Assembly (NCBI GenBank): GCA_021846285.1
Contig: JAJZCB010000002.1
Coordinates: 1 to 64,000 of the forward strand
Direction of reading: 5' to 3'
From: Bacillota bacterium
GTDB lineage: Bacteria; Bacillota; Bacilli; Alicyclobacillales; SLC66
Length of the DNA: 64,000 nt
In this document: positions 1 to 64,000 of the stretch, piece after piece
Numbering within the stretch: the stretch's first letter is position 1
Layout: every line of letters begins with the position of its first letter
Program-made: the position numbers and the translations under genes
The notes under the pieces: model-generated
The model's database searches: none
The model's input: the letters and a program-made list of their open reading frames with translations, nothing else
What the model was told of the DNA's origin: nothing

Positions 1-30
1 TAGCACGCTGGCCATTCGGAGGTGAAGCGA

Positions 31-1464
31 GTGGACGTTCACATCTTGCATACCAACGATGTGCACAGCGAATTTGATCGATACGTCCGTTTGGCCTCAC
101 GCCTGCGCCGCGTTCATGCGCAACTTTGCGCGCAGGGTGAGCGCGTGCTCTGCTTCGAGTTAGGCGATCATATTGATGTCTCCAATCCCTTGACCAACGC
201 TACAGAAGGCCGAGTCAATGCTCGCATGATCAGAGAGCTCCCCTACGACGGTTGGGTGTTTGGCAACAATGAAACACTTACCGTCGACAGGAAAGTGTGG
301 CCTGATCTCCTCCAGGAGGCCGACACACCGCTCTACTGCTCCAATATCAGTGTGCCCCATACGGATCGCACAGCGGCCTTGCATCGGCAGTCGGGAGACA
401 TTTACCGCATGGACGGGGTGGATGTCGGCGTGTTTGGAGTGACTGTCACGTATCAGAAGCTCCTGCAAACGCTTGGCGTGCAGTCCGCCGACCCCGCGCA
501 AACAGCGTGGGAGATCGCGCGAAACTTGCGCGGGCGGGGAGCCGATATCGTAATCATGCTCTCCCATCTTGGTTTGCGGGCTGATCAGGAACTGGCGGAT
601 GATGGGTTGCCGGTAGATCTGATTGTCGGCGGGCACACGCACCATTTTTTGGACGGCGGGGAACGTCGCGGAAACTCGTGGATTTTGCAGGCCGGGAAAC
701 ACGGTCATGCTTTCGGCCATGCGGTGCTGGACGTGCAGGGCGGTTCAGTGCGCCGCGTCACGTCGCGCCTGGTGTACAGCGAACTCAGCGATTCTCCTGA
801 TGAGTCGGTGGACAGCGTCATCAGCGCGGCGCAACGCGAGGCGAGCGCCTGGCTGGAGGAGCCTGTGGCAGTCGTGGCGGAACATCTGGACCATTCTTTG
901 CTCGGTGAGTCGGAATTGGTCAATTTGCTATGCGATCAGTTGCGGTCTGAATACGGTTCTGATATCGCCATTCTCAACGGAGGAGTCATCACCGGGGGTT
1001 ATCTGGCCGGCGTCATCCGTCGCCGGGATCTGCTCGCCGTTTGTGCGACACCCATGCGACCTGTCAATATGCGCCTTGACGGCGAGACGATCCTGCGCCT
1101 GTTGGCTCGGGGCTTTGATTCAGATTTGGTGAGCCGGCAAGGCTTTGGTTTTGGGTTTCGCGGCCATTTTATAGGTCGTCTGCATGTTTCCGGCGCGGAT
1201 GTGTACACGCGGATTCGTCCTGCTGGAGAAGGGTGTGATCGGGAGAGCATTGAAACTGTGAAAATTGGCGGGGAGGCGCTCGCTAAAGATCGCATCTACG
1301 ACGTAACCACGTCGGAATACGTGGCGCTGTCCCCGCTGTATGCGGAGCTTCAGGAACGGGAGTTCAGCTACGGAGTTCCGACGCTGCGCACCATTTTGGA
1401 GCGCGCCCTCACACGCGGAGATCTTGTAAAGCAGGCCAGGCTCCGCCGCTATCATGCCATGTGA
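31..1464 (+). CDS. 5'-nucleotidase family metallophosphoesterase (YunD-like)
   Basis: Two-domain UshA/YunD-type enzyme: N-terminal calcineurin-like metallophosphatase and C-terminal 5'-nucleotidase domain, expected to remove phosphate from nucleotides or related phosphoesters. Metal-ligand motifs are visible in order: HTNDVH at the N-terminus, a GDH motif near residue 50, GNNE, SHLG and GGHTHH. No signal peptide is seen, so it should act in the cytosol like Bacillus YunD. A GTG at 22 is also in frame, but the GGAGG at 18-22 would overlap it; the GTG at 31 has ideal spacing, giving 477 residues. It ends just before nth. The family assignment is firm; the substrate is inferred. Confidence 0.88.
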   Translation: MDVHILHTNDVHSEFDRYVRLASRLRRVHAQLCAQGERVLCFELGDHIDVSNPLTNATEGRVNARMIRELPYDGWVFGNNETLTVDRKVWPDLLQEADTPLYCSNISVPHTDRTAALHRQSGDIYRMDGVDVGVFGVTVTYQKLLQTLGVQSADPAQTAWEIARNLRGRGADIVIMLSHLGLRADQELADDGLPVDLIVGGHTHHFLDGGERRGNSWILQAGKHGHAFGHAVLDVQGGSVRRVTSRLVYSELSDSPDESVDSVISAAQREASAWLEEPVAVVAEHLDHSLLGESELVNLLCDQLRSEYGSDIAILNGGVITGGYLAGVIRRRDLLAVCATPMRPVNMRLDGETILRLLARGFDSDLVSRQGFGFGFRGHFIGRLHVSGADVYTRIRPAGEGCDRESIETVKIGGEALAKDRIYDVTTSEYVALSPLYAELQEREFSYGVPTLRTILERALTRGDLVKQARLRRYHAM

Positions 1465-1495
1465 TGTGCATTGCGAGAGGAGAGGTGGATTGGCT

Positions 1496-2182
1496 ATGGC
1501 ATTGCCGCGCATTGCAACGACAGATGTACTTCGTACTCTGGAGGATTTGTACCCGGACGCTCACTGTGCGCTCATACATCGAAATGCTTTTGAACTGCTC
1601 GTTGCGACGATCCTGTCCGCCCAATGCACTGATAAAAGGGTCAATGAAGTGACACCGCGACTATTTGCCCGCTATGCGACTCCCTGGCAACTGGCGGATG
1701 CGGTCGTTGAGGATGTTGAACAACTGATTTGTGAGTGCGGGCTGTTTAAAATGAAAGCGAAAAATATCGTGGGAACCAGCAAAATAATCGTGGAGCGCTA
1801 TGCCGGAGAAGTTCCGAACGCCATGGAAGACCTGGTGGACCTGCCCGGCGTGGGGCGCAAGACAGCCAACGTGGTACTCTCAAACGCATATGGAATCCCT
1901 GCCATCGCGGTTGATACGCATGTTCAGCGAGTGGCGAATCGCCTTGGACTTGTCGCCAGTGACGATGTGCTTGAGACGGAACGTCAGCTTATGAGACGCA
2001 TTCCCCGAGAACTGTGGTCACAAGCGCACCACTGGCTCATTGACCACGGACGGCAAGTGTGCGCGGCTCGTTCTCCCCGTTGTGAAATGTGCGCTCTGGC
2101 GGTCCACTGTCGGTATTTCAAGGCGCAGGCCAAAGCGCAGGCCAGGGCCATTCACAAGAAAACGGTTGGCGGCGGGGTATAA
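1496..2182 (+). CDS. nth: Endonuclease III
   Basis: Base-excision-repair DNA glycosylase/AP lyase that removes oxidised pyrimidines. The helix-hairpin-helix LPGVGRKTA carries the catalytic lysine, and VDTHVQRV carries the catalytic aspartate. A C-terminal 4Fe-4S loop with spacing C-X6-C-X2-C-X5-C is intact. Length (228 residues) fits the family. The reading frame is open from ATG 1454, overlapping the previous stop, but the GAGAGGTGG just upstream favours ATG 1496 (or TTG 1490). Next to the nucleotidase gene on the same strand. Confidence 0.95.
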   Translation: MALPRIATTDVLRTLEDLYPDAHCALIHRNAFELLVATILSAQCTDKRVNEVTPRLFARYATPWQLADAVVEDVEQLICECGLFKMKAKNIVGTSKIIVERYAGEVPNAMEDLVDLPGVGRKTANVVLSNAYGIPAIAVDTHVQRVANRLGLVASDDVLETERQLMRRIPRELWSQAHHWLIDHGRQVCAARSPRCEMCALAVHCRYFKAQAKAQARAIHKKTVGGGV

Positions 2183-2208
2183 GGCAATCCACGGATGGCC
2201 CGCCAGGC

Positions 2209-2381
2209 TCATATAGATGTTGTTCAAAAAGGGTCGAGAACTCTGCGGCGCAGGGCTTCGGCTTGTGCTGAACATGCGTGCTCATGTACCTCCTTCGTAC
2301 ACTCCGCGCGCATGTCCAGACAACACCCAACCCCTGCTTGCATCTTACCTCAACCCTTTTTGAACAGGGTCATATAGATGT
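2209..2381. mobile_element. MITE-like insertion with terminal inverted and flanking direct repeats
   Basis: A short non-coding element lies between nth and ygzB. Its ends form an 18-bp terminal inverted repeat with 17 matches (2221-2238 beginning TGTTCAAAAAGGGT, and 2349-2366). The inverted repeats are bracketed by perfect 12-bp direct copies of TCATATAGATGT at 2209-2220 and 2370-2381, as expected for a target-site duplication; three extra bases (GGG) separate the right end from its copy. There is no transposase inside, so it would have to be moved in trans. A simple terminator hairpin is unlikely because about 110 bases separate the arms. Confidence 0.6.
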
Positions 2382-2385
2382 GATC

Positions 2386-2760
2386 TCAGCGCACCGGATC
2401 TGTGGTTTCGGCGGTATGTTCACCATGTTCGGCGACGACTAGACGCAACTGCTGTTTGCAGTGCACGCAACTGTCCTTTTTGGCCAGCATTTTTGTGAAT
2501 CGCCCACAATGCGGGCACTCGACTTGCGGTAAACGCTTCGATATGACCCCAAGACGAAAATAGATTGCCACTGACGCCAGCAAGATGATTGTACCCATGA
2601 TCAGCCCGATGGGCAGAAGGAACCGCGACGCCGTCGCCAGTGTGCTATAACTGCTCAAATACATGATAATGAATGCGAGAAACAATAATCCGAGCGCCAG
2701 ACTGCGCAGCCGATTCAACTTCAATCCAAGGACCTCCAGAGCTTCTCTGATCTTTTCCAT
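2386..2760 (-). CDS. ygzB: YgzB-like UPF0295 membrane protein with zinc ribbon
   Basis: Short protein of 124 residues with two hydrophobic segments (about residues 17-37 and 48-72) followed by a cytosolic zinc ribbon, CPHCGRFTKML and CVHC. This layout, two helices then a C-X2-C pair with the KML and CVHC signature, matches the UPF0295/YgzB family of Bacilli. Its function is unknown. The open frame extends upstream to a TTG at 2787, but ATG 2760 gives the family-like N-terminus. It is transcribed toward nth. Confidence 0.75.
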   Translation of the reverse strand: MEKIREALEVLGLKLNRLRSLALGLLFLAFIIMYLSSYSTLATASRFLLPIGLIMGTIILLASVAIYFRLGVISKRLPQVECPHCGRFTKMLAKKDSCVHCKQQLRLVVAEHGEHTAETTDPVR

Positions 2761-2783
2761 CCTACACTGCCCGGTATGTGTTC

Positions 2784-2817
2784 GCAAGGCGACGGCTTAT
2801 GGCAGCCGTCGCCTTGC
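2784..2817. other. Perfect 14-bp inverted repeat between ygzB and gerA
   Basis: Two 14-base arms (2784-2797 and 2804-2817) pair perfectly around a six-base loop. The hairpin lies in the divergent region between ygzB (minus) and gerA (plus). No T-run follows on either strand, so it is not a standard terminator; it may be an operator or an RNA hairpin at the 5' end of either transcript. Confidence 0.55.
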
Positions 2818-2953
2818 ATATAGACACATGCTTTTTGGCATATTTATGGATAGACTTTTTCAGGGGTTGTGCAATGCATAATTCGTCCAGGCACAGCAGG
2901 GATGACCGGAGCTTCGGGAAAGAGATGATCCAGCGCAGGGAGGAGACGCCACG

Positions 2954-4483
2954 ATGCATTGGGGTAACTGGGTGCGCCTGCTAACTGTCGATGATTCAAT
3001 CATGGATAAGCAGTTTGAATTGACACCAGAGGATGAAGACGCCGGGCAGAGCGGAGAGCAGGGCGGAGAGCAGGGCGGAGGAAAGAGACGCATCAGACGC
3101 GCCAGCGGACCTCCAAGACAGCGGCTGACGGGGCTGCGTGCAGAGTACGGGGAGCAATGGGTTGATAGTCAGGGGAAGGTGTACGCGAGACGTCTTTCCG
3201 GCAGCAGACGGGTGAGTGCGCCAACCTATGCGGCCTTGCAGGCCCGCGAGACCCCTTTGCAGCAAGCGAGGCGGGGAGCAGCGAAGACAGCGGCAGGAGA
3301 CAGAGAAGCCGCATACATTGCGTATGATCTGGCAGGCAATCGCAAGACCCTTGAACGGGTCTTTCACTTGCCCCTGAATGCGGACTTGGTCGTACGTGAT
3401 TTCCGCGTGGGCGGTCGCCATCCGATCGCTGCGTTGGCCGTATTTGTCGATGGCTTGGCTGATAAAAACATTATCAATACGCATATTCTGGAACCTCTCA
3501 TGATCCTGACGGAACTCGATGATGAGCAGGGCGATATCGAATGGATCGAGTGGGTGCGGCGTGCTTTGCTGCCCGGCAATCAGGTGATGGAAGTGTCCAT
3601 GTGGAAAGGCGCTGTCGAAAACATTCTGGCGGGCAGCACCTTGGTTTTTTTCGAAGGCGTAAACGCCGCACTCTCCGTGGAAACAAAGGGCTGGGAACAT
3701 CGTATGGTATCGAACTCGCAGACTGAGGCGGTTGTGCGCGGACCTCACGACGCGTTTACGGAGAACTTTCGGGCCAACACGGGACTGATTCGCGCCAGGC
3801 TTCGCTCCAGCCACCTTATTACAGAGATGATGCAGGTAGGTACGCTGGCTGGCACCGATGTGGCCGTGATGTACATTCAGGGGATTGTCAATCCTAAGCT
3901 GATCAAAGAGGTGAAACGGCGCATCGCGGCGGTTCAGGTCGATTATTTGGCTGACAGCGGAATCATGGAACAGTTCATTGAAGACGATCCGATTGGCGTT
4001 ATCCCGAAATTTTTGTCGACAGAGAGACCAGATCGCGTAGCTCAGGCGCTGACGGAAGGACAGTTCGCCATTTTCGTGGGGCATAGTCCGCATGCCCTGG
4101 TGGCGCCAGTGCTCTTTTGGTCGCTGCTGCAGACTGCGGAGGATGCTTATCTGCGCTGGCCATTTGGCTCATTCATCCGTCTGATTCGGGTAATGGCGCT
4201 CGCCATAGGTCTGCTCCTGCCGGCCCTCTATATCGCAGTCACCAATTACCATCCGGAGATGATTCCCACAGATCTGATGCTTGCCGTCGCGGCTTCTCGG
4301 GAGCGGGTTCCGTTTCCCGTCGTGTTTGAGGTGCTCATTATGGAATTTTCACTGGAACTCATCCGCGAGGCGGGTATTCGCATTCCTTCTGTCATCGGAC
4401 CCACGATCGGCATCGTCGGTATTGCCGATGATTTTTTATATGTCTTTCGAGTAAACTATACCCCGTACATCAAAAAGGGGTGA
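2954..4483 (+). CDS. GerA-family spore germination protein, C-terminally truncated
   Basis: A-subunit type germinant receptor (GerA domain), normally in the spore inner membrane. The N-terminal soluble part starts with a Gly/Gln/Glu-rich stretch, then the family domain (from about residue 115), then hydrophobic segments from about residue 375. The family motif RIPSVIGPTIGIVG is reached at about residue 488, but where homologs continue for about 100 residues with more membrane helices, this protein has only some 20 unrelated residues and stops. GGGAGGAG at 2938-2945 supports ATG 2954. No gerB or gerC gene follows. Probably non-functional; the break may mark an integration point. Confidence 0.85.
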   Translation: MHWGNWVRLLTVDDSIMDKQFELTPEDEDAGQSGEQGGEQGGGKRRIRRASGPPRQRLTGLRAEYGEQWVDSQGKVYARRLSGSRRVSAPTYAALQARETPLQQARRGAAKTAAGDREAAYIAYDLAGNRKTLERVFHLPLNADLVVRDFRVGGRHPIAALAVFVDGLADKNIINTHILEPLMILTELDDEQGDIEWIEWVRRALLPGNQVMEVSMWKGAVENILAGSTLVFFEGVNAALSVETKGWEHRMVSNSQTEAVVRGPHDAFTENFRANTGLIRARLRSSHLITEMMQVGTLAGTDVAVMYIQGIVNPKLIKEVKRRIAAVQVDYLADSGIMEQFIEDDPIGVIPKFLSTERPDRVAQALTEGQFAIFVGHSPHALVAPVLFWSLLQTAEDAYLRWPFGSFIRLIRVMALAIGLLLPALYIAVTNYHPEMIPTDLMLAVAASRERVPFPVVFEVLIMEFSLELIREAGIRIPSVIGPTIGIVGIADDFLYVFRVNYTPYIKKG

Positions 4484-4487
4484 CAAC

Positions 4488-4817
4488 ATGCTGCGGCTTC
4501 CGCTGATCAAAGGTTCGACAATCCATTTGATCGACTTGGACAATATCCTATTTATCACGTCCGACCGCAACAAGATCGAGGTTCAAACCTTCAATGCTTC
4601 CTATAGACCGCTTATGTACCTCAAGGACTATCTCCAGTATCTTCGTCCAAACTTCGAGCAGATCGACAAATCGACACTCGTACAGATCACGAAAGCGGCC
4701 GCCTATGACCCGGTCAGAAGAACGCTCGAAGTTGAGCACGAAGGCATCCGCAAGACCTCCTACGTCTCCAGAAGCCGATCGAAAAAGATCGAACAGTTAT
4801 TGCCGCGGAAAGAGTGA
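4488..4817 (+). CDS. Stand-alone LytTR-type DNA-binding regulator
   Basis: Protein of 109 residues that looks like a single LytTR domain with no receiver or membrane sensor: an N-terminal beta-rich part (residues 1-45), the typical region in which a residue string links to 'VQITKAAAYDP', and a basic C-terminal end. LytTR proteins bind direct repeats upstream of target promoters. It starts four bases after the gerA stop, using GGGGTG at 4475-4480, so it should be co-transcribed with gerA. Whether it belongs to the chromosome or to the element is unclear. Confidence 0.6.
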   Translation: MLRLPLIKGSTIHLIDLDNILFITSDRNKIEVQTFNASYRPLMYLKDYLQYLRPNFEQIDKSTLVQITKAAAYDPVRRTLEVEHEGIRKTSYVSRSRSKKIEQLLPRKE

Positions 4818-4820
4818 CGA

Positions 4821-4840
4821 ACGATCGGGAAACCGATCGT
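4821..4840. other. 8-bp hairpin with GAAA tetraloop after the LytTR gene
   Basis: ACGATCGG and CCGATCGT pair perfectly around GAAA, three bases after the LytTR stop codon. No T-run follows, so it is a possible transcript-end stabiliser rather than a clear terminator. Confidence 0.45.
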
Positions 4841-4910
4841 CCTGTACCATCCGTCAAAACTGAGAATAGCATTAGACGGCAATGCAGGTATAATATGTGT
4901 GTGATCCGAA

Positions 4911-4939
4911 TTGCACGCATAGAACATATGTTCTATAAT
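4911..4939 (+). promoter_or_regulatory. Sigma-A-type promoter with LexA-like operator
   Basis: TTGCAC at 4911-4916 and TATAAT at 4934-4939 are 17 bases apart. In the spacer, 4921-4934 is the perfect palindrome AGAACATATGTTCT, which contains GAAC-N4-GTTC, the core of the Gram-positive LexA (DinR) box. This predicts SOS-controlled transcription of the 75-residue gene at 4965. Confidence 0.7.
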
Positions 4940-4964
4940 AACGCCATCGAGGTGAGTTGTTTAT

Positions 4965-5192
4965 ATGGACGAATTCGAGCGATTCATAAAGAGCGCGACA
5001 TCAATAGACCTACACAACTTATGCGCCGAATTGAACGATCGTGAAAACGCAATCACGCTGCTGAAGCATACATTGGAGAGATTGGAGGAACTACACATCA
5101 GATATGAGAGTTATTCAGTTCTTCTTGAAACGCTTGATCAAATCCCGAATGTAATCCAAATCCTCCACAGGAACGGCTCTGATGTCCTCTAA
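4965..5192 (+). CDS. Hypothetical helical protein downstream of a LexA-like box
   Basis: 75 residues, charged and leucine-rich, likely all alpha-helical with coiled-coil character in residues 25-60; no family recognised. GAGGTG at 4949-4954 supports ATG 4965. Its last 78 bases overlap the converging XRE gene at 5115-5450. The promoter carries a LexA-like palindrome, so it may be an SOS-induced factor that acts on the element's switch; that role is only an inference from position. Confidence 0.55.
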   Translation: MDEFERFIKSATSIDLHNLCAELNDRENAITLLKHTLERLEELHIRYESYSVLLETLDQIPNVIQILHRNGSDVL

Positions 5193-5450
5193 AAACCGAA
5201 GTTCCTCTTCGTTGATTTCAAGCAGAATTTCTGACATTTTGATCTTTATGCTCTCTGCATCTCTGCCTAACAGGGAATCAACTGACACCCCATACAAATC
5301 CGCGATCTTCGGAAGCAATTCATTCGGCACGTTGCGCCTCCCGTACTCATAACCCGCGTACGTGCTTTTTGATATGAATAATTTATTGGCGGCTTCAGCA
5401 ATCGACCACTTTCTTTTTTGTCTAAGATTTCTAAGTATTTCCTTAACCAT
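5115..5450 (-). CDS. XRE-family transcriptional regulator (repressor candidate)
   Basis: Helix-turn-helix of the Cro/C1 type at residues 5-60, with the motif pattern A-x3-FISKSTYAGYE-x-GRR. The C-terminal half (residues 65-111) is acidic and helical, a possible dimerisation region. It is divergent from another XRE gene at 5611, with the intervening 160 bases holding back-to-back promoters, the layout of a phage or ICE lysogeny switch. A GGGGG tract just upstream of ATG 5450 acts as ribosome-binding site. Confidence 0.8.
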   Translation of the reverse strand: MVKEILRNLRQKRKWSIAEAANKLFISKSTYAGYEYGRRNVPNELLPKIADLYGVSVDSLLGRDAESIKIKMSEILLEINEEELRFLEDIRAVPVEDLDYIRDLIKRFKKN

Positions 5451-5473
5451 TCATTCATCCCCCACTGTTGTTC

Positions 5474-5561
5474 ATTATAGTGCGCGGATTGCACACCAAC
5501 AATAAGATTCTCAAAACGCGCATAATAGGTGTTGACGTGTCCGTATAGCATACGGTATAGT
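5474..5561. promoter_or_regulatory. Divergent promoters with palindromic operator between two XRE genes
   Basis: Rightward: TTGACG (5532-5537), 18-base spacer, TATAGT (5556-5561). The spacer contains the perfect inverted repeat CCGTAT-AGC-ATACGG at 5541-5555, placed to block RNA polymerase when bound. Leftward on the minus strand: TATAAT read from 5479 to 5474 and TTGTTG read from 5502 to 5497, 17 bases apart. This is the arrangement of a CI/Cro-type decision switch. Confidence 0.7.
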
Positions 5562-5610
5562 TTGAGGAAGCCGTTTGCGGTATGAACACGGTGGAAAGTA
5601 GGTGATAAAA

Positions 5611-5850
5611 TTGGCAGCCAAGTATCCCCGTCCTTGGATGACGGAGCTAAGAAAACACAAAGGGTGGACAACCTCTCAACTTGGTGAGGTTGTCGGGATA
5701 TCGCACAACTATGTTTGTGCGATCGAACAAGGAACCCGCACCCCGCGTCCGCCTCTCGCTCACAGACTCGCATCAGCCTTGGGCGTTGATGTGGGCCTTT
5801 TTATGCCTCGTGATGTTCAAAATGAACATAGACAAGGCGAGTCTGCTTAA
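5611..5850 (+). CDS. XRE-family regulator (Cro-like)
   Basis: Small helix-turn-helix protein: residues 9-65 give a complete Cro/C1 fold with QLGEVVGISHNYVCAIEQG as the recognition part. GTG 5602 is in frame, but AGGTGA at 5600-5605 is best placed for TTG 5611, giving 79 residues. It is divergent from the XRE gene on the minus strand and its promoter carries an operator palindrome. Confidence 0.75.
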   Translation: MAAKYPRPWMTELRKHKGWTTSQLGEVVGISHNYVCAIEQGTRTPRPPLAHRLASALGVDVGLFMPRDVQNEHRQGESA

Positions 5851-5855
5851 AGTAT

Positions 5856-6038
5856 GTGCACTTCGGGTCACAGATATTCCGGGAATCACGAGAAATCCGA
5901 ACGGACCTGATCAAGGGCGATCCGTGGTTCGTGGCAAAGGATGTCTGCGACGTGTTGGACATCGAAAACGCCAGTCTCGCTGTAAACGGGTGCGAACGCA
6001 TTCGCGATGACGGAAGCAACTATTGGAACAGCGGATGA
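5856..6038 (+). pseudogene. Remnant of a BRO-N phage antirepressor
   Basis: The frame encodes a clear start of a BRO-N domain: a short N-terminal strand, then DPWFVAKDVCDVLDIENAS, the hallmark of phage antirepressors. After about 45 residues similarity stops and the frame ends at 6038, whereas intact proteins have 200 or more residues. Its place directly after the repressor switch is where an antirepressor is expected. Confidence 0.65.
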
Positions 6039-6153
6039 AGACGAAAAAGGGTCTTGCCAGTGTCAATGCCCTAGACGACAGGCGGCGAGAACAAGACGCA
6101 GACCCTGGTCACGCCGCGAGGCATGGCCTATATCCACAAAAGGAGGCGCACCC

Positions 6154-6345
6154 GTGCCAAGAAAGTCAGCACGCATACGAGTTACCGGCGAGGTTATCGG
6201 AACGCCGAACAAGGAACTGATTTTCGAGATTTATCGCCGCCTGCTGAGCCAGAGTGAGGACGCCCCGTTGGAAGGGGGCGAACACGGCAATGGACGAACA
6301 CATCCGCAATCTCGCCGAACGGTGTCAGCTGGCAAGGGGAGATGA
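6154..6345 (+). CDS. Hypothetical small protein
   Basis: 63 residues starting at GTG 6154 with a strong AAAAGGAGG eight bases upstream. It has a basic N-terminus and a short predicted helix (residues 20-33). No family recognised. The 115 bases before it hold only open frames without clear signals. Confidence 0.4.
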   Translation: MPRKSARIRVTGEVIGTPNKELIFEIYRRLLSQSEDAPLEGGEHGNGRTHPQSRRTVSAGKGR

Positions 6346-6459
6346 CTTGGATGGTTCTCTGACCGTATCCTGATCCCTCCGAAGGCTTTGCATCGCTGGC
6401 TGGAGCAGGAGGTGTTCGCCGATCCAGACGGCACGGAGTGCGTCCGACGCCCGACGTGA
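6291..6459 (+). pseudogene. Probable frameshifted small gene
   Basis: A frame opens at ATG 6291 after GGAAGGGGGCG and gives 23 residues before a stop. The +1 frame from about 6346 continues with protein-like sequence (FSDRILIPPKALHRWLEQE and on) to a stop at 6459 but has no start of its own. The two pieces read best as one gene broken by a frameshift near 6345. Confidence 0.35.
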
Positions 6460-6467
6460 GGTCGGAA

Positions 6468-6779
6468 ATGATCCGGCGACTATTGGAGGGAGGCATAAAG
6501 ACCTTCCAGGCGCAGAACGCAGAAATGGAATCGACAGAAAGAGGTGAAGAAAAGATGGATGAAGAGTTGCGCTCTGTGGTCGCCGACGAGAAGGCGACGG
6601 CGACCAACGGATGTGGGTGTACACAATGCGGTCGTGCATGGCCACGCAATTACAGGTTTTGCGGAGCCTGCGGAAATCACGTGGTTCCGCTGGATCAGTT
6701 GAAGACTTTGGCGCAAGGTTACACGTTCGGTGTCGATCCAGTTATTAAATCCGCTTCTTGGCCAGATCCAACTCAATAA
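6468..6779 (+). CDS. Zinc-ribbon protein of unknown function
   Basis: 103 residues from ATG 6468, or 74 residues from ATG 6555, which has AGAGGTG nine bases upstream. A charged helical N-terminus is followed by a zinc ribbon with CTQCGRAWPRNYRFCGAC as the two C-X2-C knuckles, the double-zinc-ribbon form often fused to regulators. Its 3' end overlaps the converging gene at 6745 by 35 bases. Confidence 0.5.
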   Translation: MIRRLLEGGIKTFQAQNAEMESTERGEEKMDEELRSVVADEKATATNGCGCTQCGRAWPRNYRFCGACGNHVVPLDQLKTLAQGYTFGVDPVIKSASWPDPTQ

Positions 6780-7095
6780 TGACGGATTTAATGGCTGCAA
6801 GATCATTAGACACAACATGATCCTTGTCATTGAAATGCACTTGATTGATGGCATTGCTGAATAGGTGGACTTTTATCCCATCATCGTTGTATGCCGAGAA
6901 TTCGGCCGTGTACTCGAAAACTTCGTTTTCATTCTTGGTAAGGATATCGATTTTACCAACGGAAACATGAACAGCGAGTAGGACATCATGTGGCCATTCG
7001 ATGAGAAACGCACCTTGAGCGACTTTTGATTTGCATCGGTGCCATCTCCCGGATATGGATTCCACAAGTGAGCTTCCGTCTTCAAAGTCTGACAT
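6745..7095 (-). CDS. Hypothetical protein
   Basis: 116 residues from ATG 7095; the minus-strand AGAGGAGG lies seven bases upstream of this ATG, while a longer frame to 7116 lacks a site. Mixed alpha/beta composition with a central strand-rich part (residues 35-90); no signal peptide or membrane helix and no recognisable family. It is one of only two minus-strand genes in the element. Confidence 0.55.
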   Translation of the reverse strand: MSDFEDGSSLVESISGRWHRCKSKVAQGAFLIEWPHDVLLAVHVSVGKIDILTKNENEVFEYTAEFSAYNDDGIKVHLFSNAINQVHFNDKDHVVSNDLAAIKSVIIELDLAKKRI

Positions 7096-7142
7096 ACTAA
7101 TGCCTCCTCTCTGCAAAAGATTGATCGCACCAAAACATTGCT

Positions 7143-7376
7143 CCTTGTCTGGGCACCATTAATTACTGCGAATGCGGCCTCTCACTGGACATGGCAGACC
7201 GCATTGCAGACGTGCTGGATATTGCAATTGACAATTTGCTTGCTTGTAATTCTACCACTCAGTCAAAGGAACTGGAAACAGTCAAGTGTCAGGAGGAAGT
7301 GAAAGGGAATGAAATGGGGCGGGTTGAACAACATGCTGAGCCTGATCAGCGATGGCAAGACAGAAGGAGGCGATAG
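7143..7376 (+). pseudogene. C-terminal remnant of an XRE regulator
   Basis: The frame reads GLSLDMADRIADVLDIAIDN followed by LLA, the typical last helix of a Cro/C1 helix-turn-helix protein. The first helices are absent upstream, where the frame has no start. It is therefore the tail of a lost repressor rather than a gene. Confidence 0.5.
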
Positions 7377-7381
7377 TTTCA

Positions 7382-7558
7382 ATGTCTCTCTTTGAAGCGG
7401 CAATGGGTGAAATGAAATCAGAGATTCTGGACGACCTTGAACGTCGAATGTGGGAGCGGCTTGAGCCTCGTATACAGCAGGACTATGGGCCAGGCATCTG
7501 TCAATCTCTGGCACATCTGAATATCTTCACGTTTCTGAGCAAACCGTTCGGCGGTTAA
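7382..7558 (+). CDS. Hypothetical small protein
   Basis: 58 residues from ATG 7382, with AAGGAGG at 7364-7370. Acidic amphipathic helix at residues 5-35. No family recognised. An even smaller frame at 7309-7395 (28 residues, after AGGAGG at 7291-7296) overlaps it and may be a leader peptide. Between 7559 and 7799 I see no supported gene; a 19-residue hydrophobic stretch at 7744-7803 lacks a start. Confidence 0.4.
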   Translation: MSLFEAAMGEMKSEILDDLERRMWERLEPRIQQDYGPGICQSLAHLNIFTFLSKPFGG

Positions 7559-7799
7559 TCCGAGAAAAAACGATTCCTTCGTTTCGTGTACGGGGGCAAA
7601 TATTCCTCCGGCAAATGGACATCGATAGCTGGATAAAACAGCAAATCTCGGAAGGGAGATCATAAAGACTTGAACTTGTAAGAAAAAGCAAGGCCGCGTG
7701 CCCTAACCTCGCGATCGGATAATTTCTGGCTAGGGGCAAACAAGACGCTTACCTGATCGCGATTATTGTGGTAGTAGCGCTGATTTACGTGGTAACAGG

Positions 7800-7976
7800 A
7801 TGAAAAAACCGCCACCGACGGCCATCGGTAAGCGGCGAACGAAAAAATCTGTTGCCTCGATTATATCACGTCGGGGCGGATCGGGTGAAGCGCATGGGGA
7901 CAATGAGTGCCTATCCTTCTGGGAGATCAGTACAGAGTGCGATGAGAAACGAGAGGCGGGTGGGGTATGTATATGA
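7800..7976 (+). CDS. Hypothetical small basic protein
   Basis: 58 residues from ATG 7800; lysine- and arginine-rich N-terminus (residues 1-30), then an acidic tail. The ribosome-binding site is weak. The stop overlaps the ATG at 7973 of the next gene, the tight junction typical of this block, and that is the main support. Confidence 0.35.
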   Translation: MKKPPPTAIGKRRTKKSVASIISRRGGSGEAHGDNECLSFWEISTECDEKREAGGVCI

Positions 7977-8941
7977 GACAGGTCCATGAGCGGATGACAC
8001 TGGGTGCAACGCAGTTGGATGCGGAGGTGCGCTTTGGACGGACATCTTTTGGAACGGGTCCGGTAACCACCTATCATCTGACTCCTGAGCAACTTGAGGA
8101 GTTTAATCGCAAATGCCCTCCAGACCCTACCTCCAAACCTGTCGCACCACTTTGCTTCCCTAAGCCCTCGGCAGCCCCGCCAACGCAGGAAAGCAAGACT
8201 CTTACCGGGAACAGGGGCATCTCTACCCAGCCCATCTCGAAAAACGAGGAAGGAGAAAAAACTGTGAGCGCAATACGCCAACCATTGAGACGAGACGATT
8301 ACCTCGCTCTTCGTCAGCAAGGGCAGACGCCAGAGCAAATCGAACAAGACTTTGGCTATAGCCATCGCGTTCTGCAGTCCATGAGAGGTCATTGGAGGCT
8401 GCTTACCGTGGCAGAGGAATCAGCGGCGCTCGCAGTGTTGGACACTTCTGCTGGCCATACGTCCGACTCTACAGAGCCGGCGGCGCCAGCCGCAACAGTC
8501 GCCGCGGCTGACTCTTCACAGGAGTGCGCAGAGCCTAGCGCGGACGAATCAGAGGAGGATTTTGGAGATTGGGCTGCCCAGATGACCCGCGAGAACTTAT
8601 TGCAATGCGGGACGTCAGGCCGAGCGCGGCAGGAGTGCGCAGAGCCTAGCGTGGACGACTCATGCGTGGTGATCCGGATCCCGCTGCGGACGATCCACCA
8701 GTGGATTGAGGACAGGCACCCCAAGATTATTTCTGAAAAGAAATTGCGCAGAAATGAATCCCTCCGCCTTTCGTTTGACCTGGCTTTGGAGGCTCTTGGG
8801 TGTACCCAGCTGGAACTGGAGGATTTGCTCGGTGAAACGGAGGTTATAGGGCATCTGCAGCGTTACCTTGACCGCAAACTTGCGGAGCACTTAGAGACAC
8901 AACGGACAATCTCAAATCGAGATCTGGAGGGATGCCCATGA
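7973..8941 (+). CDS. Putative DNA-binding protein with internal repeat
   Basis: About 322 residues. Residues around 105-140 (PLRRDDYLALRQQGQTPEQI onward) look like a helix-turn-helix of the type in phage-encoded regulators; the middle is Ala/Ser/Glu-rich and probably disordered. A 13-residue unit with QECAEPS is present twice, from a near-perfect direct repeat of about 30 bases near 8519 and 8630. The C-terminal third (residues 230-322) is charged and helical. ATG 7967 is an alternative start. First gene of the dense early block. Confidence 0.5.
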   Translation: MRQVHERMTLGATQLDAEVRFGRTSFGTGPVTTYHLTPEQLEEFNRKCPPDPTSKPVAPLCFPKPSAAPPTQESKTLTGNRGISTQPISKNEEGEKTVSAIRQPLRRDDYLALRQQGQTPEQIEQDFGYSHRVLQSMRGHWRLLTVAEESAALAVLDTSAGHTSDSTEPAAPAATVAAADSSQECAEPSADESEEDFGDWAAQMTRENLLQCGTSGRARQECAEPSVDDSCVVIRIPLRTIHQWIEDRHPKIISEKKLRRNESLRLSFDLALEALGCTQLELEDLLGETEVIGHLQRYLDRKLAEHLETQRTISNRDLEGCP

Positions 8942-9177
8942 AGTACATGGCAGAATGCCCCGAGGGCGTTGTGATTCGGAGGAGCAAACGGACATATACA
9001 CACGCGGTCCTGTGGGTGCGCGACGGCGTAGTCACGAATGCCAACTGGTGCGGCAGCTATGATATCGCCCTGAAACAAGCTCGTCGGGCGCATGCCCCAT
9101 CTTGGTCGCCAAAAATCGTGCCGGTTACGCGGTTTGGCTACGTGGATTTCAAAGAAGGGATGATCATACACGAGTGA
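8938..9177 (+). CDS. Hypothetical protein
   Basis: 79 residues from ATG 8938, which overlaps the previous stop as ATGA; TGGAGGG at 8925-8931 fits this ATG better than the one at 8932. Compact strand-rich sequence with several Trp and Tyr residues; no family recognised. Confidence 0.55.
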   Translation: MKYMAECPEGVVIRRSKRTYTHAVLWVRDGVVTNANWCGSYDIALKQARRAHAPSWSPKIVPVTRFGYVDFKEGMIIHE

Positions 9178-9184
9178 AGACGGC

Positions 9185-9496
9185 ATGAGCACCGCGGACA
9201 TCAACCAAGACTTTGTTACTTGCGAGAGGTTGTTCCGCGCCACCCAGGAGATTACGCGGGAGGAATTCGTCAGTCTTGTGACTGATTTCTTTGGCGGCAA
9301 GGATCGAGACTATGCCGAAAATTGCTGGCCGCAGTTTTGTCAGTCGCCGCTTGGTTATATTTTTTCTCGCAGTCCGCTTGAGCAAGGCGAAAGGTTGTTT
9401 GAACTGATACAGCAAAAAGCCATGACAGAGGATATCCACAATCGGTGCTTCAGTACGGAAGAACGTCGGTATAGCAGGTATAGGGAGGCGGAGTGA
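9185..9496 (+). CDS. Hypothetical protein
   Basis: 103 residues, mostly helical, with two cysteines in CWPQFC near residue 48 and a charged C-terminus. No family recognised. It begins eight bases after the preceding gene and ends one base before the next, so it is part of the same transcript. Confidence 0.55.
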   Translation: MSTADINQDFVTCERLFRATQEITREEFVSLVTDFFGGKDRDYAENCWPQFCQSPLGYIFSRSPLEQGERLFELIQQKAMTEDIHNRCFSTEERRYSRYREAE

Positions 9497-9497
9497 C

Positions 9498-10226
9498 ATG
9501 CAGGACGGAGCAGCAGACAGTCGAGGCGAACATGACGCGACCAGCAGAAGGTCCTATCCGATCATCACTCTTTGCGGTTCCACCCGCTTCAAGCGTGAGT
9601 TTGAGGCAGTGAATGCAATTCTGACGACGGGAGGCGCTATTGTCCTCTCGGTGGGCGTCTACAAAGATTATTTCGGCCGGCCACTGACGCAAGCCGAGAA
9701 GTTTGAACTGGATGCCATGCATTTTCGCAAGATCGCTCTGAGCGATGCGATAGTGGTCATCGATCCAGGCGGGTATATCGGGGAATCGACGGCGCGGGAG
9801 ATCAAATATGCGCGGCATGCCGGCTTGCTAATCACCCGATTGTCGGACCAACCAGAATGGCAGGAAATGATCCGGGAGGAAGTTCTGGGCTGGCGAAACA
9901 AACTCGATAGTCGGGAAGGCGGGAAGGAAGCGCTGAGCGACATCGTTTACAGAACCGTGGAAATTCCGACCTGTGAGGAGCATGAAGGGATGGCTCGCAC
10001 CACGGTTACAGTTCATTGGGTGTGTCCCCAGTGCGGCGGCCCACGTGGTGAGCCATACAAGAAGATCAGTTACGACGGTTCTCGGCGACTGTATAACGTG
10101 GACGGCTGGCGGAATCCTTGCGGGCATATTGATGGCTACGCCGATGTGCGCAAAGAAGCATTGGAGTTGGCGGAAACGTGTTTCCCTGTGCGCAAGAGTC
10201 CGGATCTCGCCATCCATGATGTATGA
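9498..10226 (+). CDS. Nucleoside deoxyribosyltransferase-like protein fused to a zinc ribbon
   Basis: 242 residues. Residues 18-125 form a Rossmann-like domain of the nucleoside 2-deoxyribosyltransferase/DUF4406 type: ITLCGSTRFK at the first strand, a central DAIVVIDPGGYIGEST loop and an ending helix REIKYA. These enzymes exchange or hydrolyse bases on deoxynucleosides and are common in phages. From about residue 157 a separate module with CPQCGG and a later Cys-Gly-His forms a zinc ribbon; a methionine stands at its start, so it may once have been its own gene. Possible role: adjusting the nucleotide pool for the element's replication or modification. Confidence 0.65.
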   Translation: MQDGAADSRGEHDATSRRSYPIITLCGSTRFKREFEAVNAILTTGGAIVLSVGVYKDYFGRPLTQAEKFELDAMHFRKIALSDAIVVIDPGGYIGESTAREIKYARHAGLLITRLSDQPEWQEMIREEVLGWRNKLDSREGGKEALSDIVYRTVEIPTCEEHEGMARTTVTVHWVCPQCGGPRGEPYKKISYDGSRRLYNVDGWRNPCGHIDGYADVRKEALELAETCFPVRKSPDLAIHDV

Positions 10227-10456
10227 GGGAGCAAAAGAGCGCCATCAGCAGCAACTTATTCGCGGCAGGCAATCCCGCGCAGCGCAAAACCTGCGAGGTC
10301 GAAGTCTCCGACTCGCACGAATGCCGCACACTCGCCGTTGAGTTGCACAGTCTTGCCTCGCAATTGGAAGTGCAGTCGCACGGCAGGCGGTATACCAAGT
10401 TTCGTATAGATCGAGACTTGCACAGGATCATCGTTGAGATGGAGGCGACGAAATGA
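10223..10456 (+). CDS. Hypothetical protein
   Basis: 77 residues, starting with an ATGA overlap on the previous stop and itself overlapping the methyltransferase start. Two cysteines (CEV and CRT) and a strand-turn-strand C-terminus. No family recognised. Confidence 0.5.
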   Translation: MREQKSAISSNLFAAGNPAQRKTCEVEVSDSHECRTLAVELHSLASQLEVQSHGRRYTKFRIDRDLHRIIVEMEATK

Positions 10457-11664
10457 CCATCGCAGACGTGGTTGCAGGCAAGCAAGACTGGCGTATCGAG
10501 TGTGGGGATGCGCTTGAGGTATTGCGGACGTTGCCGGATGAGTGCGTGCAGACGTGCATCACGTCGCCGCCTTACTGGGGACTGCGAGACTATGGCGCTG
10601 ATGGGCAGATTGGGCTGGAACAGACGCCGGAAGAGTACGTCGGACGGTTGGTGACGGTATTTCGCGAGGTGCGACGGGTGCTACGTAGGAACGGAACGAT
10701 CTGGGTTAACATGGGGGATTCTTATGCGGCTCACGGATCTGGCGCGGACGGCAAAGAATTAGCATGGTTAGGTTCCGGGTCGCTGGAGCGGAAAGCGCGT
10801 AAGCCGCCGTCTGGATTAAAACCCAAGGACCTGATTGGCATCCCGTGGATGGTGGTTTTCGCCCTCCGTGCCGATGGCTGGTATCTGAGATCGGATATTG
10901 TGTGGGCCAAGAGCAATCCAATGCCCGAATCGGTCCGCGACCGGCCCACTCGCAGTCATGAGTACATTTTTCTACTGTCGAAGTCGCGGCAGTACTACTA
11001 CGATGCGGATGCGATCAGGGAGTATGCTGTCGGCCAAACAAAGCATGACCTGACGGGCCCGGGGTATGTGGCTCCGGGACAAACAACGCAGAGGGGGAAT
11101 CGAATCAAGGCGCCGTCTGGCTGGGATACCGGGAAAGGTGCGCACGGACGATTTCACCGCGACAGTCGAAGTCCGTCGTCCAAATACTCTTTTGCAAGAC
11201 GGGTGGTAGAGTCGCCGCCGCCAGGAAAGTGCGCTCAGCACCGTGTCGATCGTGAGCCTACGGAATATCGATTGAGCCGCAACAAGCGGGATGTTTGGAC
11301 GGTGGCGACTCACTCCTTCCCTGGCGCACATTTTGCAACTTTTCCACCTGCGCTCATCGAGCCTTGTATCCTGGCGGGCGCTCCAGAAGACGGCGTGGTA
11401 TTGGACCCATTCGCAGGCGCGGGCACGACCGGACTAGTTGCGCTTCGACACGGTAGGCGATTCGTTGGGATCGAATTGAATCCTGAGTACGTCGAGATGT
11501 CGAGTCACCGCATCATCGAAGACGCGCCGCTGCTGAACATGGGGGGGGTACACCATGATCACCGCAGACACCGCGAAGTATTGGGCGCGTTGTTATCACA
11601 CCAGAGACTGGACAAGCGTCGACATTACGTGGATCGGCAGACGATGAAGACTTTTCCGGTGTAG
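10453..11664 (+). CDS. Site-specific DNA methyltransferase (N4-cytosine or N6-adenine, beta class)
   Basis: 403 residues in the beta-class order: catalytic motif TSPPYWGLRDY near residue 37, a long target-recognition region, then the AdoMet-binding motif DPFAGAGTTG near residue 317 and GIELNPEYVEM. SPPY is more usual for N4-cytosine enzymes. No restriction endonuclease gene is adjacent, so it is probably a solitary methyltransferase that protects the element or marks its DNA. A run of eight G near the 3' end alters the last 30 or so residues if it slips; an overlapping 30-residue frame (11555-11647) then becomes the natural C-terminus. Confidence 0.85.
   Translation: MTIADVVAGKQDWRIECGDALEVLRTLPDECVQTCITSPPYWGLRDYGADGQIGLEQTPEEYVGRLVTVFREVRRVLRRNGTIWVNMGDSYAAHGSGADGKELAWLGSGSLERKARKPPSGLKPKDLIGIPWMVVFALRADGWYLRSDIVWAKSNPMPESVRDRPTRSHEYIFLLSKSRQYYYDADAIREYAVGQTKHDLTGPGYVAPGQTTQRGNRIKAPSGWDTGKGAHGRFHRDSRSPSSKYSFARRVVESPPPGKCAQHRVDREPTEYRLSRNKRDVWTVATHSFPGAHFATFPPALIEPCILAGAPEDGVVLDPFAGAGTTGLVALRHGRRFVGIELNPEYVEMSSHRIIEDAPLLNMGGVHHDHRRHREVLGALLSHQRLDKRRHYVDRQTMKTFPV
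11541..11548 (+). repeat. G8 homopolymer in the methyltransferase gene
   Basis: Eight consecutive G residues about 115 bases before the stop codon. Loss or gain of one base would switch the C-terminal frame. Tracts of this length are slippage-prone and are used for phase variation of methyltransferases elsewhere. Confidence 0.6.
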
Positions 11665-11773
11665 TATGGCGCATCAGTTGGCGCAGCGTCGAGGGGCATA
11701 TCCCTCGAGGGATGGAGCGGTTGAGATGGGAGTATGGGGAGAACAAGAGTCTTGCGAGATGAGGGGTGAGATC

Positions 11774-12196
11774 ATGTTCGAGTTTGAGGTACGTGTGGAT
11801 GGATGGGATTTCGGATATCGCTGTGTGGCCAAAACGGCGGGAAAGGCGAAGTATGCGTACTACCAGTTTCTACAGGACGGAATTTGGGAAACCACGTTTG
11901 CTGAAATCATGCCCCGCCTGCTCGTCAAGAAGATCGGAAGAGCCACCATTCAATCCTTCTTCGGCAATCCAGAAACCTTCGCATCGGTACGCGAGCAAAG
12001 AAACATGCCATTTGTCCACCAGGGCATGCGACTTGAAGTGGACGGCAAGATGGGCACTGTCGTTGGAGCGAATTCCAGCAGCAATTGGTCAGTCGTTTTT
12101 GATGGCACATACCACGAGGAATACTGCCATCCGTGGTGGAAGACGAGATACTTCGACGCAGACGGGAATGTGATTGCCGACTATCGGGAGGTGTGA
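11774..12196 (+). CDS. Hypothetical protein
   Basis: 140 residues from ATG 11774, which has GAGGGGTGAG just upstream; the longer open frame to 11666 lacks a site. An N-terminal helical part and a C-terminal strand-rich part with 'VDGKMGTVVGANSSSNW', like a small SH3-type barrel. No family recognised. Placed between the two methyltransferase genes. Confidence 0.55.
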   Translation: MFEFEVRVDGWDFGYRCVAKTAGKAKYAYYQFLQDGIWETTFAEIMPRLLVKKIGRATIQSFFGNPETFASVREQRNMPFVHQGMRLEVDGKMGTVVGANSSSNWSVVFDGTYHEEYCHPWWKTRYFDADGNVIADYREV

Positions 12197-12199
12197 GGG

Positions 12200-14299
12200 A
12201 TGGTGCTCAAGGCGTGGCGGCTCCCCATCGAAGACAACGACTGTTCGTGCTGGCCCACGCCAACGATCAACGGCAATTATAACCGTCGTGGATCATCGGA
12301 AAACTCAGGCGATGGACTATCGTGGCCCACACCTGCAGCGGCACTCGGAATCGGCGGCGAGGATGAACCACAAACATTCGTTGGAGCGGTTGAGACAGGA
12401 ATACGGGGGAGGGGCAGCCGAGTGAACGAGTTTACAGCGTTGCATCTTTTCGCCGGCATCGGGGGCGGAGCACTAGGATTCCAGAACGGACTTGGTGAGT
12501 TTGCGGGGCACACGGGGCACTATCGCACTCTCGCTGGTATCGACGTAGACCCTGCGGCCTGCGAAGACTTTGAGCGCATCACGGGTACCGCTGCGACACA
12601 ACTGGACCTGTTCGGTCGCTCTGATTACATAGCCTTCCACGGTAAGGAGCCTGCTCCTGGATGGACAGAGGCCGCGCCGCGTGACATCTGGAACGCGTGT
12701 AACGGCGAGACGCCAGATACGGTATTTCTATCGCCGCCATGCAAGGGATTCTCAGGTCTATTGCCGTCCAAATGTGCCGTCGGAGAAAAGTATCAGGCGT
12801 TGAATCGTTTGACCGTTCGCGGCCTGCGATTGGTGCTGAAAGCGTTCAGTGACGACCTTCCGTCGCTGATTTTGCTGGAGAACGTGCCTCGCATTCAGTC
12901 GCGAGGAGCATCGCTGTTGAGCGAGATCAAGGCTCTCCTGCACCGATATGGATACGTGACGAACGACGCTTCTCACGATTGCGGGGAACTGGGTGGTCTC
13001 GGGCAACACCGCAAACGGTACCTCTTGATCGCCCGTAACGAACGCAAGATGGACAACTTCGTCTACGTACCGCCGAAGCGCCGCGTTCGATCGATCGGCG
13101 AGATCCTTGAAGCTCTGCCCATGCCGGATGATGTCGCGGGTGGTGCCATGCACCGGTTGCCGCGCTTGGCCTGGAAGACGTGGGTGAGACTCGCCTTGAT
13201 TCCGGCCGGTGGAGACTGGCGCGATCTTCAGAAACTTGACCACACGAAATACCGACTGGAATACGTGCCTCGTGGGGGCGCGATGGGGATGCAGGATTGG
13301 GAGCAGCCATGCGGGACAGTAACAGGAGCTACCGGATGGGGCCGCAGTAATGCACCGACGGCAGTAGCAGATCCGAGATTCGACGACGATTGTGCGCATC
13401 ACAACAATGTGTTTCGCGTCACGGACTGGGATTCGGTTGCGGGTACCGTAACGGGCGCCAGTCACGTTGCGAATGGAGGCGTATGTGTTGCGGACCCGAG
13501 GCTGAGTGAACGGGAAGGTCGTCACCCTGGGGTATACAAGGTCCAACGGTGGACGGAGACGTCAGACTGCGTGACAGGAACACGCTTCGACAGAGGGGCC
13601 GTGGCCGTCAGCAATTTTCGAGTCAAAGCGCAAGGCCATCCTGGTGGCTACGGAGTCCTGGACTGGGATAAGGCATCGCCAACTGTGCGTGGCGCGGCGC
13701 GGATCATGAACACGTCCGCATCGATCGCGGACCCTAGACTCTCGGGAGATTCTCGCTACACAAACAAGTTTGAGCTACACGGTTGGAATCAGACGGCGAC
13801 GACGGTAACAGGCACACCTGACATACAATCTGGCGCTCCATCAATTGCAGATCCAAGACTGATCTGCTCGCCGAGATCAGGAATGATGGGCGTGCAAGCT
13901 TGGGATGAGCCAGGGAAGACAGTAATCGGATCAGGTGACGTCCACTCGGGCGCCGCAGCCATTGCGGATCCGAGGATACCGGAGGACGCAGAGAACGGCG
14001 TCTGGGTGATCGTCTCCACCGATGGAACATGGCACAGGCCACTGACAACCTACGAACTGGCAATGTTACAAGGGTTCCCGATGCATCTGCCCAGCGGCGA
14101 ACCGTTTCAACTCACGGGCAAAAACGACGGGAAATGGCGAGAACGCATAGGAAATGCCGTTCCGCCGCCAGCTGCGCAGGCGATCGCAGAAGTGGCGCTC
14201 ACTGCTCTGATGGCCGCCAAAGAAGGCATGTGGACAATGAGTGCTGAGGAAATTTGGGTGGTTCCTGCTGGTGAAGAACTCGATATCAGGGTGCAGTGA
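12200..14299 (+). CDS. DNA cytosine-5 methyltransferase with repeat-rich target-recognition region
   Basis: C5 methyltransferase core: FAGIGGGALG (AdoMet), SPPCKGFS with the catalytic cysteine, ENVP, and the closing GNAVPPPAAQAIAE. Between motifs VIII and IX lie six units of about 40-50 residues, each built as W-D-x-P-x-x-T-V-T-G ... (V/I)-A-D-P-R, from nucleotide 13285 to 13990. Both ATG 12200 (after GGGAGG) and GTG 12422 (after GGGAGGGG) have good sites. The core begins at 12422; the preceding 74 residues carry two WPTP motifs and may be a separate domain. Likely protects element DNA. No cognate nuclease is seen. Confidence 0.88.
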   Translation: MVLKAWRLPIEDNDCSCWPTPTINGNYNRRGSSENSGDGLSWPTPAAALGIGGEDEPQTFVGAVETGIRGRGSRVNEFTALHLFAGIGGGALGFQNGLGEFAGHTGHYRTLAGIDVDPAACEDFERITGTAATQLDLFGRSDYIAFHGKEPAPGWTEAAPRDIWNACNGETPDTVFLSPPCKGFSGLLPSKCAVGEKYQALNRLTVRGLRLVLKAFSDDLPSLILLENVPRIQSRGASLLSEIKALLHRYGYVTNDASHDCGELGGLGQHRKRYLLIARNERKMDNFVYVPPKRRVRSIGEILEALPMPDDVAGGAMHRLPRLAWKTWVRLALIPAGGDWRDLQKLDHTKYRLEYVPRGGAMGMQDWEQPCGTVTGATGWGRSNAPTAVADPRFDDDCAHHNNVFRVTDWDSVAGTVTGASHVANGGVCVADPRLSEREGRHPGVYKVQRWTETSDCVTGTRFDRGAVAVSNFRVKAQGHPGGYGVLDWDKASPTVRGAARIMNTSASIADPRLSGDSRYTNKFELHGWNQTATTVTGTPDIQSGAPSIADPRLICSPRSGMMGVQAWDEPGKTVIGSGDVHSGAAAIADPRIPEDAENGVWVIVSTDGTWHRPLTTYELAMLQGFPMHLPSGEPFQLTGKNDGKWRERIGNAVPPPAAQAIAEVALTALMAAKEGMWTMSAEEIWVVPAGEELDIRVQ

Positions 14300-14311
14300 G
14301 GAGGAATCGGA

Positions 14312-15367
14312 GTGAGACAATTCGCCATGGAATTCGCGATTGAGGAAAAGGTTCAACACCGAGAATCGATCAATCTGTTGCCGCTCGATGAATACGACCA
14401 TATCCTACTTTCGCTCAGCGGCGGCAAGGATAGCGTGGCGTGCGCTGTTCACCTTGACGAACTCGGCGTCGATCCTTCCAAACTCGAATTCTGGCATCAA
14501 AGTGTAGATGGAGGTCGGAGTGATACCGAGTTTTTGGACTGGCCCGTTACCGAGTCCTATGTGCAGGCGATTGGCGAACTCTTCGATGTGCCGGTCAGCT
14601 TTCAATGGCGAGCAGGCGGAATCTACGGCGAGATGATGCGCAAGGAATCCTTGACAGGCGATGTCTATAACGTCAATGCAGACGGCGAAATCATGTACCT
14701 ACCGACGCGAAACGGCAAACGTACGACTAGGGGCAAGTGGCCTGCCATGAGCCCTGACTTGCGAGTCAGATGGTGCTCCGCCTATGTCAAGATCGACGTT
14801 TTCCGGCGCGTGTTAAACAATCACCCGAAGTATCAAGGAACGGCTGAGCGGCCCATGAAGATCCTGGTCATATCGGGCGAACGCCGGGAAGAGTCGCTGA
14901 ATCGCGCTCGATATGCAGAGGCCGAAGTACACGCCTGCAATTCTCGTAACCGCATCGTACACGCATGGCGACCAGTGATCGACTGGAGCGAAAGACAGAT
15001 TTGGGATGCGTTCGAAAAACGAAAGATCCTGCCGCATCCTGCTTACCTGCTCGGCTGGAATCGAACCAGTTGTTTGGGATGCATCTTTTCGACTCCGGAC
15101 TTGTGGGCGATGATGCGCGAGATTGCACCGGGGCGGTTTTCGAGGATGGTAGGGGTTGAAAAAGAGTTACATCACACCGTGGATCCCAAGATGGATCTGA
15201 CGGCTAAGGCAACTCAAGGATCGTTGAAACGATTGCCTACAGACGCTCGGACACGTCGATGGGTGCAACTGGCATTACATCGCAATTTCAATGTGGGTGA
15301 TCTGAGAGTTGAGCGTTGGGAGTTACCCGCCGGTGCATTTCGCGGATCTGCAGGCGGCCCATCGTAG
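14312..15367 (+). CDS. Phosphoadenosine phosphosulfate reductase-like protein
   Basis: 351 residues with the adenine-nucleotide alpha-hydrolase P-loop LSGGKDS at residues 34-40, then the WCSAYVK and CLGCIFS cysteines of the family (near residues 150 and 255). Such CysH/DndC-like proteins are frequent on phages and ICEs, where they are thought to activate sulfur or adenylate substrates, but no dndABDE genes or sulfate-assimilation genes are nearby. It directly follows two DNA methyltransferases, so a role in DNA modification is possible. A shorter paralog lacking the P-loop is at 57973. Confidence 0.8.
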   Translation: MRQFAMEFAIEEKVQHRESINLLPLDEYDHILLSLSGGKDSVACAVHLDELGVDPSKLEFWHQSVDGGRSDTEFLDWPVTESYVQAIGELFDVPVSFQWRAGGIYGEMMRKESLTGDVYNVNADGEIMYLPTRNGKRTTRGKWPAMSPDLRVRWCSAYVKIDVFRRVLNNHPKYQGTAERPMKILVISGERREESLNRARYAEAEVHACNSRNRIVHAWRPVIDWSERQIWDAFEKRKILPHPAYLLGWNRTSCLGCIFSTPDLWAMMREIAPGRFSRMVGVEKELHHTVDPKMDLTAKATQGSLKRLPTDARTRRWVQLALHRNFNVGDLRVERWELPAGAFRGSAGGPS

Positions 15368-15391
15368 CACTTGGAGGGGGGTGTAAGCCGG

Positions 15392-15529
15392 ATGAAAATA
15401 GCCAAACACAGCAAATTCGATGTGCGAGGGAAGGCGTGGATAGCCTGCTCGGAATGCGCGCGATGTATTTCATCCACGCGGCGACTTGGAAGTTTCCAAG
15501 CCTTACACGGTCGAGGAGGGATCCGATGA
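15392..15529 (+). CDS. Small cysteine-containing protein
   Basis: 45 residues from ATG 15392 after a strong GGAGGGGGGTG. Contains CSECARC, a possible half zinc site, and a basic C-terminus. Its stop overlaps the ATG of the next gene (ATGA), supporting a real translated unit. Confidence 0.45.
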   Translation: MKIAKHSKFDVRGKAWIACSECARCISSTRRLGSFQALHGRGGIR

Positions 15530-15705
15530 AGACTGACATGGAGGAGATCGTGAGGCTCATGGTATCGGAAGCGATGCAACTCCGTGCTCTCGCACGCCAG
15601 GCCGAGCAGGCGACATTCATTAACGCTACTGGCGCGCGCAAATCATTCTTCAACAGTCCGCCGACATCGATCAATCACGTCGATAAAGGCTATCCGGGAG
15701 TGTAA
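15526..15705 (+). CDS. Hypothetical small protein
   Basis: 59 residues from ATG 15526 with GAGGAGGG at 15513-15520. Helical acidic first half, then a Ser/Pro-rich tail. The open frame runs further upstream, but only inside the preceding gene in another frame. No family recognised. Confidence 0.45.
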   Translation: MKTDMEEIVRLMVSEAMQLRALARQAEQATFINATGARKSFFNSPPTSINHVDKGYPGV

Positions 15706-15735
15706 GCAACAACGAAGCACAAGAGGGGGATAAGA

Positions 15736-16002
15736 ATGAGCTACGTATCGTGCTACTTTTGTCGTCGCCGTTCGACCTATCTGATCCACACGAAACTAAA
15801 CGGTCTCATTTGGTGTTCGTTTGCCTGCGGAGAACATGCGCACGAAGCGGAGTCGACGGCAGACAAGGAATTACCGGAAGGACAAATGCGTCTGCATTTC
15901 ATTGCTGGCGAAGGGTTTGAAAGGGTCAAGAAGCGTGAGCGCGATTATCTGGTAGCTGCGCGATATGCCAATAAAAAGAGAGAGAAGGAAGCGGAGGTAT
16001 GA
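15736..16002 (+). CDS. Zinc-finger-like protein
   Basis: 88 residues: an N-terminal CYFCRR knuckle, then W-C-S-F-A-C at residues 28-33, forming one zinc site, followed by a charged helix rich in Lys, Arg and Glu (residues 58-88). AGAGGGGGATAAG precedes ATG 15736. Its stop overlaps the next start. Confidence 0.5.
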   Translation: MSYVSCYFCRRRSTYLIHTKLNGLIWCSFACGEHAHEAESTADKELPEGQMRLHFIAGEGFERVKKRERDYLVAARYANKKREKEAEV

Positions 16003-16214
16003 GCCTTGACGACGAAACCTGGCTTGACCATCGTGGCATACGCCAGAAAAACGGTCGCAAGCATGGGATCATGACCGAGATTCTCCAGCAGTGCCAGGGT
16101 TGCGGTCGGTGGGTGTACATGCTGACAGACATGAGCCCGGATGGGCATTTATGCGGTGGATGCGTCAATCGAACTCTCGACAAACGGCGGAAGAGCCAGG
16201 GAGTTAGGCGTTGA
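15999..16214 (+). CDS. Zinc-ribbon protein
   Basis: 71 residues with CQGCGRWVYM and CGGC forming a zinc ribbon at residues 32-56, and a basic C-terminus. Overlaps the previous stop by four bases. Unknown function. Downstream, between 16215 and 16319, a frame with CPFCGSG looks like another zinc-knuckle remnant, without a good start. Confidence 0.5.
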   Translation: MSLDDETWLDHRGIRQKNGRKHGIMTEILQQCQGCGRWVYMLTDMSPDGHLCGGCVNRTLDKRRKSQGVRR

Positions 16215-16319
16215 ACAAGTCGCGCAACGGCCGTTGTTCTGTCCATTCTGTGGTTCGGGGTCAGGCAGCCCTCCCATTCTGATCGTGTTCCAATGGGAGA
16301 TCAAAAAGGAGCTGATAGT

Positions 16320-16484
16320 ATGCCGGAGATTACCATTGAGAGTAGCCTTCTTTGTTCCCCACTGGATGGTGGAGAAGGAGAGGGATCGGCTCTGTTTGTT
16401 CCATTAGTCGACATTTTGAGCTCTCCTGAGGACGAGTCGACAAGGAGGATTGTACATGTCCACAGCCATCATGGACCGCCATGA
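16320..16484 (+). CDS. Hypothetical small protein
   Basis: 54 residues from ATG 16320 with AAGGAG at 16306-16311. Acidic, with little predicted structure, and overlapping the start of the next gene by 29 bases. No family recognised. Confidence 0.35.
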   Translation: MPEITIESSLLCSPLDGGEGEGSALFVPLVDILSSPEDESTRRIVHVHSHHGPP

Positions 16485-16680
16485 ATTTTGGTGTCGTTGC
16501 GGTGGATGCGTCGAGATACGCACTGTTGGGAGCATCGTGTGGCCACCCTCGTGTCCTGTATGTGGCGGCGCCATGCGAGAGGTCATGATGTTTCAGTTCG
16601 AGTGGCGTTGGAACGAGAAAGGCCGACGATCCGTTCAGAAAGTGGCTTGTAAGACAAAGCCGAAAAGCAAACAAAAGTAA
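16456..16680 (+). CDS. Zinc-ribbon protein
   Basis: 74 residues from ATG 16456, with AAGGAGGATT upstream. CRCGGC and CPVCGG form a rubredoxin-like zinc ribbon; the C-terminus is very basic (KTKPKSKQK), suggesting nucleic-acid contact. Member of the set of small zinc-binding proteins in this block. Confidence 0.5.
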   Translation: MSTAIMDRHEFWCRCGGCVEIRTVGSIVWPPSCPVCGGAMREVMMFQFEWRWNEKGRRSVQKVACKTKPKSKQK

Positions 16681-16705
16681 GTGGCAAGAAAGGGAAGAGC
16701 GCCCG

Positions 16706-17527
16706 ATGAACTATATACACGAGATGAATTTGTTCAAGCAATGGTGCCGTGTAAATAGCCCGAACACCTCCGAGATTGTGTTATGGTACGCACTTATGGC
16801 CATAAACAATGAGTTGGGGTGGGTGGCTCATTTCAAAGCGCCATTCGTAACGCTTCATCCGCTGACCGGTTTGTCCGAGCGCTCCATCCAGTCGTCCCGA
16901 AACAAACTGAGGCAAGCTGGGTTGATTCAGTACGAAGAAGGAAGAAAAGGGAAGGCTGGGTACTACACCGTCTATGAGATCAGCAAAAAAGTACCCAATA
17001 TTTTTCCGAACCTCTTCAGTTCTTCTTCCGAACTTCTTCCGTACTCCTTCAGTTCTTTCGCCGAACTTCTTCCGCATTCACTAAACATAAACGAAAACAT
17101 AAACACACAACAGCAGTCAGCGCAGGCGCGCGAACCAGAGGGGCATATTCCAAAACTGGCAAGCGCACACGAACAGGCGTTCGGGTCCCTCATCAATCCC
17201 ATGCAATATGACGAGCTGAAGGCAGCGGTCCTTGAGGATGGCATGGACATCGAGACGATTCTGCACGCCTTTGCCACGGCTCGCATGGCGGGACAGGGAT
17301 ACCCATATGCCCGAGGGATCATTCGCAATTGGCGACAAAAAGGGATTTTAACGGTGGCGGCCGCCAGGGCAGAAGCGGCGCAATTCAAGCATCGAAAGGA
17401 TGAAGAACATGGCACTGGAAACGTTCGCAACGGTCGCGCAAGAGATCAGGCAACGGATCGAGATGGCTCGACAGGCCGGCCAAGAATCGTCATCCCCGAC
17501 TGGACTCCGCCCCATCTCGACGCCTGA
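16706..17527 (+). CDS. DnaD-domain replication initiation protein
   Basis: 273 residues. Residues 1-95 form a winged-helix domain like those of phage and plasmid Rep/DnaD proteins; residues about 155-215 carry the DnaD C-terminal domain ending in YPYARGIIRNWRQKG, the YxxxIxxxW signature. Such proteins remodel the origin and recruit the helicase with a DnaC/DnaI loader, which is the very next gene. Overlaps that gene by 119 bases in another frame. Confidence 0.8.
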   Translation: MNYIHEMNLFKQWCRVNSPNTSEIVLWYALMAINNELGWVAHFKAPFVTLHPLTGLSERSIQSSRNKLRQAGLIQYEEGRKGKAGYYTVYEISKKVPNIFPNLFSSSSELLPYSFSSFAELLPHSLNINENINTQQQSAQAREPEGHIPKLASAHEQAFGSLINPMQYDELKAAVLEDGMDIETILHAFATARMAGQGYPYARGIIRNWRQKGILTVAAARAEAAQFKHRKDEEHGTGNVRNGRARDQATDRDGSTGRPRIVIPDWTPPHLDA

Positions 17528-18260
17528 GGAGTACGAATGCCCGGTGTGTCGGGATGAGACAGGCATTCTGGTGGTAGCGGACAACGGTGACTATGCATGG
17601 CGCATCTGTGATTGTGTGCCACGAAGGAGGGTACAACGGTTGATGAAATCGTCTCACATCACCCCGGAATTTCAGCGAATCGGATTTGAGGACTTTGTGC
17701 GGGAAGGGCGGCCCGCTTGCACTCACCGCGCCTATGAATCCGCTGTGTTTTATGCGCAAAACTTTGAACGTCTGCGGGATTCTGAGCAAAACAGCATGGC
17801 CCTCTTGGGTCCTCCGGGGACGGGGAAAACCCGGCTGCTCATTGCCGTGGCCAACGCACTCTTGGCCCGTGGCATTGGGGTTCACTATTTTCCCTGGGTG
17901 GAAGGTAGCAACGACTTGCGCGATGCGGTCCATGACAGCGGCGAGTCGATGAAGCGCTTGCGTGACGCCCTAAAAACCGTGGATGTCCTCTATATCGACG
18001 ATTTGTTCAAGGGGCGCAAGGAACCCACGCAGTTCCAGCTGGAATTTCTCTTTGACGTGGTCAATTTCAGGTCCTTGAATCATCGCCCCATTCTCGTATC
18101 CAGCGAGCGGGATATTGACGGTCTGTGCGATGTGGACGAAGGCATCGGAAGTCGGATCTACGAGAGGTGCCGGGATTTTACGGTGATCATGCACCTGACG
18201 GCGCAGGAGAAGGACCGTGGCATGATCCTAAACTATCGCTTGGCGCAGAAAGAGGTATAG
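17409..18260 (+). CDS. DnaC/DnaI-like helicase loader ATPase
   Basis: 283 residues from ATG 17409. N-terminal zinc motif CPVC and CDC (residues 45-75), then an AAA+ ATPase with Walker A GPPGTGKT at about residue 134, Walker B DVLYIDDLF near 194, and a sensor region SSER. DnaC/DnaI proteins load the replicative helicase; with the DnaD protein upstream and DnaN downstream it forms an element-coded initiation set. A 20-residue frame at 18263-18325 follows, too short to call. Confidence 0.85.
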   Translation: MALETFATVAQEIRQRIEMARQAGQESSSPTGLRPISTPEEYECPVCRDETGILVVADNGDYAWRICDCVPRRRVQRLMKSSHITPEFQRIGFEDFVREGRPACTHRAYESAVFYAQNFERLRDSEQNSMALLGPPGTGKTRLLIAVANALLARGIGVHYFPWVEGSNDLRDAVHDSGESMKRLRDALKTVDVLYIDDLFKGRKEPTQFQLEFLFDVVNFRSLNHRPILVSSERDIDGLCDVDEGIGSRIYERCRDFTVIMHLTAQEKDRGMILNYRLAQKEV

Positions 18261-18329
18261 GCATGAATCTCAACTTGGTCAATGTGGTTGGGGAGATCGT
18301 CGCGAGCGATTCCTTGGGGGCGTGAACTC

Positions 18330-18569
18330 GTGAGCGTGCAACTGAGTTTATTCGCCAATGAAGCGCAGCTAAAGGAGCAACGACGCCTGCTGGAGATGCT
18401 CGTGTTGTTAAAGACCGACGAGATTGAGACGCGTACATACCGCGGGTTCTTTGGCACCTCGGAAGCATGCCTGGCCAAGAAAGCGGAGGTCGACGAGAAG
18501 GTGCGGCGGTTCGTCCGCGAGGTCGATCGCGTCTTCCCGGGCGTCCTGGCACATGAGACCTGCGGCTGA
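18330..18569 (+). CDS. Hypothetical helical protein
   Basis: 79 residues from GTG 18330, favoured by TTGGGGGCG just upstream; the open frame starts at ATG 18282 without a site. Highly charged, helical, with coiled-coil character at residues 8-40. No family recognised. Confidence 0.45.
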   Translation: MSVQLSLFANEAQLKEQRRLLEMLVLLKTDEIETRTYRGFFGTSEACLAKKAEVDEKVRRFVREVDRVFPGVLAHETCG

Positions 18570-18633
18570 GAGGGCCGACTGACGAATCAGAAACATCGAC
18601 CATTTTGCCAAAAGAGGAAGGGGGATGATCGGG

Positions 18634-19701
18634 ATGACGACGGGGATCGAATGGACGGACGAGACGTGGAATCCCGTAACTGGGTGTTCTAAGGTCAGCG
18701 AAGGGTGCCGCCACTGTTACGCAGAGCGCGTGTCGCACCGTTTCGGGTGGACGGAGTCTGGCTGGACGGCAAGAAATGCGGCGCAAAATGTGCAATTGCA
18801 TCCGGAGCGGTTGAGTCAACCATTACGGTGGAGAAAGCCACGCCGAATCTTTGTCAACAGTATGAGCGACTTGTTTCACGAGCAGGTGCCGGATGAGTTC
18901 ATCTGGCATGTGTTTCAGATTATCGCCGATTGTCCAGCGCACACGTTTCAAATCCTAACAAAGCGACCCGAAAGAATGCTGGAGATTTTACAGGGGAGGT
19001 TTTGGCGCAATTTCGGACCGTCGTCTAGGGGCGGAGACTTTCACGCTCTGATCATCAAAGGTGAACAACGAGAAAGTGATGTTCCATTTCTCCCCAACGT
19101 CTGGCTCGGTGTCAGCGTCGAAAACCAGCGAGCGGCAGACGAACGAATTCCACTGCTCTTGCAGACACCAGCAGCGATTCGTTTCCTGTCGTGCGAGCCA
19201 CTATTGGGATCTTTGGATCTCGGTAAGTGGGTAGGGACGTACTACTGCTCCACGTGTGGATATCGCGGTTTTGATGGAGGCGCCCCCGATGCCGAAGAGG
19301 GTGATGATCGCTGCCCATGCTGCGGGGCAGACAGCTGGTATTTCACACTGGCTGAAACCCATGGCGCGCTTGGTGAAGAAAATAGGAATCCAATTCAATG
19401 GGTCATCGTAGGTGGAGAATCTGGTACAGGCGCTCGCCCAATGCATCCAGACTGGGCGCGTAGTCTTCGAGATCAGTGTACGGAATCAGGCGTGTCCTTC
19501 CTGTTTAAGCAGTGGGGTGAGTGGATTCCTGTCGAGTTGACCGACAAGAATTTTCCCGTCGCACTCGCGCGCACATGCCTTGCGGGAGACGGCAAAAGCG
19601 GCGATGTAGGACATTGGCTAAAGGCAGGCAAGAAAGCGGCGGGAAGGTCGTTGGACGGTCGAGTGTGGGATGAATACCCACAGGAGGCGACCGCGAAATG
19701 A
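18634..19701 (+). CDS. DUF5131 (phage Gp37/Gp68) protein with inserted zinc ribbon
   Basis: 355 residues from ATG 18634, preferred to ATG 18625 by spacing to GAGGAAGGGGG. The start IEWTDETWNPVTGCSKVSEG and the following CRHCYAE show the three-cysteine cluster motif of DUF5131, which resembles radical-SAM enzymes; later FVNSMSDLFH, ILTKRPERM and GGESG motifs are conserved. A segment at about residues 205-245 holds two CxxC pairs that look like an inserted zinc ribbon. The substrate is unknown. Common in phages and ICEs, often as here near DNA-modification genes. Confidence 0.8.
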   Translation: MTTGIEWTDETWNPVTGCSKVSEGCRHCYAERVSHRFGWTESGWTARNAAQNVQLHPERLSQPLRWRKPRRIFVNSMSDLFHEQVPDEFIWHVFQIIADCPAHTFQILTKRPERMLEILQGRFWRNFGPSSRGGDFHALIIKGEQRESDVPFLPNVWLGVSVENQRAADERIPLLLQTPAAIRFLSCEPLLGSLDLGKWVGTYYCSTCGYRGFDGGAPDAEEGDDRCPCCGADSWYFTLAETHGALGEENRNPIQWVIVGGESGTGARPMHPDWARSLRDQCTESGVSFLFKQWGEWIPVELTDKNFPVALARTCLAGDGKSGDVGHWLKAGKKAAGRSLDGRVWDEYPQEATAK

Positions 19702-19802
19702 CGCACATCGAAGAGTGCACGCTCCTGCAGCAAGAGAGTCAGCAGGAGCGGCGAGAAGTGGCCGAATGCCTGCGAAGACTGCGAGGGGGCTGGAGACTTT
19801 GA
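19698..19802 (+). CDS. Very small hypothetical protein
   Basis: 34 residues, starting with ATGA overlap on the DUF5131 stop. Glu/Gln/Arg-rich helix with two cysteines. Support comes only from the overlap and the operon pattern. Confidence 0.3.
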   Translation: MTHIEECTLLQQESQQERREVAECLRRLRGGWRL

Positions 19803-19821
19803 GAGGACGGAGGAACAACCA

Positions 19822-20046
19822 GTGAAAATTCGCGTTTCGTATTCGGAACTTCGTAGCGAGAACTTCAATAATCGCAGCGCTCAGGCAGAAGTCGAAATTG
19901 ATCTTGCGGATCGCAATCTTGACGAAGCTTTTGCCATTGCCTGGGGTGTCGTCAAACAGCAGGTCCGGTCACAGTTGGACGGCAACGGCAATCCTGCCGC
20001 AGAACGCCTGCGTGAGTTAGAACGCGCTGACGGAATTCCATTTTAG
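19822..20046 (+). CDS. Hypothetical protein
   Basis: 74 residues from GTG 19822 with GGAGGAA at 19808-19814. N-terminal strand pair then a long helix (residues 30-55). No recognised family. Confidence 0.5.
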   Translation: MKIRVSYSELRSENFNNRSAQAEVEIDLADRNLDEAFAIAWGVVKQQVRSQLDGNGNPAAERLRELERADGIPF

Positions 20047-20059
20047 GGAGGGAAGATTC

Positions 20060-20464
20060 ATGATTGACTTCTACGATAAGTTGCCTGATAAACTCGTGCA
20101 GATCGACGCGCTGCGCGTCAACCGGAACGCCAAACTCCATTGTTCTTGTGCCGATCCATCTTTTGAGGTAGATCCACGCAACCAGACGGTGCAATGCACG
20201 AAATGCGGCGCATTCATCAGCCCATTTTCTGCTCTCATATGGATCGCCGACAAGGCCAGCAAACTTAATAGGCAGTTGGAACGCCTGTACGAACAGAGGA
20301 AACAACTCGCCGCCTACAAACCGCATCTAGTGGTCATCAAGCGGCTGGAGCAAGAATACCGCGGTCGCAAGATGCTGCCCTGTTGCCCGCACTGTAAGCA
20401 GGCTTTCTACCTGGAGGATATCAGATCGTGGGTGGATGCGAAGTTTGCTTTTAGTAAGGAGTGA
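20060..20464 (+). CDS. Protein with two zinc ribbons
   Basis: 134 residues. Two zinc sites: CSC with CTKC (residues 28-50) and CCPHC with a following acidic region (residues 108-115); a helix rich in Arg, Gln and Leu lies between (residues 70-100). Likely nucleic-acid or protein binding. GGGAGGG precedes ATG 20060. Function unknown. Confidence 0.55.
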   Translation: MIDFYDKLPDKLVQIDALRVNRNAKLHCSCADPSFEVDPRNQTVQCTKCGAFISPFSALIWIADKASKLNRQLERLYEQRKQLAAYKPHLVVIKRLEQEYRGRKMLPCCPHCKQAFYLEDIRSWVDAKFAFSKE

Positions 20465-20468
20465 AGAT

Positions 20469-20981
20469 GTGTTGAACGTATTTCTGATTGGCCCAATGGG
20501 CGCCGGGAAGTCAACGGTCGCTAAACATCTGGAGACACATGGATATCAACGGTATGCGATGGCTGCACCCATCCGAGAGATCGTCTGCGTTGCGTTTCCT
20601 TGGGTCACCGGGAAAGTGGAACAACGGGTCTACATGCAGCGTGCCGGTGCGTTTTTGCGAGAGTTCCGTCCGAACCCGGTTCTGTATCATGCGGATATGG
20701 CGTTGGCGCAAGCACCTGTCGTCATTGAGGACGGTAGAACGCAGGAAGAGGCGCTGTGGGCGCATGAAAGAGGGATGCTGGTCGTTGTCCTGGACGCACC
20801 GTTAAAGGTGCGCATGGAACGAGTCATGGGTCGGGATGGTGGCCTGCCGGACATCCGGACGCTGACCGACGATACCGAACAGGATTTTGCCAAGGTCCGT
20901 GCGCTGCGATTCGACACGGTTCAGGTGTCGCTCGAACAGATTACGAAGGAGATTTTAGAGAAGGTGGGCGAACAGTCATAG
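20469..20981 (+). CDS. Deoxynucleoside monophosphate kinase-like P-loop protein
   Basis: 170 residues. Walker A GPMGAGKST begins at residue 7, a lid-like VMGRDGG lies near residue 120, and the fold order resembles phage dNMP and adenylate kinases. It would phosphorylate nucleotide monophosphates. The frame is open from 20436; AAGGAG at 20457-20462 fits GTG 20469. With the deoxyribosyltransferase-like gene it hints at control of the nucleotide pool. Confidence 0.65.
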   Translation: MLNVFLIGPMGAGKSTVAKHLETHGYQRYAMAAPIREIVCVAFPWVTGKVEQRVYMQRAGAFLREFRPNPVLYHADMALAQAPVVIEDGRTQEEALWAHERGMLVVVLDAPLKVRMERVMGRDGGLPDIRTLTDDTEQDFAKVRALRFDTVQVSLEQITKEILEKVGEQS

Positions 20982-21037
20982 ACCCTACGGCTAAAGCCAG
21001 CGGAAACGGAAGCGAAAAACGGGCGGAGGTGGCGTAG

Positions 21038-21475
21038 ATGAGCAGCACGTACTGGAGAAACCAAATTGAGCATGATAGCACGATTGTAGGTTTGGGTGAA
21101 GGAGTCACGATTGATCCGCGCCGAACGAAAAACGGGCTGGAAGGCGCGCTTATCCTGTTAGTAGCCACGTTGCCTCGGAGCGGTAGAAAGACGCAACGGT
21201 GTCGCATCGTATTGTTTACCACGCGAAAGAACCAGATCAGGGAATTGGTCGAACAGAATCCTGGCCAAGAGGTTGTGGTCCAGACGACGGGGATGGGTAC
21301 CTGTGGTACTCACGCTGATTTTTCCGGGATACTGGTCAGTTATGGTGAGGGATCGGTCGATGCGACGTGTGAGACAGCGGATGTTTTTTGCGAGCTCGAT
21401 CCTGTTGAGTGTGTTTTTCGCGAAGAGGGGCATGAACAAATGGTAAGTAACCTCACTAAAATGAGAACGGAGTGA
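21038..21475 (+). CDS. Hypothetical protein, possibly OB-fold
   Basis: 145 residues with alternating strands (residues 38-110), including a stretch where VVVQTTGMGTCG lies in a hairpin, loosely like a single-stranded-DNA-binding OB fold. The position just before the dnaN-like gene is suggestive, but similarity is too weak to name it. GGAGGTG precedes the ATG. Confidence 0.4.
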   Translation: MSSTYWRNQIEHDSTIVGLGEGVTIDPRRTKNGLEGALILLVATLPRSGRKTQRCRIVLFTTRKNQIRELVEQNPGQEVVVQTTGMGTCGTHADFSGILVSYGEGSVDATCETADVFCELDPVECVFREEGHEQMVSNLTKMRTE

Positions 21476-21480
21476 TCGTG

Positions 21481-22560
21481 GTGATCGCAGTATCCTTGAA
21501 GGACGCGCAGAAAATGGCTGGCATTGTTCAACGAACCCTACCGAGGAATTCCTCCAAGCCACTCTTAAACGGGGTGCTGGTCGAGGCGGAGAAGGGCGCC
21601 ATCCGATTTGTCACATATAACATATCGGCTGGGTTTCGCATGGAAGCGCCCGAACTGTCTGGGGCAACGGAGCGGTTCGTCATTTTAAGTGGAGAGCGCT
21701 TCCTGAACTTTCTCAAGGTGGCGGAAGGAGAACATTTGGGTTTGGAACGCAAGGGGGATCAGGTGCATTTGGAAGCTGGGCAGGCAAAGCTGAAACTGCC
21801 TGCGGGAGACGCGCAGGACTATCCAGTCTTCCCGTTCCTCCGAACCTTTGCCGTGTTTCCCGGACTGATTCGGGGCTTAAACAAGACGTATCCATTCACC
21901 GAGGGGAAAGAGAGCACTTCGGCCCGTGCTGGCGTTCACGTGCTGGTGAAAGACGGCCACATCACGATCGAAGCCACCAGTTCGAAAGAAGCGGCGCGAA
22001 TTCATGGGGATGTGGAGTTGCCAGATTCAGACTGGGTAATCGCCTCGGAAGATGTTAGGGATGCCTGCGCTATTTTTTCGGCTGACCAAGTGATCTACGC
22101 GGAACGTCAGGGCGAGTTTCTCCTTATATCTGATGGAGAAGGAACCACCTGGGCGACTCGCCTTTTGGAACGCAACTTTCCAGACCTGAGCAAAATTTTT
22201 GCTGTGCAGTCGACAGGACGCCTAGTCGCCAAACGAAATACACTGCTCGGCGCCACAAAGAGGGCTCTGGCCATCATCAGCGACAAAGACAACAAGAGTG
22301 CCTTGTTAACGTTTGGATCCAATTCCTTGCGCTTGGTGGGCCATTCTCCCTACGGCGACGTGGAGGAAATTGTGACCGGAATGTATACGGGGGAGATACA
22401 GGAATCGGGGTTCAATCTCCTGTATCTCCAGCATCTGCTCAACCAGTGGGCGACGGAAAATGTTCAATCGGATGTGTTTGCGCTCAACGGGAAAGGAATG
22501 GGTCTCTTGTTCCGGGGGGAACACGAGGAGTACATGCTGGCAGGAACGCTCATGCGATAA
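21481..22560 (+). CDS. dnaN: DNA polymerase III beta sliding clamp paralog
   Basis: 359 residues in three repeated clamp domains. The N-terminus shows the DnaN pattern (VQRTLPRNSSKPLLNGVLVE), the middle holds an AG-x-HVLVKDGHITIEATSSKE module and the C-terminus ends GEHEEYMLAGTLMR, close to the YMLMPMR ending of true clamps. It clearly differs from a housekeeping dnaN and sits in the element's replication block. It may tether the host polymerase or repair enzymes to element DNA. GTG 21481 fits GGAG at 21468-21471; GTG 21472 is possible. Confidence 0.85.
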   Translation: MIAVSLKDAQKMAGIVQRTLPRNSSKPLLNGVLVEAEKGAIRFVTYNISAGFRMEAPELSGATERFVILSGERFLNFLKVAEGEHLGLERKGDQVHLEAGQAKLKLPAGDAQDYPVFPFLRTFAVFPGLIRGLNKTYPFTEGKESTSARAGVHVLVKDGHITIEATSSKEAARIHGDVELPDSDWVIASEDVRDACAIFSADQVIYAERQGEFLLISDGEGTTWATRLLERNFPDLSKIFAVQSTGRLVAKRNTLLGATKRALAIISDKDNKSALLTFGSNSLRLVGHSPYGDVEEIVTGMYTGEIQESGFNLLYLQHLLNQWATENVQSDVFALNGKGMGLLFRGEHEEYMLAGTLMR

Positions 22561-22595
22561 AAGTGACGAAGAAGATTCCGGGAGGGGTGATAGTA

Positions 22596-23117
22596 GTGGT
22601 GGTGGCGCGTGATGAATGGATGGTGTTGTTGCGCGAGTATGAAGACACAGAACGGTTGGCACGCGAGAAGGCTAAAGAGTGGAAGTCGATCGACGAACAT
22701 GAGGCGCGGCTGTGGAACGCTATGAAGGGGTCGGCGGCATTCTCCCGACAGTGTATAGCGGCGTATGTGGGGGAAGAGACGGCGGCAAGTACGGATCCGC
22801 TCTGTATCCCCATCGGCGATCAAGATACGCTGGACTGGTTGGCCTTTCGCTACGCTTCTCCCGGACCGGCAGAAACGGTGACGGAAGACGCGGTACATTC
22901 GACCTCACAGCAAATCTTGTGGAGCGAACGGTTGACTACTCGGCAGTACGCCTGCATCATGGCCTACACCAACGGTTGGAGTGAATCGCGTATTGGTAGG
23001 GAGCTCGGGATCAGCAAGGACTCGGTAAAAACACATCTCAAACGGGCCAGGCAGAAGATGAACCAGATGCGGTCCATCCAGATTAGCTTGTTTGAGTCCG
23101 AGGAGCCAGAATTCTGA
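22596..23117 (+). CDS. Sigma-70 region 4-like protein
   Basis: 173 residues. The C-terminal 60 residues form region 4 with a helix-turn-helix: LTTRQYACIMAYTNGWSESR, then GRELGISKDSVKTHLKRARQ. The N-terminal part is helical and not like region 2, so it may be a sigma-like activator, as phages and ICEs use for late genes. Start GTG 22596 follows GGGAGGGGTGATA. It ends 66 bases before virB4, so it may activate the transfer genes. Confidence 0.7.
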   Translation: MVVARDEWMVLLREYEDTERLAREKAKEWKSIDEHEARLWNAMKGSAAFSRQCIAAYVGEETAASTDPLCIPIGDQDTLDWLAFRYASPGPAETVTEDAVHSTSQQILWSERLTTRQYACIMAYTNGWSESRIGRELGISKDSVKTHLKRARQKMNQMRSIQISLFESEEPEF

Positions 23118-23140
23118 TAACGTTTCGATTCCTATTTGCG

Positions 23141-23183
23141 GTTTTTGTCCCCCGTTCCTTCTATCTTTGAAGGGGGAATTTTT
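23141..23183 (+). promoter_or_regulatory. GTCRCCC leader with RBS hairpin (copy A), before virB4
   Basis: T5, then GTCCCCC (23147-23153). TTCCTTC (23155-23161) pairs with GAAGGGG (23169-23175), with two G-U pairs and a seven-base loop. The 3' arm is the ribosome-binding site of virB4, whose ATG is at 23184. The same architecture recurs at eleven other sites in the window. Confidence 0.65.
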
Positions 23184-25556
23184 ATGCTTCCAAAATCCGC
23201 AATGGCCAACCTGCTCTTCTACGCGAACGAAACACTGGCGGTCTATCGCCTGCCGCAACTCCCCTATGAATATCAAGCGGAGTCCGTGAAACATACGGTC
23301 TACCAGCAGATGGCGATCTTTGTCCAGCAATACAAAGGTCGGGGGCAGATCATCGCCTTGACGCGGCCTATTTCCGCGCAAGATGTGGAACGAAACATGG
23401 CGACCTACAGCCGGCACCCATTCTGGCGCGATCACATCGAGGCCGCCAAGGGCAGTGTGGGATCGACCAGTGTGCAGGAGCGAGTTCTTCTGTTGCCTGT
23501 TCCGAAATTCGATTCGATCTGGGAGTCTGGTGAAATGAAAAAGCGGCTGTTTTCGTTTGGGAAGAAGGAAGCACCCGAAGAGCTCGCCGCGATTCGCCGT
23601 TCAGAGAAGCAACTGTTCGACCGAATTCATGCCTGGATACCAGGACTGAAGCGGGCCGAGATCCGCGATCTGGAGGCTCTCCTTCGCGCCCCTTATTATC
23701 GTGGGTTGGTGGGCATGCCTGAAAAGTGGAACTCTGCGCCAACGGTCGCTTATGGGGATGAGCTGATTTCCTTCCCGATGGAGGCGGACATCGCCGACTC
23801 GGTGGTGTGGGAGGATGCATTCCACCTACGCATCGAACATGAGGATGGACGCACCTCCTACCAGACGGTGTATGGGGTGTCTCATGCGGCAAAGAGCGTG
23901 GAGCCGTTGAATGATGAGTGGATCTACGCCCCGATGGAGAAGGCAGGAATTCCCCTTGATATCGTCGTTCATTTCAACATCCATACGGTTCCCGCGAGCC
24001 GAACGAAAGCCGAGAAGCAAAAGGCCATTGCCAAAAATCAATTCGACGAGTATGCGAAAACAGGGGATGTACCGCAAAAAATGATCGATACCGTGTTGGA
24101 GGCGGAGGAACTGGTGGCGCAAGTCGCGAGGGGCATGGCCGTGATGGACATGCATATCTTGTTTGTGATCGGAGCCGCATCGGAGCAAGAAAGCAAGAAT
24201 TATGATGAGCATTTTCGAGGGCAGATGGATTCGTGGTTTCGGCTGGCGCGACCGCCCGGGGAAACGCTTCGCTTGTGGCAAGCCACCTTTCCCTCAGAGA
24301 AAATGGATGGTGTCGAGAAGACATGGCGCATCCCCTGCGATCCAGCGTACTTGGCGTCGTCGGGCGTACTGGCCACGGGAATCATCGGCGACCCGTCAGG
24401 CATGCTTTTGGGGAATTTGGAGAACGGGAGGCCGGTATTCGTCGATCCGTTCCGTCCGATGCAGGAATTGAACCGGACAGGAAGCTGGGCTTGGATCGGC
24501 GGTCTTGGTTCCGGGAAATCGGTCGGTATGAAGACCACAACAGACGTGATGTTGCAGTGGAAAGCGGTAGGAATGGTTATCTCACCGAAACTTGACGAAT
24601 ACGCGGGATTGCTATCCCGGTGGAAACAGGATAGCCTTCATCTGCGATTCGGGGCCGACAATCTACAGTTCAACCCGTTTCTCCTTGGGAAGGACGCGAA
24701 GGAGTCGCAGCAGATCGCAAGCGGATTTTTATCGACGCTGCTCTATGTCACATCCCAACGAAATGACCAGTATGTCAGCCTCGTGTTGAACAGCGCACTC
24801 CATCGAATGTATCAAGGCAATCGTCAGAACATGGGCGGGTTCTTGACGGCGCTTGAGCAAGAATCGAAAACAGCCGTCACCGAGGAAGAACGGAAAAGCG
24901 CTTACCTGATGGAACGAACACTCAACAATTACAGGGATGACCCGGTTGGACGCACTCTTTTTGGCACGTCCAACCGAGCGCTCGCCCAGTGGCCTGCGTT
25001 GACCGTCGCATCCATTTATGGGTTACACTTTCCGTCCCCAAATCTGCAGCCATCGGAGTGGACACCAGACCAAAGGTTCGGAGTAGCAATCCTATATCTT
25101 GTCGCCCAGTTGGGATTCCGGCGGTTACTGACACTGCCTCCAGAGCAACCCAAGTTTCTCGATATTGATGAAGCTTGGGTGCTTAGAAGTATTCCGGAAG
25201 GGAAAGCTTTGTTGAATACCATGAACCTGATGGGTAGATCGATGAACCTCGTCCTGATGATGGCCATCCAAAATCCTGATGTTCTCTCATCCGCTGACGG
25301 AGAACAAAACGATGATCTTACGGCGAACCTCGGGTGGATCTTTGTCGGAAAACTCGACTCTGCCGCGCAGATTCCGTACGCCCTGCGCCTTCTGCATCTT
25401 CCTGAGGATGATGAGGATGTACGGAAAATGTTCTCTGACTTTTCGTCCGGTCGCGGATTCATGAGAGATCCAATGGGAAGGGTAGGGGTTGTCAATATCC
25501 ATACCTATCCGGAACGGGTGCTCAAAGATTATTTCGATACAACTCCGCGTAAATAA
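23184..25556 (+). CDS. virB4: VirB4/TraC-type conjugation ATPase
   Basis: 790 residues. The C-terminal half has Walker A GGLGSGKS at about residue 438, a Walker B FLDIDEAW at about 657, and the RSMNLVLMMAIQNPDV motif before the final helices; the N-terminal half is the VirB4 membrane-interacting part. This ATPase powers pilus assembly and DNA transfer. ATG 23184 is chosen over the open frame from 23136 because the leader hairpin and AAGGGGG lie just upstream. A decayed second copy of the C-terminus is at 37735. Confidence 0.85.
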   Translation: MLPKSAMANLLFYANETLAVYRLPQLPYEYQAESVKHTVYQQMAIFVQQYKGRGQIIALTRPISAQDVERNMATYSRHPFWRDHIEAAKGSVGSTSVQERVLLLPVPKFDSIWESGEMKKRLFSFGKKEAPEELAAIRRSEKQLFDRIHAWIPGLKRAEIRDLEALLRAPYYRGLVGMPEKWNSAPTVAYGDELISFPMEADIADSVVWEDAFHLRIEHEDGRTSYQTVYGVSHAAKSVEPLNDEWIYAPMEKAGIPLDIVVHFNIHTVPASRTKAEKQKAIAKNQFDEYAKTGDVPQKMIDTVLEAEELVAQVARGMAVMDMHILFVIGAASEQESKNYDEHFRGQMDSWFRLARPPGETLRLWQATFPSEKMDGVEKTWRIPCDPAYLASSGVLATGIIGDPSGMLLGNLENGRPVFVDPFRPMQELNRTGSWAWIGGLGSGKSVGMKTTTDVMLQWKAVGMVISPKLDEYAGLLSRWKQDSLHLRFGADNLQFNPFLLGKDAKESQQIASGFLSTLLYVTSQRNDQYVSLVLNSALHRMYQGNRQNMGGFLTALEQESKTAVTEEERKSAYLMERTLNNYRDDPVGRTLFGTSNRALAQWPALTVASIYGLHFPSPNLQPSEWTPDQRFGVAILYLVAQLGFRRLLTLPPEQPKFLDIDEAWVLRSIPEGKALLNTMNLMGRSMNLVLMMAIQNPDVLSSADGEQNDDLTANLGWIFVGKLDSAAQIPYALRLLHLPEDDEDVRKMFSDFSSGRGFMRDPMGRVGVVNIHTYPERVLKDYFDTTPRK

Positions 25557-25566
25557 TCGATTCGAT

Positions 25567-25607
25567 TTGGTCACCCGTCTCCCTTCTCTATGAGGGGAGA
25601 TTTCTTT
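25567..25607 (+). promoter_or_regulatory. GTCRCCC leader with RBS hairpin (copy B)
   Basis: GTCACCC (25570-25576); TCTCCC (25578-25583) pairs with GGGAGA (25595-25600), which is the ribosome-binding site. A GTG start follows at 25608. Only a short T-run (TTT) precedes it. Confidence 0.65.
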
Positions 25608-25715
25608 GTGAAAAACAAAATTGAGTGGCGCGGTGATCATTACGAGATCTTCGCCAGCGGGGGCGGCATGCAGCATGAGATTTTGGTGGATGAAGCTTCG
25701 TACGAATGTGCATAA
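25608..25715 (+). CDS. Very small protein after leader copy B
   Basis: 35 residues from GTG 25608, mixed composition with a Gly-Gly-Gly turn. Support comes from the leader and its Shine-Dalgarno sequence. A second frame at 25751 (14 residues) follows a strong AAAAGGGGGG site and is too short to call. Confidence 0.4.
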   Translation: MKNKIEWRGDHYEIFASGGGMQHEILVDEASYECA

Positions 25716-25832
25716 AGGCAAGGCATGCTCTGTTTAAAAGGGGGGATTTGATGCAGGAAGAGATGCATAGAAAGATGATCGTTTTCGTGAGTTGAGATGC
25801 GATATGCTTGAGGTGAGAGGGGATGGATGACC

Positions 25833-26120
25833 ATGACGGAAGTCGACACATTAAACCGCAGCATTGTCGTCGGAGAGTTGTTGTTTGTACCCGCGTTCAT
25901 CGTTTGGATTATGCACGGACTCCCGTCTCATGAATGGACAATCAGGCAGATAGTCGCTCACACGGATGCCTTTTTAAGCCATCTTGGTTGGATGGGCTGG
26001 GTCGGTCTTGCGTTAGGACTGTTGGGGTCGATGTTCATTGGCCTGTTGATACAAATTGGTACACAGGAAATCGTTTGGCGATTGAACGAAAGAAGGGGTA
26101 AAAAAAACACGTCTGATTAG
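25833..26120 (+). CDS. Small two-helix membrane protein
   Basis: 95 residues with hydrophobic helices at about residues 12-31 and 52-76, and a charged C-terminus ending RRGKKNTSD. GAGAGGGG fits ATG 25833 better than ATG 25827. Between virB4 and topB; probably a transfer-associated membrane protein. Confidence 0.5.
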   Translation: MTEVDTLNRSIVVGELLFVPAFIVWIMHGLPSHEWTIRQIVAHTDAFLSHLGWMGWVGLALGLLGSMFIGLLIQIGTQEIVWRLNERRGKKNTSD

Positions 26121-26126
26121 AGAGAG

Positions 26127-26384
26127 GTGACGCATGGTGGGAAAATGGAAGTCACATTGGATGCAGCGACCGCCATGGTGGTGTTTATGCTTATCCTTGC
26201 ATTCGGAATTCACTTGCCTGTTCACGGGATCTTCAGAGTGAATTTCTTTGGGATGACCGTACCCGCTTGGGCAGCTAGCATCGGCTCCATACTCGGACTG
26301 ATCGTGTCAGGACTTCTTGGCGTCTGGACAGGAGCCAAGGTAGATGAAGTCGTGATTCGGAGAACAATTCGAAGAAGCGCGTAG
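26127..26384 (+). CDS. Small two-helix membrane protein
   Basis: 85 residues from GTG 26127, or 79 from ATG 26145. Helices at about residues 12-32 and 45-66; the C-terminus ends with several Arg. No family recognised. Same operon as its neighbours. Confidence 0.45.
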   Translation: MTHGGKMEVTLDAATAMVVFMLILAFGIHLPVHGIFRVNFFGMTVPAWAASIGSILGLIVSGLLGVWTGAKVDEVVIRRTIRRSA

Positions 26385-26468
26385 TCAAAGTGATTCATCG
26401 CGAAAAGTCGAAAAGTAGAATGGGGAATCACCATTGCGGCGCAAGGGAAATCACGGGATGCGAATGGT

Positions 26469-26959
26469 GTGGAATTGGGATCTCATGGCTTAAGAGTCAT
26501 CGCGTGGACTGTCTCTGTCGTATGCGCGACGTTCCTGTTTCAGTTTTCGACAACGGGTTTCGCGGAAGTGGGCGCGCTCGTCCTGGGCACGCTCGGCGTC
26601 TCGGGTGAGCTGAGTGCCGTCTGGCGCTCGTCGTCATGTGTGGTGCGTGGTTGGCGTTTATAGGCGTCTGCTTATCGTTTGTCTGGCAGGCGTCAGACGC
26701 GGCGATCAGCTGGTGTGAAACGACTTGGCCGACCCATCCTTGGGCACTTCGCTTGGTGGAGTGGGGCCATCGGTTCGGAACGAAAGCAAAGCGCTCGGGG
26801 GATTGGACGGATCGAACCGGGATGGCAGCTATCGTGGTTGGAGCGTTTATGGTGGCCCAGTCGCTATCGGCTCTTGAGATGATCGTCGCCGGTTTTATCA
26901 TGGCCGGCCATGCCCACCCTTATGATGATGTTATAGTGCCAGAAGAGATGAAACACTAG
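26469..26959 (+). pseudogene. Membrane protein gene split by a frameshift
   Basis: Frame one (26469-26663) codes a membrane helix and the start of a second one. The other frame (26636-26959) continues the hydrophobic sequence; reading back from its ATG the codons CTG GCG CTC GTC GTC extend the same helix. The two halves fit one protein of about 160 residues joined near 26623. Either a mutation, a sequencing error or a programmed frameshift. Confidence 0.5.
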
Positions 26960-26989
26960 GTTATTCCTATAATCCGGGAGGTATTCATC

Positions 26990-29068
26990 ATGAAACTCGT
27001 CATTACCGAGAAACCAAGTGTGGCTCGCGACATCGCGGCTGTACTGGGAAAGGTCACGCGCAAAGAAGGATACATGGAAGCCGGTGATTACACCGTCACC
27101 TACGCCGTGGGGCACTTGGTGGGTCTAGCCGACGCCGATGCCTATAACACCAGATACAAGTCCTGGCGCATCGAGGATTTGCCGATCCTACCCGAAACAT
27201 TTCGCCTTGTCGTTCTCGATCATGCAAAAGCGCAGTATAAGATCGTGGCCCAACTCCTGAAACAGGCCAAGGAAGTGATCGTGGCCACCGATGCTGGCCG
27301 CGAGGGACAACTGATTTACGAACTGATTGCGCGTCAATCCGGATACAAGGGCCCGACGAAACGTCTCTGGTTGTCCTCCATGACTGAATCCGCGATCCGG
27401 GAGGCTTTCGGACGACTCCGAAATAATCAGGAGTACCAACCGCTCTATGCGGCCGCCATCTCACGCAGCGAAGCCGACTGGCTGGTCGGAATCAACGCCA
27501 CCCGCTGTATGACCGTCAAGGGTGGCACGAAACTGCCTGTTGGCCGCGTTCAGACGCCTACCCTTGCCATGATTGTAGACCGTGATCTGACCATTGAGCA
27601 GTTCGCCCCCGTTTCTTATTTTGAAGTCGTAGCCACGTTCGCGCACGAGGACGGCGGCACGTACACCGGAAAGTGGACAAAGGACAAGCAGACCCGCCTT
27701 GATGATCTGGCAATGGCCACGGCGATTGCAGATGCAGTAAGAAATAAAATGGGTCGGGTGGAGAAGGTTGAAACAAAACCTAAATTGGAGCAGCCACCCC
27801 TATTGTTCGATCTGACGTCGTTGCAGCGTAAAGCCAACCAACTGTGGGGATTCACCGCCGACCAGACATTAAAGCTGGCTCAAGCACTATACGAAACGCA
27901 TAAGGTTCTCACGTATCCGCGCACCGACAGTCGCTATATCAGCCAAGACATCGTGCCAACGCTTCCGGAACGACTTCGGGCAGCCGCCACGGCTGTGCCT
28001 GTTCTTTCAAATCTGATCGGTTCTGCTACAACGCAGCCTGGGAAACGTGTGGTAGACGACAAAAAAGTCACCGATCACCACGCCATCATTCCCACGGACA
28101 AGCGGCCAGGGTCCCTTAATGACCAGGAACGCAGGCTCTATGAGTTGGTCTCGCGCCAAACCTTGGCAGCCCTCCTGCCGGCCGCAGAGTGGTCCTTGAC
28201 CACCATTGAAACAATCGTTCATCAGGAGTTGTTTCGAACCACCGGTCGCACGCTGGTGTCACTCGGTTGGCGTGCGGCTCTTGGTGATCAAGCAGACGAC
28301 GAAAAGCGAGAGGAAGAGGATGACTCTACATCCCTGCTACCCGCCGTCAAACAAGGTGATCCGTCCTCTGTCGAGTCCGTAGAAGCCTTGGCCAAGCAAA
28401 CGAAGCCCCCAGGGCACTTTACGGAGGCATCCCTGCTGGCGGCCATGGAGAGTGCCGGCAAACAGATTGATGACGCCGAACTGGCCGGAGCCATGAAGGA
28501 ACGCGGACTCGGAACGCCGGCCACACGGGCCGCCACAATCGAAAAGCTAAAACGTGACGGCCTCATCCAGGTGCAGAAAAAGCAGCTCACTGCGACGCAA
28601 AAAGGTCGCGAACTGATCACCACCATTCCGATCGCGGTTCTCAAGTCACCGGAGCTCACCGGTGAATGGGAGGCCAAGCTCAAACGCATGGAACAAAGTC
28701 AGTACGATCGACAGGCATTTATTCAGGAAATTCATCAATTTACACGCGACGTGATCACGCAGATCACTTCACAAACCATCACCATTGCGACTGATCCAAA
28801 AGCAGGCATTGGTCAATGTCCAAAGTGTGGCGCACCTATGCAAGAATCACCCAAAGCGTTCGGCTGCAGCGCCTGGAAAGGCGGTTGCGATTTTAAGGTC
28901 TGGAAAAAGATTTCCGGGCACAAGATGACCGTCGGCCAGGTCAAGGAACTGGTCACCAAGGGAATCACCAAGTCACTGAAATTCCAATCCAAAACCGGAA
29001 AAGACTTCGAGGCCCAACTGAAGCTTGTAGACGGTAAAGTGGAATTTGCTTTTGCAGCTCACAAATAG
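26990..29068 (+). CDS. topB: DNA topoisomerase III
   Basis: 692 residues, type IA topoisomerase. N-terminal TOPRIM domain with EKPS and ATDAGREGQ (residues 7-106), the active-site YPRTDSRY near residue 310, the RGLGTPATRA motif near 505, and a C-terminal zinc ribbon CPKCGAPMQ. It relaxes and unlinks single-stranded DNA. TopB is regularly part of Gram-positive ICEs, where it helps processing or replication of the transferred strand. GGGAGG precedes the ATG. Confidence 0.93.
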   Translation: MKLVITEKPSVARDIAAVLGKVTRKEGYMEAGDYTVTYAVGHLVGLADADAYNTRYKSWRIEDLPILPETFRLVVLDHAKAQYKIVAQLLKQAKEVIVATDAGREGQLIYELIARQSGYKGPTKRLWLSSMTESAIREAFGRLRNNQEYQPLYAAAISRSEADWLVGINATRCMTVKGGTKLPVGRVQTPTLAMIVDRDLTIEQFAPVSYFEVVATFAHEDGGTYTGKWTKDKQTRLDDLAMATAIADAVRNKMGRVEKVETKPKLEQPPLLFDLTSLQRKANQLWGFTADQTLKLAQALYETHKVLTYPRTDSRYISQDIVPTLPERLRAAATAVPVLSNLIGSATTQPGKRVVDDKKVTDHHAIIPTDKRPGSLNDQERRLYELVSRQTLAALLPAAEWSLTTIETIVHQELFRTTGRTLVSLGWRAALGDQADDEKREEEDDSTSLLPAVKQGDPSSVESVEALAKQTKPPGHFTEASLLAAMESAGKQIDDAELAGAMKERGLGTPATRAATIEKLKRDGLIQVQKKQLTATQKGRELITTIPIAVLKSPELTGEWEAKLKRMEQSQYDRQAFIQEIHQFTRDVITQITSQTITIATDPKAGIGQCPKCGAPMQESPKAFGCSAWKGGCDFKVWKKISGHKMTVGQVKELVTKGITKSLKFQSKTGKDFEAQLKLVDGKVEFAFAAHK

Positions 29069-29135
29069 GGGGATTTCCTATGTGCTTTCTTATCCGTTCT
29101 TCTCCTGCCCGTTCGACACAACAAACTGCATACAG

Positions 29136-29256
29136 CGTCACAGTAGACTATACGCTAACCTGACGTCAGCCGGATAACGGATAACACGTCAGATTAGGGT
29201 TTGTTTAGCGATTTATTTACACACGTCACAGATAGTTAAAGACTTATTCCTGACGA
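29136..29256. promoter_or_regulatory. Putative res site of the serine recombinase
   Basis: The 210 bases between topB and the resolvase gene hold repeated CGTCA/TGACG motifs: at 29136, the palindrome CTGACGTCAG at 29159-29168, 29186, 29223 and 29250. CTAACCTGACGT (29155-29166) and ACGTCAGATTAG (29186-29197) form an 11-of-12 inverted repeat. Several inverted subsites before a resolvase gene are typical of a res site. Confidence 0.55.
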
Positions 29257-29278
29257 ATTGGGAATGGATGGTGATTTC

Positions 29279-29836
29279 ATGCAGGGTCATCGCATTGGCT
29301 ATGTGAGAGTCAGTAGCTTCGACCAGAATCCGGAACGTCAATTAGAGCAGATTCAAGTCGATCGATTATTCACGGATAAAGCTTCAGGTAAAGATACGAT
29401 GCGACCGCAGTTAGAGGCGCTCCTCACATTTGTCCGCGAAGGGGATACGGTCGTCGTGCACAGTATGGATCGCTTGGCTCGCAATTTGGACGATTTACGG
29501 CGTGTCGTGCAAGATATGACAAGACGGGGTATACGGATTGAATTCGTCAAGGAAGGTCTCACGTTTACCGGTGAGGATTCCCCGATGGCCAATCTGATGT
29601 TGTCCGTCATGGGGGCATTTGCGGAGTTTGAGCGAGCTTTGATCCGTGAGCGCCAGCGTGAAGGCATCGCTCTGGCGAAGCAGCGCGGTGCCTATCGGGG
29701 GCGAAAGAAATCGCTGGCCTCCGAACAGGTGGCCCAACTCCGGGAGCGTGCCAAGGCCGGAGAACAAAAGGCACACTTGGCGCGCGAGTTTGGCATTAGT
29801 CGCGAGACGGTATATCAATACTTGCGTGTGGACTGA
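29279..29836 (+). CDS. Serine recombinase, Tn3 resolvase/invertase family
   Basis: 185 residues. Catalytic serine in YVRVSSFDQNPERQLEQ, conserved DRLARNLDDL and a GAFAEFERALIRERQREG helix, then a C-terminal helix-turn-helix HLAREFGISRETVYQYL. Small resolvases cut and rejoin at a res site to resolve cointegrates or invert DNA. Usual length for the family. It is too small to be a large serine integrase, so it is probably not the element's integrase. Confidence 0.92.
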   Translation: MQGHRIGYVRVSSFDQNPERQLEQIQVDRLFTDKASGKDTMRPQLEALLTFVREGDTVVVHSMDRLARNLDDLRRVVQDMTRRGIRIEFVKEGLTFTGEDSPMANLMLSVMGAFAEFERALIRERQREGIALAKQRGAYRGRKKSLASEQVAQLRERAKAGEQKAHLAREFGISRETVYQYLRVD

Positions 29837-29927
29837 CCAATGTCCATTTCCTATGCAGCTCACTCATCCTGCTGAGTCAGCCAATGCCATCAGTAACGAG
29901 AAAAAAGTACATGGATCTGTTGTTAAG

Positions 29928-29956
29928 GCGCATCTCTCTCGGGATGCGCTTTTTTT
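29928..29956 (+). terminator. Rho-independent terminator after the resolvase gene
   Basis: GCGCATC (29928-29934) pairs with GATGCGC (29943-29949), followed by seven T (29950-29956). The T-run leads directly into leader copy C. Confidence 0.8.
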
Positions 29957-30016
29957 GTCGCCCGATCTCCTAAAGGTGACGAAGCATTGATCTGCTTCAC
30001 AACGAGAGAGGAGATT
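29957..30016 (+). promoter_or_regulatory. GTCRCCC leader (copy C), before the amidoligase gene
   Basis: GTCGCCC (29957-29963) follows the terminator T-run. ATCTCC (29965-29970) can pair with GGAGAT (30010-30015), the ribosome-binding site of the gene at 30021, but with a 39-base loop, so pairing is less sure here. The stretch from the T-run to AGGTGA matches copies D and E closely. Confidence 0.5.
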
Positions 30017-30020
30017 GGTT

Positions 30021-31910
30021 ATGCCAAGAAACACGGCATCACAAAGCGACCGTCCACGAGTACCTTGTCGCGTATGTACACGTCCCTTGCGAGCACCATA
30101 CAGCGTTATGGCTGGTGTGGGTCCGGTCTGTTTAAAACGACAAAGAAGCAGTGCCCGAGCCCTACTCACCACGTTGTACCGGAGTGGTGAAGCAGAAAAT
30201 CTCATCCGAAGCGGGCGAATAAGCTCTGGCGACGTGAATGCTCTGCAAGACCGTGCCGCTTTGCAGAGCGCAGAGCGGTTTGGCGCAGTTGCCACGTCAG
30301 AGGATAGGCAGTTGTTCTCCGCCCTGTATGGCATGAGCCACCAAGAGATGTCGCTGTTGTCCGATGAGATGGTGCGCACTGTGTACCGGGAACGTCGCCG
30401 ACAGGTTCGACCGTCCGAGTCGCCTGTCGACGTGATGCTTGCGTCGGAAACGCGGGGCGGAGAAGAGAACGTGTCCGTCCAATGGGTCACAGAGCACGCC
30501 GCCATCACGAGTTCCCAAGGTGGGGGCAACTACGTGGTGACTCATGAGACCTGTACGTGTCCGCAGTTTTTGTATCGAGTCCGCTTGCATCCGGAGTTGT
30601 ATCCCAGTGGATGTCGGCATATGCAGGCGCTGCAGTCGGCCCGGCAGATGGTGGAGGCGAGTCGCTCCGCGTCAGCAAGACAGCAGGCGGTGGCATGGTT
30701 GGAGACGCATCCGGAGACAGCGCCGCCTTCTGCAGAACCTGTGTTGCCGGCGCCGACCGCAGAGCCCGTTCCCATCACGCCACCGCGTGGGGCACCAATC
30801 ATCCCTCCAGAACCAACGCGACCGTCGCAGGTGCAAAATACGCTACGGATCCGGCCTCAGTTCGCCTCGGCACAAATGACGGACGATGCCATGCGCGAAG
30901 AGATCTTGAATACCTGGCGGGAGACACGGGCGTTCGATGGCTTGTGGATGCAAGAAGACGAAGCTGCATTTGCTCGTCTGATGGAACAGGCAACCGCCGA
31001 CTGGGAGCTGGTGACGGACGGCTCCGTACTGGGGGGCACGGGCAACACATTTGGCGTTGAGTTGGAAATGAAGTTTCGGAGCGGAGACGCCATGCGTCGA
31101 GCGGTATTGGAGATGTATCAGGACGGCCTGACCAACCATCGGGAGCAGCAACGCTACCACGAGCCGGGGTCAGGAGGGATGTGGGTTCCCACTCGCGACA
31201 GATCCTTGGGATCGTATGGTCTTGAAATGGTGTCGCCCGTACTGCAAGACCGACCGGAAGATTGGGAAGGATTGCAGCACATCCTGGATGTGGCCAAGAG
31301 GCACGGTGCGTATGTCGATGCGGGGTGTGGCACGCATACCAACATTGGCGCTGGACCGCTGGATTCCCGGACGTTCAATTGGCAGCGCTTGGCTCGCGTG
31401 GGCGTTGCGCATGAAAGGACGCTGTACCGGATGGGTGGGGCAGATAGCGAACAGTTTCGGCAAACCGGGGAGCCCGGTCGGCATCGGGGCACCTTCTATG
31501 TGAACCCATTCGACCGGGTGGTGAAGATCGGAGACCGCACATCGCCCATCGTGGCCCGAAATCGTTTGGGGGGCGACCACACCAAAATCTTCAACTGTAC
31601 GCATGATAACCGGATCGAGATGCGGTATCCAAACGGTACGCTCGACCTGCAGCAAATTCAGGCCAATGTTATCGTCAATAATGCGATGGTCCATCAGGCC
31701 GCGGCGATCAAAAAACGGATGCCGCAGGATCGAACAACACCAAAACTGAGCGACGCAGCGCAGCATGATCGATTGCATCGTCCGTACGGATCGCCAGCGG
31801 TAGCTTTGAATGAAGAACAAGCGTTCAAGCGATTTCTCGACTTTTTGGGCACGTCGATCGATCGGAAGGCGGCTGCGTGGCTCTGGAAGCGAGGCCGAGC
31901 ACTGCAGTAA
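30021..31910 (+). CDS. DUF6011 - SWIM zinc finger - putative amidoligase fusion protein
   Basis: 629 residues with three modules. Residues 15-40 match the DUF6011 ribbon (CRVCTRPL ... GVGPVC). Residues 170-205 have a SWIM-like C-x-C-x(n)-C-x-H finger, TCTCPQF and GCRHMQAL. A Pro-rich linker follows. From about 340 a putative amidoligase domain (COOH-NH2 ligase, glutamine-synthetase-like fold): FGVELEMK, a DAGCGTHTNIGA loop and EMRYPNGTLD. Such enzymes join a glutamate or an amine by ATP. With the cyclotransferase at 34308 it could form a tag-and-untag pair. The reaction and substrate are inferred. Confidence 0.7.
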   Translation: MPRNTASQSDRPRVPCRVCTRPLRAPYSVMAGVGPVCLKRQRSSARALLTTLYRSGEAENLIRSGRISSGDVNALQDRAALQSAERFGAVATSEDRQLFSALYGMSHQEMSLLSDEMVRTVYRERRRQVRPSESPVDVMLASETRGGEENVSVQWVTEHAAITSSQGGGNYVVTHETCTCPQFLYRVRLHPELYPSGCRHMQALQSARQMVEASRSASARQQAVAWLETHPETAPPSAEPVLPAPTAEPVPITPPRGAPIIPPEPTRPSQVQNTLRIRPQFASAQMTDDAMREEILNTWRETRAFDGLWMQEDEAAFARLMEQATADWELVTDGSVLGGTGNTFGVELEMKFRSGDAMRRAVLEMYQDGLTNHREQQRYHEPGSGGMWVPTRDRSLGSYGLEMVSPVLQDRPEDWEGLQHILDVAKRHGAYVDAGCGTHTNIGAGPLDSRTFNWQRLARVGVAHERTLYRMGGADSEQFRQTGEPGRHRGTFYVNPFDRVVKIGDRTSPIVARNRLGGDHTKIFNCTHDNRIEMRYPNGTLDLQQIQANVIVNNAMVHQAAAIKKRMPQDRTTPKLSDAAQHDRLHRPYGSPAVALNEEQAFKRFLDFLGTSIDRKAAAWLWKRGRALQ

Positions 31911-31928
31911 TAGTTCCGCTTGTCATTG

Positions 31929-31957
31929 TTGACAAACAGCGAACACAATAGTATACT
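31929..31957 (+). promoter_or_regulatory. Consensus-like sigma-A promoter
   Basis: TTGACA (31929-31934), 17-base spacer, TATACT (31952-31957). It would drive the gene at 32015, 57 bases downstream. One of the best promoter matches in the window. Confidence 0.8.
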
Positions 31958-32014
31958 AAAATCAACAAAAGACGGGCGGATGTTGTTGTCTATCGAAAAG
32001 GGGAGGTCGGTTGC

Positions 32015-32710
32015 ATGAAGCTCAACTTTAATTACGAGGAAAATTTACGATTTGTTCCAGACACAGAGGACCCTACACGCGACTTCTATATCATGGACGA
32101 ACAGGGTCGTCGTTTTGAAACGAACGATCCGGTGATGCTGCTTGATGTCGTGACCGGCGAGTTCTACGCCGATTGCGACGATTACCCGACACAGGGGTTT
32201 TTACTCCAGCGAGCGCTGAAGAATTTGGCGCTCGAACTGTCCATGACAGGGGTCTACGCACAACTGTATGATGCCAGCGGCTTGATCTTCGACGCCAACT
32301 TCCCCGGCGCCGAATGGCAGAATCCAAACGAACCCGTGTTGCTCGATGGATGGGATGCTGAAACTACCCTACTCGGGCTGATTCGCGCCGGCAAGTTTAA
32401 AGTGTTCGAAAAAGTACCGTGGCTTACGGCCACGGTTGGTCACGTGGGCTGCGCGGGCTGTGCGTTCAACCAGGTGCTGGAGGATGGCATTCCCCGATGC
32501 ATGGAGAACAACAATATGCCTGTGGCTAACGTCACGTGGGAGGGGGCCTGTGCCTTCAGCGCAACGGAAGGTGTCCGTTATCCCGAGTACGTCGAAGCGA
32601 CAGCCGACAACATGGTGGATCCATCGTACAAGGCGGATTGGAATCCGATCGCCGAGCGCAAAGAGGAAATGGATGGGGCGCGGTGCAGCTGGACGGATAG
32701 CCAGCAGTAA
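32015..32710 (+). CDS. Hypothetical protein with cysteine cluster
   Basis: 231 residues, acidic. The first 130 residues are a mixed alpha/beta domain; around residues 140-185 four cysteines stand in GCAGCAFNQ, CMENN and GACAF, possibly a metal or iron-sulfur site. No family recognised. GGGGAGGTCGG precedes the ATG. It has its own promoter and a terminator, so it is a single-gene unit. Confidence 0.6.
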   Translation: MKLNFNYEENLRFVPDTEDPTRDFYIMDEQGRRFETNDPVMLLDVVTGEFYADCDDYPTQGFLLQRALKNLALELSMTGVYAQLYDASGLIFDANFPGAEWQNPNEPVLLDGWDAETTLLGLIRAGKFKVFEKVPWLTATVGHVGCAGCAFNQVLEDGIPRCMENNNMPVANVTWEGACAFSATEGVRYPEYVEATADNMVDPSYKADWNPIAERKEEMDGARCSWTDSQQ

Positions 32711-32725
32711 ACGGAGTAGAGGGGC

Positions 32726-32789
32726 GTTGCGCACCGCTTTCGGCGCAACCGGGTGCCGTACGCGGAAGGGGGAGGCACCCATTTTATTT
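32726..32789 (+). terminator. Double hairpin terminator
   Basis: GTTGCGC/GCGCAAC (32726-32749) is followed by GGGTGCC (32751-32757) pairing with GGCACCC (32774-32780) and then ATTTTATTT. Ends the 32015 transcript. Confidence 0.6.
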
Positions 32790-32943
32790 GCGGGATGCGG
32801 CTCAGCGTCGGCGACATGTCTATCTGTGATGGAACGACGGGGTGCCGACTAATGGATCCGGCTCCACGAACAGTTTTTTGGCACGCAAACGATATTTAGA
32901 ACCGTCCAGAGAGTGTTACGCTGAGTGGTGAGGGGAGATTGTT

Positions 32944-33460
32944 ATGGCAGAAAAAACGAAACCCTATTCGGACATTGAAGCCTATGAAAAGAAACTCCGC
33001 GCCGTCATGGCTCGTCTGGGTGTGGAGGAGTGGGACTGGAACCGGGATCGCCATGGAGGATGGGTGGAGTTTCGACTTCGGGGAGAACTGTATCGATTTG
33101 ATCACACCACGGAAAAAGCGCGGGAACGAGGCATGGACCTCAAGTACGGTCGAGAGGCGTTTGCCCAACTCGTTCTCGCACTCGAAGATCTCGCCCGGAT
33201 CTCGGAGCGCGGCATCTACGAGTTGTCCACATGGATTGCAGGCATGCGGTATCTGCCCCCTGCCAAGGAGTTGCCGGCCTGTTTTCGGGAACTGGGCTTT
33301 GAAGAGTGGCCGGGCGACGAGGCGGAAATTCGGGACCGATACCGAGCCCTGGCGAAATCCGCGCATCCGGACGCAGGTGGATCGGAAGAGGTGTTCTTGC
33401 GTCTGCCAGGAGTCGACGGAGCAGGCACTTCGGCTGTTTTCGGACAAGAGAAATGGCTGA
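32944..33460 (+). pseudogene. J-domain protein with probable frameshift
   Basis: The first 150 codons read well and end in a J-domain-like stretch, RDRYRALAKSAHPDAGGSEE then VF, with the HPD motif. At about 33405 the frame runs on into unlikely sequence up to 33567, while the +1 frame gives QESTEQALRLFSDKRNG and a stop at 33460, a natural ending. A single extra base near 33405 best explains this. J-domain proteins work with DnaK; here the partner is unknown. May be a real mutation or a sequence error. Confidence 0.6.
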
Positions 33461-33640
33461 CGGCCGCGGGGCGAAAATCGGCATTCTTGGCGGCGATGCA
33501 TCCGTGCTACTACCTGGTTTCTGCACGTACGTTTGCGGCTGCTGAAGCCAACGATAAAGGGCCGTGATCCAGCGGCACTCCGCGTCAATGAAGCGGAAAT
33601 ACGCGAGTAGTTCGTTCAACTCAAATTTCCGGAGGCCTCT

Positions 33641-34225
33641 ATGAAATACAACGCAGAAAAGATTCGTGCCCTTCGCGCCACACGCGGTGCTCGTCTGGAG
33701 GACGTAGCAAAGGTGGTCGGTATTTCGGCCGGATACCTGTCGCTGATCGAACGTGGCACGAAGAAGAGTATGTCGGCCAAGGTTGCCAAAGTGCTGGCGG
33801 ACTTTTATGGCGTGCCGTTTGAGTCATTTTCAGACGAAACGCCTCCGCAACGGAACGATGGAAAAGAAGGCGAAATGAATATTGTACTCTTTCGCCGCCT
33901 GCGCGTGGAGAAAGGGGTCAGTCTCAGCGCCGTGGCCAAGGCGGTGGGCATCGACAAATCCACCCTGTCCCTCATCGAAACGGGAAAACGCATGGCTCCT
34001 CATTACGATACAGTGGTCAAACTGGCGAAGTATTACGGGGTGGATCCAGATACCCTGATGAAGCCGAAAACGGGTCAGAAAGAGATTCCAGACCTGACCA
34101 GATTTCTGTGGGAACACCCGCAATTCACTTTTGAAGGCGAGCTGGTGGACATTGGCTCAGAAGGTGAGACAGAACGCTTGATGATGGCCATTCGCATGGG
34201 CATCGTGTGGGCGAAACACAAATAA
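33641..34225 (+). CDS. Protein with two tandem XRE helix-turn-helix domains
   Basis: 194 residues: first helix-turn-helix at residues 5-62 (ARLEDVAKVVGISAGYLSLI), second at residues 82-140 (VSLSAVAKAVGIDKSTLSLI), then a C-terminal region of about 50 residues. Two fused Cro/C1 domains in one chain could bind both halves of an operator without dimerising. The site GGAGG before ATG 33641 is itself in a small palindrome, GGAGGCCTC. Confidence 0.8.
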   Translation: MKYNAEKIRALRATRGARLEDVAKVVGISAGYLSLIERGTKKSMSAKVAKVLADFYGVPFESFSDETPPQRNDGKEGEMNIVLFRRLRVEKGVSLSAVAKAVGIDKSTLSLIETGKRMAPHYDTVVKLAKYYGVDPDTLMKPKTGQKEIPDLTRFLWEHPQFTFEGELVDIGSEGETERLMMAIRMGIVWAKHK

Positions 34226-34307
34226 CCATCGCGGGGCGTCAACAGGCTTCCACCGCGCTGAGCCTCATCAGCGCGTTCCAATATGACAAACCGAGAGGGT
34301 GACTGAC

Positions 34308-35195
34308 ATGCGAGTTTTCTGCTACGGAACACTCCGAAAGGGGTATCACAATCATCGGGTCATCGAGCCGTATGTGGCGTCCATCGAACCGGGCGTCGTT
34401 CGAGGCACGATGCATGAGGGGCCTGGCTTCCCGTATGTCGTGCCCTGTGGTGACGGGCTGGTGCACGGGGAATGGGTGTCGATTCGGCCTGGCAGCGAGG
34501 CTAAGGCGCTCTCTGCGGTGGATCGGCTGGAGGGTTACCACGGCTCGGGGCAGGACAATCACTATGATCGGGTGATGACGCAGGACGCACTGGAGCCGAA
34601 TATTGAGGGCTGGCTGTACGTGGCCGGGCCGGATCTGGATGTGCGCAAACGCTACCCGGTCATCCTGTCGGGCGACTGGACGCTGCGGGAAGCGTCGTTA
34701 TACTTCGCGTATGGCTCCTGCATGAACGAGGCGGACTTTCGGCGTACCTGCTCGACCGCCAAGGACATGGGTACAGCCCAACTGCCGGGCTATCAACTGC
34801 GGTTTAATGGGTACTCTGCGGCGCGGCGCGGCGGGATCGCGAACGTCGAGCGCAAGAAAGGCGCTGTAGTGGAAGGTGTACTGTGGCAGATCGTGGACCC
34901 GCAAGAGCGCAAACGGCTTCGCGCGCGCGAAGGGGCCCCGCATGTGTATCGCGAGGAGTTGATTCGGGTTCGCGTGGCCGATGGTTGGACCTGGGCCTTC
35001 ACATACAAGCTCGTTCGTCCGTTTCACATCGATATTGCGCCTGCCTATTCGTACCTGCAGTTGCTATTTGATTCGCCGGTCTCTCCGGCGTACAAGGAAG
35101 AAATTGTGCAGTGGGCGTTGGCGGCGCCTGCAGAGAGTCAAACACAGTACCGGGAGCCAAGACACCAAGCGGAGCAGATTGCGCTCAGTTTCTAA
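34308..35195 (+). CDS. Fused double gamma-glutamylcyclotransferase (GGCT/AIG2-like)
   Basis: 295 residues with two copies of the GGCT fold. The N-terminal one starts FCYGTLRKGYHNH (residues 3-15) with a D-R-L-E-G-Y core; the C-terminal one starts at about residue 132 with YFAYGSCMNEADF. GGCT enzymes cyclise gamma-glutamyl groups, releasing 5-oxoproline and the attached amine. Amidoligases and GGCT-like domains are known as partners in bacterial gene clusters, and an amidoligase lies 2.4 kb upstream. ATG 34308 fits GAGAGGG better than GTG 34299. Confidence 0.8.
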   Translation: MRVFCYGTLRKGYHNHRVIEPYVASIEPGVVRGTMHEGPGFPYVVPCGDGLVHGEWVSIRPGSEAKALSAVDRLEGYHGSGQDNHYDRVMTQDALEPNIEGWLYVAGPDLDVRKRYPVILSGDWTLREASLYFAYGSCMNEADFRRTCSTAKDMGTAQLPGYQLRFNGYSAARRGGIANVERKKGAVVEGVLWQIVDPQERKRLRAREGAPHVYREELIRVRVADGWTWAFTYKLVRPFHIDIAPAYSYLQLLFDSPVSPAYKEEIVQWALAAPAESQTQYREPRHQAEQIALSF

Positions 35196-35231
35196 CATGT
35201 GTATTACCATGCGAATGCGACCTGTGCCCAT

Positions 35232-35254
35232 GTGCCTTCGGAGGCGCTTTTTTT
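35232..35254 (+). terminator. Rho-independent terminator after the GGCT gene
   Basis: GTGCCT pairs with AGGCGC around a TCGG loop, followed by seven T (35248-35254) that run into leader copy D. Confidence 0.75.
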
Positions 35255-35286
35255 GTCGCCCGATTCCCTGATAGGTGAAAGGGGAG
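35255..35286 (+). promoter_or_regulatory. GTCRCCC leader with RBS hairpin (copy D)
   Basis: GTCGCCC (35255-35261). TTCCC (35264-35268) pairs with GGGGA (35281-35285), with one G-U pair, loop of 12 bases. GGGGAG is the ribosome-binding site for GTG 35295. The loop sequence GATAGGTGAAA matches copy E. Confidence 0.6.
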
Positions 35287-35294
35287 TTTGATGC

Positions 35295-35675
35295 GTGGAA
35301 CGAAACTTCGAACAAATCGCTCATCTAATGAGCCGACTACGAGTTGCCTTGGTTCCGGACGAATACACGCTTCAGCGAGACATCCAGACAGTGTTGGACC
35401 AAAATGGGTTTTCCTATCAAAAGGAATGCCTGCTTGCGCCCCGGAATCGCGTTGATTTCCTAGTCGAAGGCGGCATTGCAATCGAGGTGAAGTGCGGTCG
35501 GCAAAAACCAAATTTGACGCGTGTGCTGGCCCAGTTGCACCGGTACGCCGCATCTGAACAGGTTTGTGCGCTGTTACTTCTTGTGGAACGGAATCTGGTT
35601 GGCGTGCCCAAACAGATTGAGGGGAAGCCGTGCAAGGTGCTGGGGCTTCATCGGTTATGGGGGGTGGCGTTATGA
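35295..35675 (+). CDS. PD-(D/E)XK nuclease-like protein
   Basis: 126 residues. The core RVDFLVEGGIAIEVKCG (residues 52-68) has the D ... E-x-K pattern of this nuclease superfamily, with a following helix holding Gln/His. GTG 35295 is eight bases after GGGGAG. It overlaps the SNF2 helicase start (ATGA), which suggests a two-protein nuclease-helicase complex. Confidence 0.7.
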   Translation: MERNFEQIAHLMSRLRVALVPDEYTLQRDIQTVLDQNGFSYQKECLLAPRNRVDFLVEGGIAIEVKCGRQKPNLTRVLAQLHRYAASEQVCALLLLVERNLVGVPKQIEGKPCKVLGLHRLWGVAL

Positions 35676-37465
35676 GCGTTCTGGAACAGGACATGATGAT
35701 TCCATCTTATCTGCGGGCACCAAATTTAAACGAACGACGCTACGGAACCGTGCGATACGACGAGCAAAACGCCACATGGATCGTGGAAGCGGAGCCGGTT
35801 GTCATCGAACTGGCGAAACGGCTCTTTCCGTCGAGCAATGTTCGTATACCCGGTCAGGTTCGGTTTCGCGCCAATCGTCGCAACACGGGCGAGTTAAACT
35901 GGCTGATGCTGCGGTTTCCGCTGAATGTAGCAGAAGTTTCGCAGTGGGAGCAAGCGCGACAGGAAACGATTGATCATGTGGTCTATCGCGCGGAACTGAA
36001 CCGCCAGCCACGCCCAGCAGAACCGCTCGGCATGAAAGCGGAATTGACTCCGTTTCAAAAAGAAGGGCTGGCGTATCTCCTTCACAACCGTCGTTGCCTG
36101 CTGGCCGATGATATGGGGCTTGGGAAAACAGTGCAGGGGCTGGCCATGCTGTCCACGGCGCAGCTCTTTCCAGCGCTGATCGTCGTGCAGCCGCACATGA
36201 TCACCAATTGGGTGCGAGAAACGCTGCGGTTTGTGTCGGTGCCTTCTCCGCCTGATGAAGTTGTCCTTTTTGAGGATGAGACAACGATACGAAATCGGAT
36301 CCACGTCCTGCGTGGCAAGAAACCTTACGAATTGCCTCCCGCCAGCCTGTTTGTGATCCATTACGGGTTGATCGCTTCGTGGAAGGATCGACTGATCGAA
36401 GCGGGATTTCAGGGTGTGATTTTCGATGAGATTCAGGAACTGCGGCATACCGGCACGCAAAAATACAGTGCTGCCTCGTTGCTGTCCGAATCGTGTTCCA
36501 ACGTGATTGGGCTGTCCGGTACGCCGATTTATAATTTCGGCGGCGAAATGTGGTCAATCATGAACATTATCGACTATCACTGTCTTGGCGATTGGGAGAG
36601 CTTTACGCGGGAATGGTGCTTTGGCTATGGGAACCAACAGATTGAGAAACCGGCACTCTTGGGCGACTATTTGCGGGCGGAAGGGCTTATGATGCGCCGA
36701 CGCAAGGACGAGGTGTTAACACAACTCCCAGACAAACGTCGCGTCGTGCAGTCGATTGATTCCGATCACAAGGTGTTCGATGGGTTGATCGAGCAGGCCG
36801 TGCAACAGGCCCTGGAGTTGGATGGCATTCAGGATCATCTTGAAAGGGGACGGATGACGCGGCAGATCATCAACGATACTCGCCAGGCGACTGGGATCTC
36901 AAAAGCGCCGTTTGTGGCAGATTTCGTGCGCCTGCTGCTTGAGGCTGACGAGAAGGTGCTGCTCTTCGCCTATCATCACGCGGTTTTCGACCTCTATATG
37001 GAGAAACTGCGTGACTTTCACCCTGGAAAAGTTACCGGTCTGGAAAATCAGAAGGAGAAGGACGCGGCGATCGACGCATTCATGAACGGCGAAACGGACC
37101 TGCTGCTGATCTCGTTGCGCGCTTCATCTGGTCTGAACCTGCAGCGGGCTAATGTGGTCGTTTTTGGGGAACTCGATTGGAGTCCGGCGATCCATTCACA
37201 GGCGGAAGATCGGGCGCATCGGATGGGGCAGACCGATTCGGTGCTGGCGTACTATCTGGTGAGCGATGCAGGAACGGACGAGGACATGCAAGAAGCGCTT
37301 GGGTTGAAAGTGAGTCAGTTTGTCGGCCTCATGGGCGACAAGGCGGAAACGGATGACGAACGGCTGCTCGGGCAGGCGGCCGCGAACCAGCACATGCAGC
37401 GGGTGATCGAGCATCTGAAGATGCGAGGGAAAAAGGGAAAACACGGGGTGGCGAGAAACGCATAA
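35672..37465 (+). CDS. SNF2-family DEAD/DEAH-like helicase
   Basis: 597 residues from ATG 35672. Motif I DDMGLGKT near residue 145, motif II as DEIQE near 251, GLSGTP near 280, and the C-terminal helicase domain with the arginine-finger region EDRAHRMGQTD near 513. SNF2 enzymes translocate on double-stranded DNA. The partner nuclease gene overlaps it. Such pairs are found in phages and ICEs and in defence islands; the role here is not known. Confidence 0.85.
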   Translation: MSVLEQDMMIPSYLRAPNLNERRYGTVRYDEQNATWIVEAEPVVIELAKRLFPSSNVRIPGQVRFRANRRNTGELNWLMLRFPLNVAEVSQWEQARQETIDHVVYRAELNRQPRPAEPLGMKAELTPFQKEGLAYLLHNRRCLLADDMGLGKTVQGLAMLSTAQLFPALIVVQPHMITNWVRETLRFVSVPSPPDEVVLFEDETTIRNRIHVLRGKKPYELPPASLFVIHYGLIASWKDRLIEAGFQGVIFDEIQELRHTGTQKYSAASLLSESCSNVIGLSGTPIYNFGGEMWSIMNIIDYHCLGDWESFTREWCFGYGNQQIEKPALLGDYLRAEGLMMRRRKDEVLTQLPDKRRVVQSIDSDHKVFDGLIEQAVQQALELDGIQDHLERGRMTRQIINDTRQATGISKAPFVADFVRLLLEADEKVLLFAYHHAVFDLYMEKLRDFHPGKVTGLENQKEKDAAIDAFMNGETDLLLISLRASSGLNLQRANVVVFGELDWSPAIHSQAEDRAHRMGQTDSVLAYYLVSDAGTDEDMQEALGLKVSQFVGLMGDKAETDDERLLGQAAANQHMQRVIEHLKMRGKKGKHGVARNA

Positions 37466-37734
37466 AAATGCCACCCGTGGGTCCGCATCGTGGAGAGGCG
37501 CCGGGTGAACTATTGTGTCCGTGTCAGGGGTGGACTTTCCAGACCCGAACAGCAATCCGAATCTGTGGAGGGAGAGTCAACGGTTCGGTGTGGCCGTGCT
37601 GTAGCTGATGATGCAACTGGCGTTTAAGCGTCTCCTCGCACTACCTGCACATTTCAAAAAAATTCTTCGCGATCAATGAGACCTGGTTGCTTCTCGGCAT
37701 TCCTGAGGTCGGACGCTTTAATAATCGATGATCT

Positions 37735-37990
37735 TAATGGGGCGCAGCATGAACCTCGTGTTGATGATGGCCGTGCAAAATCCGGATGTCCTGCTCCCAA
37801 AGGCTGGAGAAACCAATGACGATCTGGCGGCGAATATGGGTTAGTTTTTTATTGGGTACCTCACATAGTCGGACCAGGTCGCAGACGCGGTTCGGTTGCT
37901 GGGTCTTCCGGAAGGCGATGATTATCGGGAGCGGCTATCTGCGGGAGCCGCTCGGGTGGATCGGCGAAGTGCAATACGACCGATACGGTC
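37735..37990 (+). pseudogene. Decayed C-terminal fragment of a second virB4
   Basis: From ATG 37749 the frame reads MNLVLMMAVQNPDVLLPKAG, close to the intact virB4 (residues after GRS), then meets two stops, VADAVRLLGLPEGDD, and after a frameshift LREPLGWIGEVQYD, which matches the end of VirB4. It is a remnant. Between 37466 and 38246 I see only this; a 10-bp hairpin (37442-37479) overlaps the SNF2 stop, and the remaining 500 bases hold no recognisable gene. Confidence 0.7.
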
Positions 37991-38246
37991 TGAACTTACG
38001 TCTGGAGAGACCGAATACAACGCGATGAGGGCAATATCCGAATTGTGTGCAGGTCGATGAGCCAGGAGCTTTCAGCAGCGATGCTGGAACCCCCCGCGTA
38101 AGCGCAAAACGGTTAGTGGGGAGGTTCGTGAACCGGATTGGCTCTGCAAGGAGACGCAACACCGAGCGACATGGCGAATCGTTTTATAAATATTTTCTTT
38201 CACTTCTGGCGAAATGCTGTATAATAATTTCAGGGGTGCTGGTTCA

Positions 38247-38450
38247 GTGGCTTATTCATACACACGATTGTGGGTTCTGTTAGTACAGCGGGGGATGACA
38301 AAACAAGATTTGCAGACGGGTGCTCAACTTTCTTCAGCGACCATCGCCCGTATGGGGAAAAGCGAAAACGTTTCATTGGGAGTTCTAAATAAAGTGTGCA
38401 ATTTCATGGGGTGTCGTTTGGAAGACATTGTCGAACACATGCCCGATTAA
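38247..38450 (+). CDS. Small XRE-family regulator (YozG-like)
   Basis: 67 residues from GTG 38247, with AGGGGTG at 38231-38237. Compact helix-turn-helix with MTKQDLQTGAQLSSATIARM, the form of short HTH_26 proteins. TATAAT at 38220-38225 upstream is a likely -10 element. It precedes the HEPN/MNT pair and could be its regulator. Confidence 0.7.
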   Translation: MAYSYTRLWVLLVQRGMTKQDLQTGAQLSSATIARMGKSENVSLGVLNKVCNFMGCRLEDIVEHMPD

Positions 38451-38508
38451 CCAAGACATTAGAGATACGATAATTTGCAAAGAATCACGTCGAAGCGAGG
38501 AAAAAATC

Positions 38509-39006
38509 ATGCGATGCAGGGTCTGTGGCCGCCCATTAACAAATCATCAAAGCATCCAACGAGGGATGGGAAGTGAATGCGCAAGACACTCGCCGCCAGA
38601 ACATTTGGCTAACCACCCGAGCGTAAAGGTACAGAAGTGGGTGGAAAGTGCATATTCGTCTGCTCGATCAGCGTATTTGCTTTATAAGAAACGCCAGTAT
38701 TTTGAATCCTTGTATTTGGCGCATCTCGCGATTGAAAAGATGTTAAAAACTCTGATGATTATCGAAACGGGCCAATTTGATTATGGCCACAACCTAAACA
38801 TTTTCATCTCCAAAATTTCCTTGACACAGAATATGCCCGAATGGATGCGCGATGTCTGTGCGCGGATGAATCAGTTCCAAACGGCGGGGCGATACCCTGA
38901 TGAGAAGCTTGATCTGTTGAGAACAATAGAACCACAGTTCGTACAAACGGAAATCAAAAATATGGAGAAGGTGCTAATGTGGCTATCGGAACAGACGAAG
39001 CAGTGA
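38509..39006 (+). CDS. HEPN-domain protein with N-terminal DUF6011 ribbon
   Basis: 165 residues from ATG 38509. Residues 1-26 form the DUF6011 ribbon CRVCGRPLTNHQSIQRGMGS then EC, like that of the protein at 30021. Residues 45-160 form a HEPN four-helix bundle with YLAHLAIEKMLKTL and GRYPD. HEPN proteins are often RNases inhibited by a partner MNT nucleotidyltransferase, whose gene overlaps by 28 bases. No RX4-6H catalytic motif is clear, so RNase activity is doubtful. Confidence 0.75.
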   Translation: MRCRVCGRPLTNHQSIQRGMGSECARHSPPEHLANHPSVKVQKWVESAYSSARSAYLLYKKRQYFESLYLAHLAIEKMLKTLMIIETGQFDYGHNLNIFISKISLTQNMPEWMRDVCARMNQFQTAGRYPDEKLDLLRTIEPQFVQTEIKNMEKVLMWLSEQTKQ

Positions 39007-39290
39007 AAGTCGTGCAGTTGTATTCGGAACAACTGAAAACGGTCATGTCTGTCGATCAGGTGTGGGTATTTGGATCACGAATACGCGGCAATGCCACCGA
39101 AGAAAGTGACGTTGATGTTGCGGTCTTTTCCGCTGAATACGACTCGGATTATTGGAATGCCGTCACAAAAGCATATCGTGTTTTTGATCGATGGATCTGC
39201 CCTTATGATCTGGAGATTCACGGGTTTGGATTGAATGGCAATTCGTCCATGATTGATGAAATTAAACACACGGGCATAAGAGTTGTATGA
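38979..39290 (+). CDS. MNT-type minimal nucleotidyltransferase
   Basis: 103 residues from GTG 38979. Motif VFGSRIRGNATEESDVDVAV shows G-S and D-x-D metal residues of the minimal nucleotidyltransferase fold. In HEPN/MNT modules this protein neutralises the HEPN partner, sometimes by adding AMP to a tyrosine. It overlaps the HEPN gene and is last in the transcript. Confidence 0.8.
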   Translation: MAIGTDEAVKVVQLYSEQLKTVMSVDQVWVFGSRIRGNATEESDVDVAVFSAEYDSDYWNAVTKAYRVFDRWICPYDLEIHGFGLNGNSSMIDEIKHTGIRVV

Positions 39291-39314
39291 TTTTTTCCAC
39301 GGTGCTCATCTCCT

Positions 39315-39458
39315 ATGAGCGTAACCAAGACGGTCGCGAGTTTAGCGATCGTGGCGGGTGTGATAGTGGTTCGTGTTCTTTCCAGGCGGCGGAAAAGTAA
39401 GAGTGACCGTTTGCGCGACGGTCACTCTGCGTTAACTGGTTCTGTTGTCTGCGTGTGA
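39315..39458 (+). CDS. Small single-helix membrane protein (doubtful)
   Basis: 47 residues: hydrophobic helix at residues 8-22, then RRRKSK. There is no ribosome-binding site and its 3' half lies over a hairpin. It is listed because the 39291-39824 gap holds little else. Confidence 0.25.
   Translation: MSVTKTVASLAIVAGVIVVRVLSRRRKSKSDRLRDGHSALTGSVVCV
39400..39428. terminator. 11-bp perfect hairpin after the HEPN/MNT pair
   Basis: AGAGTGACCGT and ACGGTCACTCT pair around TTGCGCG. The stem is strong but no T-run follows, so it may be an RNA stability element or a bidirectional hairpin rather than a true terminator. Confidence 0.45.
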
Positions 39459-39571
39459 ATCGTTAAGGCGTCCAACATCTCGAACGCAACACGGGGTGGG
39501 TGAGTCCAACACCCTTCTTGCCTTTATCTCAGCATAGGTCAGATCAGACGACAATATTCCGGCAAATATTC

Positions 39572-39612
39572 TTTTTGTCACCCGATTCTCCGATAGGTGA
39601 AAGTTGATCACT
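39572..39612 (+). promoter_or_regulatory. GTCRCCC leader, degenerate (copy E)
   Basis: T5 then GTCACCC (39577-39583), ATTCTCC and GATAGGTGAAAG, the 5' two-thirds of copy D, but the GGGGAG arm is missing. A weak hairpin AATATT ... AATATT lies before the T-run. No open frame starts directly after it; the helicase gene begins 220 bases on. Confidence 0.45.
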
Positions 39613-39627
39613 CTTGAAGTTCCAAGG

Positions 39628-39658
39628 CTCCGCTTGGCATTAATACCAAGCGGAGTTT
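39628..39658 (+). terminator. 10-bp hairpin upstream of the helicase gene
   Basis: CTCCGCTTGG (39628-39637) pairs with CCAAGCGGAG (39646-39655), followed by TTT. A terminator or an attenuator in the 5' region of the helicase transcript. Confidence 0.5.
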
Positions 39659-39824
39659 ATGCGCCATTTCCTAGACGCCAGCAACTATCATCACACGCAA
39701 TCAACATGGTACAATTAGACAAGGGAAATTCATGGAGTGCCCGATGGGATTTTTCTGAGATTTTCGTATCGTTCTGTTGCAGATTAGACGGGGCATTTTC
39801 ATACCTGCATTGGAGGGTTTTCGA

Positions 39825-42818
39825 TTGTTTCAGAAATTCATTCAAGTCCTTAAAGGCATTCGAAAAAAACATCAATGGAGACAGCAGCTAAAAGGGATTC
39901 GTGAGCAACTCTTCCTCATTGAGCGACGGCAAGAGGATTTGGATCAAGAAATCGGGTATTTGAGACGACAACGGAGTCTCATTACCCGTGAACAAATCAA
40001 AGATATTAGAGGTCGCTATCAACACGAGGTTGATTACTTACACCGATCCGATCTATTTTTGTTGGATGACCGCTATCAAATTCTTTCACCTGCGAGAAGA
40101 CATTCTTTTTCTGTGTCACAGAATGTCGATGCCTTAAACGCCCAGTTTTCTAATGTTCGGGACACGTTATTGGGTCGAATCCATGATCTTGAAATGATCC
40201 GGGATGAAGTGAATGGTGAGATTCTACATTACATGAGAGATGTGCGGAATTTTCGGGTGGATCTGGAAAAACTCCAAGCGGACTATATCGCGCATTCCAA
40301 TGTTACACAGATGTTGACTCGCTACGAATCTTCCTTCCGATTTTTCCAAGAAGGACACGGAACGCCGGATGAAGCGATTTCGTGGTTTCTGGACCAGTAC
40401 GAACATTTGACCGAGAAGATTGACACATGGAATCAACAGTTTATTAACCAAGCCATGGAAGAATATCGATCGTTCTTTGACGATGTTGATGGGAAATCCC
40501 TTGATCTCCAGCAACGGCATGCAGTTCTGATCGATGAGGATGCCAATCTTATTCTCGCTGGTGCGGGCAGTGGTAAAACCTTGACTATTTCCGGCAAAGT
40601 AAAGTATTTAGTCGAACAGAGAGGGATTCACCCTAGAGACGTTCTCCTGATTTCTTTTACGGACAAGGCGTCCAAAGAGATGAAAGAAAGAATCGCGAAT
40701 CGCCTCAAACTCGATGTTCACGTCTACACCTTTCATAGGCTGGGTCTACAAATCATTTCTAGGACTCAGGGAAAGAAACCCAATATTTTGGATCAAATGA
40801 ATGAAGTTCTAAAATCATATATGACTAAGGAAATTTATTGTCAGAAAGCTGTCATCATGAAGTGGATTCATTTTTTAGGATCGTACCTCCACGTGCCGAA
40901 AGACCTTGATGATTTTGAAAGCCTTGGAGATTATCATGATTACCATCGCAACGTAGATTTTGAAACGCTCAAAAGTAAAGTGGATAAAGCGACTTATAGT
41001 CAGCGTAAGGCTCGTGAACTCTCGACCCAGTTACGAACTTTGAGTGGGGAAACAGTCAAAAGCATTGAAGAAACATTGATCGCCAATTTCCTCTATCTAC
41101 ATGGCGTCCATTACGTCTATGAGCATCCTTATGCGTATGAAACTGGAGATGAGTATCATCGGCAATATCGACCGGATTTTTATTTGCCTGACGAGGATCT
41201 ATACATCGAACATTTTGGTATCAACGAAGCGGGAGAAGCACCTTGGTTAAGCCCGATGGAGTCGCGCAAGTACGTGGAAGAAATGGAGTGGAAACGGGCC
41301 CTGCATCGGGAATGCGGAACGACTTTAATCGAGTCCTATTCCTTCTACAATCGGCAAGGCATTCTTCTGCAAAAGTTGGAAGAAAACTTACGGGTTCAAG
41401 GCGTACAATTTCATGAAGTGGATTTCAAAACGATTTTTACTGCGATTTACGACCAAGGAAATGATCGTTATTTCAAAGAGTTGATCAAACTCATTTCTAG
41501 CTTCATTGGCTTGTTTAAGTCGAATGGATATACGGAACAGACGCTGGAAGAGTTTCTTCAACGCAACCAACGTTCCCATCTCAAGCCTTTTTTGAAGCAA
41601 CGAACGCAATTGTTTTTTGAGATGGTTCGACCGATTTACGTCTACTACCAACATCAACTTCGCGAGCAGGGTGCGATTGATTTCAACGACATGATCCATC
41701 AGGCCACTCACGTTGTGCAATCCGGGCTGGTCCATCTGCCTTATAAATACATCATTATCGACGAGTACCAAGATATTTCAAAGGGCCGCTATCAATTGGT
41801 CGAAGCGATCCGGAATCAAACAGGTGCCAAGATCATGTGTGTGGGTGATGACTGGCAGTCGATTTATCGCTTTGCGGGCAGCGATATCGAATTGTTTACG
41901 CAGTTTGAACATTTTTTTGGCAGGCATCAGCTCCTTCGTATCGAAAGTACATATCGAAATGCTCAGGAGTTGATCAATGTTGCCGGTCAATTTGTAATGA
42001 TGAATCCACGTCAATACAAAAAGAGCTTGACGTCACAAAAGCACACGAAAAGTCCCGTTCGGATCTTTGGATACCAACAGGATTTGATTCCAGCATTGGA
42101 ACGGGCGATCAACGACATTGTCGCTACATACGGAGAACACACGGAAATCATGTTGCTGGGTCGAAATAACTTTGATATCAATGTGATCGACCAATCCGTT
42201 CAATTTCAGAAGCACTATGATCAGCGGGCGGAGCGTTATCAGGTCATCTACAAACCGTATCCAAACCTTACCTTGTATTTTCTCACTGTCCATCGATCCA
42301 AAGGACTAGAAGCCGATCAGGTCATCTTGATCAATGCGACCGATCGTTTGTTGGGATTCCCCAATCGGATGTCCGATGATCCCTTGCTTTCTTGGGTGCT
42401 CACGGATGCGGATGATTTTCTGTTTGCAGAAGAACGACGATTATTCTACGTTGCGCTGACGCGCACGAAGAATCGCACGTATATCTTGACGCAAGAACGA
42501 GTGCAATCTGTATTTGTAAAGGAGCTTATTGAAAAACAGGGAATTCCCTATCAATCGGTGATTAAGGTCGAATCGCTTGAGCAGTATCCCTCGTGCCCCA
42601 AATGTAAGACAGGACACTTGGTATTACGAAAATCCGGAAATCGTTCCTTTCTGGGATGCTCGCACTATCCTGCCTGCGATCGTGTGTACAAGAACACTGA
42701 AATCCTTCATCATCCGGTGCGGTGTCCGAGTTGTGGGGGCTATATGGTCAAGCGGAAGGGAGGGTTTTATGGATGTACGAATTACCCAAGATGCTCAGAG
42801 AAGATGGCGATGAAATAG
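39825..42818 (+). CDS. UvrD/HelD-type helicase with nuclease insert and zinc fingers
   Basis: 997 residues. N-terminal coiled-coil region (residues 10-170), superfamily I helicase with LAGAGSGKT at about 243, a segment with VHYVYEHPYAYETG and YRPDFYLPDE (about 422-505) that resembles an inserted PD-(D/E)XK-like nuclease, IIIDEYQDIS and a VALTRTK motif, and two topoisomerase-type zinc ribbons CPKCKTGHL and CPSCGGYM at the C-terminus. It unwinds and perhaps cleaves DNA: repair, recombination or anti-phage defence. TTG 39825 is supported by GGAGGG seven bases upstream. Confidence 0.85.
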   Translation: MFQKFIQVLKGIRKKHQWRQQLKGIREQLFLIERRQEDLDQEIGYLRRQRSLITREQIKDIRGRYQHEVDYLHRSDLFLLDDRYQILSPARRHSFSVSQNVDALNAQFSNVRDTLLGRIHDLEMIRDEVNGEILHYMRDVRNFRVDLEKLQADYIAHSNVTQMLTRYESSFRFFQEGHGTPDEAISWFLDQYEHLTEKIDTWNQQFINQAMEEYRSFFDDVDGKSLDLQQRHAVLIDEDANLILAGAGSGKTLTISGKVKYLVEQRGIHPRDVLLISFTDKASKEMKERIANRLKLDVHVYTFHRLGLQIISRTQGKKPNILDQMNEVLKSYMTKEIYCQKAVIMKWIHFLGSYLHVPKDLDDFESLGDYHDYHRNVDFETLKSKVDKATYSQRKARELSTQLRTLSGETVKSIEETLIANFLYLHGVHYVYEHPYAYETGDEYHRQYRPDFYLPDEDLYIEHFGINEAGEAPWLSPMESRKYVEEMEWKRALHRECGTTLIESYSFYNRQGILLQKLEENLRVQGVQFHEVDFKTIFTAIYDQGNDRYFKELIKLISSFIGLFKSNGYTEQTLEEFLQRNQRSHLKPFLKQRTQLFFEMVRPIYVYYQHQLREQGAIDFNDMIHQATHVVQSGLVHLPYKYIIIDEYQDISKGRYQLVEAIRNQTGAKIMCVGDDWQSIYRFAGSDIELFTQFEHFFGRHQLLRIESTYRNAQELINVAGQFVMMNPRQYKKSLTSQKHTKSPVRIFGYQQDLIPALERAINDIVATYGEHTEIMLLGRNNFDINVIDQSVQFQKHYDQRAERYQVIYKPYPNLTLYFLTVHRSKGLEADQVILINATDRLLGFPNRMSDDPLLSWVLTDADDFLFAEERRLFYVALTRTKNRTYILTQERVQSVFVKELIEKQGIPYQSVIKVESLEQYPSCPKCKTGHLVLRKSGNRSFLGCSHYPACDRVYKNTEILHHPVRCPSCGGYMVKRKGGFYGCTNYPRCSEKMAMK

Positions 42819-42922
42819 CACCTGAGGTTGCTCGACGTAATAGCAAAGCGAGGCGGTTTTTCCTCGGTGCTCATATTCTCTTTCCCCTCGGTTTCTTTCT
42901 CGTCTATTGGATCATCTCCTAA
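42773..42922 (+). CDS. Small membrane protein overlapping the helicase gene
   Basis: 49 residues from ATG 42773 after GGGAGGG; a charged first half and one helix FFLGAHILFPLGFFLVYWII at the C-terminus. It overlaps the helicase 3' end by 46 bases in another frame. Function unknown. Confidence 0.45.
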   Translation: MYELPKMLREDGDEIAPEVARRNSKARRFFLGAHILFPLGFFLVYWIIS

Positions 42923-43004
42923 GTATAGTGGATTACACACGCGGTCATTCCGTTCATCCTTCCTTTTTTTTACGATATGCGGCGAAGTAAGTGACAAATC
43001 GGGG

Positions 43005-43048
43005 TTTTGTCACCCGCTCCTCCGCTGGATAGAAAGGGGTGTTTATAA
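43005..43048 (+). promoter_or_regulatory. GTCRCCC leader with RBS hairpin (copy F), gene lost downstream
   Basis: T4 then GTCACCC (43009-43015). CTCC (43020-43023) can pair with GGGG (43036-43039); alternatively CACCC pairs with GGGTG (43037-43041). The ATG at 43049 opens a frame of only four codons. The fragment of the surface-protein gene follows, so the original gene seems to have been lost. Confidence 0.5.
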
Positions 43049-43112
43049 ATGCGCAAACAATGACTGACAATTTTAGTGAGCTTGGGCTATTGCACTATCC
43101 CCAATAGCCCAA

Positions 43113-43260
43113 GCGATGGCTACCGTCACGGAGTTTGGCAACAATTCGTCTCGCACCTACGCAAACGGGATTAGTGATCCGCAAAGTTGGAACCAGGCGT
43201 CGGAACTGAAATCCTTCACGTTCAGTGGGCAGGCACTGTCGCTCGCAGGGATTGAGGGAA
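43113..43260 (+). pseudogene. Fragment of the giant surface-protein gene
   Basis: About 50 codons repeat residues 27-75 of the protein encoded at 44779: FGNNSSRT ... NGISDPQSWNQASELKSFT. The copies are very similar at nucleotide level too, then similarity ends near 43250. Left by a partial duplication or a recombination event. The gap 42923-43424 otherwise holds leader copy F and no gene. Confidence 0.7.
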
Positions 43261-43424
43261 CGGAATTCTCGATTGCCGGTTCCGTCCATTACGCCGTATA
43301 CTGGAAGGGAGTGCATTGTTATCAAAACAATTGGCTTCGACTGCCGTTGATTATTTGATGTTTACTGATTATAATGAAATCAACAAAGGCGAACGGGAAT
43401 CATTTAGAAGGGAGTTGATTCAAA

Positions 43425-44594
43425 ATGAAAAACCTGAAAATCGCCGCAAGTGTAGCGGTGGCGTTAACGATGATGAGCGGGATGGCGGTTGTGAGTCCGG
43501 CGATGGCGGCACAGACCATGACTTCGGCCCAGATCGTTGTGAACGGCAAGACGCTCTATACGCCGGATCGGTTTGTGCAAAACGGAACCACCTACATGCC
43601 CATCTACTACGTCATCCAGACGCTTACAAGCCTCGGTGTTTCGAATGCCTGGAATGGAACCAAGCATGCCTGGGCCGTCACGGACACCGCTTATCACGGG
43701 GGGTTGAACCTGAATGCCGGGTCCGGGCAGGCAGGTATCACGATCAACGGCGCGGTGGCCGAACAACGGATTCCAACGCTCGTGGCGCGCGATCCGAAGT
43801 CCGGTGTCATGACGACGTTTGCGCCGATCTGGTACATTCAGCAGCTTTTGAACCATGTCGGGCTCAAGCAGGACATCTGGAACGGGAGCGCGGGGGTGTG
43901 GAACTTGGCTACGACATCGAGTGTCGTGGCTACGTCCGGGAACGCGAGCACCGTCAATCCGAACACCGATTTTCCAAGTGCGGCGACCATTGCCCGGTAC
44001 GGTGGGGCGGTCAACCCGGCGCCACAGGGCGTGACGCTTGCGAAGTGGGAGGCTGCGGTGAAGAAGGCGCTGGCCTTTAAGCCGACCGGAACGAGCGGAC
44101 TGGGAACCGATCCGTTGGCCACTTCAAGTCAGTGGTATCCGGACCCACATGACATCTTTTATAACAAGGTGTTTCCGGTCAAGGATTTGAAGAACGGGGC
44201 TATCCTTCAGCACGATCCGTTGGTTGAGGTGGCGACGATTGATGGCACGAATGACAACCCGAACGCTCCATACGTCTATGTCGATGAGTATGTCGGCTAT
44301 GGGAATGTTCCTGGTACCGGAGTAGTCACCTATTGGAAAACTGAACAAGTGTCGGTTCATACTGGGCGTGTTCAGGCTGTGATGCCGGGGATTGGGGGCT
44401 TGCCTGTTTTCGAATTCAAGTCGATGACACCGCCCCAAGATCAAGGAGTGCATTTCCCAACTGCGAAAGGTTTGGCACAGCCGTTCAACCCGACATGGGC
44501 CATGAATGCGGGACCTTATGTGGTGCCCTTTCCGGGATGGAATCCGAATCACACAAATCCGTACAGCACTGCATACGACAAAATAGTCGGTTGA
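43425..44594 (+). CDS. Secreted protein with copper-amine-oxidase-type N-terminal domain
   Basis: 389 residues. Signal peptide of about 29 residues ending PAMA-A. Residues 35-170 resemble the copper amine oxidase N-terminal (stalk) domain, with IVVNGKTLYTPDRFVQNGTT and similar strand pairs; this domain occurs on surface proteins of Firmicutes and is not itself an oxidase. The C-terminal part (residues 200-389) is unrecognised and rich in Pro, Gly and aromatic residues. GAAGGGAG precedes the ATG. Likely cell-surface, next to the giant surface protein. Confidence 0.7.
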   Translation: MKNLKIAASVAVALTMMSGMAVVSPAMAAQTMTSAQIVVNGKTLYTPDRFVQNGTTYMPIYYVIQTLTSLGVSNAWNGTKHAWAVTDTAYHGGLNLNAGSGQAGITINGAVAEQRIPTLVARDPKSGVMTTFAPIWYIQQLLNHVGLKQDIWNGSAGVWNLATTSSVVATSGNASTVNPNTDFPSAATIARYGGAVNPAPQGVTLAKWEAAVKKALAFKPTGTSGLGTDPLATSSQWYPDPHDIFYNKVFPVKDLKNGAILQHDPLVEVATIDGTNDNPNAPYVYVDEYVGYGNVPGTGVVTYWKTEQVSVHTGRVQAVMPGIGGLPVFEFKSMTPPQDQGVHFPTAKGLAQPFNPTWAMNAGPYVVPFPGWNPNHTNPYSTAYDKIVG

Positions 44595-44618
44595 ACCGCC
44601 ACCGTTCCTCGCTGTAAG

Positions 44619-44646
44619 AAAGGCCGTCATCTGCGGCCTTTTTTTT
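44619..44646 (+). terminator. Rho-independent terminator
   Basis: AAAGGCCG (44619-44626) pairs with CGGCCTTT (44634-44641) around TCATCTG and runs into a T-tract to 44646. Ends the transcript of the secreted-protein gene. Confidence 0.85.
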
Positions 44647-44655
44647 GTTGCGCCG

Positions 44656-44682
44656 TTTTGTCACCCATTCCCCCTTTGTATG
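44656..44682 (+). promoter_or_regulatory. GTCRCCC leader, partial (copy G)
   Basis: T4 then GTCACCC (44660-44666), ATTCCCCCT as in copy I. The matching GGGGG arm is missing, so no hairpin forms; the next start is 100 bases on at 44779. A separate small hairpin CACCC-GCAGT-GGGTG lies at 44725-44739. Confidence 0.45.
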
Positions 44683-44778
44683 AATGCTGTGCGATGATCT
44701 GAGGCTTGTCGTACTTTTGTCTGGCACCCGCAGTGGGTGTGGTGTGGAGGAGTCTTTTTTGGAGGAGGGCCGAAATTC

Positions 44779-47700
44779 ATGAAATCACCGATCAAACGGT
44801 TCGCAATCGTAGCGGTCTCGTTACTCATGGCCTTAAGCGGTTCTGTGAGCGCGTTGGCCGCCACCGTGGAGTTCGGCAACAACAGCAGCCGCACCCACGC
44901 AAACGGGATTAGCGATCCACAAAGCTGGAACCAGGCGTCGGAACTGAAGTCCTTCACTTATGGAGGTCAGGCGTTACCGATGGGTGGGGGGAACGGAACG
45001 GCCATGGGGCAGGGGTCGATGCTTTATTTTCCTGTCTCGGCCCCAGGCGATTCGCCTACTGGAAGTGGATATTTGACTGTGTGGACAATGGGCACTGGAG
45101 CGCCCAAACAGGCATGGGGCGGCGCAAAATATATTCAAGGGGTAAGCAACAGTTCGCCACTAATTCTGAGCAATGGGGACGTTTACTTGGCGGCAGGTGG
45201 AACTTTGTACGGGTTTCAATCAAACGGCACACCTGTCGCCAACGTCCTCCCCGGAAACATCGCGAAAAACCCTTACATTTACCAAAACCAGGTTGTGTCC
45301 TATCCGTTGTACGCAAACGGCCTGATCTGGGTTTCGTCGCAAAACGGCTATCTCTTTGCTATCAATCCCCAAACCCTGCAACAAGCATTCAAACCGGTGG
45401 ACATCGGAAGCCGCATGGACGGCTCTCCCACCCTGGTCTATGGCGCAAACAACACCCCCTACATCGCAGTGGGCACTGCGTCTGCGCCCAATAACCAGGG
45501 CGGCACCGGCACGCTCTACTTGGTCTCCCTAAGTGGCCAGATCGTCAGCCACATCAACAACCCGGCGGGAACCGGTACGGCGATCGCCTCATCGCCGGTC
45601 TATACAGGCGGCGGCGTGGCGTGGAACGACATCTCGGGCAACGTGTTCTGGGCGCAGATCAGCGGTGGACAGTTCACGAATGTGCGGACCTGGACTACGA
45701 AGCAAAGTGGGCTGGTTACGAACCTGGAGCCGGGCTACTACGGCGGGTATTTCATCCTGCCGCAGTCCACATCCGACAAGACTGAAGTGGTGAACGTCGG
45801 CACGGTGGGATCGCCGATTGAGTATTTCACCAACAAAGACGGGGCCAACAACGTCGGTTCGCCTGAGATCAGCGCGAATAACGTCTATGTGCCCGACGGA
45901 CAAGGAAATGTTAATTCATTTCCGGTTTCATCGCTGGGAACCCCCAGTACGGCGCAGGATAATCTCGCGTTTGCAATGGGTTTTTCCTCTTCCAACCTCA
46001 CCAATGCGAACGAGCAGATGCTTCCGGCGGCCAACGGTCAAACGCTGCCCACCCTGTCTTATGAAACATCGGCGGGGCTGCAAATCTGGCAGAACACGTC
46101 TCCGTCCAGCGTCACGCTCAGCGGCGCCGGCAGCACGGGAGCAAGCAGCACCAGCACAGTCAGCGCTTCGGTGGGCGGCACAGTTACGCTGGACGCGAAC
46201 GGAACCAGTATACCCATCGGTGACGCGATCCTGGTGACGCAAACGCCGACAACCACACCAGGAACGCTGACATCGCAGGGTCAGGGCGGGCAAACTCAAG
46301 TGGTCAGCCCGACCATGACTACTTTTAATCCGAGTTACCAGTTTCGACCGACCGCCACGTCCAGTACGGCGCAGTCTGTGCAGGTTCAGGCACGGATTAT
46401 CGTGGCGGCCACGGGGCAAATCGTGGGGCAAGCGAGCAACGTACTCACCGTCACTTGGGCAGCCGCCGCCACTCTGTCACTGACCGTCACTCCGACCGCA
46501 TCACAGACAACAGGCCAGGCGTTCCAACTCACCGCGGGCACGACGAACGCGGCGGGCGACCATGTCGTGTTCACCCAGTCCGGAACACTTGCGAACAACG
46601 GCGGCGCGGGCACGCTCTCAGGCAACTTTCAGTCGAATCAGTCAAGTCTCACGTATCCGGCTCAGACAAGTAGCACGTACCAGTACAACCCGACCGCCAC
46701 CAGTAGCCAGACTGGGACCGAGACGGTGACGGCAACCCTGCTCAATTCGTCGAATCAGCCGGTTCTGAACGCGAGTGGGCAACCGCTTACCAAGTCCGTC
46801 TCCGTGACCTGGAACGTGCCCGCTGCGGCGCCGTCCATCACGCTGGCCGTCAGCCCGACGACAAGCCAGGTCACGGGTGCCTCATTCACCCTGACAGCGA
46901 CCGCGCAAAACATCGTGTCGGGTGAGGTGATCCAGATCGCGCAGACGACCAGCGCGAGCCCCAATACGCTGAGTGGCGGCACCTACGTCCAGTGGGTCAG
47001 TCCGGGCGCGTATGCGTCGTATGTGTTTCACACGTCCGCGGTGTCCAGCGCGGCGCAGACGGTAACGTATCAGGCGTCCATCTACACGGTGAGCGGGCAA
47101 CTCGTTCCTTCAAACGCGGTGAGCGCGCAGTGGGGGCCGTCCGGCGTCAATGACGGGTTCTCCAGTACGCAAAACGGTTCCCTCACCGATGCCGCGCAGA
47201 CCGCTACCGGTAGCTCGGTCAATGTGCAAGTGGTGGCGAGCCCTCGTGTCGTCCTGACCCTGTCGGCGCAAAACGTACTCTTTGCACAGACGGGCACGGC
47301 CAGCATCCAGGTGACGACCGATCAGTACGGCTACGCATCCATGACGGTGGATGAGCAGGGCGGGCAGGCGGGCCTGCTCAAGATCACAGCGTCGTCCGAC
47401 ACGGCGTACTACGTGCCCGCCAGCGACACCATCACCTGGCCCGCCTCCAATGTGACGCTTACCGCCACGGCGAACGGGCAAAATTACGGCGCCGGGCAGA
47501 CGGCCAGTGTCACGACGAATACGCCAGTTTCCTTTGCGGCGAACGTGACCAACCCGCCCGCCAACAACTACACGCTGGAGATTGCGGACCTGGGCGGCAA
47601 CAGTACGCTCGGCGGTCAGAACAGTGTGTTTGCGGACAACGCCTCCACGCTAAGTGCACAGGCGAACAGCGCGTCGGCGCTGACGGATCAGTACGAGGCA

Positions 47701-50700
47701 CTACTCATCCTGAACCAGACGGGGCAGGAGGTTCCGTCTGGCGTGATCACGGTGGACTGGGGTTCGTCATCCGCCACGCCTCCGCCTTCGTCTGGGCCGA
47801 CGCTGACGCTGTCCGCCGCATCGCCTTCGGAACCGGTGGGCACACAGGACCAGGTGACGGCTGCGGGCACGAATGTTCCGTCTGGCGACACCATTGTCAT
47901 GACGCAGATCAACACAAATGGCGGCGATACGTTTGGGTCTGCAGGCTCGACAACCGGCAGCGGTCAGTACCAAGTGTCGAGCACGAGCGATCCGTATACT
48001 ATGTCAGTAAGCGATGTGTCCGGACAAAACGGCTATCAAGCCACATATGGAGCCATCGTCTTCAACGGCAACGGTCAGAATGTAGCCCAATCAAGCAATG
48101 TAGCCATCACTTGGGGCGTCAATAACGCGCCGCCATCGATTACAATAACCGCCACTCCACAAACGCTGCAAATCAACAATGCGTCTGTGTTGTCTGTGTC
48201 CGCAAGCAACGTGCCGATGGGCGACTATGTGATCGTGTATCCCAACAGCCCCAACAGCGGAACATGGTGGACGAATTCGGCCGTTTTTGTAGGGCAGCAG
48301 ACGAACGCGTCCGGATCGTACAACGCCACAGCGAGCGTGAGTCAGTCGCAGCCTACTTCCGTCACGTACTATGCCGTCGTAGAAAATCCGAGTGGAGGGA
48401 ATCCGCCAAGCAGCTTCGTGGTGGCCAATAACGTAACGGTGACATGGAATCCGCCCGCTGCAGGGGTGAGCCTTAGCACCACGACGCCACTGCTGGCTGT
48501 CGGTCAAACTGGGTCGTTTACCATGTCTCTGTCGTATCTGCCGAGCGGCTACCAAGCAGACATCTTTACAACGAGCGGTCAGTATTTCGGTGACTACTGG
48601 AACTACACTGGTAATTATTTCAGCGGAAACATCGGCGAATACGTACCATCTCCAGCCTCCGCGACGACCGAAGGATTCTACGCGGTGATCAGCAATGGAG
48701 CGGTCTCGTCATCTGCGCCACCGTCAAGCAATTACATCGCCATCACTTGGCAACTAAATCCAACTGTGACGATGACTGCAACTCCCACAAACCTATTCAT
48801 CGGACAGACGAGCCAATTCTTACTGTACCCGCACAACATCCCAACATGGCCTCCCTTTATGATCGGCATCGAGGATGTAACAACGGGGCAGATCGTGTAC
48901 AGTTCCAACAACACTCAGACTACCTACGATGTATCTAGCGCAGTAGAGAACCAAGCCACAACGCAGGTCTATGCACCTGTGGTATTTGCCGCTGGGGCAA
49001 CCACCCCCACTACCAACAACATTATGTACACTGGCCCGAGTGTGACAGCGCAGTGGACAAACCCAACGGCGCAGATTACTGCTTCAGCCCCAAGCTATCT
49101 TGTTGGGCAACAGGCAACGCTCACGGCTAGCACGCCGAATATGCCGAGCGGAAGTATGTCCAATAGCTACGAATTGCAGATCAACGACCAAGGGCAGAAG
49201 GATAGCCTAATCTATTACTGGGCGTATCCGTGGGGCTACTACGCAGTGAATACCCTCGATTCTACTGAAAGCTCAAATTCTAATCCGTTCAGCGGCCCGG
49301 CGGTATTAGGGGTAGCAGGATCGGACTCGTACACCGCTCAGTTCAAGTGGTGGATCGGTACTGGAGATGCAGCATCGGCCAACTCTGCTCCAGTCACGGT
49401 TACATGGGGCAACGCGCCATCAGGGATCAGCCTGACTGCTGCTCAGACAAACCTTGCGCCCGGCCAAAGCACAACGCTTACAGCCACAACTACCGATGTG
49501 CCTGCTGGATTTTCCATCAAAGTGACTGACTTAAACGGAGCTGGCACGCTGAGCGGAACTAATACGCAAACGAGTTCCACGTCACCATTTTCCACGTCCG
49601 TGTACTCGGCCAATTCGCAGACCGTGAACTATCAAGCGACGCTCTACAATGCTTCGAATCAGGTGGTGGCCACATCCGGTACCGTCTCCGTGACGTGGAT
49701 CGCGCCGCTTAGTGTGTCGCTGTCGGCCAACCCGACGAGTCTCTATGTGGGGCAATCGTCATCCTTAACGGCGCAGACGGTGAACATGCCTGCCGGTGAT
49801 CAGATCGTCATTAGCGATGTGGGCCAGTATCACACGTTGTCCGGCGCGAACACCGCCACGTCCGGCAGTTCGCCGTTTCAGACAAGTGCCGTCTCAAATT
49901 CTGCAGGTACTGATTCGTACGTGGCGACCATCGTCAATAACGCGGGCCAGACGGTGGCCACGTCAAGCACCGTTTCCGTGACATGGGTCGCACCGCCGAC
50001 GCTGAGTTTGACGGCAAGTAGCCCATCGGCGCCGATAGGAACATCGGTCACGCTCACGACGGCGGGGGCGAATTTCCCGGTGGGCTACACGGTACGGATT
50101 CAGGATCAGAGTGGTGATGGCACATTCGGTGGCCAAAACACAGCAACAGGAAGCACCGATCCGTTCGCGACGCAGGCAACAGACAACCGGCCGCAGACCG
50201 TGATCTATCAAGCCGTGGTTATGGATAGCGCGGGTGCGCCAGTGATCACGTCCAACACCGTCAGCGTCACTTGGCAGCAGCCGTTTCTGTCTGGCGGGAT
50301 CGTTTCCGGCATCTACTTGGATCCTGGGTATCCGGGAAGCAGCAAGGCTCCAACCAATATGTGGCTCTCGGCAGACATGAACAACCCGTCGATTCTCTAT
50401 GCGCCCAGCGACTTCTGGTTGCCCTATCTACAACAACATGGGTGGGACGGAAACGAAGCGGATCTCCATGAGTCGCTAGGGCAGGCCATGGGCGGAGCGA
50501 TTGACTATCAACCCGACGTGAATTCGGCTCCGCAGGCAGGGCAAGCGACGGGTTCGTTCGTGGCGCCAAGCGGAAAAACGTATTACCTGTACGGGTTTGG
50601 GCAAAGTGGATTGAATCCGTGGGGCGCAACCCCATGGGTTTGGGTCCGGCCTGAGTCGGGATTTGGCTTTCGTTTTCTGTGGCAAGGAACAGCTGCCAAT

Positions 50701-51327
50701 CCGCCTGTTGGAGGCACGGTGACGTGGACGCTCGTGAATCCGGACGGCGCTTCGAGAACATGGTCAACCAACTTTCAAAACACTGCAACTGGGCCGGCGC
50801 AGTGGGTCTCGGTGGATTCCTGGATGCACCACGCCTCGCCGATCGAAGAGTCGCGGACGATGATCGCAGAATTGAACTCTTCCACATTAAAGATCATGGG
50901 TCAGGCGGCGGCAGAGTATATTTCGGCGTACACGTCCGTACCCCACTATGTATTTGTAGGGGGCGGAAGCACTTCGAACGGAAATAATATTGAGACGGCC
51001 GCTTGGTCGCTCAGCAGCAGTGCGGCGACCGCGCAGGTAGATGGGGCTCAAATCAATGTAGAGATTCAACTGCAGCTTAAAGACGGCACGGTGTTGACGA
51101 TGAATCAGCCGGATATGGCTACGCTCTGGAATTTGCCGCCTCGGTTCCTCATTTCAATAGGCGGCGACACGTTCACTCTCAAAGTGGTGCAGGAGTTGAA
51201 AAACAACGGAGGTACAGTTGGCATAGGACCTCAAACGGGCATTATTACCACGATGCCGTCTGGTTCCGGAATGCCATCTAGTTCCGGATCGAGTACGAGT
51301 ACAGGAACGATCACAACCGCTCCTTAG
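44779..51327 (+). CDS. Giant secreted protein with PQQ-like propeller and Ig-like repeats
   Basis: 2182 residues from ATG 44779, GGAGGAGGG nine bases upstream. Signal peptide ending SVSALA-A. Residues about 60-440 resemble a beta-propeller of PQQ type (repeated blocks with YIAVGTAS and SPVYTG). Residues about 440-1833 hold some thirteen units of 90-150 residues, each ending in a T-V-S-V-T-W-like strand followed by a P and a short T-L-S-L-T-A-like strand, with a conserved NVPxGD turn: an Ig-like array. The last 350 residues (after GGIVSGIYLD) are a separate domain. No LPXTG or transmembrane anchor. Likely surface adhesin of the donor cell; the role in mating is inferred. Confidence 0.75.
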   Translation: MKSPIKRFAIVAVSLLMALSGSVSALAATVEFGNNSSRTHANGISDPQSWNQASELKSFTYGGQALPMGGGNGTAMGQGSMLYFPVSAPGDSPTGSGYLTVWTMGTGAPKQAWGGAKYIQGVSNSSPLILSNGDVYLAAGGTLYGFQSNGTPVANVLPGNIAKNPYIYQNQVVSYPLYANGLIWVSSQNGYLFAINPQTLQQAFKPVDIGSRMDGSPTLVYGANNTPYIAVGTASAPNNQGGTGTLYLVSLSGQIVSHINNPAGTGTAIASSPVYTGGGVAWNDISGNVFWAQISGGQFTNVRTWTTKQSGLVTNLEPGYYGGYFILPQSTSDKTEVVNVGTVGSPIEYFTNKDGANNVGSPEISANNVYVPDGQGNVNSFPVSSLGTPSTAQDNLAFAMGFSSSNLTNANEQMLPAANGQTLPTLSYETSAGLQIWQNTSPSSVTLSGAGSTGASSTSTVSASVGGTVTLDANGTSIPIGDAILVTQTPTTTPGTLTSQGQGGQTQVVSPTMTTFNPSYQFRPTATSSTAQSVQVQARIIVAATGQIVGQASNVLTVTWAAAATLSLTVTPTASQTTGQAFQLTAGTTNAAGDHVVFTQSGTLANNGGAGTLSGNFQSNQSSLTYPAQTSSTYQYNPTATSSQTGTETVTATLLNSSNQPVLNASGQPLTKSVSVTWNVPAAAPSITLAVSPTTSQVTGASFTLTATAQNIVSGEVIQIAQTTSASPNTLSGGTYVQWVSPGAYASYVFHTSAVSSAAQTVTYQASIYTVSGQLVPSNAVSAQWGPSGVNDGFSSTQNGSLTDAAQTATGSSVNVQVVASPRVVLTLSAQNVLFAQTGTASIQVTTDQYGYASMTVDEQGGQAGLLKITASSDTAYYVPASDTITWPASNVTLTATANGQNYGAGQTASVTTNTPVSFAANVTNPPANNYTLEIADLGGNSTLGGQNSVFADNASTLSAQANSASALTDQYEALLILNQTGQEVPSGVITVDWGSSSATPPPSSGPTLTLSAASPSEPVGTQDQVTAAGTNVPSGDTIVMTQINTNGGDTFGSAGSTTGSGQYQVSSTSDPYTMSVSDVSGQNGYQATYGAIVFNGNGQNVAQSSNVAITWGVNNAPPSITITATPQTLQINNASVLSVSASNVPMGDYVIVYPNSPNSGTWWTNSAVFVGQQTNASGSYNATASVSQSQPTSVTYYAVVENPSGGNPPSSFVVANNVTVTWNPPAAGVSLSTTTPLLAVGQTGSFTMSLSYLPSGYQADIFTTSGQYFGDYWNYTGNYFSGNIGEYVPSPASATTEGFYAVISNGAVSSSAPPSSNYIAITWQLNPTVTMTATPTNLFIGQTSQFLLYPHNIPTWPPFMIGIEDVTTGQIVYSSNNTQTTYDVSSAVENQATTQVYAPVVFAAGATTPTTNNIMYTGPSVTAQWTNPTAQITASAPSYLVGQQATLTASTPNMPSGSMSNSYELQINDQGQKDSLIYYWAYPWGYYAVNTLDSTESSNSNPFSGPAVLGVAGSDSYTAQFKWWIGTGDAASANSAPVTVTWGNAPSGISLTAAQTNLAPGQSTTLTATTTDVPAGFSIKVTDLNGAGTLSGTNTQTSSTSPFSTSVYSANSQTVNYQATLYNASNQVVATSGTVSVTWIAPLSVSLSANPTSLYVGQSSSLTAQTVNMPAGDQIVISDVGQYHTLSGANTATSGSSPFQTSAVSNSAGTDSYVATIVNNAGQTVATSSTVSVTWVAPPTLSLTASSPSAPIGTSVTLTTAGANFPVGYTVRIQDQSGDGTFGGQNTATGSTDPFATQATDNRPQTVIYQAVVMDSAGAPVITSNTVSVTWQQPFLSGGIVSGIYLDPGYPGSSKAPTNMWLSADMNNPSILYAPSDFWLPYLQQHGWDGNEADLHESLGQAMGGAIDYQPDVNSAPQAGQATGSFVAPSGKTYYLYGFGQSGLNPWGATPWVWVRPESGFGFRFLWQGTAANPPVGGTVTWTLVNPDGASRTWSTNFQNTATGPAQWVSVDSWMHHASPIEESRTMIAELNSSTLKIMGQAAAEYISAYTSVPHYVFVGGGSTSNGNNIETAAWSLSSSAATAQVDGAQINVEIQLQLKDGTVLTMNQPDMATLWNLPPRFLISIGGDTFTLKVVQELKNNGGTVGIGPQTGIITTMPSGSGMPSSSGSSTSTGTITTAP

Positions 51328-51347
51328 AAAGCGAAAATGCGCATCTG

Positions 51348-51391
51348 TTTTTTTGTCACCCACCCTCTTCTTTATAGAAGGGGGTGTTTTC
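51348..51391 (+). promoter_or_regulatory. GTCRCCC leader with RBS hairpin (copy H), before the virB6-like gene
   Basis: T7 then GTCACCC (51355-51361). The stem is 11 bp: CACCCTCTTCT (51361-51371) against AGAAGGGGGTG (51376-51386), loop TTAT. The GGGGG is fully paired and ATG 51392 stands five bases after the stem. Strongest hairpin of the set. Confidence 0.75.
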
Positions 51392-54300
51392 ATGGCCGCA
51401 TCGGTCCTGCAGCAATCGTCCAACCAATTGTTAAACTGGAACCATTTCTTGGTCGTGTCACCGCCATCGGGCTTCCTCAACGTCGGTTCCGCTTTAAATG
51501 GCGCTTTGACAACAATCGGGAACTTGTTCATGGGGTTAGGAACATTTATTTGGTCCGTCGTGTCCTGGTTGTTTCAGATCGCTTTAAATCCATCTTTCAT
51601 CATGGATCCCTTGTTTAAAGACATGGCCAATGTCTACAAATTCGCCTATCAGGCATTTTTCTTACCGCTATTGCCGTTATTGGCGGCTGCCGCGCTCCTC
51701 TATTTGATCTATTTTTATTTCAGAGGGAAGCACGCACAAATGGCTCGCGTGTTCGCCAGCAGTGCCTTGGCTGTGCTGATCGTGTTAGTGGGATTCTTTG
51801 AATTTCCTGTCCTGTTCCAAATAGCGGACACTCTCGCCATCGGAACGACCTCTGCTGTGATGGGTATGCTGGAGAGTACACTGTCAGGGGGCCAGGTTAC
51901 CGCCTCCAATCAAGCGATCGGCGGACTCACGAACACGTACCTCCAAGAACCGTGGCAACTCATGCAATTTGGGTTTATCTCCAGCAACCCCAGTCAGTAC
52001 GGGCTATATGGCGGCGTGACCGGAACGATGTTCAGCACTCTGGCCAGCAATTTGAATCAGGTGGATCCTTCTGTGACAAGCGCAGTTCTGCAGGAACAGT
52101 TTTCTACCGCTTATCCCAATCTGATCACGGTTGCCAATCCACAGGCAACGGCAGGTTCTGGCCTTCCGTCCACCATGACGGTGCAGGGGCTGGCTACGGA
52201 CGTAAACGGAGCGCTCGTTCCTGACTGGCGGAACGTTTTCTATGTGTACGGCGGCCAAAATCAGGAAAGTGCCATTGCTAAATCATTCTTCGTCCAAGGG
52301 CAGCAAACGGTGGTCGGCGCTGCCAACCCGTCCAACACGTCCGGAAATCTTGATGAGAACCATTTCTTTAACGGGACGGGGAATCTGGTTCTGATCATCC
52401 TTGCGATGATTACCTCCTGTATCCCTTTGGCGTTCGCTTTGTTCACAGGGGCGCAACTTCTGTGGCGAGAATTAAACTTTTTCTTCAAGCTGGGGCAGGG
52501 GATCATCTCGCTTCCCTTTTTGATGGTTCCTGAGGCGGGTCCGGCTCACACCAAGAAATGGCTTGGTCAAGCGGCTGGCCACTTGATCGAGCGATTCGGT
52601 ATAGGGGTATATTTTGCCATTGCCGTGGGGGTGGGAAGTCTCCTGGAGCAGGTGGTCACAGGGTTAATCGTCGGCAATGCGGAGCTCGGTATGATGATCT
52701 CTATGCTATTTCTGGCCTTCTGGTACCTCTCGGCGTTCATCTATCGGGAAAAACTGTTTTCTATGACAGTTCATCCACTCGCCGCTACCGTGGCGCAAAA
52801 CAGCGGAATCGCAGGGCGTGGGTACGCGCGAGGTTTACAACAGGCGGACGAACGGAAGCAAGCCATTATGGAGGCGACGAAGAAGGAAAGAGAGCGTCGA
52901 GAGGAAGAACGAAAACATCCGAAAGGAACGTCTCAAAAGCGGGCGAAAACAATTCGACCGTTTCAGCGAGAACAAAAGGCAACCCAACCGTCGTCGGAGC
53001 GGAAGGGGGGGCGCGCGCCAAAGCAGTATTCCGGGGGGAATGTTCCGTTATCTCAAGAGGATTGGGAAAAAGAACTGGCGGCAATGCACACGCATGATCC
53101 TGTCTTGCAGTCCATTTCACGCGATAAGGAACGCTTCGATGTGGGAAGCGCCCCGGTTGCGGCAGAAGCCAGTGTTCATATCGAAGAGCGGCGCAATGAC
53201 AGGGGAGCATCGTCCGTGATTCGTTACGCCGACGCGGTGACGTGGGCGAAGGGCGCGGGAATGCTGACGCACTTATCGATGAAACGGGGACTTGGAGCCA
53301 GTGATGCGCAGGTGAGCGCACTGATGGGGCAAATGTCGAAAGATGGCGTGATACGGCGGGATGGACACGGGTTCTGGCGGGCCGCTGTTCCCACGAACGA
53401 CGAGCAGGTTCCTGATACTGCTGCGACCAATCCGCTTCAGGACGACACGTCAACGAAAGACGAGGCTAGTTTGAATCAGGGCGAGGCGCAACCTGAAAGC
53501 GCAGCATCGATGTCGAACGCAGAGATGCATCGAGAGGGCGCCGATTCCTACAATCAAGCGGTATCTTGGGTTCAGGGCCACGGAGCTGCCACGCCATTCG
53601 TTCTGGCAAGGCGACTGGGCGTTGAAGAAAGTGCCGCTACAACGTTGTTGGGACGGATGCAAGAAAACGGCGTGGTGCAAAGAGGAGTGGGGCAATGGTG
53701 GAAGGCGATTCCGGCCAACAGCGATGAACCGGAACGCGGTGCGGAGACTGTTAATGCGGGTGGAGAATCGATCATCTCTACGCCTGATGTGTCCGGGAAC
53801 GATTTGGAAGAACTGCGTGTCGAAAAACGATCGCCGATCGCCGAGCCATTAGAAACGATCCATCATGAGGCATCAAAAGGGTTGGAAGAACCAAATCGCA
53901 TTACGCCGCCACAACAGGTGGCCAGTTCGATAGACGCGCAACGGGCTTCGGTTTCGCGCCAAGCAATAAGGCCACCCGGAAATGCGGGTGTGGGGAATCG
54001 CGCGACAATGCAGACGCCGCCTGCCACACCATCGGTCGTCACCAACCAGCAAGTTGGGCGGCTCAAACAGTTCACGCGCGCTGTGGGAAATACCACCGTA
54101 GTTGCAGCACGATCCGCCCCGGTACAAATCGCGGCGGAGGCGGCACACGTCGGGGTTCGCGTCACCAAGGGAACGGCAAAACTGGCGTTCAAAGGTGGGG
54201 CGGCCACAACGATGGCAGCGATTCGAGCAATGGAGTGGCACTCAGACCGCATCGGAACGCCTCCAGGCAACGAGACGTTCACACAGGAATTTAAGCGTCG

Positions 54301-54514
54301 GATGCTTCGCCCATCGCGTCTCGAACAGCGTGTGGGAATGGCGACAAAGACCACGCGGAATGTCGGGGGAGTGGCGGCAAGAGGGGCGAAAGCAGCTGCG
54401 CGGCAGTTGAATCGCATGCCGACGGGCCGACAGTCCCGTGAGACGGTTCGGGTCACCGGCGAGACGGTGAGGAATAAGGCGAAAGGTATGGCGAAGGATT
54501 GGTTTCGAGGGTAG
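51392..54514 (+). CDS. VirB6/TrbL-like conjugation channel protein with winged-helix repeats
   Basis: 1040 residues from ATG 51392. Residues about 50-470 hold seven or eight hydrophobic helices, the layout of the VirB6/TrbL channel component. The cytosolic tail is charged and ends with long low-complexity stretches. Inside it are two repeats, about residues 609-666 and 718-773, whose pattern (A-V-x-W-x-x-G ... L-x-x-R-L-G-V ... L-L-G-x-M-x-x-x-G-V-V) is that of an FtsK-gamma-type winged helix. Such domains bind DNA in FtsK; here they could orient transfer DNA at the channel. The VirB6 call is from topology and context. Confidence 0.6.
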   Translation: MAASVLQQSSNQLLNWNHFLVVSPPSGFLNVGSALNGALTTIGNLFMGLGTFIWSVVSWLFQIALNPSFIMDPLFKDMANVYKFAYQAFFLPLLPLLAAAALLYLIYFYFRGKHAQMARVFASSALAVLIVLVGFFEFPVLFQIADTLAIGTTSAVMGMLESTLSGGQVTASNQAIGGLTNTYLQEPWQLMQFGFISSNPSQYGLYGGVTGTMFSTLASNLNQVDPSVTSAVLQEQFSTAYPNLITVANPQATAGSGLPSTMTVQGLATDVNGALVPDWRNVFYVYGGQNQESAIAKSFFVQGQQTVVGAANPSNTSGNLDENHFFNGTGNLVLIILAMITSCIPLAFALFTGAQLLWRELNFFFKLGQGIISLPFLMVPEAGPAHTKKWLGQAAGHLIERFGIGVYFAIAVGVGSLLEQVVTGLIVGNAELGMMISMLFLAFWYLSAFIYREKLFSMTVHPLAATVAQNSGIAGRGYARGLQQADERKQAIMEATKKERERREEERKHPKGTSQKRAKTIRPFQREQKATQPSSERKGGRAPKQYSGGNVPLSQEDWEKELAAMHTHDPVLQSISRDKERFDVGSAPVAAEASVHIEERRNDRGASSVIRYADAVTWAKGAGMLTHLSMKRGLGASDAQVSALMGQMSKDGVIRRDGHGFWRAAVPTNDEQVPDTAATNPLQDDTSTKDEASLNQGEAQPESAASMSNAEMHREGADSYNQAVSWVQGHGAATPFVLARRLGVEESAATTLLGRMQENGVVQRGVGQWWKAIPANSDEPERGAETVNAGGESIISTPDVSGNDLEELRVEKRSPIAEPLETIHHEASKGLEEPNRITPPQQVASSIDAQRASVSRQAIRPPGNAGVGNRATMQTPPATPSVVTNQQVGRLKQFTRAVGNTTVVAARSAPVQIAAEAAHVGVRVTKGTAKLAFKGGAATTMAAIRAMEWHSDRIGTPPGNETFTQEFKRRMLRPSRLEQRVGMATKTTRNVGGVAARGAKAAARQLNRMPTGRQSRETVRVTGETVRNKAKGMAKDWFRG

Positions 54515-54539
54515 GCGTTCCGAAAGGAGCGTCTGTTTT
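54514..54539 (+). terminator. Rho-independent terminator
   Basis: GGCGTTCC (54514-54521) and GGAGCGTC (54526-54533) pair around a GAAA loop; TGTTTT follows and leads into leader copy I. Confidence 0.75.
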
Positions 54540-54584
54540 GTCACCCATTCCCCCTATGAGTAAGAAAACCGAGGGGGAATTTTT
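54535..54584 (+). promoter_or_regulatory. GTCRCCC leader with RBS hairpin (copy I)
   Basis: T4 then GTCACCC (54540-54546). ATTCCCCCT (54547-54555) pairs perfectly with AGGGGGAAT (54572-54580), 9 bp. ATG 54585 follows. GGGGG is inside the stem. Confidence 0.75.
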
Positions 54585-54746
54585 ATGCTCTATGCCGTCG
54601 AAGGTACAGCCGATTTCTTTTTGGAAGTGGTCGCGAACAGCGAGGAAGAAGCGAGGCAACGGGTGCAAACGCTGATTTTGGAGAGGCTGGCCGACCTGTA
54701 CCATCCTCGCATCACCCGGATCGAGAGGGATGGGGTGGGGGAATGA
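54585..54746 (+). CDS. Small hypothetical protein
   Basis: 53 residues from ATG 54585 just after leader copy I; strand then helix (EEEARQRVQTLILERL). Its stop overlaps the next gene by ATGA. It may be a small partner of the membrane hydrolase downstream. Confidence 0.5.
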   Translation: MLYAVEGTADFFLEVVANSEEEARQRVQTLILERLADLYHPRITRIERDGVGE

Positions 54747-55384
54747 TCTATCGAACGCACCGCACATTTGCGTTGGCATTGACAGGCGCGGCGTTTTTGT
54801 TTGCTCAGGCCCCGATGGGCGCCTGGCAGACTTACGCGGCGCTTGGGGCGGCTTATATGGTGGCACCGTTCCCTGACCTGGACAAGAACGGAACGTGGAT
54901 CAGCCGGCGCACCCCGGTTGCCGATCGTTTTCTTTCCCTGTTCGGACATCGCACACTGACACACTCCTTGTTGTTCGCGGCGGGGGTAGGCGTCCTACTG
55001 GCGTTGCTCCGTGCGCCCGATTGGTTGCTGGTGGGCGTCATCTTGGGTTGGATCAGTCACCCGCTCATTGACCTGCTGAATCCGATGGGAGTTCACCTGT
55101 TGTGGCCGTTGCCGAAAAAGTTCTGGATTCGTTCTCCCTATGGTCTATTCACCACAGACACAGGTAGCGCAGGGGAAGAAATGATCCACTGGTGTTTGAA
55201 TGTGGTGTTCGCCCTCCTTTTGGCGATCATGGTGCTTCGTTACCTGGTGCTGGATCAGACGCATGTCTTTGCCTTCTTCCACTTGGAAGGCATGGCGTCC
55301 TATTGGATAAACCGCTTGACCGGATGGTCTGTACAGCCCTGGATACGTCATGCATTGCGAAGCCTGGGGGTGGGGGCGTGGTGA
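54743..55384 (+). CDS. Membrane-bound metal-dependent hydrolase (YdjM/DUF457 family)
   Basis: 213 residues with four to five membrane helices. Family signature metal-binding motifs are present: FPDLDKNGT, FGHRTLTHS near residue 68 and ISHPLIDLLNPMGV near 106. YdjM-type proteins are metal-dependent hydrolases of unknown substrate. It overlaps its two neighbours. Confidence 0.85.
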   Translation: MIYRTHRTFALALTGAAFLFAQAPMGAWQTYAALGAAYMVAPFPDLDKNGTWISRRTPVADRFLSLFGHRTLTHSLLFAAGVGVLLALLRAPDWLLVGVILGWISHPLIDLLNPMGVHLLWPLPKKFWIRSPYGLFTTDTGSAGEEMIHWCLNVVFALLLAIMVLRYLVLDQTHVFAFFHLEGMASYWINRLTGWSVQPWIRHALRSLGVGAW

Positions 55385-55773
55385 TTTTTTCAATGATAAG
55401 GAATGCCTCACTTAGTGTTCTTGCGGTACTATTCACGGTATTTGCGATTAGCGGATTCCACGACATGATTTTTATGACGGCTGATCGCGAAGTCTATTGG
55501 AGCTATGTAGAGTTTCTGTTCCTATTTTGCTTTATCGTGTACGCTGCATTGGCCGTTTGGATAAAGAAAAGAAGCACGCCGGTCAAGGATATACTCGATG
55601 CTCTGCTCTATTCTTTGGCCGTTCCTCCTGCGCAAATTGGTTTCGTGTTTTGGGTTGGAAACAAGCCAATTTGGATTGCTCAATTGATTGCATTTGCATT
55701 CGTTGTATATGCACTGATCATGTTGATACCGCTACGTTGGTGGAAGGGTTGGTATCAAAGGATTCAGCGCTGA
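55381..55773 (+). CDS. Hypothetical membrane protein
   Basis: 130 residues from GTG 55381, which overlaps the hydrolase stop. Four hydrophobic helices separated by short loops, basic residues at the C-terminus. No family recognised. Confidence 0.5.
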   Translation: MIFSMIRNASLSVLAVLFTVFAISGFHDMIFMTADREVYWSYVEFLFLFCFIVYAALAVWIKKRSTPVKDILDALLYSLAVPPAQIGFVFWVGNKPIWIAQLIAFAFVVYALIMLIPLRWWKGWYQRIQR

Positions 55774-55787
55774 AAGGAGGGATGGTC

Positions 55788-56153
55788 TTGGATAACAAGG
55801 ACGGATGTGCTCGCTGTGGCGCCGCAGATGCAGAGTTGTACAAGTGGACGCATGTGTCAATCGACGCGGACGGAACAAGTTGGCTATGCGAATCGTGTTT
55901 TCGGGATGTTCTCGTCAGGCAACGCGCGACGGTTGAGAAGAACACAATCGTTCTTCAATCCCTCAAAAAAAGAGGGATGCTGGCTGATGCCTTCGCCGCT
56001 GTAGGGTTTGCGGTGCTGTTGGTATTGATCATGCTGTTTCTGCTTGTGCCAGCTTGGCCCTATAATCCAGCCGCTCCGAGCGGCCCGTATATTATACAAC
56101 CGCCACCTGGCGTTGCTCCAAACTATTCACCCATCATTTCGGGATCGCCGTAG
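55788..56153 (+). CDS. Zinc-ribbon membrane protein, first of three paralogs
   Basis: 121 residues from TTG 55788, GGAGGG seven bases upstream. N-terminal zinc ribbon CARC ... CESC (residues 6-36), a helical linker with TVEKNTIVLQSL, then one membrane helix (about residues 74-92) and a Pro-rich tail. Close paralogs follow at 56272 and 56711. Function unknown; cytosolic ribbon with outside tail. Confidence 0.6.
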   Translation: MDNKDGCARCGAADAELYKWTHVSIDADGTSWLCESCFRDVLVRQRATVEKNTIVLQSLKKRGMLADAFAAVGFAVLLVLIMLFLLVPAWPYNPAAPSGPYIIQPPPGVAPNYSPIISGSP

Positions 56154-56198
56154 ATGAGTGGAATCGAACCATCCGGGGCGTTTCGAACGAGAGCCCCC

Positions 56199-56249
56199 TA
56201 CTGGAAGCCAGAGCACGGGCCGAATTGACGCAGTGGGAACCGGTTGAAC
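56199..56249 (+). repeat. Repeat shared with the start of the XRE gene at 57.1 kb
   Basis: A stretch starting CTACTGGAAGCCAGAGCACG resembles 57109-57160 (about 80 percent identical by eye). At 57.1 kb it encodes the first helix of an XRE domain; here it is a leftover between two paralogous genes, which implies that paralog and XRE were duplicated together. Confidence 0.5.
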
Positions 56250-56271
56250 GTTATCATCGAAAGGAGAGAGG

Positions 56272-56640
56272 ATGGTGCACAACAAGGTAGATTCCTGCTG
56301 TGCCCGCTGCGGTGCTGCCGGAGAGTTATGCAAGTGGATAAGCGTATCGATCGATGCGGACGAAGTGGTTTGGCTGTGCCAACCGTGTTTTCAGCATGCG
56401 CTCGACAGGCAACGCACGACGGTTGAGAAGAACACAATCGTTCTTCAATCCCTCAGAATCAGAAAAAGAAGGATGATGGCTGATGGCTTCGTCGTTGCAG
56501 GGTTTGCGGCGCTGGCATTGATCATGCTGTTTCTGCTTGCGACGGCTTGGCCGAACTATCAGAATAACGGCCCTGGTCCGTACTACTTTCCGCTCAATCC
56601 TGGATACAGTCCCACGAACGGGAGCACTCCCTCGCCATGA
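56272..56640 (+). CDS. Zinc-ribbon membrane protein, second paralog
   Basis: 122 residues. Ribbon CARC and CQPC, linker TTVEKNTIVLQSL identical to the first copy, one membrane helix, Pro/Asn-rich tail. AAAGGAGAGAGG precedes the ATG. Tandem duplicate of the gene at 55788. Confidence 0.6.
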   Translation: MVHNKVDSCCARCGAAGELCKWISVSIDADEVVWLCQPCFQHALDRQRTTVEKNTIVLQSLRIRKRRMMADGFVVAGFAALALIMLFLLATAWPNYQNNGPGPYYFPLNPGYSPTNGSTPSP

Positions 56641-56710
56641 CAGGGCCCACACTGCTGAATACCAGGATGTAGGTTGACCGAATTATCGGTTGGTGAAAGG
56701 GGAGAGATCC

Positions 56711-57061
56711 TTGAATAACGAGGTTGGTTCCGGTTGCGGTTGCTGCGGGTCTGCGGACGGAGATCTGTACAAATGGACGTATGTATCAACCAAGGCGGAT
56801 GAGGTGGTTTGGCTGTGCCAACCGTGTTATCGAGACGTGCTCAACAGGCAACTGTTAGCGTCCGACGAGATCATAAACTGGATTGAATCCGCAAATTCGA
56901 CGGTTGGCAAGGCGGCAAAAACAAATGTTTGGTTGAGAACTGGCTACTTAATCGCGACACTGGCGGCACTTGTATCGATCCTGTTGCCTTTATCCTGGGT
57001 GCTTTGGCCGCACTGCCCCTGTGGAGGCCCAGTAGGTCCGTACATCCCAGAAAATCCATGA
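56711..57061 (+). CDS. Zinc-ribbon membrane protein, third paralog
   Basis: 116 residues from TTG 56711 with AAAGGGGAGAG upstream. Ribbon CGCCGS ... CQPC; the linker has diverged (SDEIINWIES); one or two membrane helices. Its stop overlaps the start of an XRE-type gene (ATGA). Confidence 0.55.
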   Translation: MNNEVGSGCGCCGSADGDLYKWTYVSTKADEVVWLCQPCYRDVLNRQLLASDEIINWIESANSTVGKAAKTNVWLRTGYLIATLAALVSILLPLSWVLWPHCPCGGPVGPYIPENP

Positions 57062-57738
57062 AACCCGTAACAGGAAGTGAGCGGGGGTCGTGTTCATCAC
57101 GGGTCACACTGCTGGAGGCCAGAGCACAGGCTGGATTGACGCAACGGGAACTGGCTGAACAAAGCGGCGTCTCGCGGACAGCCGCCGCGCGCATGGAGAC
57201 CACGTCTTGGTGGGTCACGTCAAGAAAGTGGGAACGCAAGGCGGCGGTGTTGGGGGTATCAGCAGAGGTATTGTTGCCGCTAACACAAGCGTCGCGCCGC
57301 CTACAGACGAAGAACGGTTGCGTGCCCTGTACGAACGGGGAGTTTCGTGGGTGGAGATCGAGACGGAGTTTCCGGGCAGGGATCAGAAAACGCTGCGGGC
57401 CTATGCGAAAAAGCAGGGGTGGCGATCTCCGCGTTGCCGCCCCCTTCGCGATCAAACAACACGGAACCCGCGGCGTGGCCGGCAGCTGCCAGGCGCTTCT
57501 TTTTTCTGCTTGTTTACGGGGTCGAACTGCTACGGGAACGGCGTGCGGGATACCCATGCATCCGACTTGTGGAATAGGCGCTGTCCGAGGCGCGGGCGAC
57601 AAAGACGCAGTGTATGACAATGGAGGTGCCGGGTTTGAACAAGTCGCTAGACGAGCTGCGGGCAGCCGCGCTCGTGAAGATCGAACAGCAGAGACAAACG
57701 TTGGGCCGACAGGCGGTAAGGCGTTGGGCCGTGGGTGA
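57058..57738 (+). CDS. XRE helix-turn-helix protein (C-terminal frame uncertain)
   Basis: From ATG 57058 a helix-turn-helix is clear: LEARAQAGLTQRELAEQSGV, then SRTAAARME. After about 75 residues the sequence becomes Arg-rich and unlike a protein, and another frame (57207) takes over, so the gene may end or be shifted near 57300. Confidence 0.45.
   Translation: MKPVTGSERGSCSSRVTLLEARAQAGLTQRELAEQSGVSRTAAARMETTSWWVTSRKWERKAAVLGVSAEVLLPLTQASRRLQTKNGCVPCTNGEFRGWRSRRSFRAGIRKRCGPMRKSRGGDLRVAAPFAIKQHGTRGVAGSCQALLFSACLRGRTATGTACGIPMHPTCGIGAVRGAGDKDAVYDNGGAGFEQVARRAAGSRAREDRTAETNVGPTGGKALGRG
57207..57617 (+). CDS. Helix-turn-helix-like protein
   Basis: 136 residues. Residues 32-72 (DEERLRALYERGVSWVEIET and onward, KTLRAYAKKQGWR) look like a homeodomain-like helix-turn-helix. 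It overlaps the XRE frame; the first 30 residues are Gly/Val-rich and may not be translated. The tail is Arg-rich. Confidence 0.4.
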   Translation: MVGHVKKVGTQGGGVGGISRGIVAANTSVAPPTDEERLRALYERGVSWVEIETEFPGRDQKTLRAYAKKQGWRSPRCRPLRDQTTRNPRRGRQLPGASFFCLFTGSNCYGNGVRDTHASDLWNRRCPRRGRQRRSV

Positions 57739-57958
57739 CAAAGTGTGCGCGACGTTTGCGACCACGGCGGGTGGACACCAGAAGGGGATTCGTGAGGGCG
57801 TTGTGGTCTACACGTCGCCTCGTTTTGTGGTGGTGGAGTTCGAACGTTACAGGGAATCGTATGCCCCCTGGGATGTGTGGGCGCCAACCGAAGAACCACC
57901 CGGATGGGTCAAGAACAAACTCGGTCGTGACGGGGAGATCGAAACCGAGGTTCGATAG
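57635..57958 (+). CDS. Hypothetical protein
   Basis: 107 residues from TTG 57635, GGAGG nine bases upstream. A helical N-terminus (LDELRAAALVKIEQQRQTL) and a strand-rich second half VGDKVCATF ... VVVYTSPRFVVVEF, like a small SH3-type fold. No family recognised. Confidence 0.5.
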   Translation: MNKSLDELRAAALVKIEQQRQTLGRQAVRRWAVGDKVCATFATTAGGHQKGIREGVVVYTSPRFVVVEFERYRESYAPWDVWAPTEEPPGWVKNKLGRDGEIETEVR

Positions 57959-57972
57959 AAAGGGGTGGAGTT

Positions 57973-58773
57973 ATGCCGGGCGAACTATTCCACTTACCTG
58001 TTAGTTTTCAGTGGCGTGAAGGCGGTATTTACGGGGAAATGAAGCGCAAGGAATCCTTGACTGGAGATGTGTACTCTCTCGATTCAAGCGGGGAGAAACA
58101 ACATCTTCCAACGAAGAACGGTAAGCCGACAACAAGGTTAAAGCGGCCTGCGATGAGTCCTGATCTGCGAGTCAGATGGTGTTCGGCATACGTCAAAATC
58201 GACGTGTTCCGACGAGTTCTGAACAATCATCCGAACTGTCAAGGAACATCTCAACAACCTGCGAAAATCCTGGTCATATCGGGCGAGAGACGCGAGGAGT
58301 CAGCGAATCACGCTCGATACCCGGTGGCAGAAATACACGCCTGCAATTCTCGTAACCGCATCGTACACGCATGGCGACCAGCGATCGACTCGAACGAGAG
58401 GCAGATTTGGGATGCGTTTGAGAAACGAAAAATTCTGCCTCATCCCGCTTACCTGCTCGGCTGGAATCGCACCAGTTGTTTGGGATGCATCTTCTCGACT
58501 CCGGACTTGTGGGCAATGATGCGCGAGTTTGCACCGGGGCGGTTTTCAAGGATGGTAGGGGTTGAAAAAGAGTTACATCACACCGTGGATCCAAAGATGG
58601 ATCTGACGGCTAAGGCAAATCAAGGATCGTTGAAACGATTGCCTACAGACGCTCGGACAAGCCGATGGGCGCAACTGGCACTACATCGCAATTTCAATGT
58701 GGATGATCTGAGAGTTGAGCGTTGGGAGTTACCCACCGGTGCATTTCGCGGCTTTGCAGACGGCCCATCGTAG
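57973..58773 (+). CDS. Truncated PAPS reductase-like paralog without P-loop
   Basis: 266 residues, colinear with residues 90-351 of the protein at 14312 and highly similar (VSFQW, GIYGEM, WCSAYVK, CLGCIFS and SLKRLPTDARTS are shared). The first 90 residues with the SGGKDS P-loop are absent. It has its own AAGGGGTGGAG and ATG, so it can be translated, but it cannot bind ATP in the normal way. Either a dead copy or a regulatory partner. Confidence 0.7.
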   Translation: MPGELFHLPVSFQWREGGIYGEMKRKESLTGDVYSLDSSGEKQHLPTKNGKPTTRLKRPAMSPDLRVRWCSAYVKIDVFRRVLNNHPNCQGTSQQPAKILVISGERREESANHARYPVAEIHACNSRNRIVHAWRPAIDSNERQIWDAFEKRKILPHPAYLLGWNRTSCLGCIFSTPDLWAMMREFAPGRFSRMVGVEKELHHTVDPKMDLTAKANQGSLKRLPTDARTSRWAQLALHRNFNVDDLRVERWELPTGAFRGFADGPS

Positions 58774-58820
58774 CCTATGTCAACAAACAGGTTGGCAGCG
58801 CATCAGAACGGAGGCGTCGA

Positions 58821-59351
58821 GTGAACAATTGTAGCAGAAACCTAATGACAGCGGCCTTTGCAATTCACACCCTTTTGACGCCGCTGGGGTTCTCAGAAAT
58901 CCCCGTCGTTCCGTTTTCTCCACCAGTGGCGGCCATGACGGCTCCGGTTCCGCCGTCTCCTGTCGGTTGGCGTTGGATCAGGGTTCGCCGCCATCGTCGC
59001 CTCCGTCCCCCGATACACCTGTCAGCGAAGGCAGAAGCGATTCGCGCGATTCGGGCGGCGCTTTTCATCACCCATAAGCCGCGAAGCTGGATTCATTCGC
59101 TGGAGTGGTTGGCGTTTCGGGAGAGCACTTATAATCCCCGCGCCATTGCGTATGAAGGGGTTGGAAATCAGACGGCACAAGGGTTGTTCCAGGTGCTCCC
59201 AACCACGTTTGCGGCGCACGCGTTGCCTGACCTGCGCAACATCTGGAACCCGGTCGATAATACGGTTGCGGCGATCCGCTATATTGCCGGGCGGTACGGA
59301 ACGCCGCAGGCCATTCCGGGGGTGGGAACAGCCAATTACAGCGGATATTGA
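58821..59351 (+). CDS. Lytic transglycosylase (VirB1-like)
   Basis: 176 residues from GTG 58821, GGAGGCG upstream. Residues 1-30 resemble a secretion signal; after a Pro/Arg-rich linker the SLT-type domain holds the catalytic Glu in WLAFRESTYNP, then AQGLFQVLPTTF and AAIRYIAGRYG. It would cleave peptidoglycan glycan strands and open a path for the transfer channel. Confidence 0.8.
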   Translation: MNNCSRNLMTAAFAIHTLLTPLGFSEIPVVPFSPPVAAMTAPVPPSPVGWRWIRVRRHRRLRPPIHLSAKAEAIRAIRAALFITHKPRSWIHSLEWLAFRESTYNPRAIAYEGVGNQTAQGLFQVLPTTFAAHALPDLRNIWNPVDNTVAAIRYIAGRYGTPQAIPGVGTANYSGY

Positions 59352-59499
59352 GGAGGGATTCCAACGGAAACGTACGCGCGGCGGTGGGCATGTTCCTGGA
59401 GATAGGCATGCGCGTCAAACGCAGCAAGAAAATCCGCAAACGTGCGGCATAGTTTGTCCGCCATTCCCATCCGTGAGACGAAAAAGGAGTGTTCAACCA

Positions 59500-61020
59500 A
59501 TGAACAAGAAACTCACAACAAGCTCAATAATAGCGGTTCTGGCGCTGACCGGCTGCGGAACCGTCGTGGCTCAACCCGCTCCAGGATACACTGCGCCAAG
59601 AGTCATCGGAATTGGATTGGCAGAACATACCCCTACCTTGGCGTCCAATTCCGGAATGGGCCCAACGCAAATCATCGATCAGGCTATCGGCCGCGGGCTG
59701 GTCAACTATCGCCCGTCCAAGAACCAGATTGTGCCCGCTCTGGCCCAGTATTGGGTCGTCAATCAGACCGGAACGGTGTTTGCGTTCTTTTTGCGCCCAC
59801 ATCTCCGGTTCAGCGACGGAACGCCGGTGACGGCCAAGGATGTTGCGGATTTTTACAAGTGGGAGATGGCTCACGACCAGGCCATGCCGCCGCTGTTTAC
59901 CACCATCAAGAGCATCGTGTACAAGGGGAACAACGAAGTGGTTTTCATGCTGAATCAGCCGGATGGCACGTTTCTCAGCAAGCTGGCTGACTCAAACCTG
60001 TTCATCGAGAAGATCTCGTTGATTCTAAAAGAGGGCAAGAAGTACGGCGCTTACGGGGAACCCATCGTCGGCACCGGCCCGTATCGTTTGGTTTCATTCG
60101 GGAAGGACTGGATCGTCACCAAGGTGAACCCTTACTACTACGGCGCCAAGCCGACGTTTCGAAGCGTTCGCTACTTCAACCATTCAATGGCCAAAGACGC
60201 TACGCTCATTAAAAAGAGTTTGCTGCAGTTTTCCCCGGTGAACACGCCAAACGGATGGGGGCCGCAGTATACCGTGACCAATGGGGGCGGACCGGGAATT
60301 ATCACGACCACTGACAGCCCATCGTGGTTTGCGATTAACATGACAAACAAAACGATGGCGAACGTGAAATTGCGTGAGGCGTTGGCGCTGTCGGTCAACA
60401 AAAACGAGGTCGTTCCGCATTTTGTGACCCCCGGCTTTCCCAGCGACTTCATGGTGCCCTCGCCTATTCCGGGGTTCGGGTTTGAGAAGCAAGGCGGCGC
60501 CCTGTACAACTTGGCAAAGGCCAGGACTCTCTTGAAAAAAGCGGGCTATCCAAACGGAAAAGGGCTGACATTGACCATCGGGATCAACGATTTTGCGCCC
60601 AGTTTCGTGGCGGACTGCGAAATCTACGCGCGCAACTGGCAAACGAACCTGGGAATCCACGTCGTGTTTGACGTGCAGCACAATCAGGGTGCGTACTACA
60701 CAAATCCTCAAAAACTGGACATGATGGCGATGGGCTGGGGTATGGACTTTAACGACGCGGGTGATTTGCTTGATGCTGCGGTTCTGCCAGCGGGGGTCGT
60801 TGATGTGGGCTATTATGACAACACCCAAGTGACGGCTTTGTTGAACCAGGCCAACCGCACCCTGAACTTCAATCTGCACAATCAGTTGTACGTGAAAGCA
60901 CAGCAAATCGCCCTGTTCAAAGACTGGGCGTATATCCCGTACGTGCAGTACACGATCAAATCCGTATTCAATAAGCACTTTGATTTTCACGCCAACGTTA
61001 ACCACTCAACTGTGAACTAG
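59500..61020 (+). CDS. Peptide ABC transporter substrate-binding lipoprotein (OppA family)
   Basis: 506 residues. Lipobox LALTGC with the lipid-modified Cys at residue 19. The SBP family 5 fold is visible: LRPHLRFSDGTPVTAKDV, VGTGPYRLVSFGKDW, LREALALSVNKNEVV and the ending region PYVQYTIK. It binds oligopeptides on the cell surface; the partner permease is not in the window, so it would use the host Opp system. In enterococcal pheromone plasmids a similar lipoprotein (PrgZ) imports the mating signal. Confidence 0.85.
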   Translation: MNKKLTTSSIIAVLALTGCGTVVAQPAPGYTAPRVIGIGLAEHTPTLASNSGMGPTQIIDQAIGRGLVNYRPSKNQIVPALAQYWVVNQTGTVFAFFLRPHLRFSDGTPVTAKDVADFYKWEMAHDQAMPPLFTTIKSIVYKGNNEVVFMLNQPDGTFLSKLADSNLFIEKISLILKEGKKYGAYGEPIVGTGPYRLVSFGKDWIVTKVNPYYYGAKPTFRSVRYFNHSMAKDATLIKKSLLQFSPVNTPNGWGPQYTVTNGGGPGIITTTDSPSWFAINMTNKTMANVKLREALALSVNKNEVVPHFVTPGFPSDFMVPSPIPGFGFEKQGGALYNLAKARTLLKKAGYPNGKGLTLTIGINDFAPSFVADCEIYARNWQTNLGIHVVFDVQHNQGAYYTNPQKLDMMAMGWGMDFNDAGDLLDAAVLPAGVVDVGYYDNTQVTALLNQANRTLNFNLHNQLYVKAQQIALFKDWAYIPYVQYTIKSVFNKHFDFHANVNHSTVN

Positions 61021-61047
61021 GTTGCCGGCGAGGGGAGGAGGATTACC

Positions 61048-62190
61048 ATGTGCAGACGGATCGGAAACTCCAGTCTTAAACATCAAATTGTGGTGGTGGG
61101 GTCGGCGGTGCTGGTGCTGTTCACGGCAATGCTGTCATTGTCGTTTCACAACATTGGGCAGGAGGAGCGGTTTCAGAACACGATGGTCGATCAATACCTC
61201 CCGGTCGTCGAGACCGCCCGGCAGATCCAATTCCTGATTCAAAACGAGCAGCAATACATCGGCAATTTCTTCTACGAGCGCGACTATATGTACTTGCAGG
61301 AGGCGCAGCAAAACACCGCCGCCATCACCGCCGCCATGAATCAGGTGCGAGGTCAAATCCAAAGCATCGGCCGGCGCGAATTGATGACGGATTTGCAAGC
61401 GATGGAGAGCGATTTTGCCATCCTGAAGCGGCCGATTCGACAGATCATGCAGATTGATGCGTACAACGTGAACAACACCAATCCGCTTTATGGGGAAGCA
61501 CAGGGGATGCTAACAACATTCACTGTGGATTCAGGCATCTTATCGAATCAGGCTCTGGCGGTATTCGAGACGCAAAAACACCTGTTTAGTTTAAAGGTTC
61601 ATGTCCTGCAAACAATTCTGGTGATCGCGTCCATCGTGTTTAGCGTCGCCATTTTGCTGTTCTCGTACCTGATCTTTCGACTCCTGGGGCGACTCGAGCT
61701 GAAAGGGCAAATTGATGAACTCACGGGGCTGTACAACAAGCGGTTTCTGCGTGAGACGCTGAACGCCTTTGTCGAGCGACAACAGACGTTTGGAATCATC
61801 ATGATTGACCTGGACCACTTTAAAACGGTCAACGATGAGCACGGACACGCGGTCGGTGACGCGGTGTTGAGGCATCTGGCCGTTGTTCTCAAAAATTCGA
61901 TTCGCGGGGGGGATTTTCCCTGTCGCTTCGGTGGGGAGGAATTCATTTTGATCTTACCCGTCACTTCCTTGTCTGTGCTCGCGACAGCCGCAGAGCGGAT
62001 CCGAAAAGCCGTGGAGCATACGGCCTTTCCAACTGTCTTGCGCAAAACTTGCAGTGTGGGCTACGGGATATGGGAAAAGGGAGAGGCGGTGGATGAGCTC
62101 ATCACGCGAGTCGACGACGCCCTATACCGCGCAAAGAATAACGGCCGAAACCGTGTGGAGGCCAGCGCTCATTCAAAACAGAACGATTAA
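61048..62190 (+). CDS. Membrane diguanylate cyclase with extracellular four-helix sensor
   Basis: 380 residues. Helix at 13-30, an extracellular helical sensor of about 150 residues, second helix near 187-208, then a GGDEF domain with the active-site motif GGEEF at about 295 and an inhibitory RGGD (RxxD) five residues before it. It makes cyclic di-GMP from GTP. GAGGGGAGGAGG upstream. Carriage on the element suggests it shifts the host toward a surface-attached state. Confidence 0.9.
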   Translation: MCRRIGNSSLKHQIVVVGSAVLVLFTAMLSLSFHNIGQEERFQNTMVDQYLPVVETARQIQFLIQNEQQYIGNFFYERDYMYLQEAQQNTAAITAAMNQVRGQIQSIGRRELMTDLQAMESDFAILKRPIRQIMQIDAYNVNNTNPLYGEAQGMLTTFTVDSGILSNQALAVFETQKHLFSLKVHVLQTILVIASIVFSVAILLFSYLIFRLLGRLELKGQIDELTGLYNKRFLRETLNAFVERQQTFGIIMIDLDHFKTVNDEHGHAVGDAVLRHLAVVLKNSIRGGDFPCRFGGEEFILILPVTSLSVLATAAERIRKAVEHTAFPTVLRKTCSVGYGIWEKGEAVDELITRVDDALYRAKNNGRNRVEASAHSKQND

Positions 62191-62224
62191 CGGAACGTCA
62201 CTTTCTGTCGTTGGGAAAACAGAC

Positions 62225-62262
62225 TCTGGTCACCCGACACCCCTCTGCGTGAGAGGATCAAA
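62225..62262 (+). promoter_or_regulatory. GTCRCCC leader, partial (copy J)
   Basis: GTCACCC (62229-62235), without a T-run, then CCTCT-GCGTG-AGAGG (62242-62256) forms a five-pair hairpin. Only a ten-residue frame follows. The region 62263-62475 holds no gene I can support; a 24-residue frame from TTG 62319 is the best candidate. Confidence 0.45.
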
Positions 62263-62475
62263 ATTAAGTGGTTAGCGCGCATTCCAAATATGGCGTCTGA
62301 TTGAGGGGAGAATGGATGTCCTTGATAGACGGGGAGCGCGGGTCTCTGCAGGAGTGCTGCGCCAACATTAGTGAGTTGTATGACGCTCGCTTTTAACGGT
62401 CACTATATTGGCGCAAGTTCTACAAACTGCAGCCAAAACCCCGCTGAGTGGAAGCAGCCGTAAAATAATTGTGAC

Positions 62476-62498
62476 CCTCTTAAATTGAGAGGTTTTTT
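62476..62498 (+). terminator. Rho-independent terminator
   Basis: CCTCT (62476-62480) pairs with AGAGG (62488-62492) and is followed by T6 (62493-62498), directly before leader copy K1. Confidence 0.65.
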
Positions 62499-62535
62499 GT
62501 CCCCCGTCTCCCTTGTAAGTGAAGGGAGGTTTTTT
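62493..62535 (+). promoter_or_regulatory. GTCRCCC leader with hairpin (copy K1)
   Basis: T6 then GTCCCCC (62499-62505). CTCCCTT (62508-62514) pairs with AAGGGAG (62522-62528), followed by T6, so this one also looks like a terminator. No gene starts here; the next copy begins at once. Confidence 0.65.
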
Positions 62536-62571
62536 GTCACCCATTTTTCTTATAGCAAAGGAGATGATCAT
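62530..62571 (+). promoter_or_regulatory. GTCRCCC leader (copy K2), before the virB2-like gene
   Basis: T6 then GTCACCC (62536-62542), TTTTTCT and AAAGGAG (62557-62563), the ribosome-binding site for GTG 62572. The stem is weak in this copy. Tandem with K1. Confidence 0.5.
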
Positions 62572-62955
62572 GTGCTGACACGCATGTACACGAAAGTATT
62601 GCTGATGGTTGCGATCGTCACGGCGTTGATGACCGGAACCTCGTTTGCCGCCTCACCGTTTGGCACGACAGCGACGAATTTTAATCTTGTGAACGCGATC
62701 GGAGCAGGGCCATTATTGGCAGAGGTTTTTGGTTTGCTGGGGGTCGCCGCGGCTGTGTTTACCATTATTCTGTACGTCATAGAGCACTTTAAGCGTAACA
62801 GCGCTGGTGCTTTTAAGCATCTCATTGCCGGCGCGATCGTAACAACGCTCTGCTTTGGCGCCTTCGGTGTGATCGCGTTGATGACAAACTTCGGAACAGC
62901 GGCGGGCACCGCGATCGGCCATTCGTCCTCCACATCCACTTCTTCCTCGTCTTAA
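62572..62955 (+). CDS. VirB2/TrbC-like pilin candidate
   Basis: 127 residues from GTG 62572, AAGGAG eight bases upstream. N-terminal signal-like segment ending SFAA (about residue 27), then two hydrophobic helices (about residues 42-68 and 83-106) and a Ser/Thr-rich tail. Size and topology match VirB2/TrbC pilins. It precedes a TcpE/VirB3-like gene, the usual order. Confidence 0.6.
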   Translation: MLTRMYTKVLLMVAIVTALMTGTSFAASPFGTTATNFNLVNAIGAGPLLAEVFGLLGVAAAVFTIILYVIEHFKRNSAGAFKHLIAGAIVTTLCFGAFGVIALMTNFGTAAGTAIGHSSSTSTSSSS

Positions 62956-62980
62956 AGGGCGAGTTTGAGTTAGAAAACGA

Positions 62981-63010
62981 ACGTCCGATCCGCGAGGGTC
63001 GGACGTTTTT
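62981..63010 (+). terminator. Rho-independent terminator
   Basis: ACGTCCGA (62981-62988) pairs with TCGGACGT (62999-63006) followed by TTTT. Ends the virB2-like transcript. Confidence 0.8.
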
Positions 63011-63024
63011 GGGGGCGGGTACGA

Positions 63025-63672
63025 ATGGCCAAAGAGTATCGCGATGTGTTCAACGTTGAGACGGTCTTGGTCAATTATCGGTCAGAGAAGTACGGGTGGC
63101 GGCGCATCCCGTTTCTCGGCCAGTTTTCCGGCTCTGACGGAGTCACCTTGGTTGGAAGCCTAATCGTCTTCTGGTTTCTGGGTTACACGCCGATTCTTTG
63201 GATTCCGGACTGGATCCTCAATACGATGAGTGGCCTGTTTTCGGGCGGACGATTTTCGCTCCATATTCCCGCCACTTGGCTGTCCATTCCGTTGGCGTTT
63301 GGATTTATGTTCTTATCTCGAAAGCTGGAACCGCAGGGGAAACCGATGTGGAAATACATGTTGGATGGATCGCTGTTTGTAACCCGCTCCAAAGTGACGA
63401 ACGGTTGGAGCCGCATTGGGGCAACGGTGGCGAAAGGGAAGAAGCGAACGCGGATGCGGCATGCCGTTTTGCTTCGACTGACGGGCGCGACTTCGCTTCC
63501 GGCTATCTGGCAGGGAGACGAGCGGCTTCAGGTGAACGTGCCATTTCGGGCGGTGGTCAAGGAACACGGGTTTGAGTTGAACACGCAGAGTGGGCATGGA
63601 GAACCCTATCTGCCTGGACTATACGAAAAATCAGAAGAGGGGTTGTTGCGTTCATGCAAAAGAGAATTTTAA
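63025..63672 (+). CDS. TcpE/VirB3-like conjugation membrane protein
   Basis: 215 residues. Two hydrophobic segments (about residues 40-60 and 80-100) near the N-terminus, then a soluble domain with WKYMLDGSLFVTRSKV, the layout of the TcpE family of Gram-positive ICEs, which pairs with a VirB4-type ATPase. Identification rests on topology and context. GGGGGCGGG precedes the ATG. Confidence 0.5.
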   Translation: MAKEYRDVFNVETVLVNYRSEKYGWRRIPFLGQFSGSDGVTLVGSLIVFWFLGYTPILWIPDWILNTMSGLFSGGRFSLHIPATWLSIPLAFGFMFLSRKLEPQGKPMWKYMLDGSLFVTRSKVTNGWSRIGATVAKGKKRTRMRHAVLLRLTGATSLPAIWQGDERLQVNVPFRAVVKEHGFELNTQSGHGEPYLPGLYEKSEEGLLRSCKREF

Positions 63673-64000
63673 TCACAGTGATGGCCGTTTTGGTTGCGGT
63701 GGCGGCCTTCCTGATTACGGTGGACGTGGTACGGTCGGCTCGCGAACCGCATCCGCAAAGCGAGTCCAAAACGGTGACGACGCCGTCAAAAAGCGGGCGC
63801 GTCACAACAACGGCCACGTCGCCGACGCAGCCGCTGCCGCCGACAAAGAGCCTGCCCGCCAAGATCATGAGCCATCTAATCAGCTATGCGAAGCGGGTAC
63901 AACCTGGCAAACCAACATTCGCGGTTTCTGGCCATTCCGTCCTGGTGATCGATCCGTCAGAACAGTACGCCATCACCCAATTCAAACAGGTGTGGACGCA
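63654..64000 (+). CDS. Membrane-anchored protein, cut by the window edge
   Basis: Overlaps the previous gene by 19 bases, starting at ATG 63654. One N-terminal membrane helix (residues 5-25), a Ser/Thr/Pro-rich linker (residues 35-65), then the start of an outside domain. Context suggests a TcpC/VirB8-like transfer component. Runs off the end. Confidence 0.5.
   Translation, partial: MQKRILITVMAVLVAVAAFLITVDVVRSAREPHPQSESKTVTTPSKSGRVTTTATSPTQPLPPTKSLPAKIMSHLISYAKRVQPGKPTFAVSGHSVLVIDPSEQYAITQFKQVWT

Follow-up and report, generated by a model that had tools for sequence, protein, structure and literature searches.

The window, a 64,000-nucleotide stretch at the start of a Bacillota contig (JAJZCB010000002.1; Alicyclobacillales), holds VirB4-like (AAA_10), amidoligase and SNF2 genes. 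These labels, proposed in a sequence-only reading, were confirmed by Pfam, as were TcpE-like and SLT proteins; the virB6 and virB2 labels were not. Twelve GTC(A/G/C)CCC heptamers accompany these genes, and all twelve, when checked, had the coordinates and plus-strand orientation claimed for them (Table 1). Every member of that list is real, but the list is incomplete once the contig beyond the window is counted, where at least five further copies lie downstream.

Table 1. Leader sites in the window and further along the same contig, named by heptamer position (z, fold against shuffle control; G011, sister species).
Site	Extent	Strand	Feature	Observations
23147	23143..23183	+	Leader of virB4-like gene (ATG 23184; 23184-25556)	z -1.9; 40 bits; TTTTTGTCCCCC, hairpin GTTCCTTC/GGGGGAAT, T5, ATG
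25570	25566..25607	+	Leader of truncated HNH/AP2 homing-endonuclease gene (GTG 25608-25715)	z -2.8; orthologous G011 leader at L066:8496 (-), stem with compensatory changes
29957	29953..30020	+	Leader of amidoligase gene (ATG 30021-31910)	z -2.8; stem GATCTCCT/AGGAGATT; long apical insertion forming an additional hairpin; terminator GCGCATC..GATGCGC T7; G011 ortholog with different yet paired stem AAACCCCC/GGGGGTT
35255	35251..35290	+	Leader of 35291/35295 ORF, before SNF2 gene 35630-37465	3' of terminator; stem present, z -0.3; G011 ortholog at L069:9243
39577	39573..39604	+	Decayed leader before UvrD-like gene 39777-42818	27.8 bits; heptamer and loop retained, SD arm gone
43009	43005..43048	+	Weak leader before short reading frame (ATG 43049)	39.5 bits; fold not beyond chance; region includes a fragment akin to the large adhesin-like gene
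44660	44656..44680	+	Decayed leader upstream of 2,182-residue adhesin-like protein (ATG 44779-51327)	14.6 bits; SD partner arm gone
51355	51351..51391	+	Leader of large protein 51392-54514 (earlier label virB6-like)	z -3.5; hairpin CACCCTCTTCT/AGAAGGGGGTG, then TTTT, ATG
54540	54536..54584	+	Leader of 54585 ORF	Stem ATTCCCCCT/AGGGGGAAT, z -2.2; G011 ortholog L130:1517, stem GCCCCCTTTTGG/CCGAAAGGGGGC, z -5.4
62229	62225..62300	+	Degenerate leader, then short frame only	16.6 bits; insertion before SD
62499	62495..62530	+	Orphan leader hairpin	CTCCCTTGTAAGTGAAGGGAG + T6; 3' of terminator; z -2.35; 48.9 bits
62536	62532..62571	+	Leader of small protein (GTG 62572-62955; earlier label virB2-like)	Weak hairpin over AAAGGAG
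	65476, 73308, 78985, 81044		Leader copies beyond window	
	69586		Leader copy beyond window	Weaker
	before gene starting ~68289		Leader copy beyond window	

The extended form TTTTGTC(A/C/G)CCC occurs ten times on the plus strand of the window and never on the minus strand, and it was absent from 60 order-2 Markov simulations. Two TGGTC variants accompany these ten copies; with TT(T/G) allowed, simulations of the window gave a mean of 0.23 matches and a maximum of 2. The bare heptamer showed no enrichment in the window (31 matches, 31.7 expected). Across the 3.9-Mb genome, the strict form TTTTGTCVCCCRNYYYYY matched 12 times in the forward and 0 times in the reverse orientation, with 0 matches for a reversed-pattern control, and all 12 matches fell on one contig (105 kb), that of the window.

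We folded the hairpins at the window sites against shuffle controls. Six sites carry a hairpin that buries the Shine-Dalgarno sequence (SD) of the gene that follows, three are decayed, two are weak and one is the orphan hairpin of a tandem pair. The proposal that intact copies mask the SD holds at those six of twelve sites, that is, at about half only, and one of the six (35255) is not beyond chance. The hairpin at 62499 has no gene because it adjoins the next leader at 62536; it is possibly a remnant left by the loss of a homing-endonuclease gene.

From 5' to 3', a leader runs from the end of the upstream gene through an A/T-rich stretch, a word, a hairpin and a T-run to the start codon. The word is about 8 nt long, element-specific (TTGTCACCC in the window element) and flush with the stem; the hairpin joins pyrimidine and purine arms over 8-12 bp, with the SD as its 3' arm. 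The SD was paired with a probability of 0.87 in the 54 genes that bear the motif; for the 271 other genes with an SD in these elements the value was 0.55 (p = 7e-16). In the predicted folds a stable hairpin has the SD as its 3' arm, as in SD-sequestering translational leaders. The spacer from SD to start codon is rich in T (fraction 0.61 in leader genes, 0.28 in others) and depleted in A, and its longest T-run is 3.7 against 1.5 (p about 3e-14). Since this spacer is a T-run, which is specific to leader genes, the hairpin has the layout of an intrinsic terminator whose end lies just 5' of the start codon, and transcription attenuation therefore has to be considered beside translation. GC-closed hairpins followed directly by a U-run, the form of an intrinsic-terminator attenuator, were found, weaker in several window leaders; several window leaders also have shorter T-runs. 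The leader hairpins were the best or near-best terminator-like matches of their regions, the one at 51355 being the first listed for its 19.7-kb region. That most T-runs close an upstream terminator proved too strong a claim: within the window, clear terminators lie directly 5' of 29957, 35255 and 62499 only, the one at 44660 lies about 12 nt further upstream, and an automatic test over all elements placed an upstream terminator at only 4 of 44 sites.

The stems vary while their pairing is kept, as the sequence-only reading had noticed. Double changes occur at 8 of 9 pairs, and stem covariation was 0.48 against 0.327 +/- 0.029 when shuffled. Own arms paired better than swapped arms both in 22 leaders (mean -14.7 versus -10.7 kcal/mol) and in 31 leaders of other elements (-15.7 versus -12.5), in each case with 0 of 5000 permutations. 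A MAFFT alignment of virB4 leaders from different elements put the 5' arm out of register and was excluded from the pair counts. Orthologous leaders of the sister species retain pairing with different stems; in a subset of its leaders (L131, L132) the word is kept and the folds are no better than shuffles. These comparisons show that compensatory change has maintained the predicted SD-masking hairpin. An H-type pseudoknot between heptamer and loop (UCACC/GGUGA), which visual inspection suggested at some sites, was rejected (covariation 0.145 versus 0.137 shuffled), and a UCAC/GUGA loop contact that might account for the heptamer showed no covariation.

Conserved copies outside the element were found in the sister species, partly at orthologous genes. 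Five of them head HNH/AP2 homing endonucleases and two copies on the window contig head related ones, so the leaders are not special to transfer genes. HNH_3 scored above cut-off in three of four endonucleases downstream of leaders and AP2 in one, more weakly otherwise; the relatives found for these proteins were phage HNH homing endonucleases. At one position, the sister species has a leader-bearing endonuclease where in the window element a leader heads the 73348 gene itself.

Related elements in other genera have the same architecture with another 5' motif (AATTGTCCYAC, AAATTTCCCAC, TTTTTCCACC, TACTTACCC), as does pAACI02 of Alicyclobacillus acidocaldarius, with four convincing hairpins. 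A hairpin over the virB4 SD is found in the window element and six relatives; the virB4 leaders of G006_C36, G006_C6, G017 and G005 have the hairpin and lack a clear copy of the word. The leader is absent from distant virB4 genes on plasmids of Bacillus and Paenibacillus, and a virB4 search of IMG/VR returned no relative. Strict patterns run against 85,000 genomes and IMG/VR gave chance-like matches only and a loop-subfamily pattern gave 0 in 400 genomes of the class, so the exact word is apparently confined to one genus. Rfam returned nothing above the gathering threshold in the window or five related loci. The predicted architecture, not the exact heptamer, is what is widespread.

Hairpins found without the motif yielded element-specific words de novo, with information of 14.1 bits in G003 (7.8-8.4 shuffled), 12.7 in G006_C6 (8.5-9.3), 13.2 in G006_C37 (10.0-11.0) and 11.6 in G017 (9.2-10.1); the pAACI02 word was not significant (8.0 bits versus 7.2-7.8). 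At the level of sequence, these comparisons show a word conserved within an element and different between elements. The suggestion that the heptamer is a recognition word becomes likelier, because related elements carry different words at the same position. One host genome, G006, harbours three elements with two words (TTTTTCCACC in C37, TTTCCCAC in C6 and C36), which makes an element-encoded reader of the word likelier than a host-encoded one.

Several searches addressed such a reader. No antisense of the word stood out in the elements, and a trans antisense RNA bearing its complement was rejected: C12 has only two off-leader copies (57594, 57733), which face a long frame on the minus strand, and no convincing copy turned up elsewhere. 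Among proteins shared solely by leader-bearing elements, none resembled an RNA-binding protein; the first 25 of 62 Pfam families listed for 61 element proteins included no antiterminator domain; and the leader alignment revealed no conserved cis antiterminator partner upstream of the word.

Sequence comparisons support a family of leaders. Our best reading, about an even call, is that a single cis-acting leader RNA is repeated throughout a family of type IV secretion/conjugative elements of the Alicyclobacillales, that its hairpin blocks translation, and possibly transcription, and that an element-encoded factor reads the flush motif. By default, the hairpin would block initiation on read-through transcripts and, with its T-run, would also end part of transcription just 5' of the start codon. 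An RNA-binding protein or small RNA encoded by the element would bind the word at the stem base and hold the hairpin open, switching on all leader-bearing genes together, and the element's homing endonucleases, which share the leader, would come under the same control. Only tentatively would we go on to a new leader class, a somewhat unlikely proposition, in which one hairpin is both intrinsic terminator and SD mask, an element-encoded word-reading factor unlocks it, and drift of the word insulates co-resident elements. The hiding of SDs in hairpins is already known, gene by gene. If true, the factor-read leader would amount to an element-specific post-transcriptional regulon, with the same device at many genes and a word differing between relatives, even within a single host; it would account for the silence of large transfer operons despite long read-through transcription, would allow co-resident elements to avoid cross-activation and would make the word a concrete handle for finding the RNA-binding factor.

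Translational coupling would dispense with a dedicated factor: the ribosome completing the upstream gene would open the hairpin, each gene would depend for its translation on that of its upstream neighbour, and the word would be no more than spacer or stop-codon context. The distance from stop codon to word suits this account, with a median of 10 nt and 30 of 42 sites within 40 nt (counting sites with an identified upstream ORF end); most G003 distances are 2-10 nt, and there the A/T-rich beginning of the word often shares nucleotides with the stop codon. Coupling nevertheless leaves unaccounted for the near-invariance of the word within an element and its difference between elements, and several window leaders lie 25-60 nt past the stop codon or 3' of a terminator; we regard it as unlikely. 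Quite unlikely is a processing site, at which an element-encoded endoribonuclease would cut at the U-run/GTC word and the hairpin would guard the new 5' end. The word is element-specific and lies between stop codon and hairpin at nearly every junction, but the SD would remain buried after such a cut, and neither the T-run before the start codon nor the SD-specific pairing is accounted for.

The copies that head related endonucleases in both species, the endonuclease with its leader at the position of the 73348-gene leader and the tandem leaders 62499/62536 would also suit a module boundary: the leader would be the common front end of gene cassettes that duplication, gene conversion or homing endonucleases have spread, and copying, not regulation, would have preserved it. 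Copying alone would not, however, yield such strongly divergent stems with pairing and word intact, and this origin seems distinctly improbable. A promoter is a highly improbable reading. TTGTCA would serve as the -35 box and a -10 box would lie 17 nt further along; transcripts, initiated within the leader, would then avoid the hairpin, as in T4 late genes. TTKGTC does resemble TTGACA, the window set has a T and then purines 17 nt downstream, and some leaders come after terminators. The putative -10 box nevertheless lacks the final T and is accounted for by the SD (AGAAAGGAGG), and inspection of the related elements' leaders showed no -10-like box at that spacing, so we rejected this pair of boxes; moreover, transcripts from there would be without an SD, and sigma-70-like sites are not enriched.

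We found no described family that matches the leader device. Attenuator leaders of Bacillota, reported for rplJL (PMC4538822) and LoaP (PMC12691694) and known also from the LicT/SacY RAT sites, are opened by antiterminators that bind RNA or by translation factors. As a class, such attenuators resemble the window leaders in having a terminator-like hairpin that overlaps or adjoins a recognition site, whereas here one hairpin bears both the SD and the terminator tail and is repeated at many genes of one element. In cluster K mycobacteriophages, start-associated sequences (SAS/ESAS) stand just 5' of many start codons, nearly all in one orientation, and half have an upstream inverted repeat whose consensus varies between subclusters (PMC3203893). 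The likeness lies in a short repeat near the starts of many genes of one element, mainly in one orientation. In these actinophage sequences a 13-bp repeat occupies the initiation site, with the inverted repeat upstream of it, whereas in the Bacillota conjugative elements the word lies upstream and the hairpin holds the SD and ends in a T-run; the leader alignment did not contain the SAS 13-bp GGGATAGGAGCCC at the initiation site. At homing-endonuclease and late genes of T4-type phages (I-TevI, segB, mobE, soc), read-through transcripts are kept silent by a stable hairpin over the SD (PMC2988022), and, as here, homing endonucleases are among the controlled genes. T4 frees the SD through a late promoter located within the hairpin, whereas the window leaders showed no such promoter, with no -10 box conserved across elements and no enrichment in scans. 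They also differ from the T4 hairpins in having one common word per element and in standing before many transfer genes, not endonucleases alone.

We describe here a family of leaders in which a conserved, element-specific word precedes a covarying hairpin, predicted to mask the Shine-Dalgarno sequence (SD), and a T-run before the start codon. A sequence-only reading had proposed twelve GTC(A/G/C)CCC heptamers in the window, and their coordinates proved correct. The bare heptamer is no more frequent there than expected; the extended TTTTGTC(A/C/G)CCC occurs ten times, exclusively on the plus strand (0 in 60 simulations). Genome-wide, the strict leader start has 12 matches, all in a single direction and on this contig, with zero control matches. 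The contig spans 105 kb, its first 64 kb forming the window, and additional leaders lie beyond (table). Aligning 38 sites registered on GTC yielded 2 bits each at T(-1), G1, T2, C3, C5 and C6, with sharp edges on both sides. Downstream of the word, a pyrimidine tract leads into a loop that prefers T and then into a purine tract, the SD.

Stem pairing is kept despite sequence change, as had been claimed. Across 20 leaders, 77% of the stem was paired, with double-sided changes at eight of nine pairs and a covariation of 0.48 versus 0.327 +/- 0.029; every slid version of the pairing gave far lower covariation. When arms were swapped, none of 5,000 permutations paired as well as the real combinations did, a result obtained once for the window genus and once for the other elements. 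Folds compared with shuffles upheld the hairpins in part: sites 25570, 29957, 51355, 54540, 62499, 65476 and 78985 gave significant ones, 23147 was a borderline case, and at the remaining sites the hairpin was weak or had been lost. In the sister species G011 of the same genus (virB4 85% identical), an element of this kind is dispersed over several contigs with the same leader. Leaders that are orthologous between the two species (those of the endonuclease following virB4, the amidoligase, nuclease-SNF2 and 54585) retain pairing and word while stem sequences differ, as in GATCTCCT/AGGAGATT in the window versus AAACCCCC/GGGGGTT in G011.

The design extends to other genera, where contigs were located via a virB4 with 27% identity to the window's. 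Their over-represented 8-mers are arms of the same hairpin type, and a motif-free scan showed that many genes are preceded by a hairpin masking the SD in G003, in three elements of G006, in G017 and in the Alicyclobacillus acidocaldarius plasmid pAACI02. De novo motif search placed the word above shuffles in G003, C6, C37 and G017; for pAACI02 the result was not significant. VirB4 proteins of G003 and G006_C37 are 80% identical and their words differ; those of C6 and C36 are 82% identical and the word is common to both. virB4 itself is headed by an SD hairpin in the window's own element and in six related ones, with a clear word missing in some. A virB4 search of the order found the leader-bearing lineage in five genomes from two families.

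Within these elements, SD pairing probability is 0.87 for word-bearing genes versus 0.55 for other genes (p = 7e-16), and the T fraction of the SD-to-start spacer is 0.61 versus 0.28. Spacers of word-bearing genes are also depleted in A and have longer T-runs (p about 3e-14). A G-C-closed hairpin followed by T4-T6 is constructed like an intrinsic terminator, and leader hairpins rank at or near the top of a terminator scan. The sequence-only reading missed both this build and the nearness of the word to the upstream stop codon (median 10 nt, often 2-5 nt).

We surmise that the hairpin would lower translation and may terminate transcription, and that the word could be bound by a factor. Such a reader would probably be element-encoded, since a single host genome (G006) contains two different words and the word is near-invariant inside an element while adjacent stems vary freely. 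Comparing antisense word copies and element proteins revealed no trans factor. The main rival is that coupling to an upstream ribosome opens the leader, which fits the short distance from stop codon to word and offers no account of the word itself. RNA processing at the word is less likely, as is the word acting as a promoter; the latter idea founders on its putative -10 box, which is the SD itself and was not seen in relatives.

Rfam gave no family match in the window or five related loci, and we found no earlier description of the whole design in the open-access literature searched. The nearest published parallels found each share part of it: the start-associated sequences of cluster K mycobacteriophages, in which the consensus of the inverted repeat likewise varies from one subcluster to another (PMC3203893), and the hairpins that sequester the RBS of T4-type homing endonuclease genes (PMC2988022).

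Pfam matches mark the window element as a type IV secretion element: VirB4-type ATPase, VirD4-like coupling protein, SLT transglycosylase and T2SSE ATPase, alongside an actin-like protein, large serine recombinases and a weak TcpE match. The G003 T2SSE ATPase probably carries an intein, since Hom_end_hint and LAGLIDADG models match. Elements of this type may take germination genes along with them, as related pAACI02 also has a germination operon. Five G011 leaders precede HNH_3/AP2 genes, whose products are relatives of phage HNH homing endonucleases; the 25570 leader precedes a truncated HNH_3/AP2 copy and the 65476 leader an HNH/AP2 gene whose first codons look frameshifted, its start and domain frames differing. 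On G011 contig C16 an HNH_3/AP2 endonuclease lies between the leader and the 73348 ortholog; on the window contig the leader directly adjoins 73348. No hairpin of the G011 subfamily with GCCRATNGGTAGRA-like loops was significant, and this subfamily is perhaps another element sharing the word. The tandem 62499/62536 looks like the remnant of a leader that lost its gene.

Leaders beyond the window, element words (all upstream of SD-masking hairpins) and individual observations
Feature	Location	Detail
Further leaders, same contig	65476, 73308, 78985, 81044	
Weaker leader, same contig	69586	
Leader, same contig	before gene with start near 68289	
Element word	G003	AATTGTCCYAC
Element word	G006_C6 and C36	AAATTTCCCAC
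Element word	G006_C37	TTTTTCCACC
Element word	G017	TACTTACCC
Near-complements of leader word	57594, 57733 (plus strand)	GGGCGACAAAG, GGGTGACAAAG; 139 nt apart, in region with long minus-strand frame; sole plus-strand matches to complement pattern on contig
Second virB4 fragment, degenerate	37458-37937	47% identity, eight stops; adjoins SNF2 gene
GerA-type spore germination gene	2954-4483	contig start
Germination operon	pAACI02 (NC_013207) 17667-21728	
Short frame	43116-43358	ahead of giant adhesin-like gene (44779-51327), resembling its N-terminal part
T2SSE ATPase gene	L149:16267-18765 (G003 C101 56267-58765)	SD-masking leader
Gene behind 65476	L031:3514-4172	ATG 65514, 38 codons; domains in frame of 65564
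G011 leader subfamily	L131:3846, L131:4327, L132:618, L129:340	some before ParB-like frames
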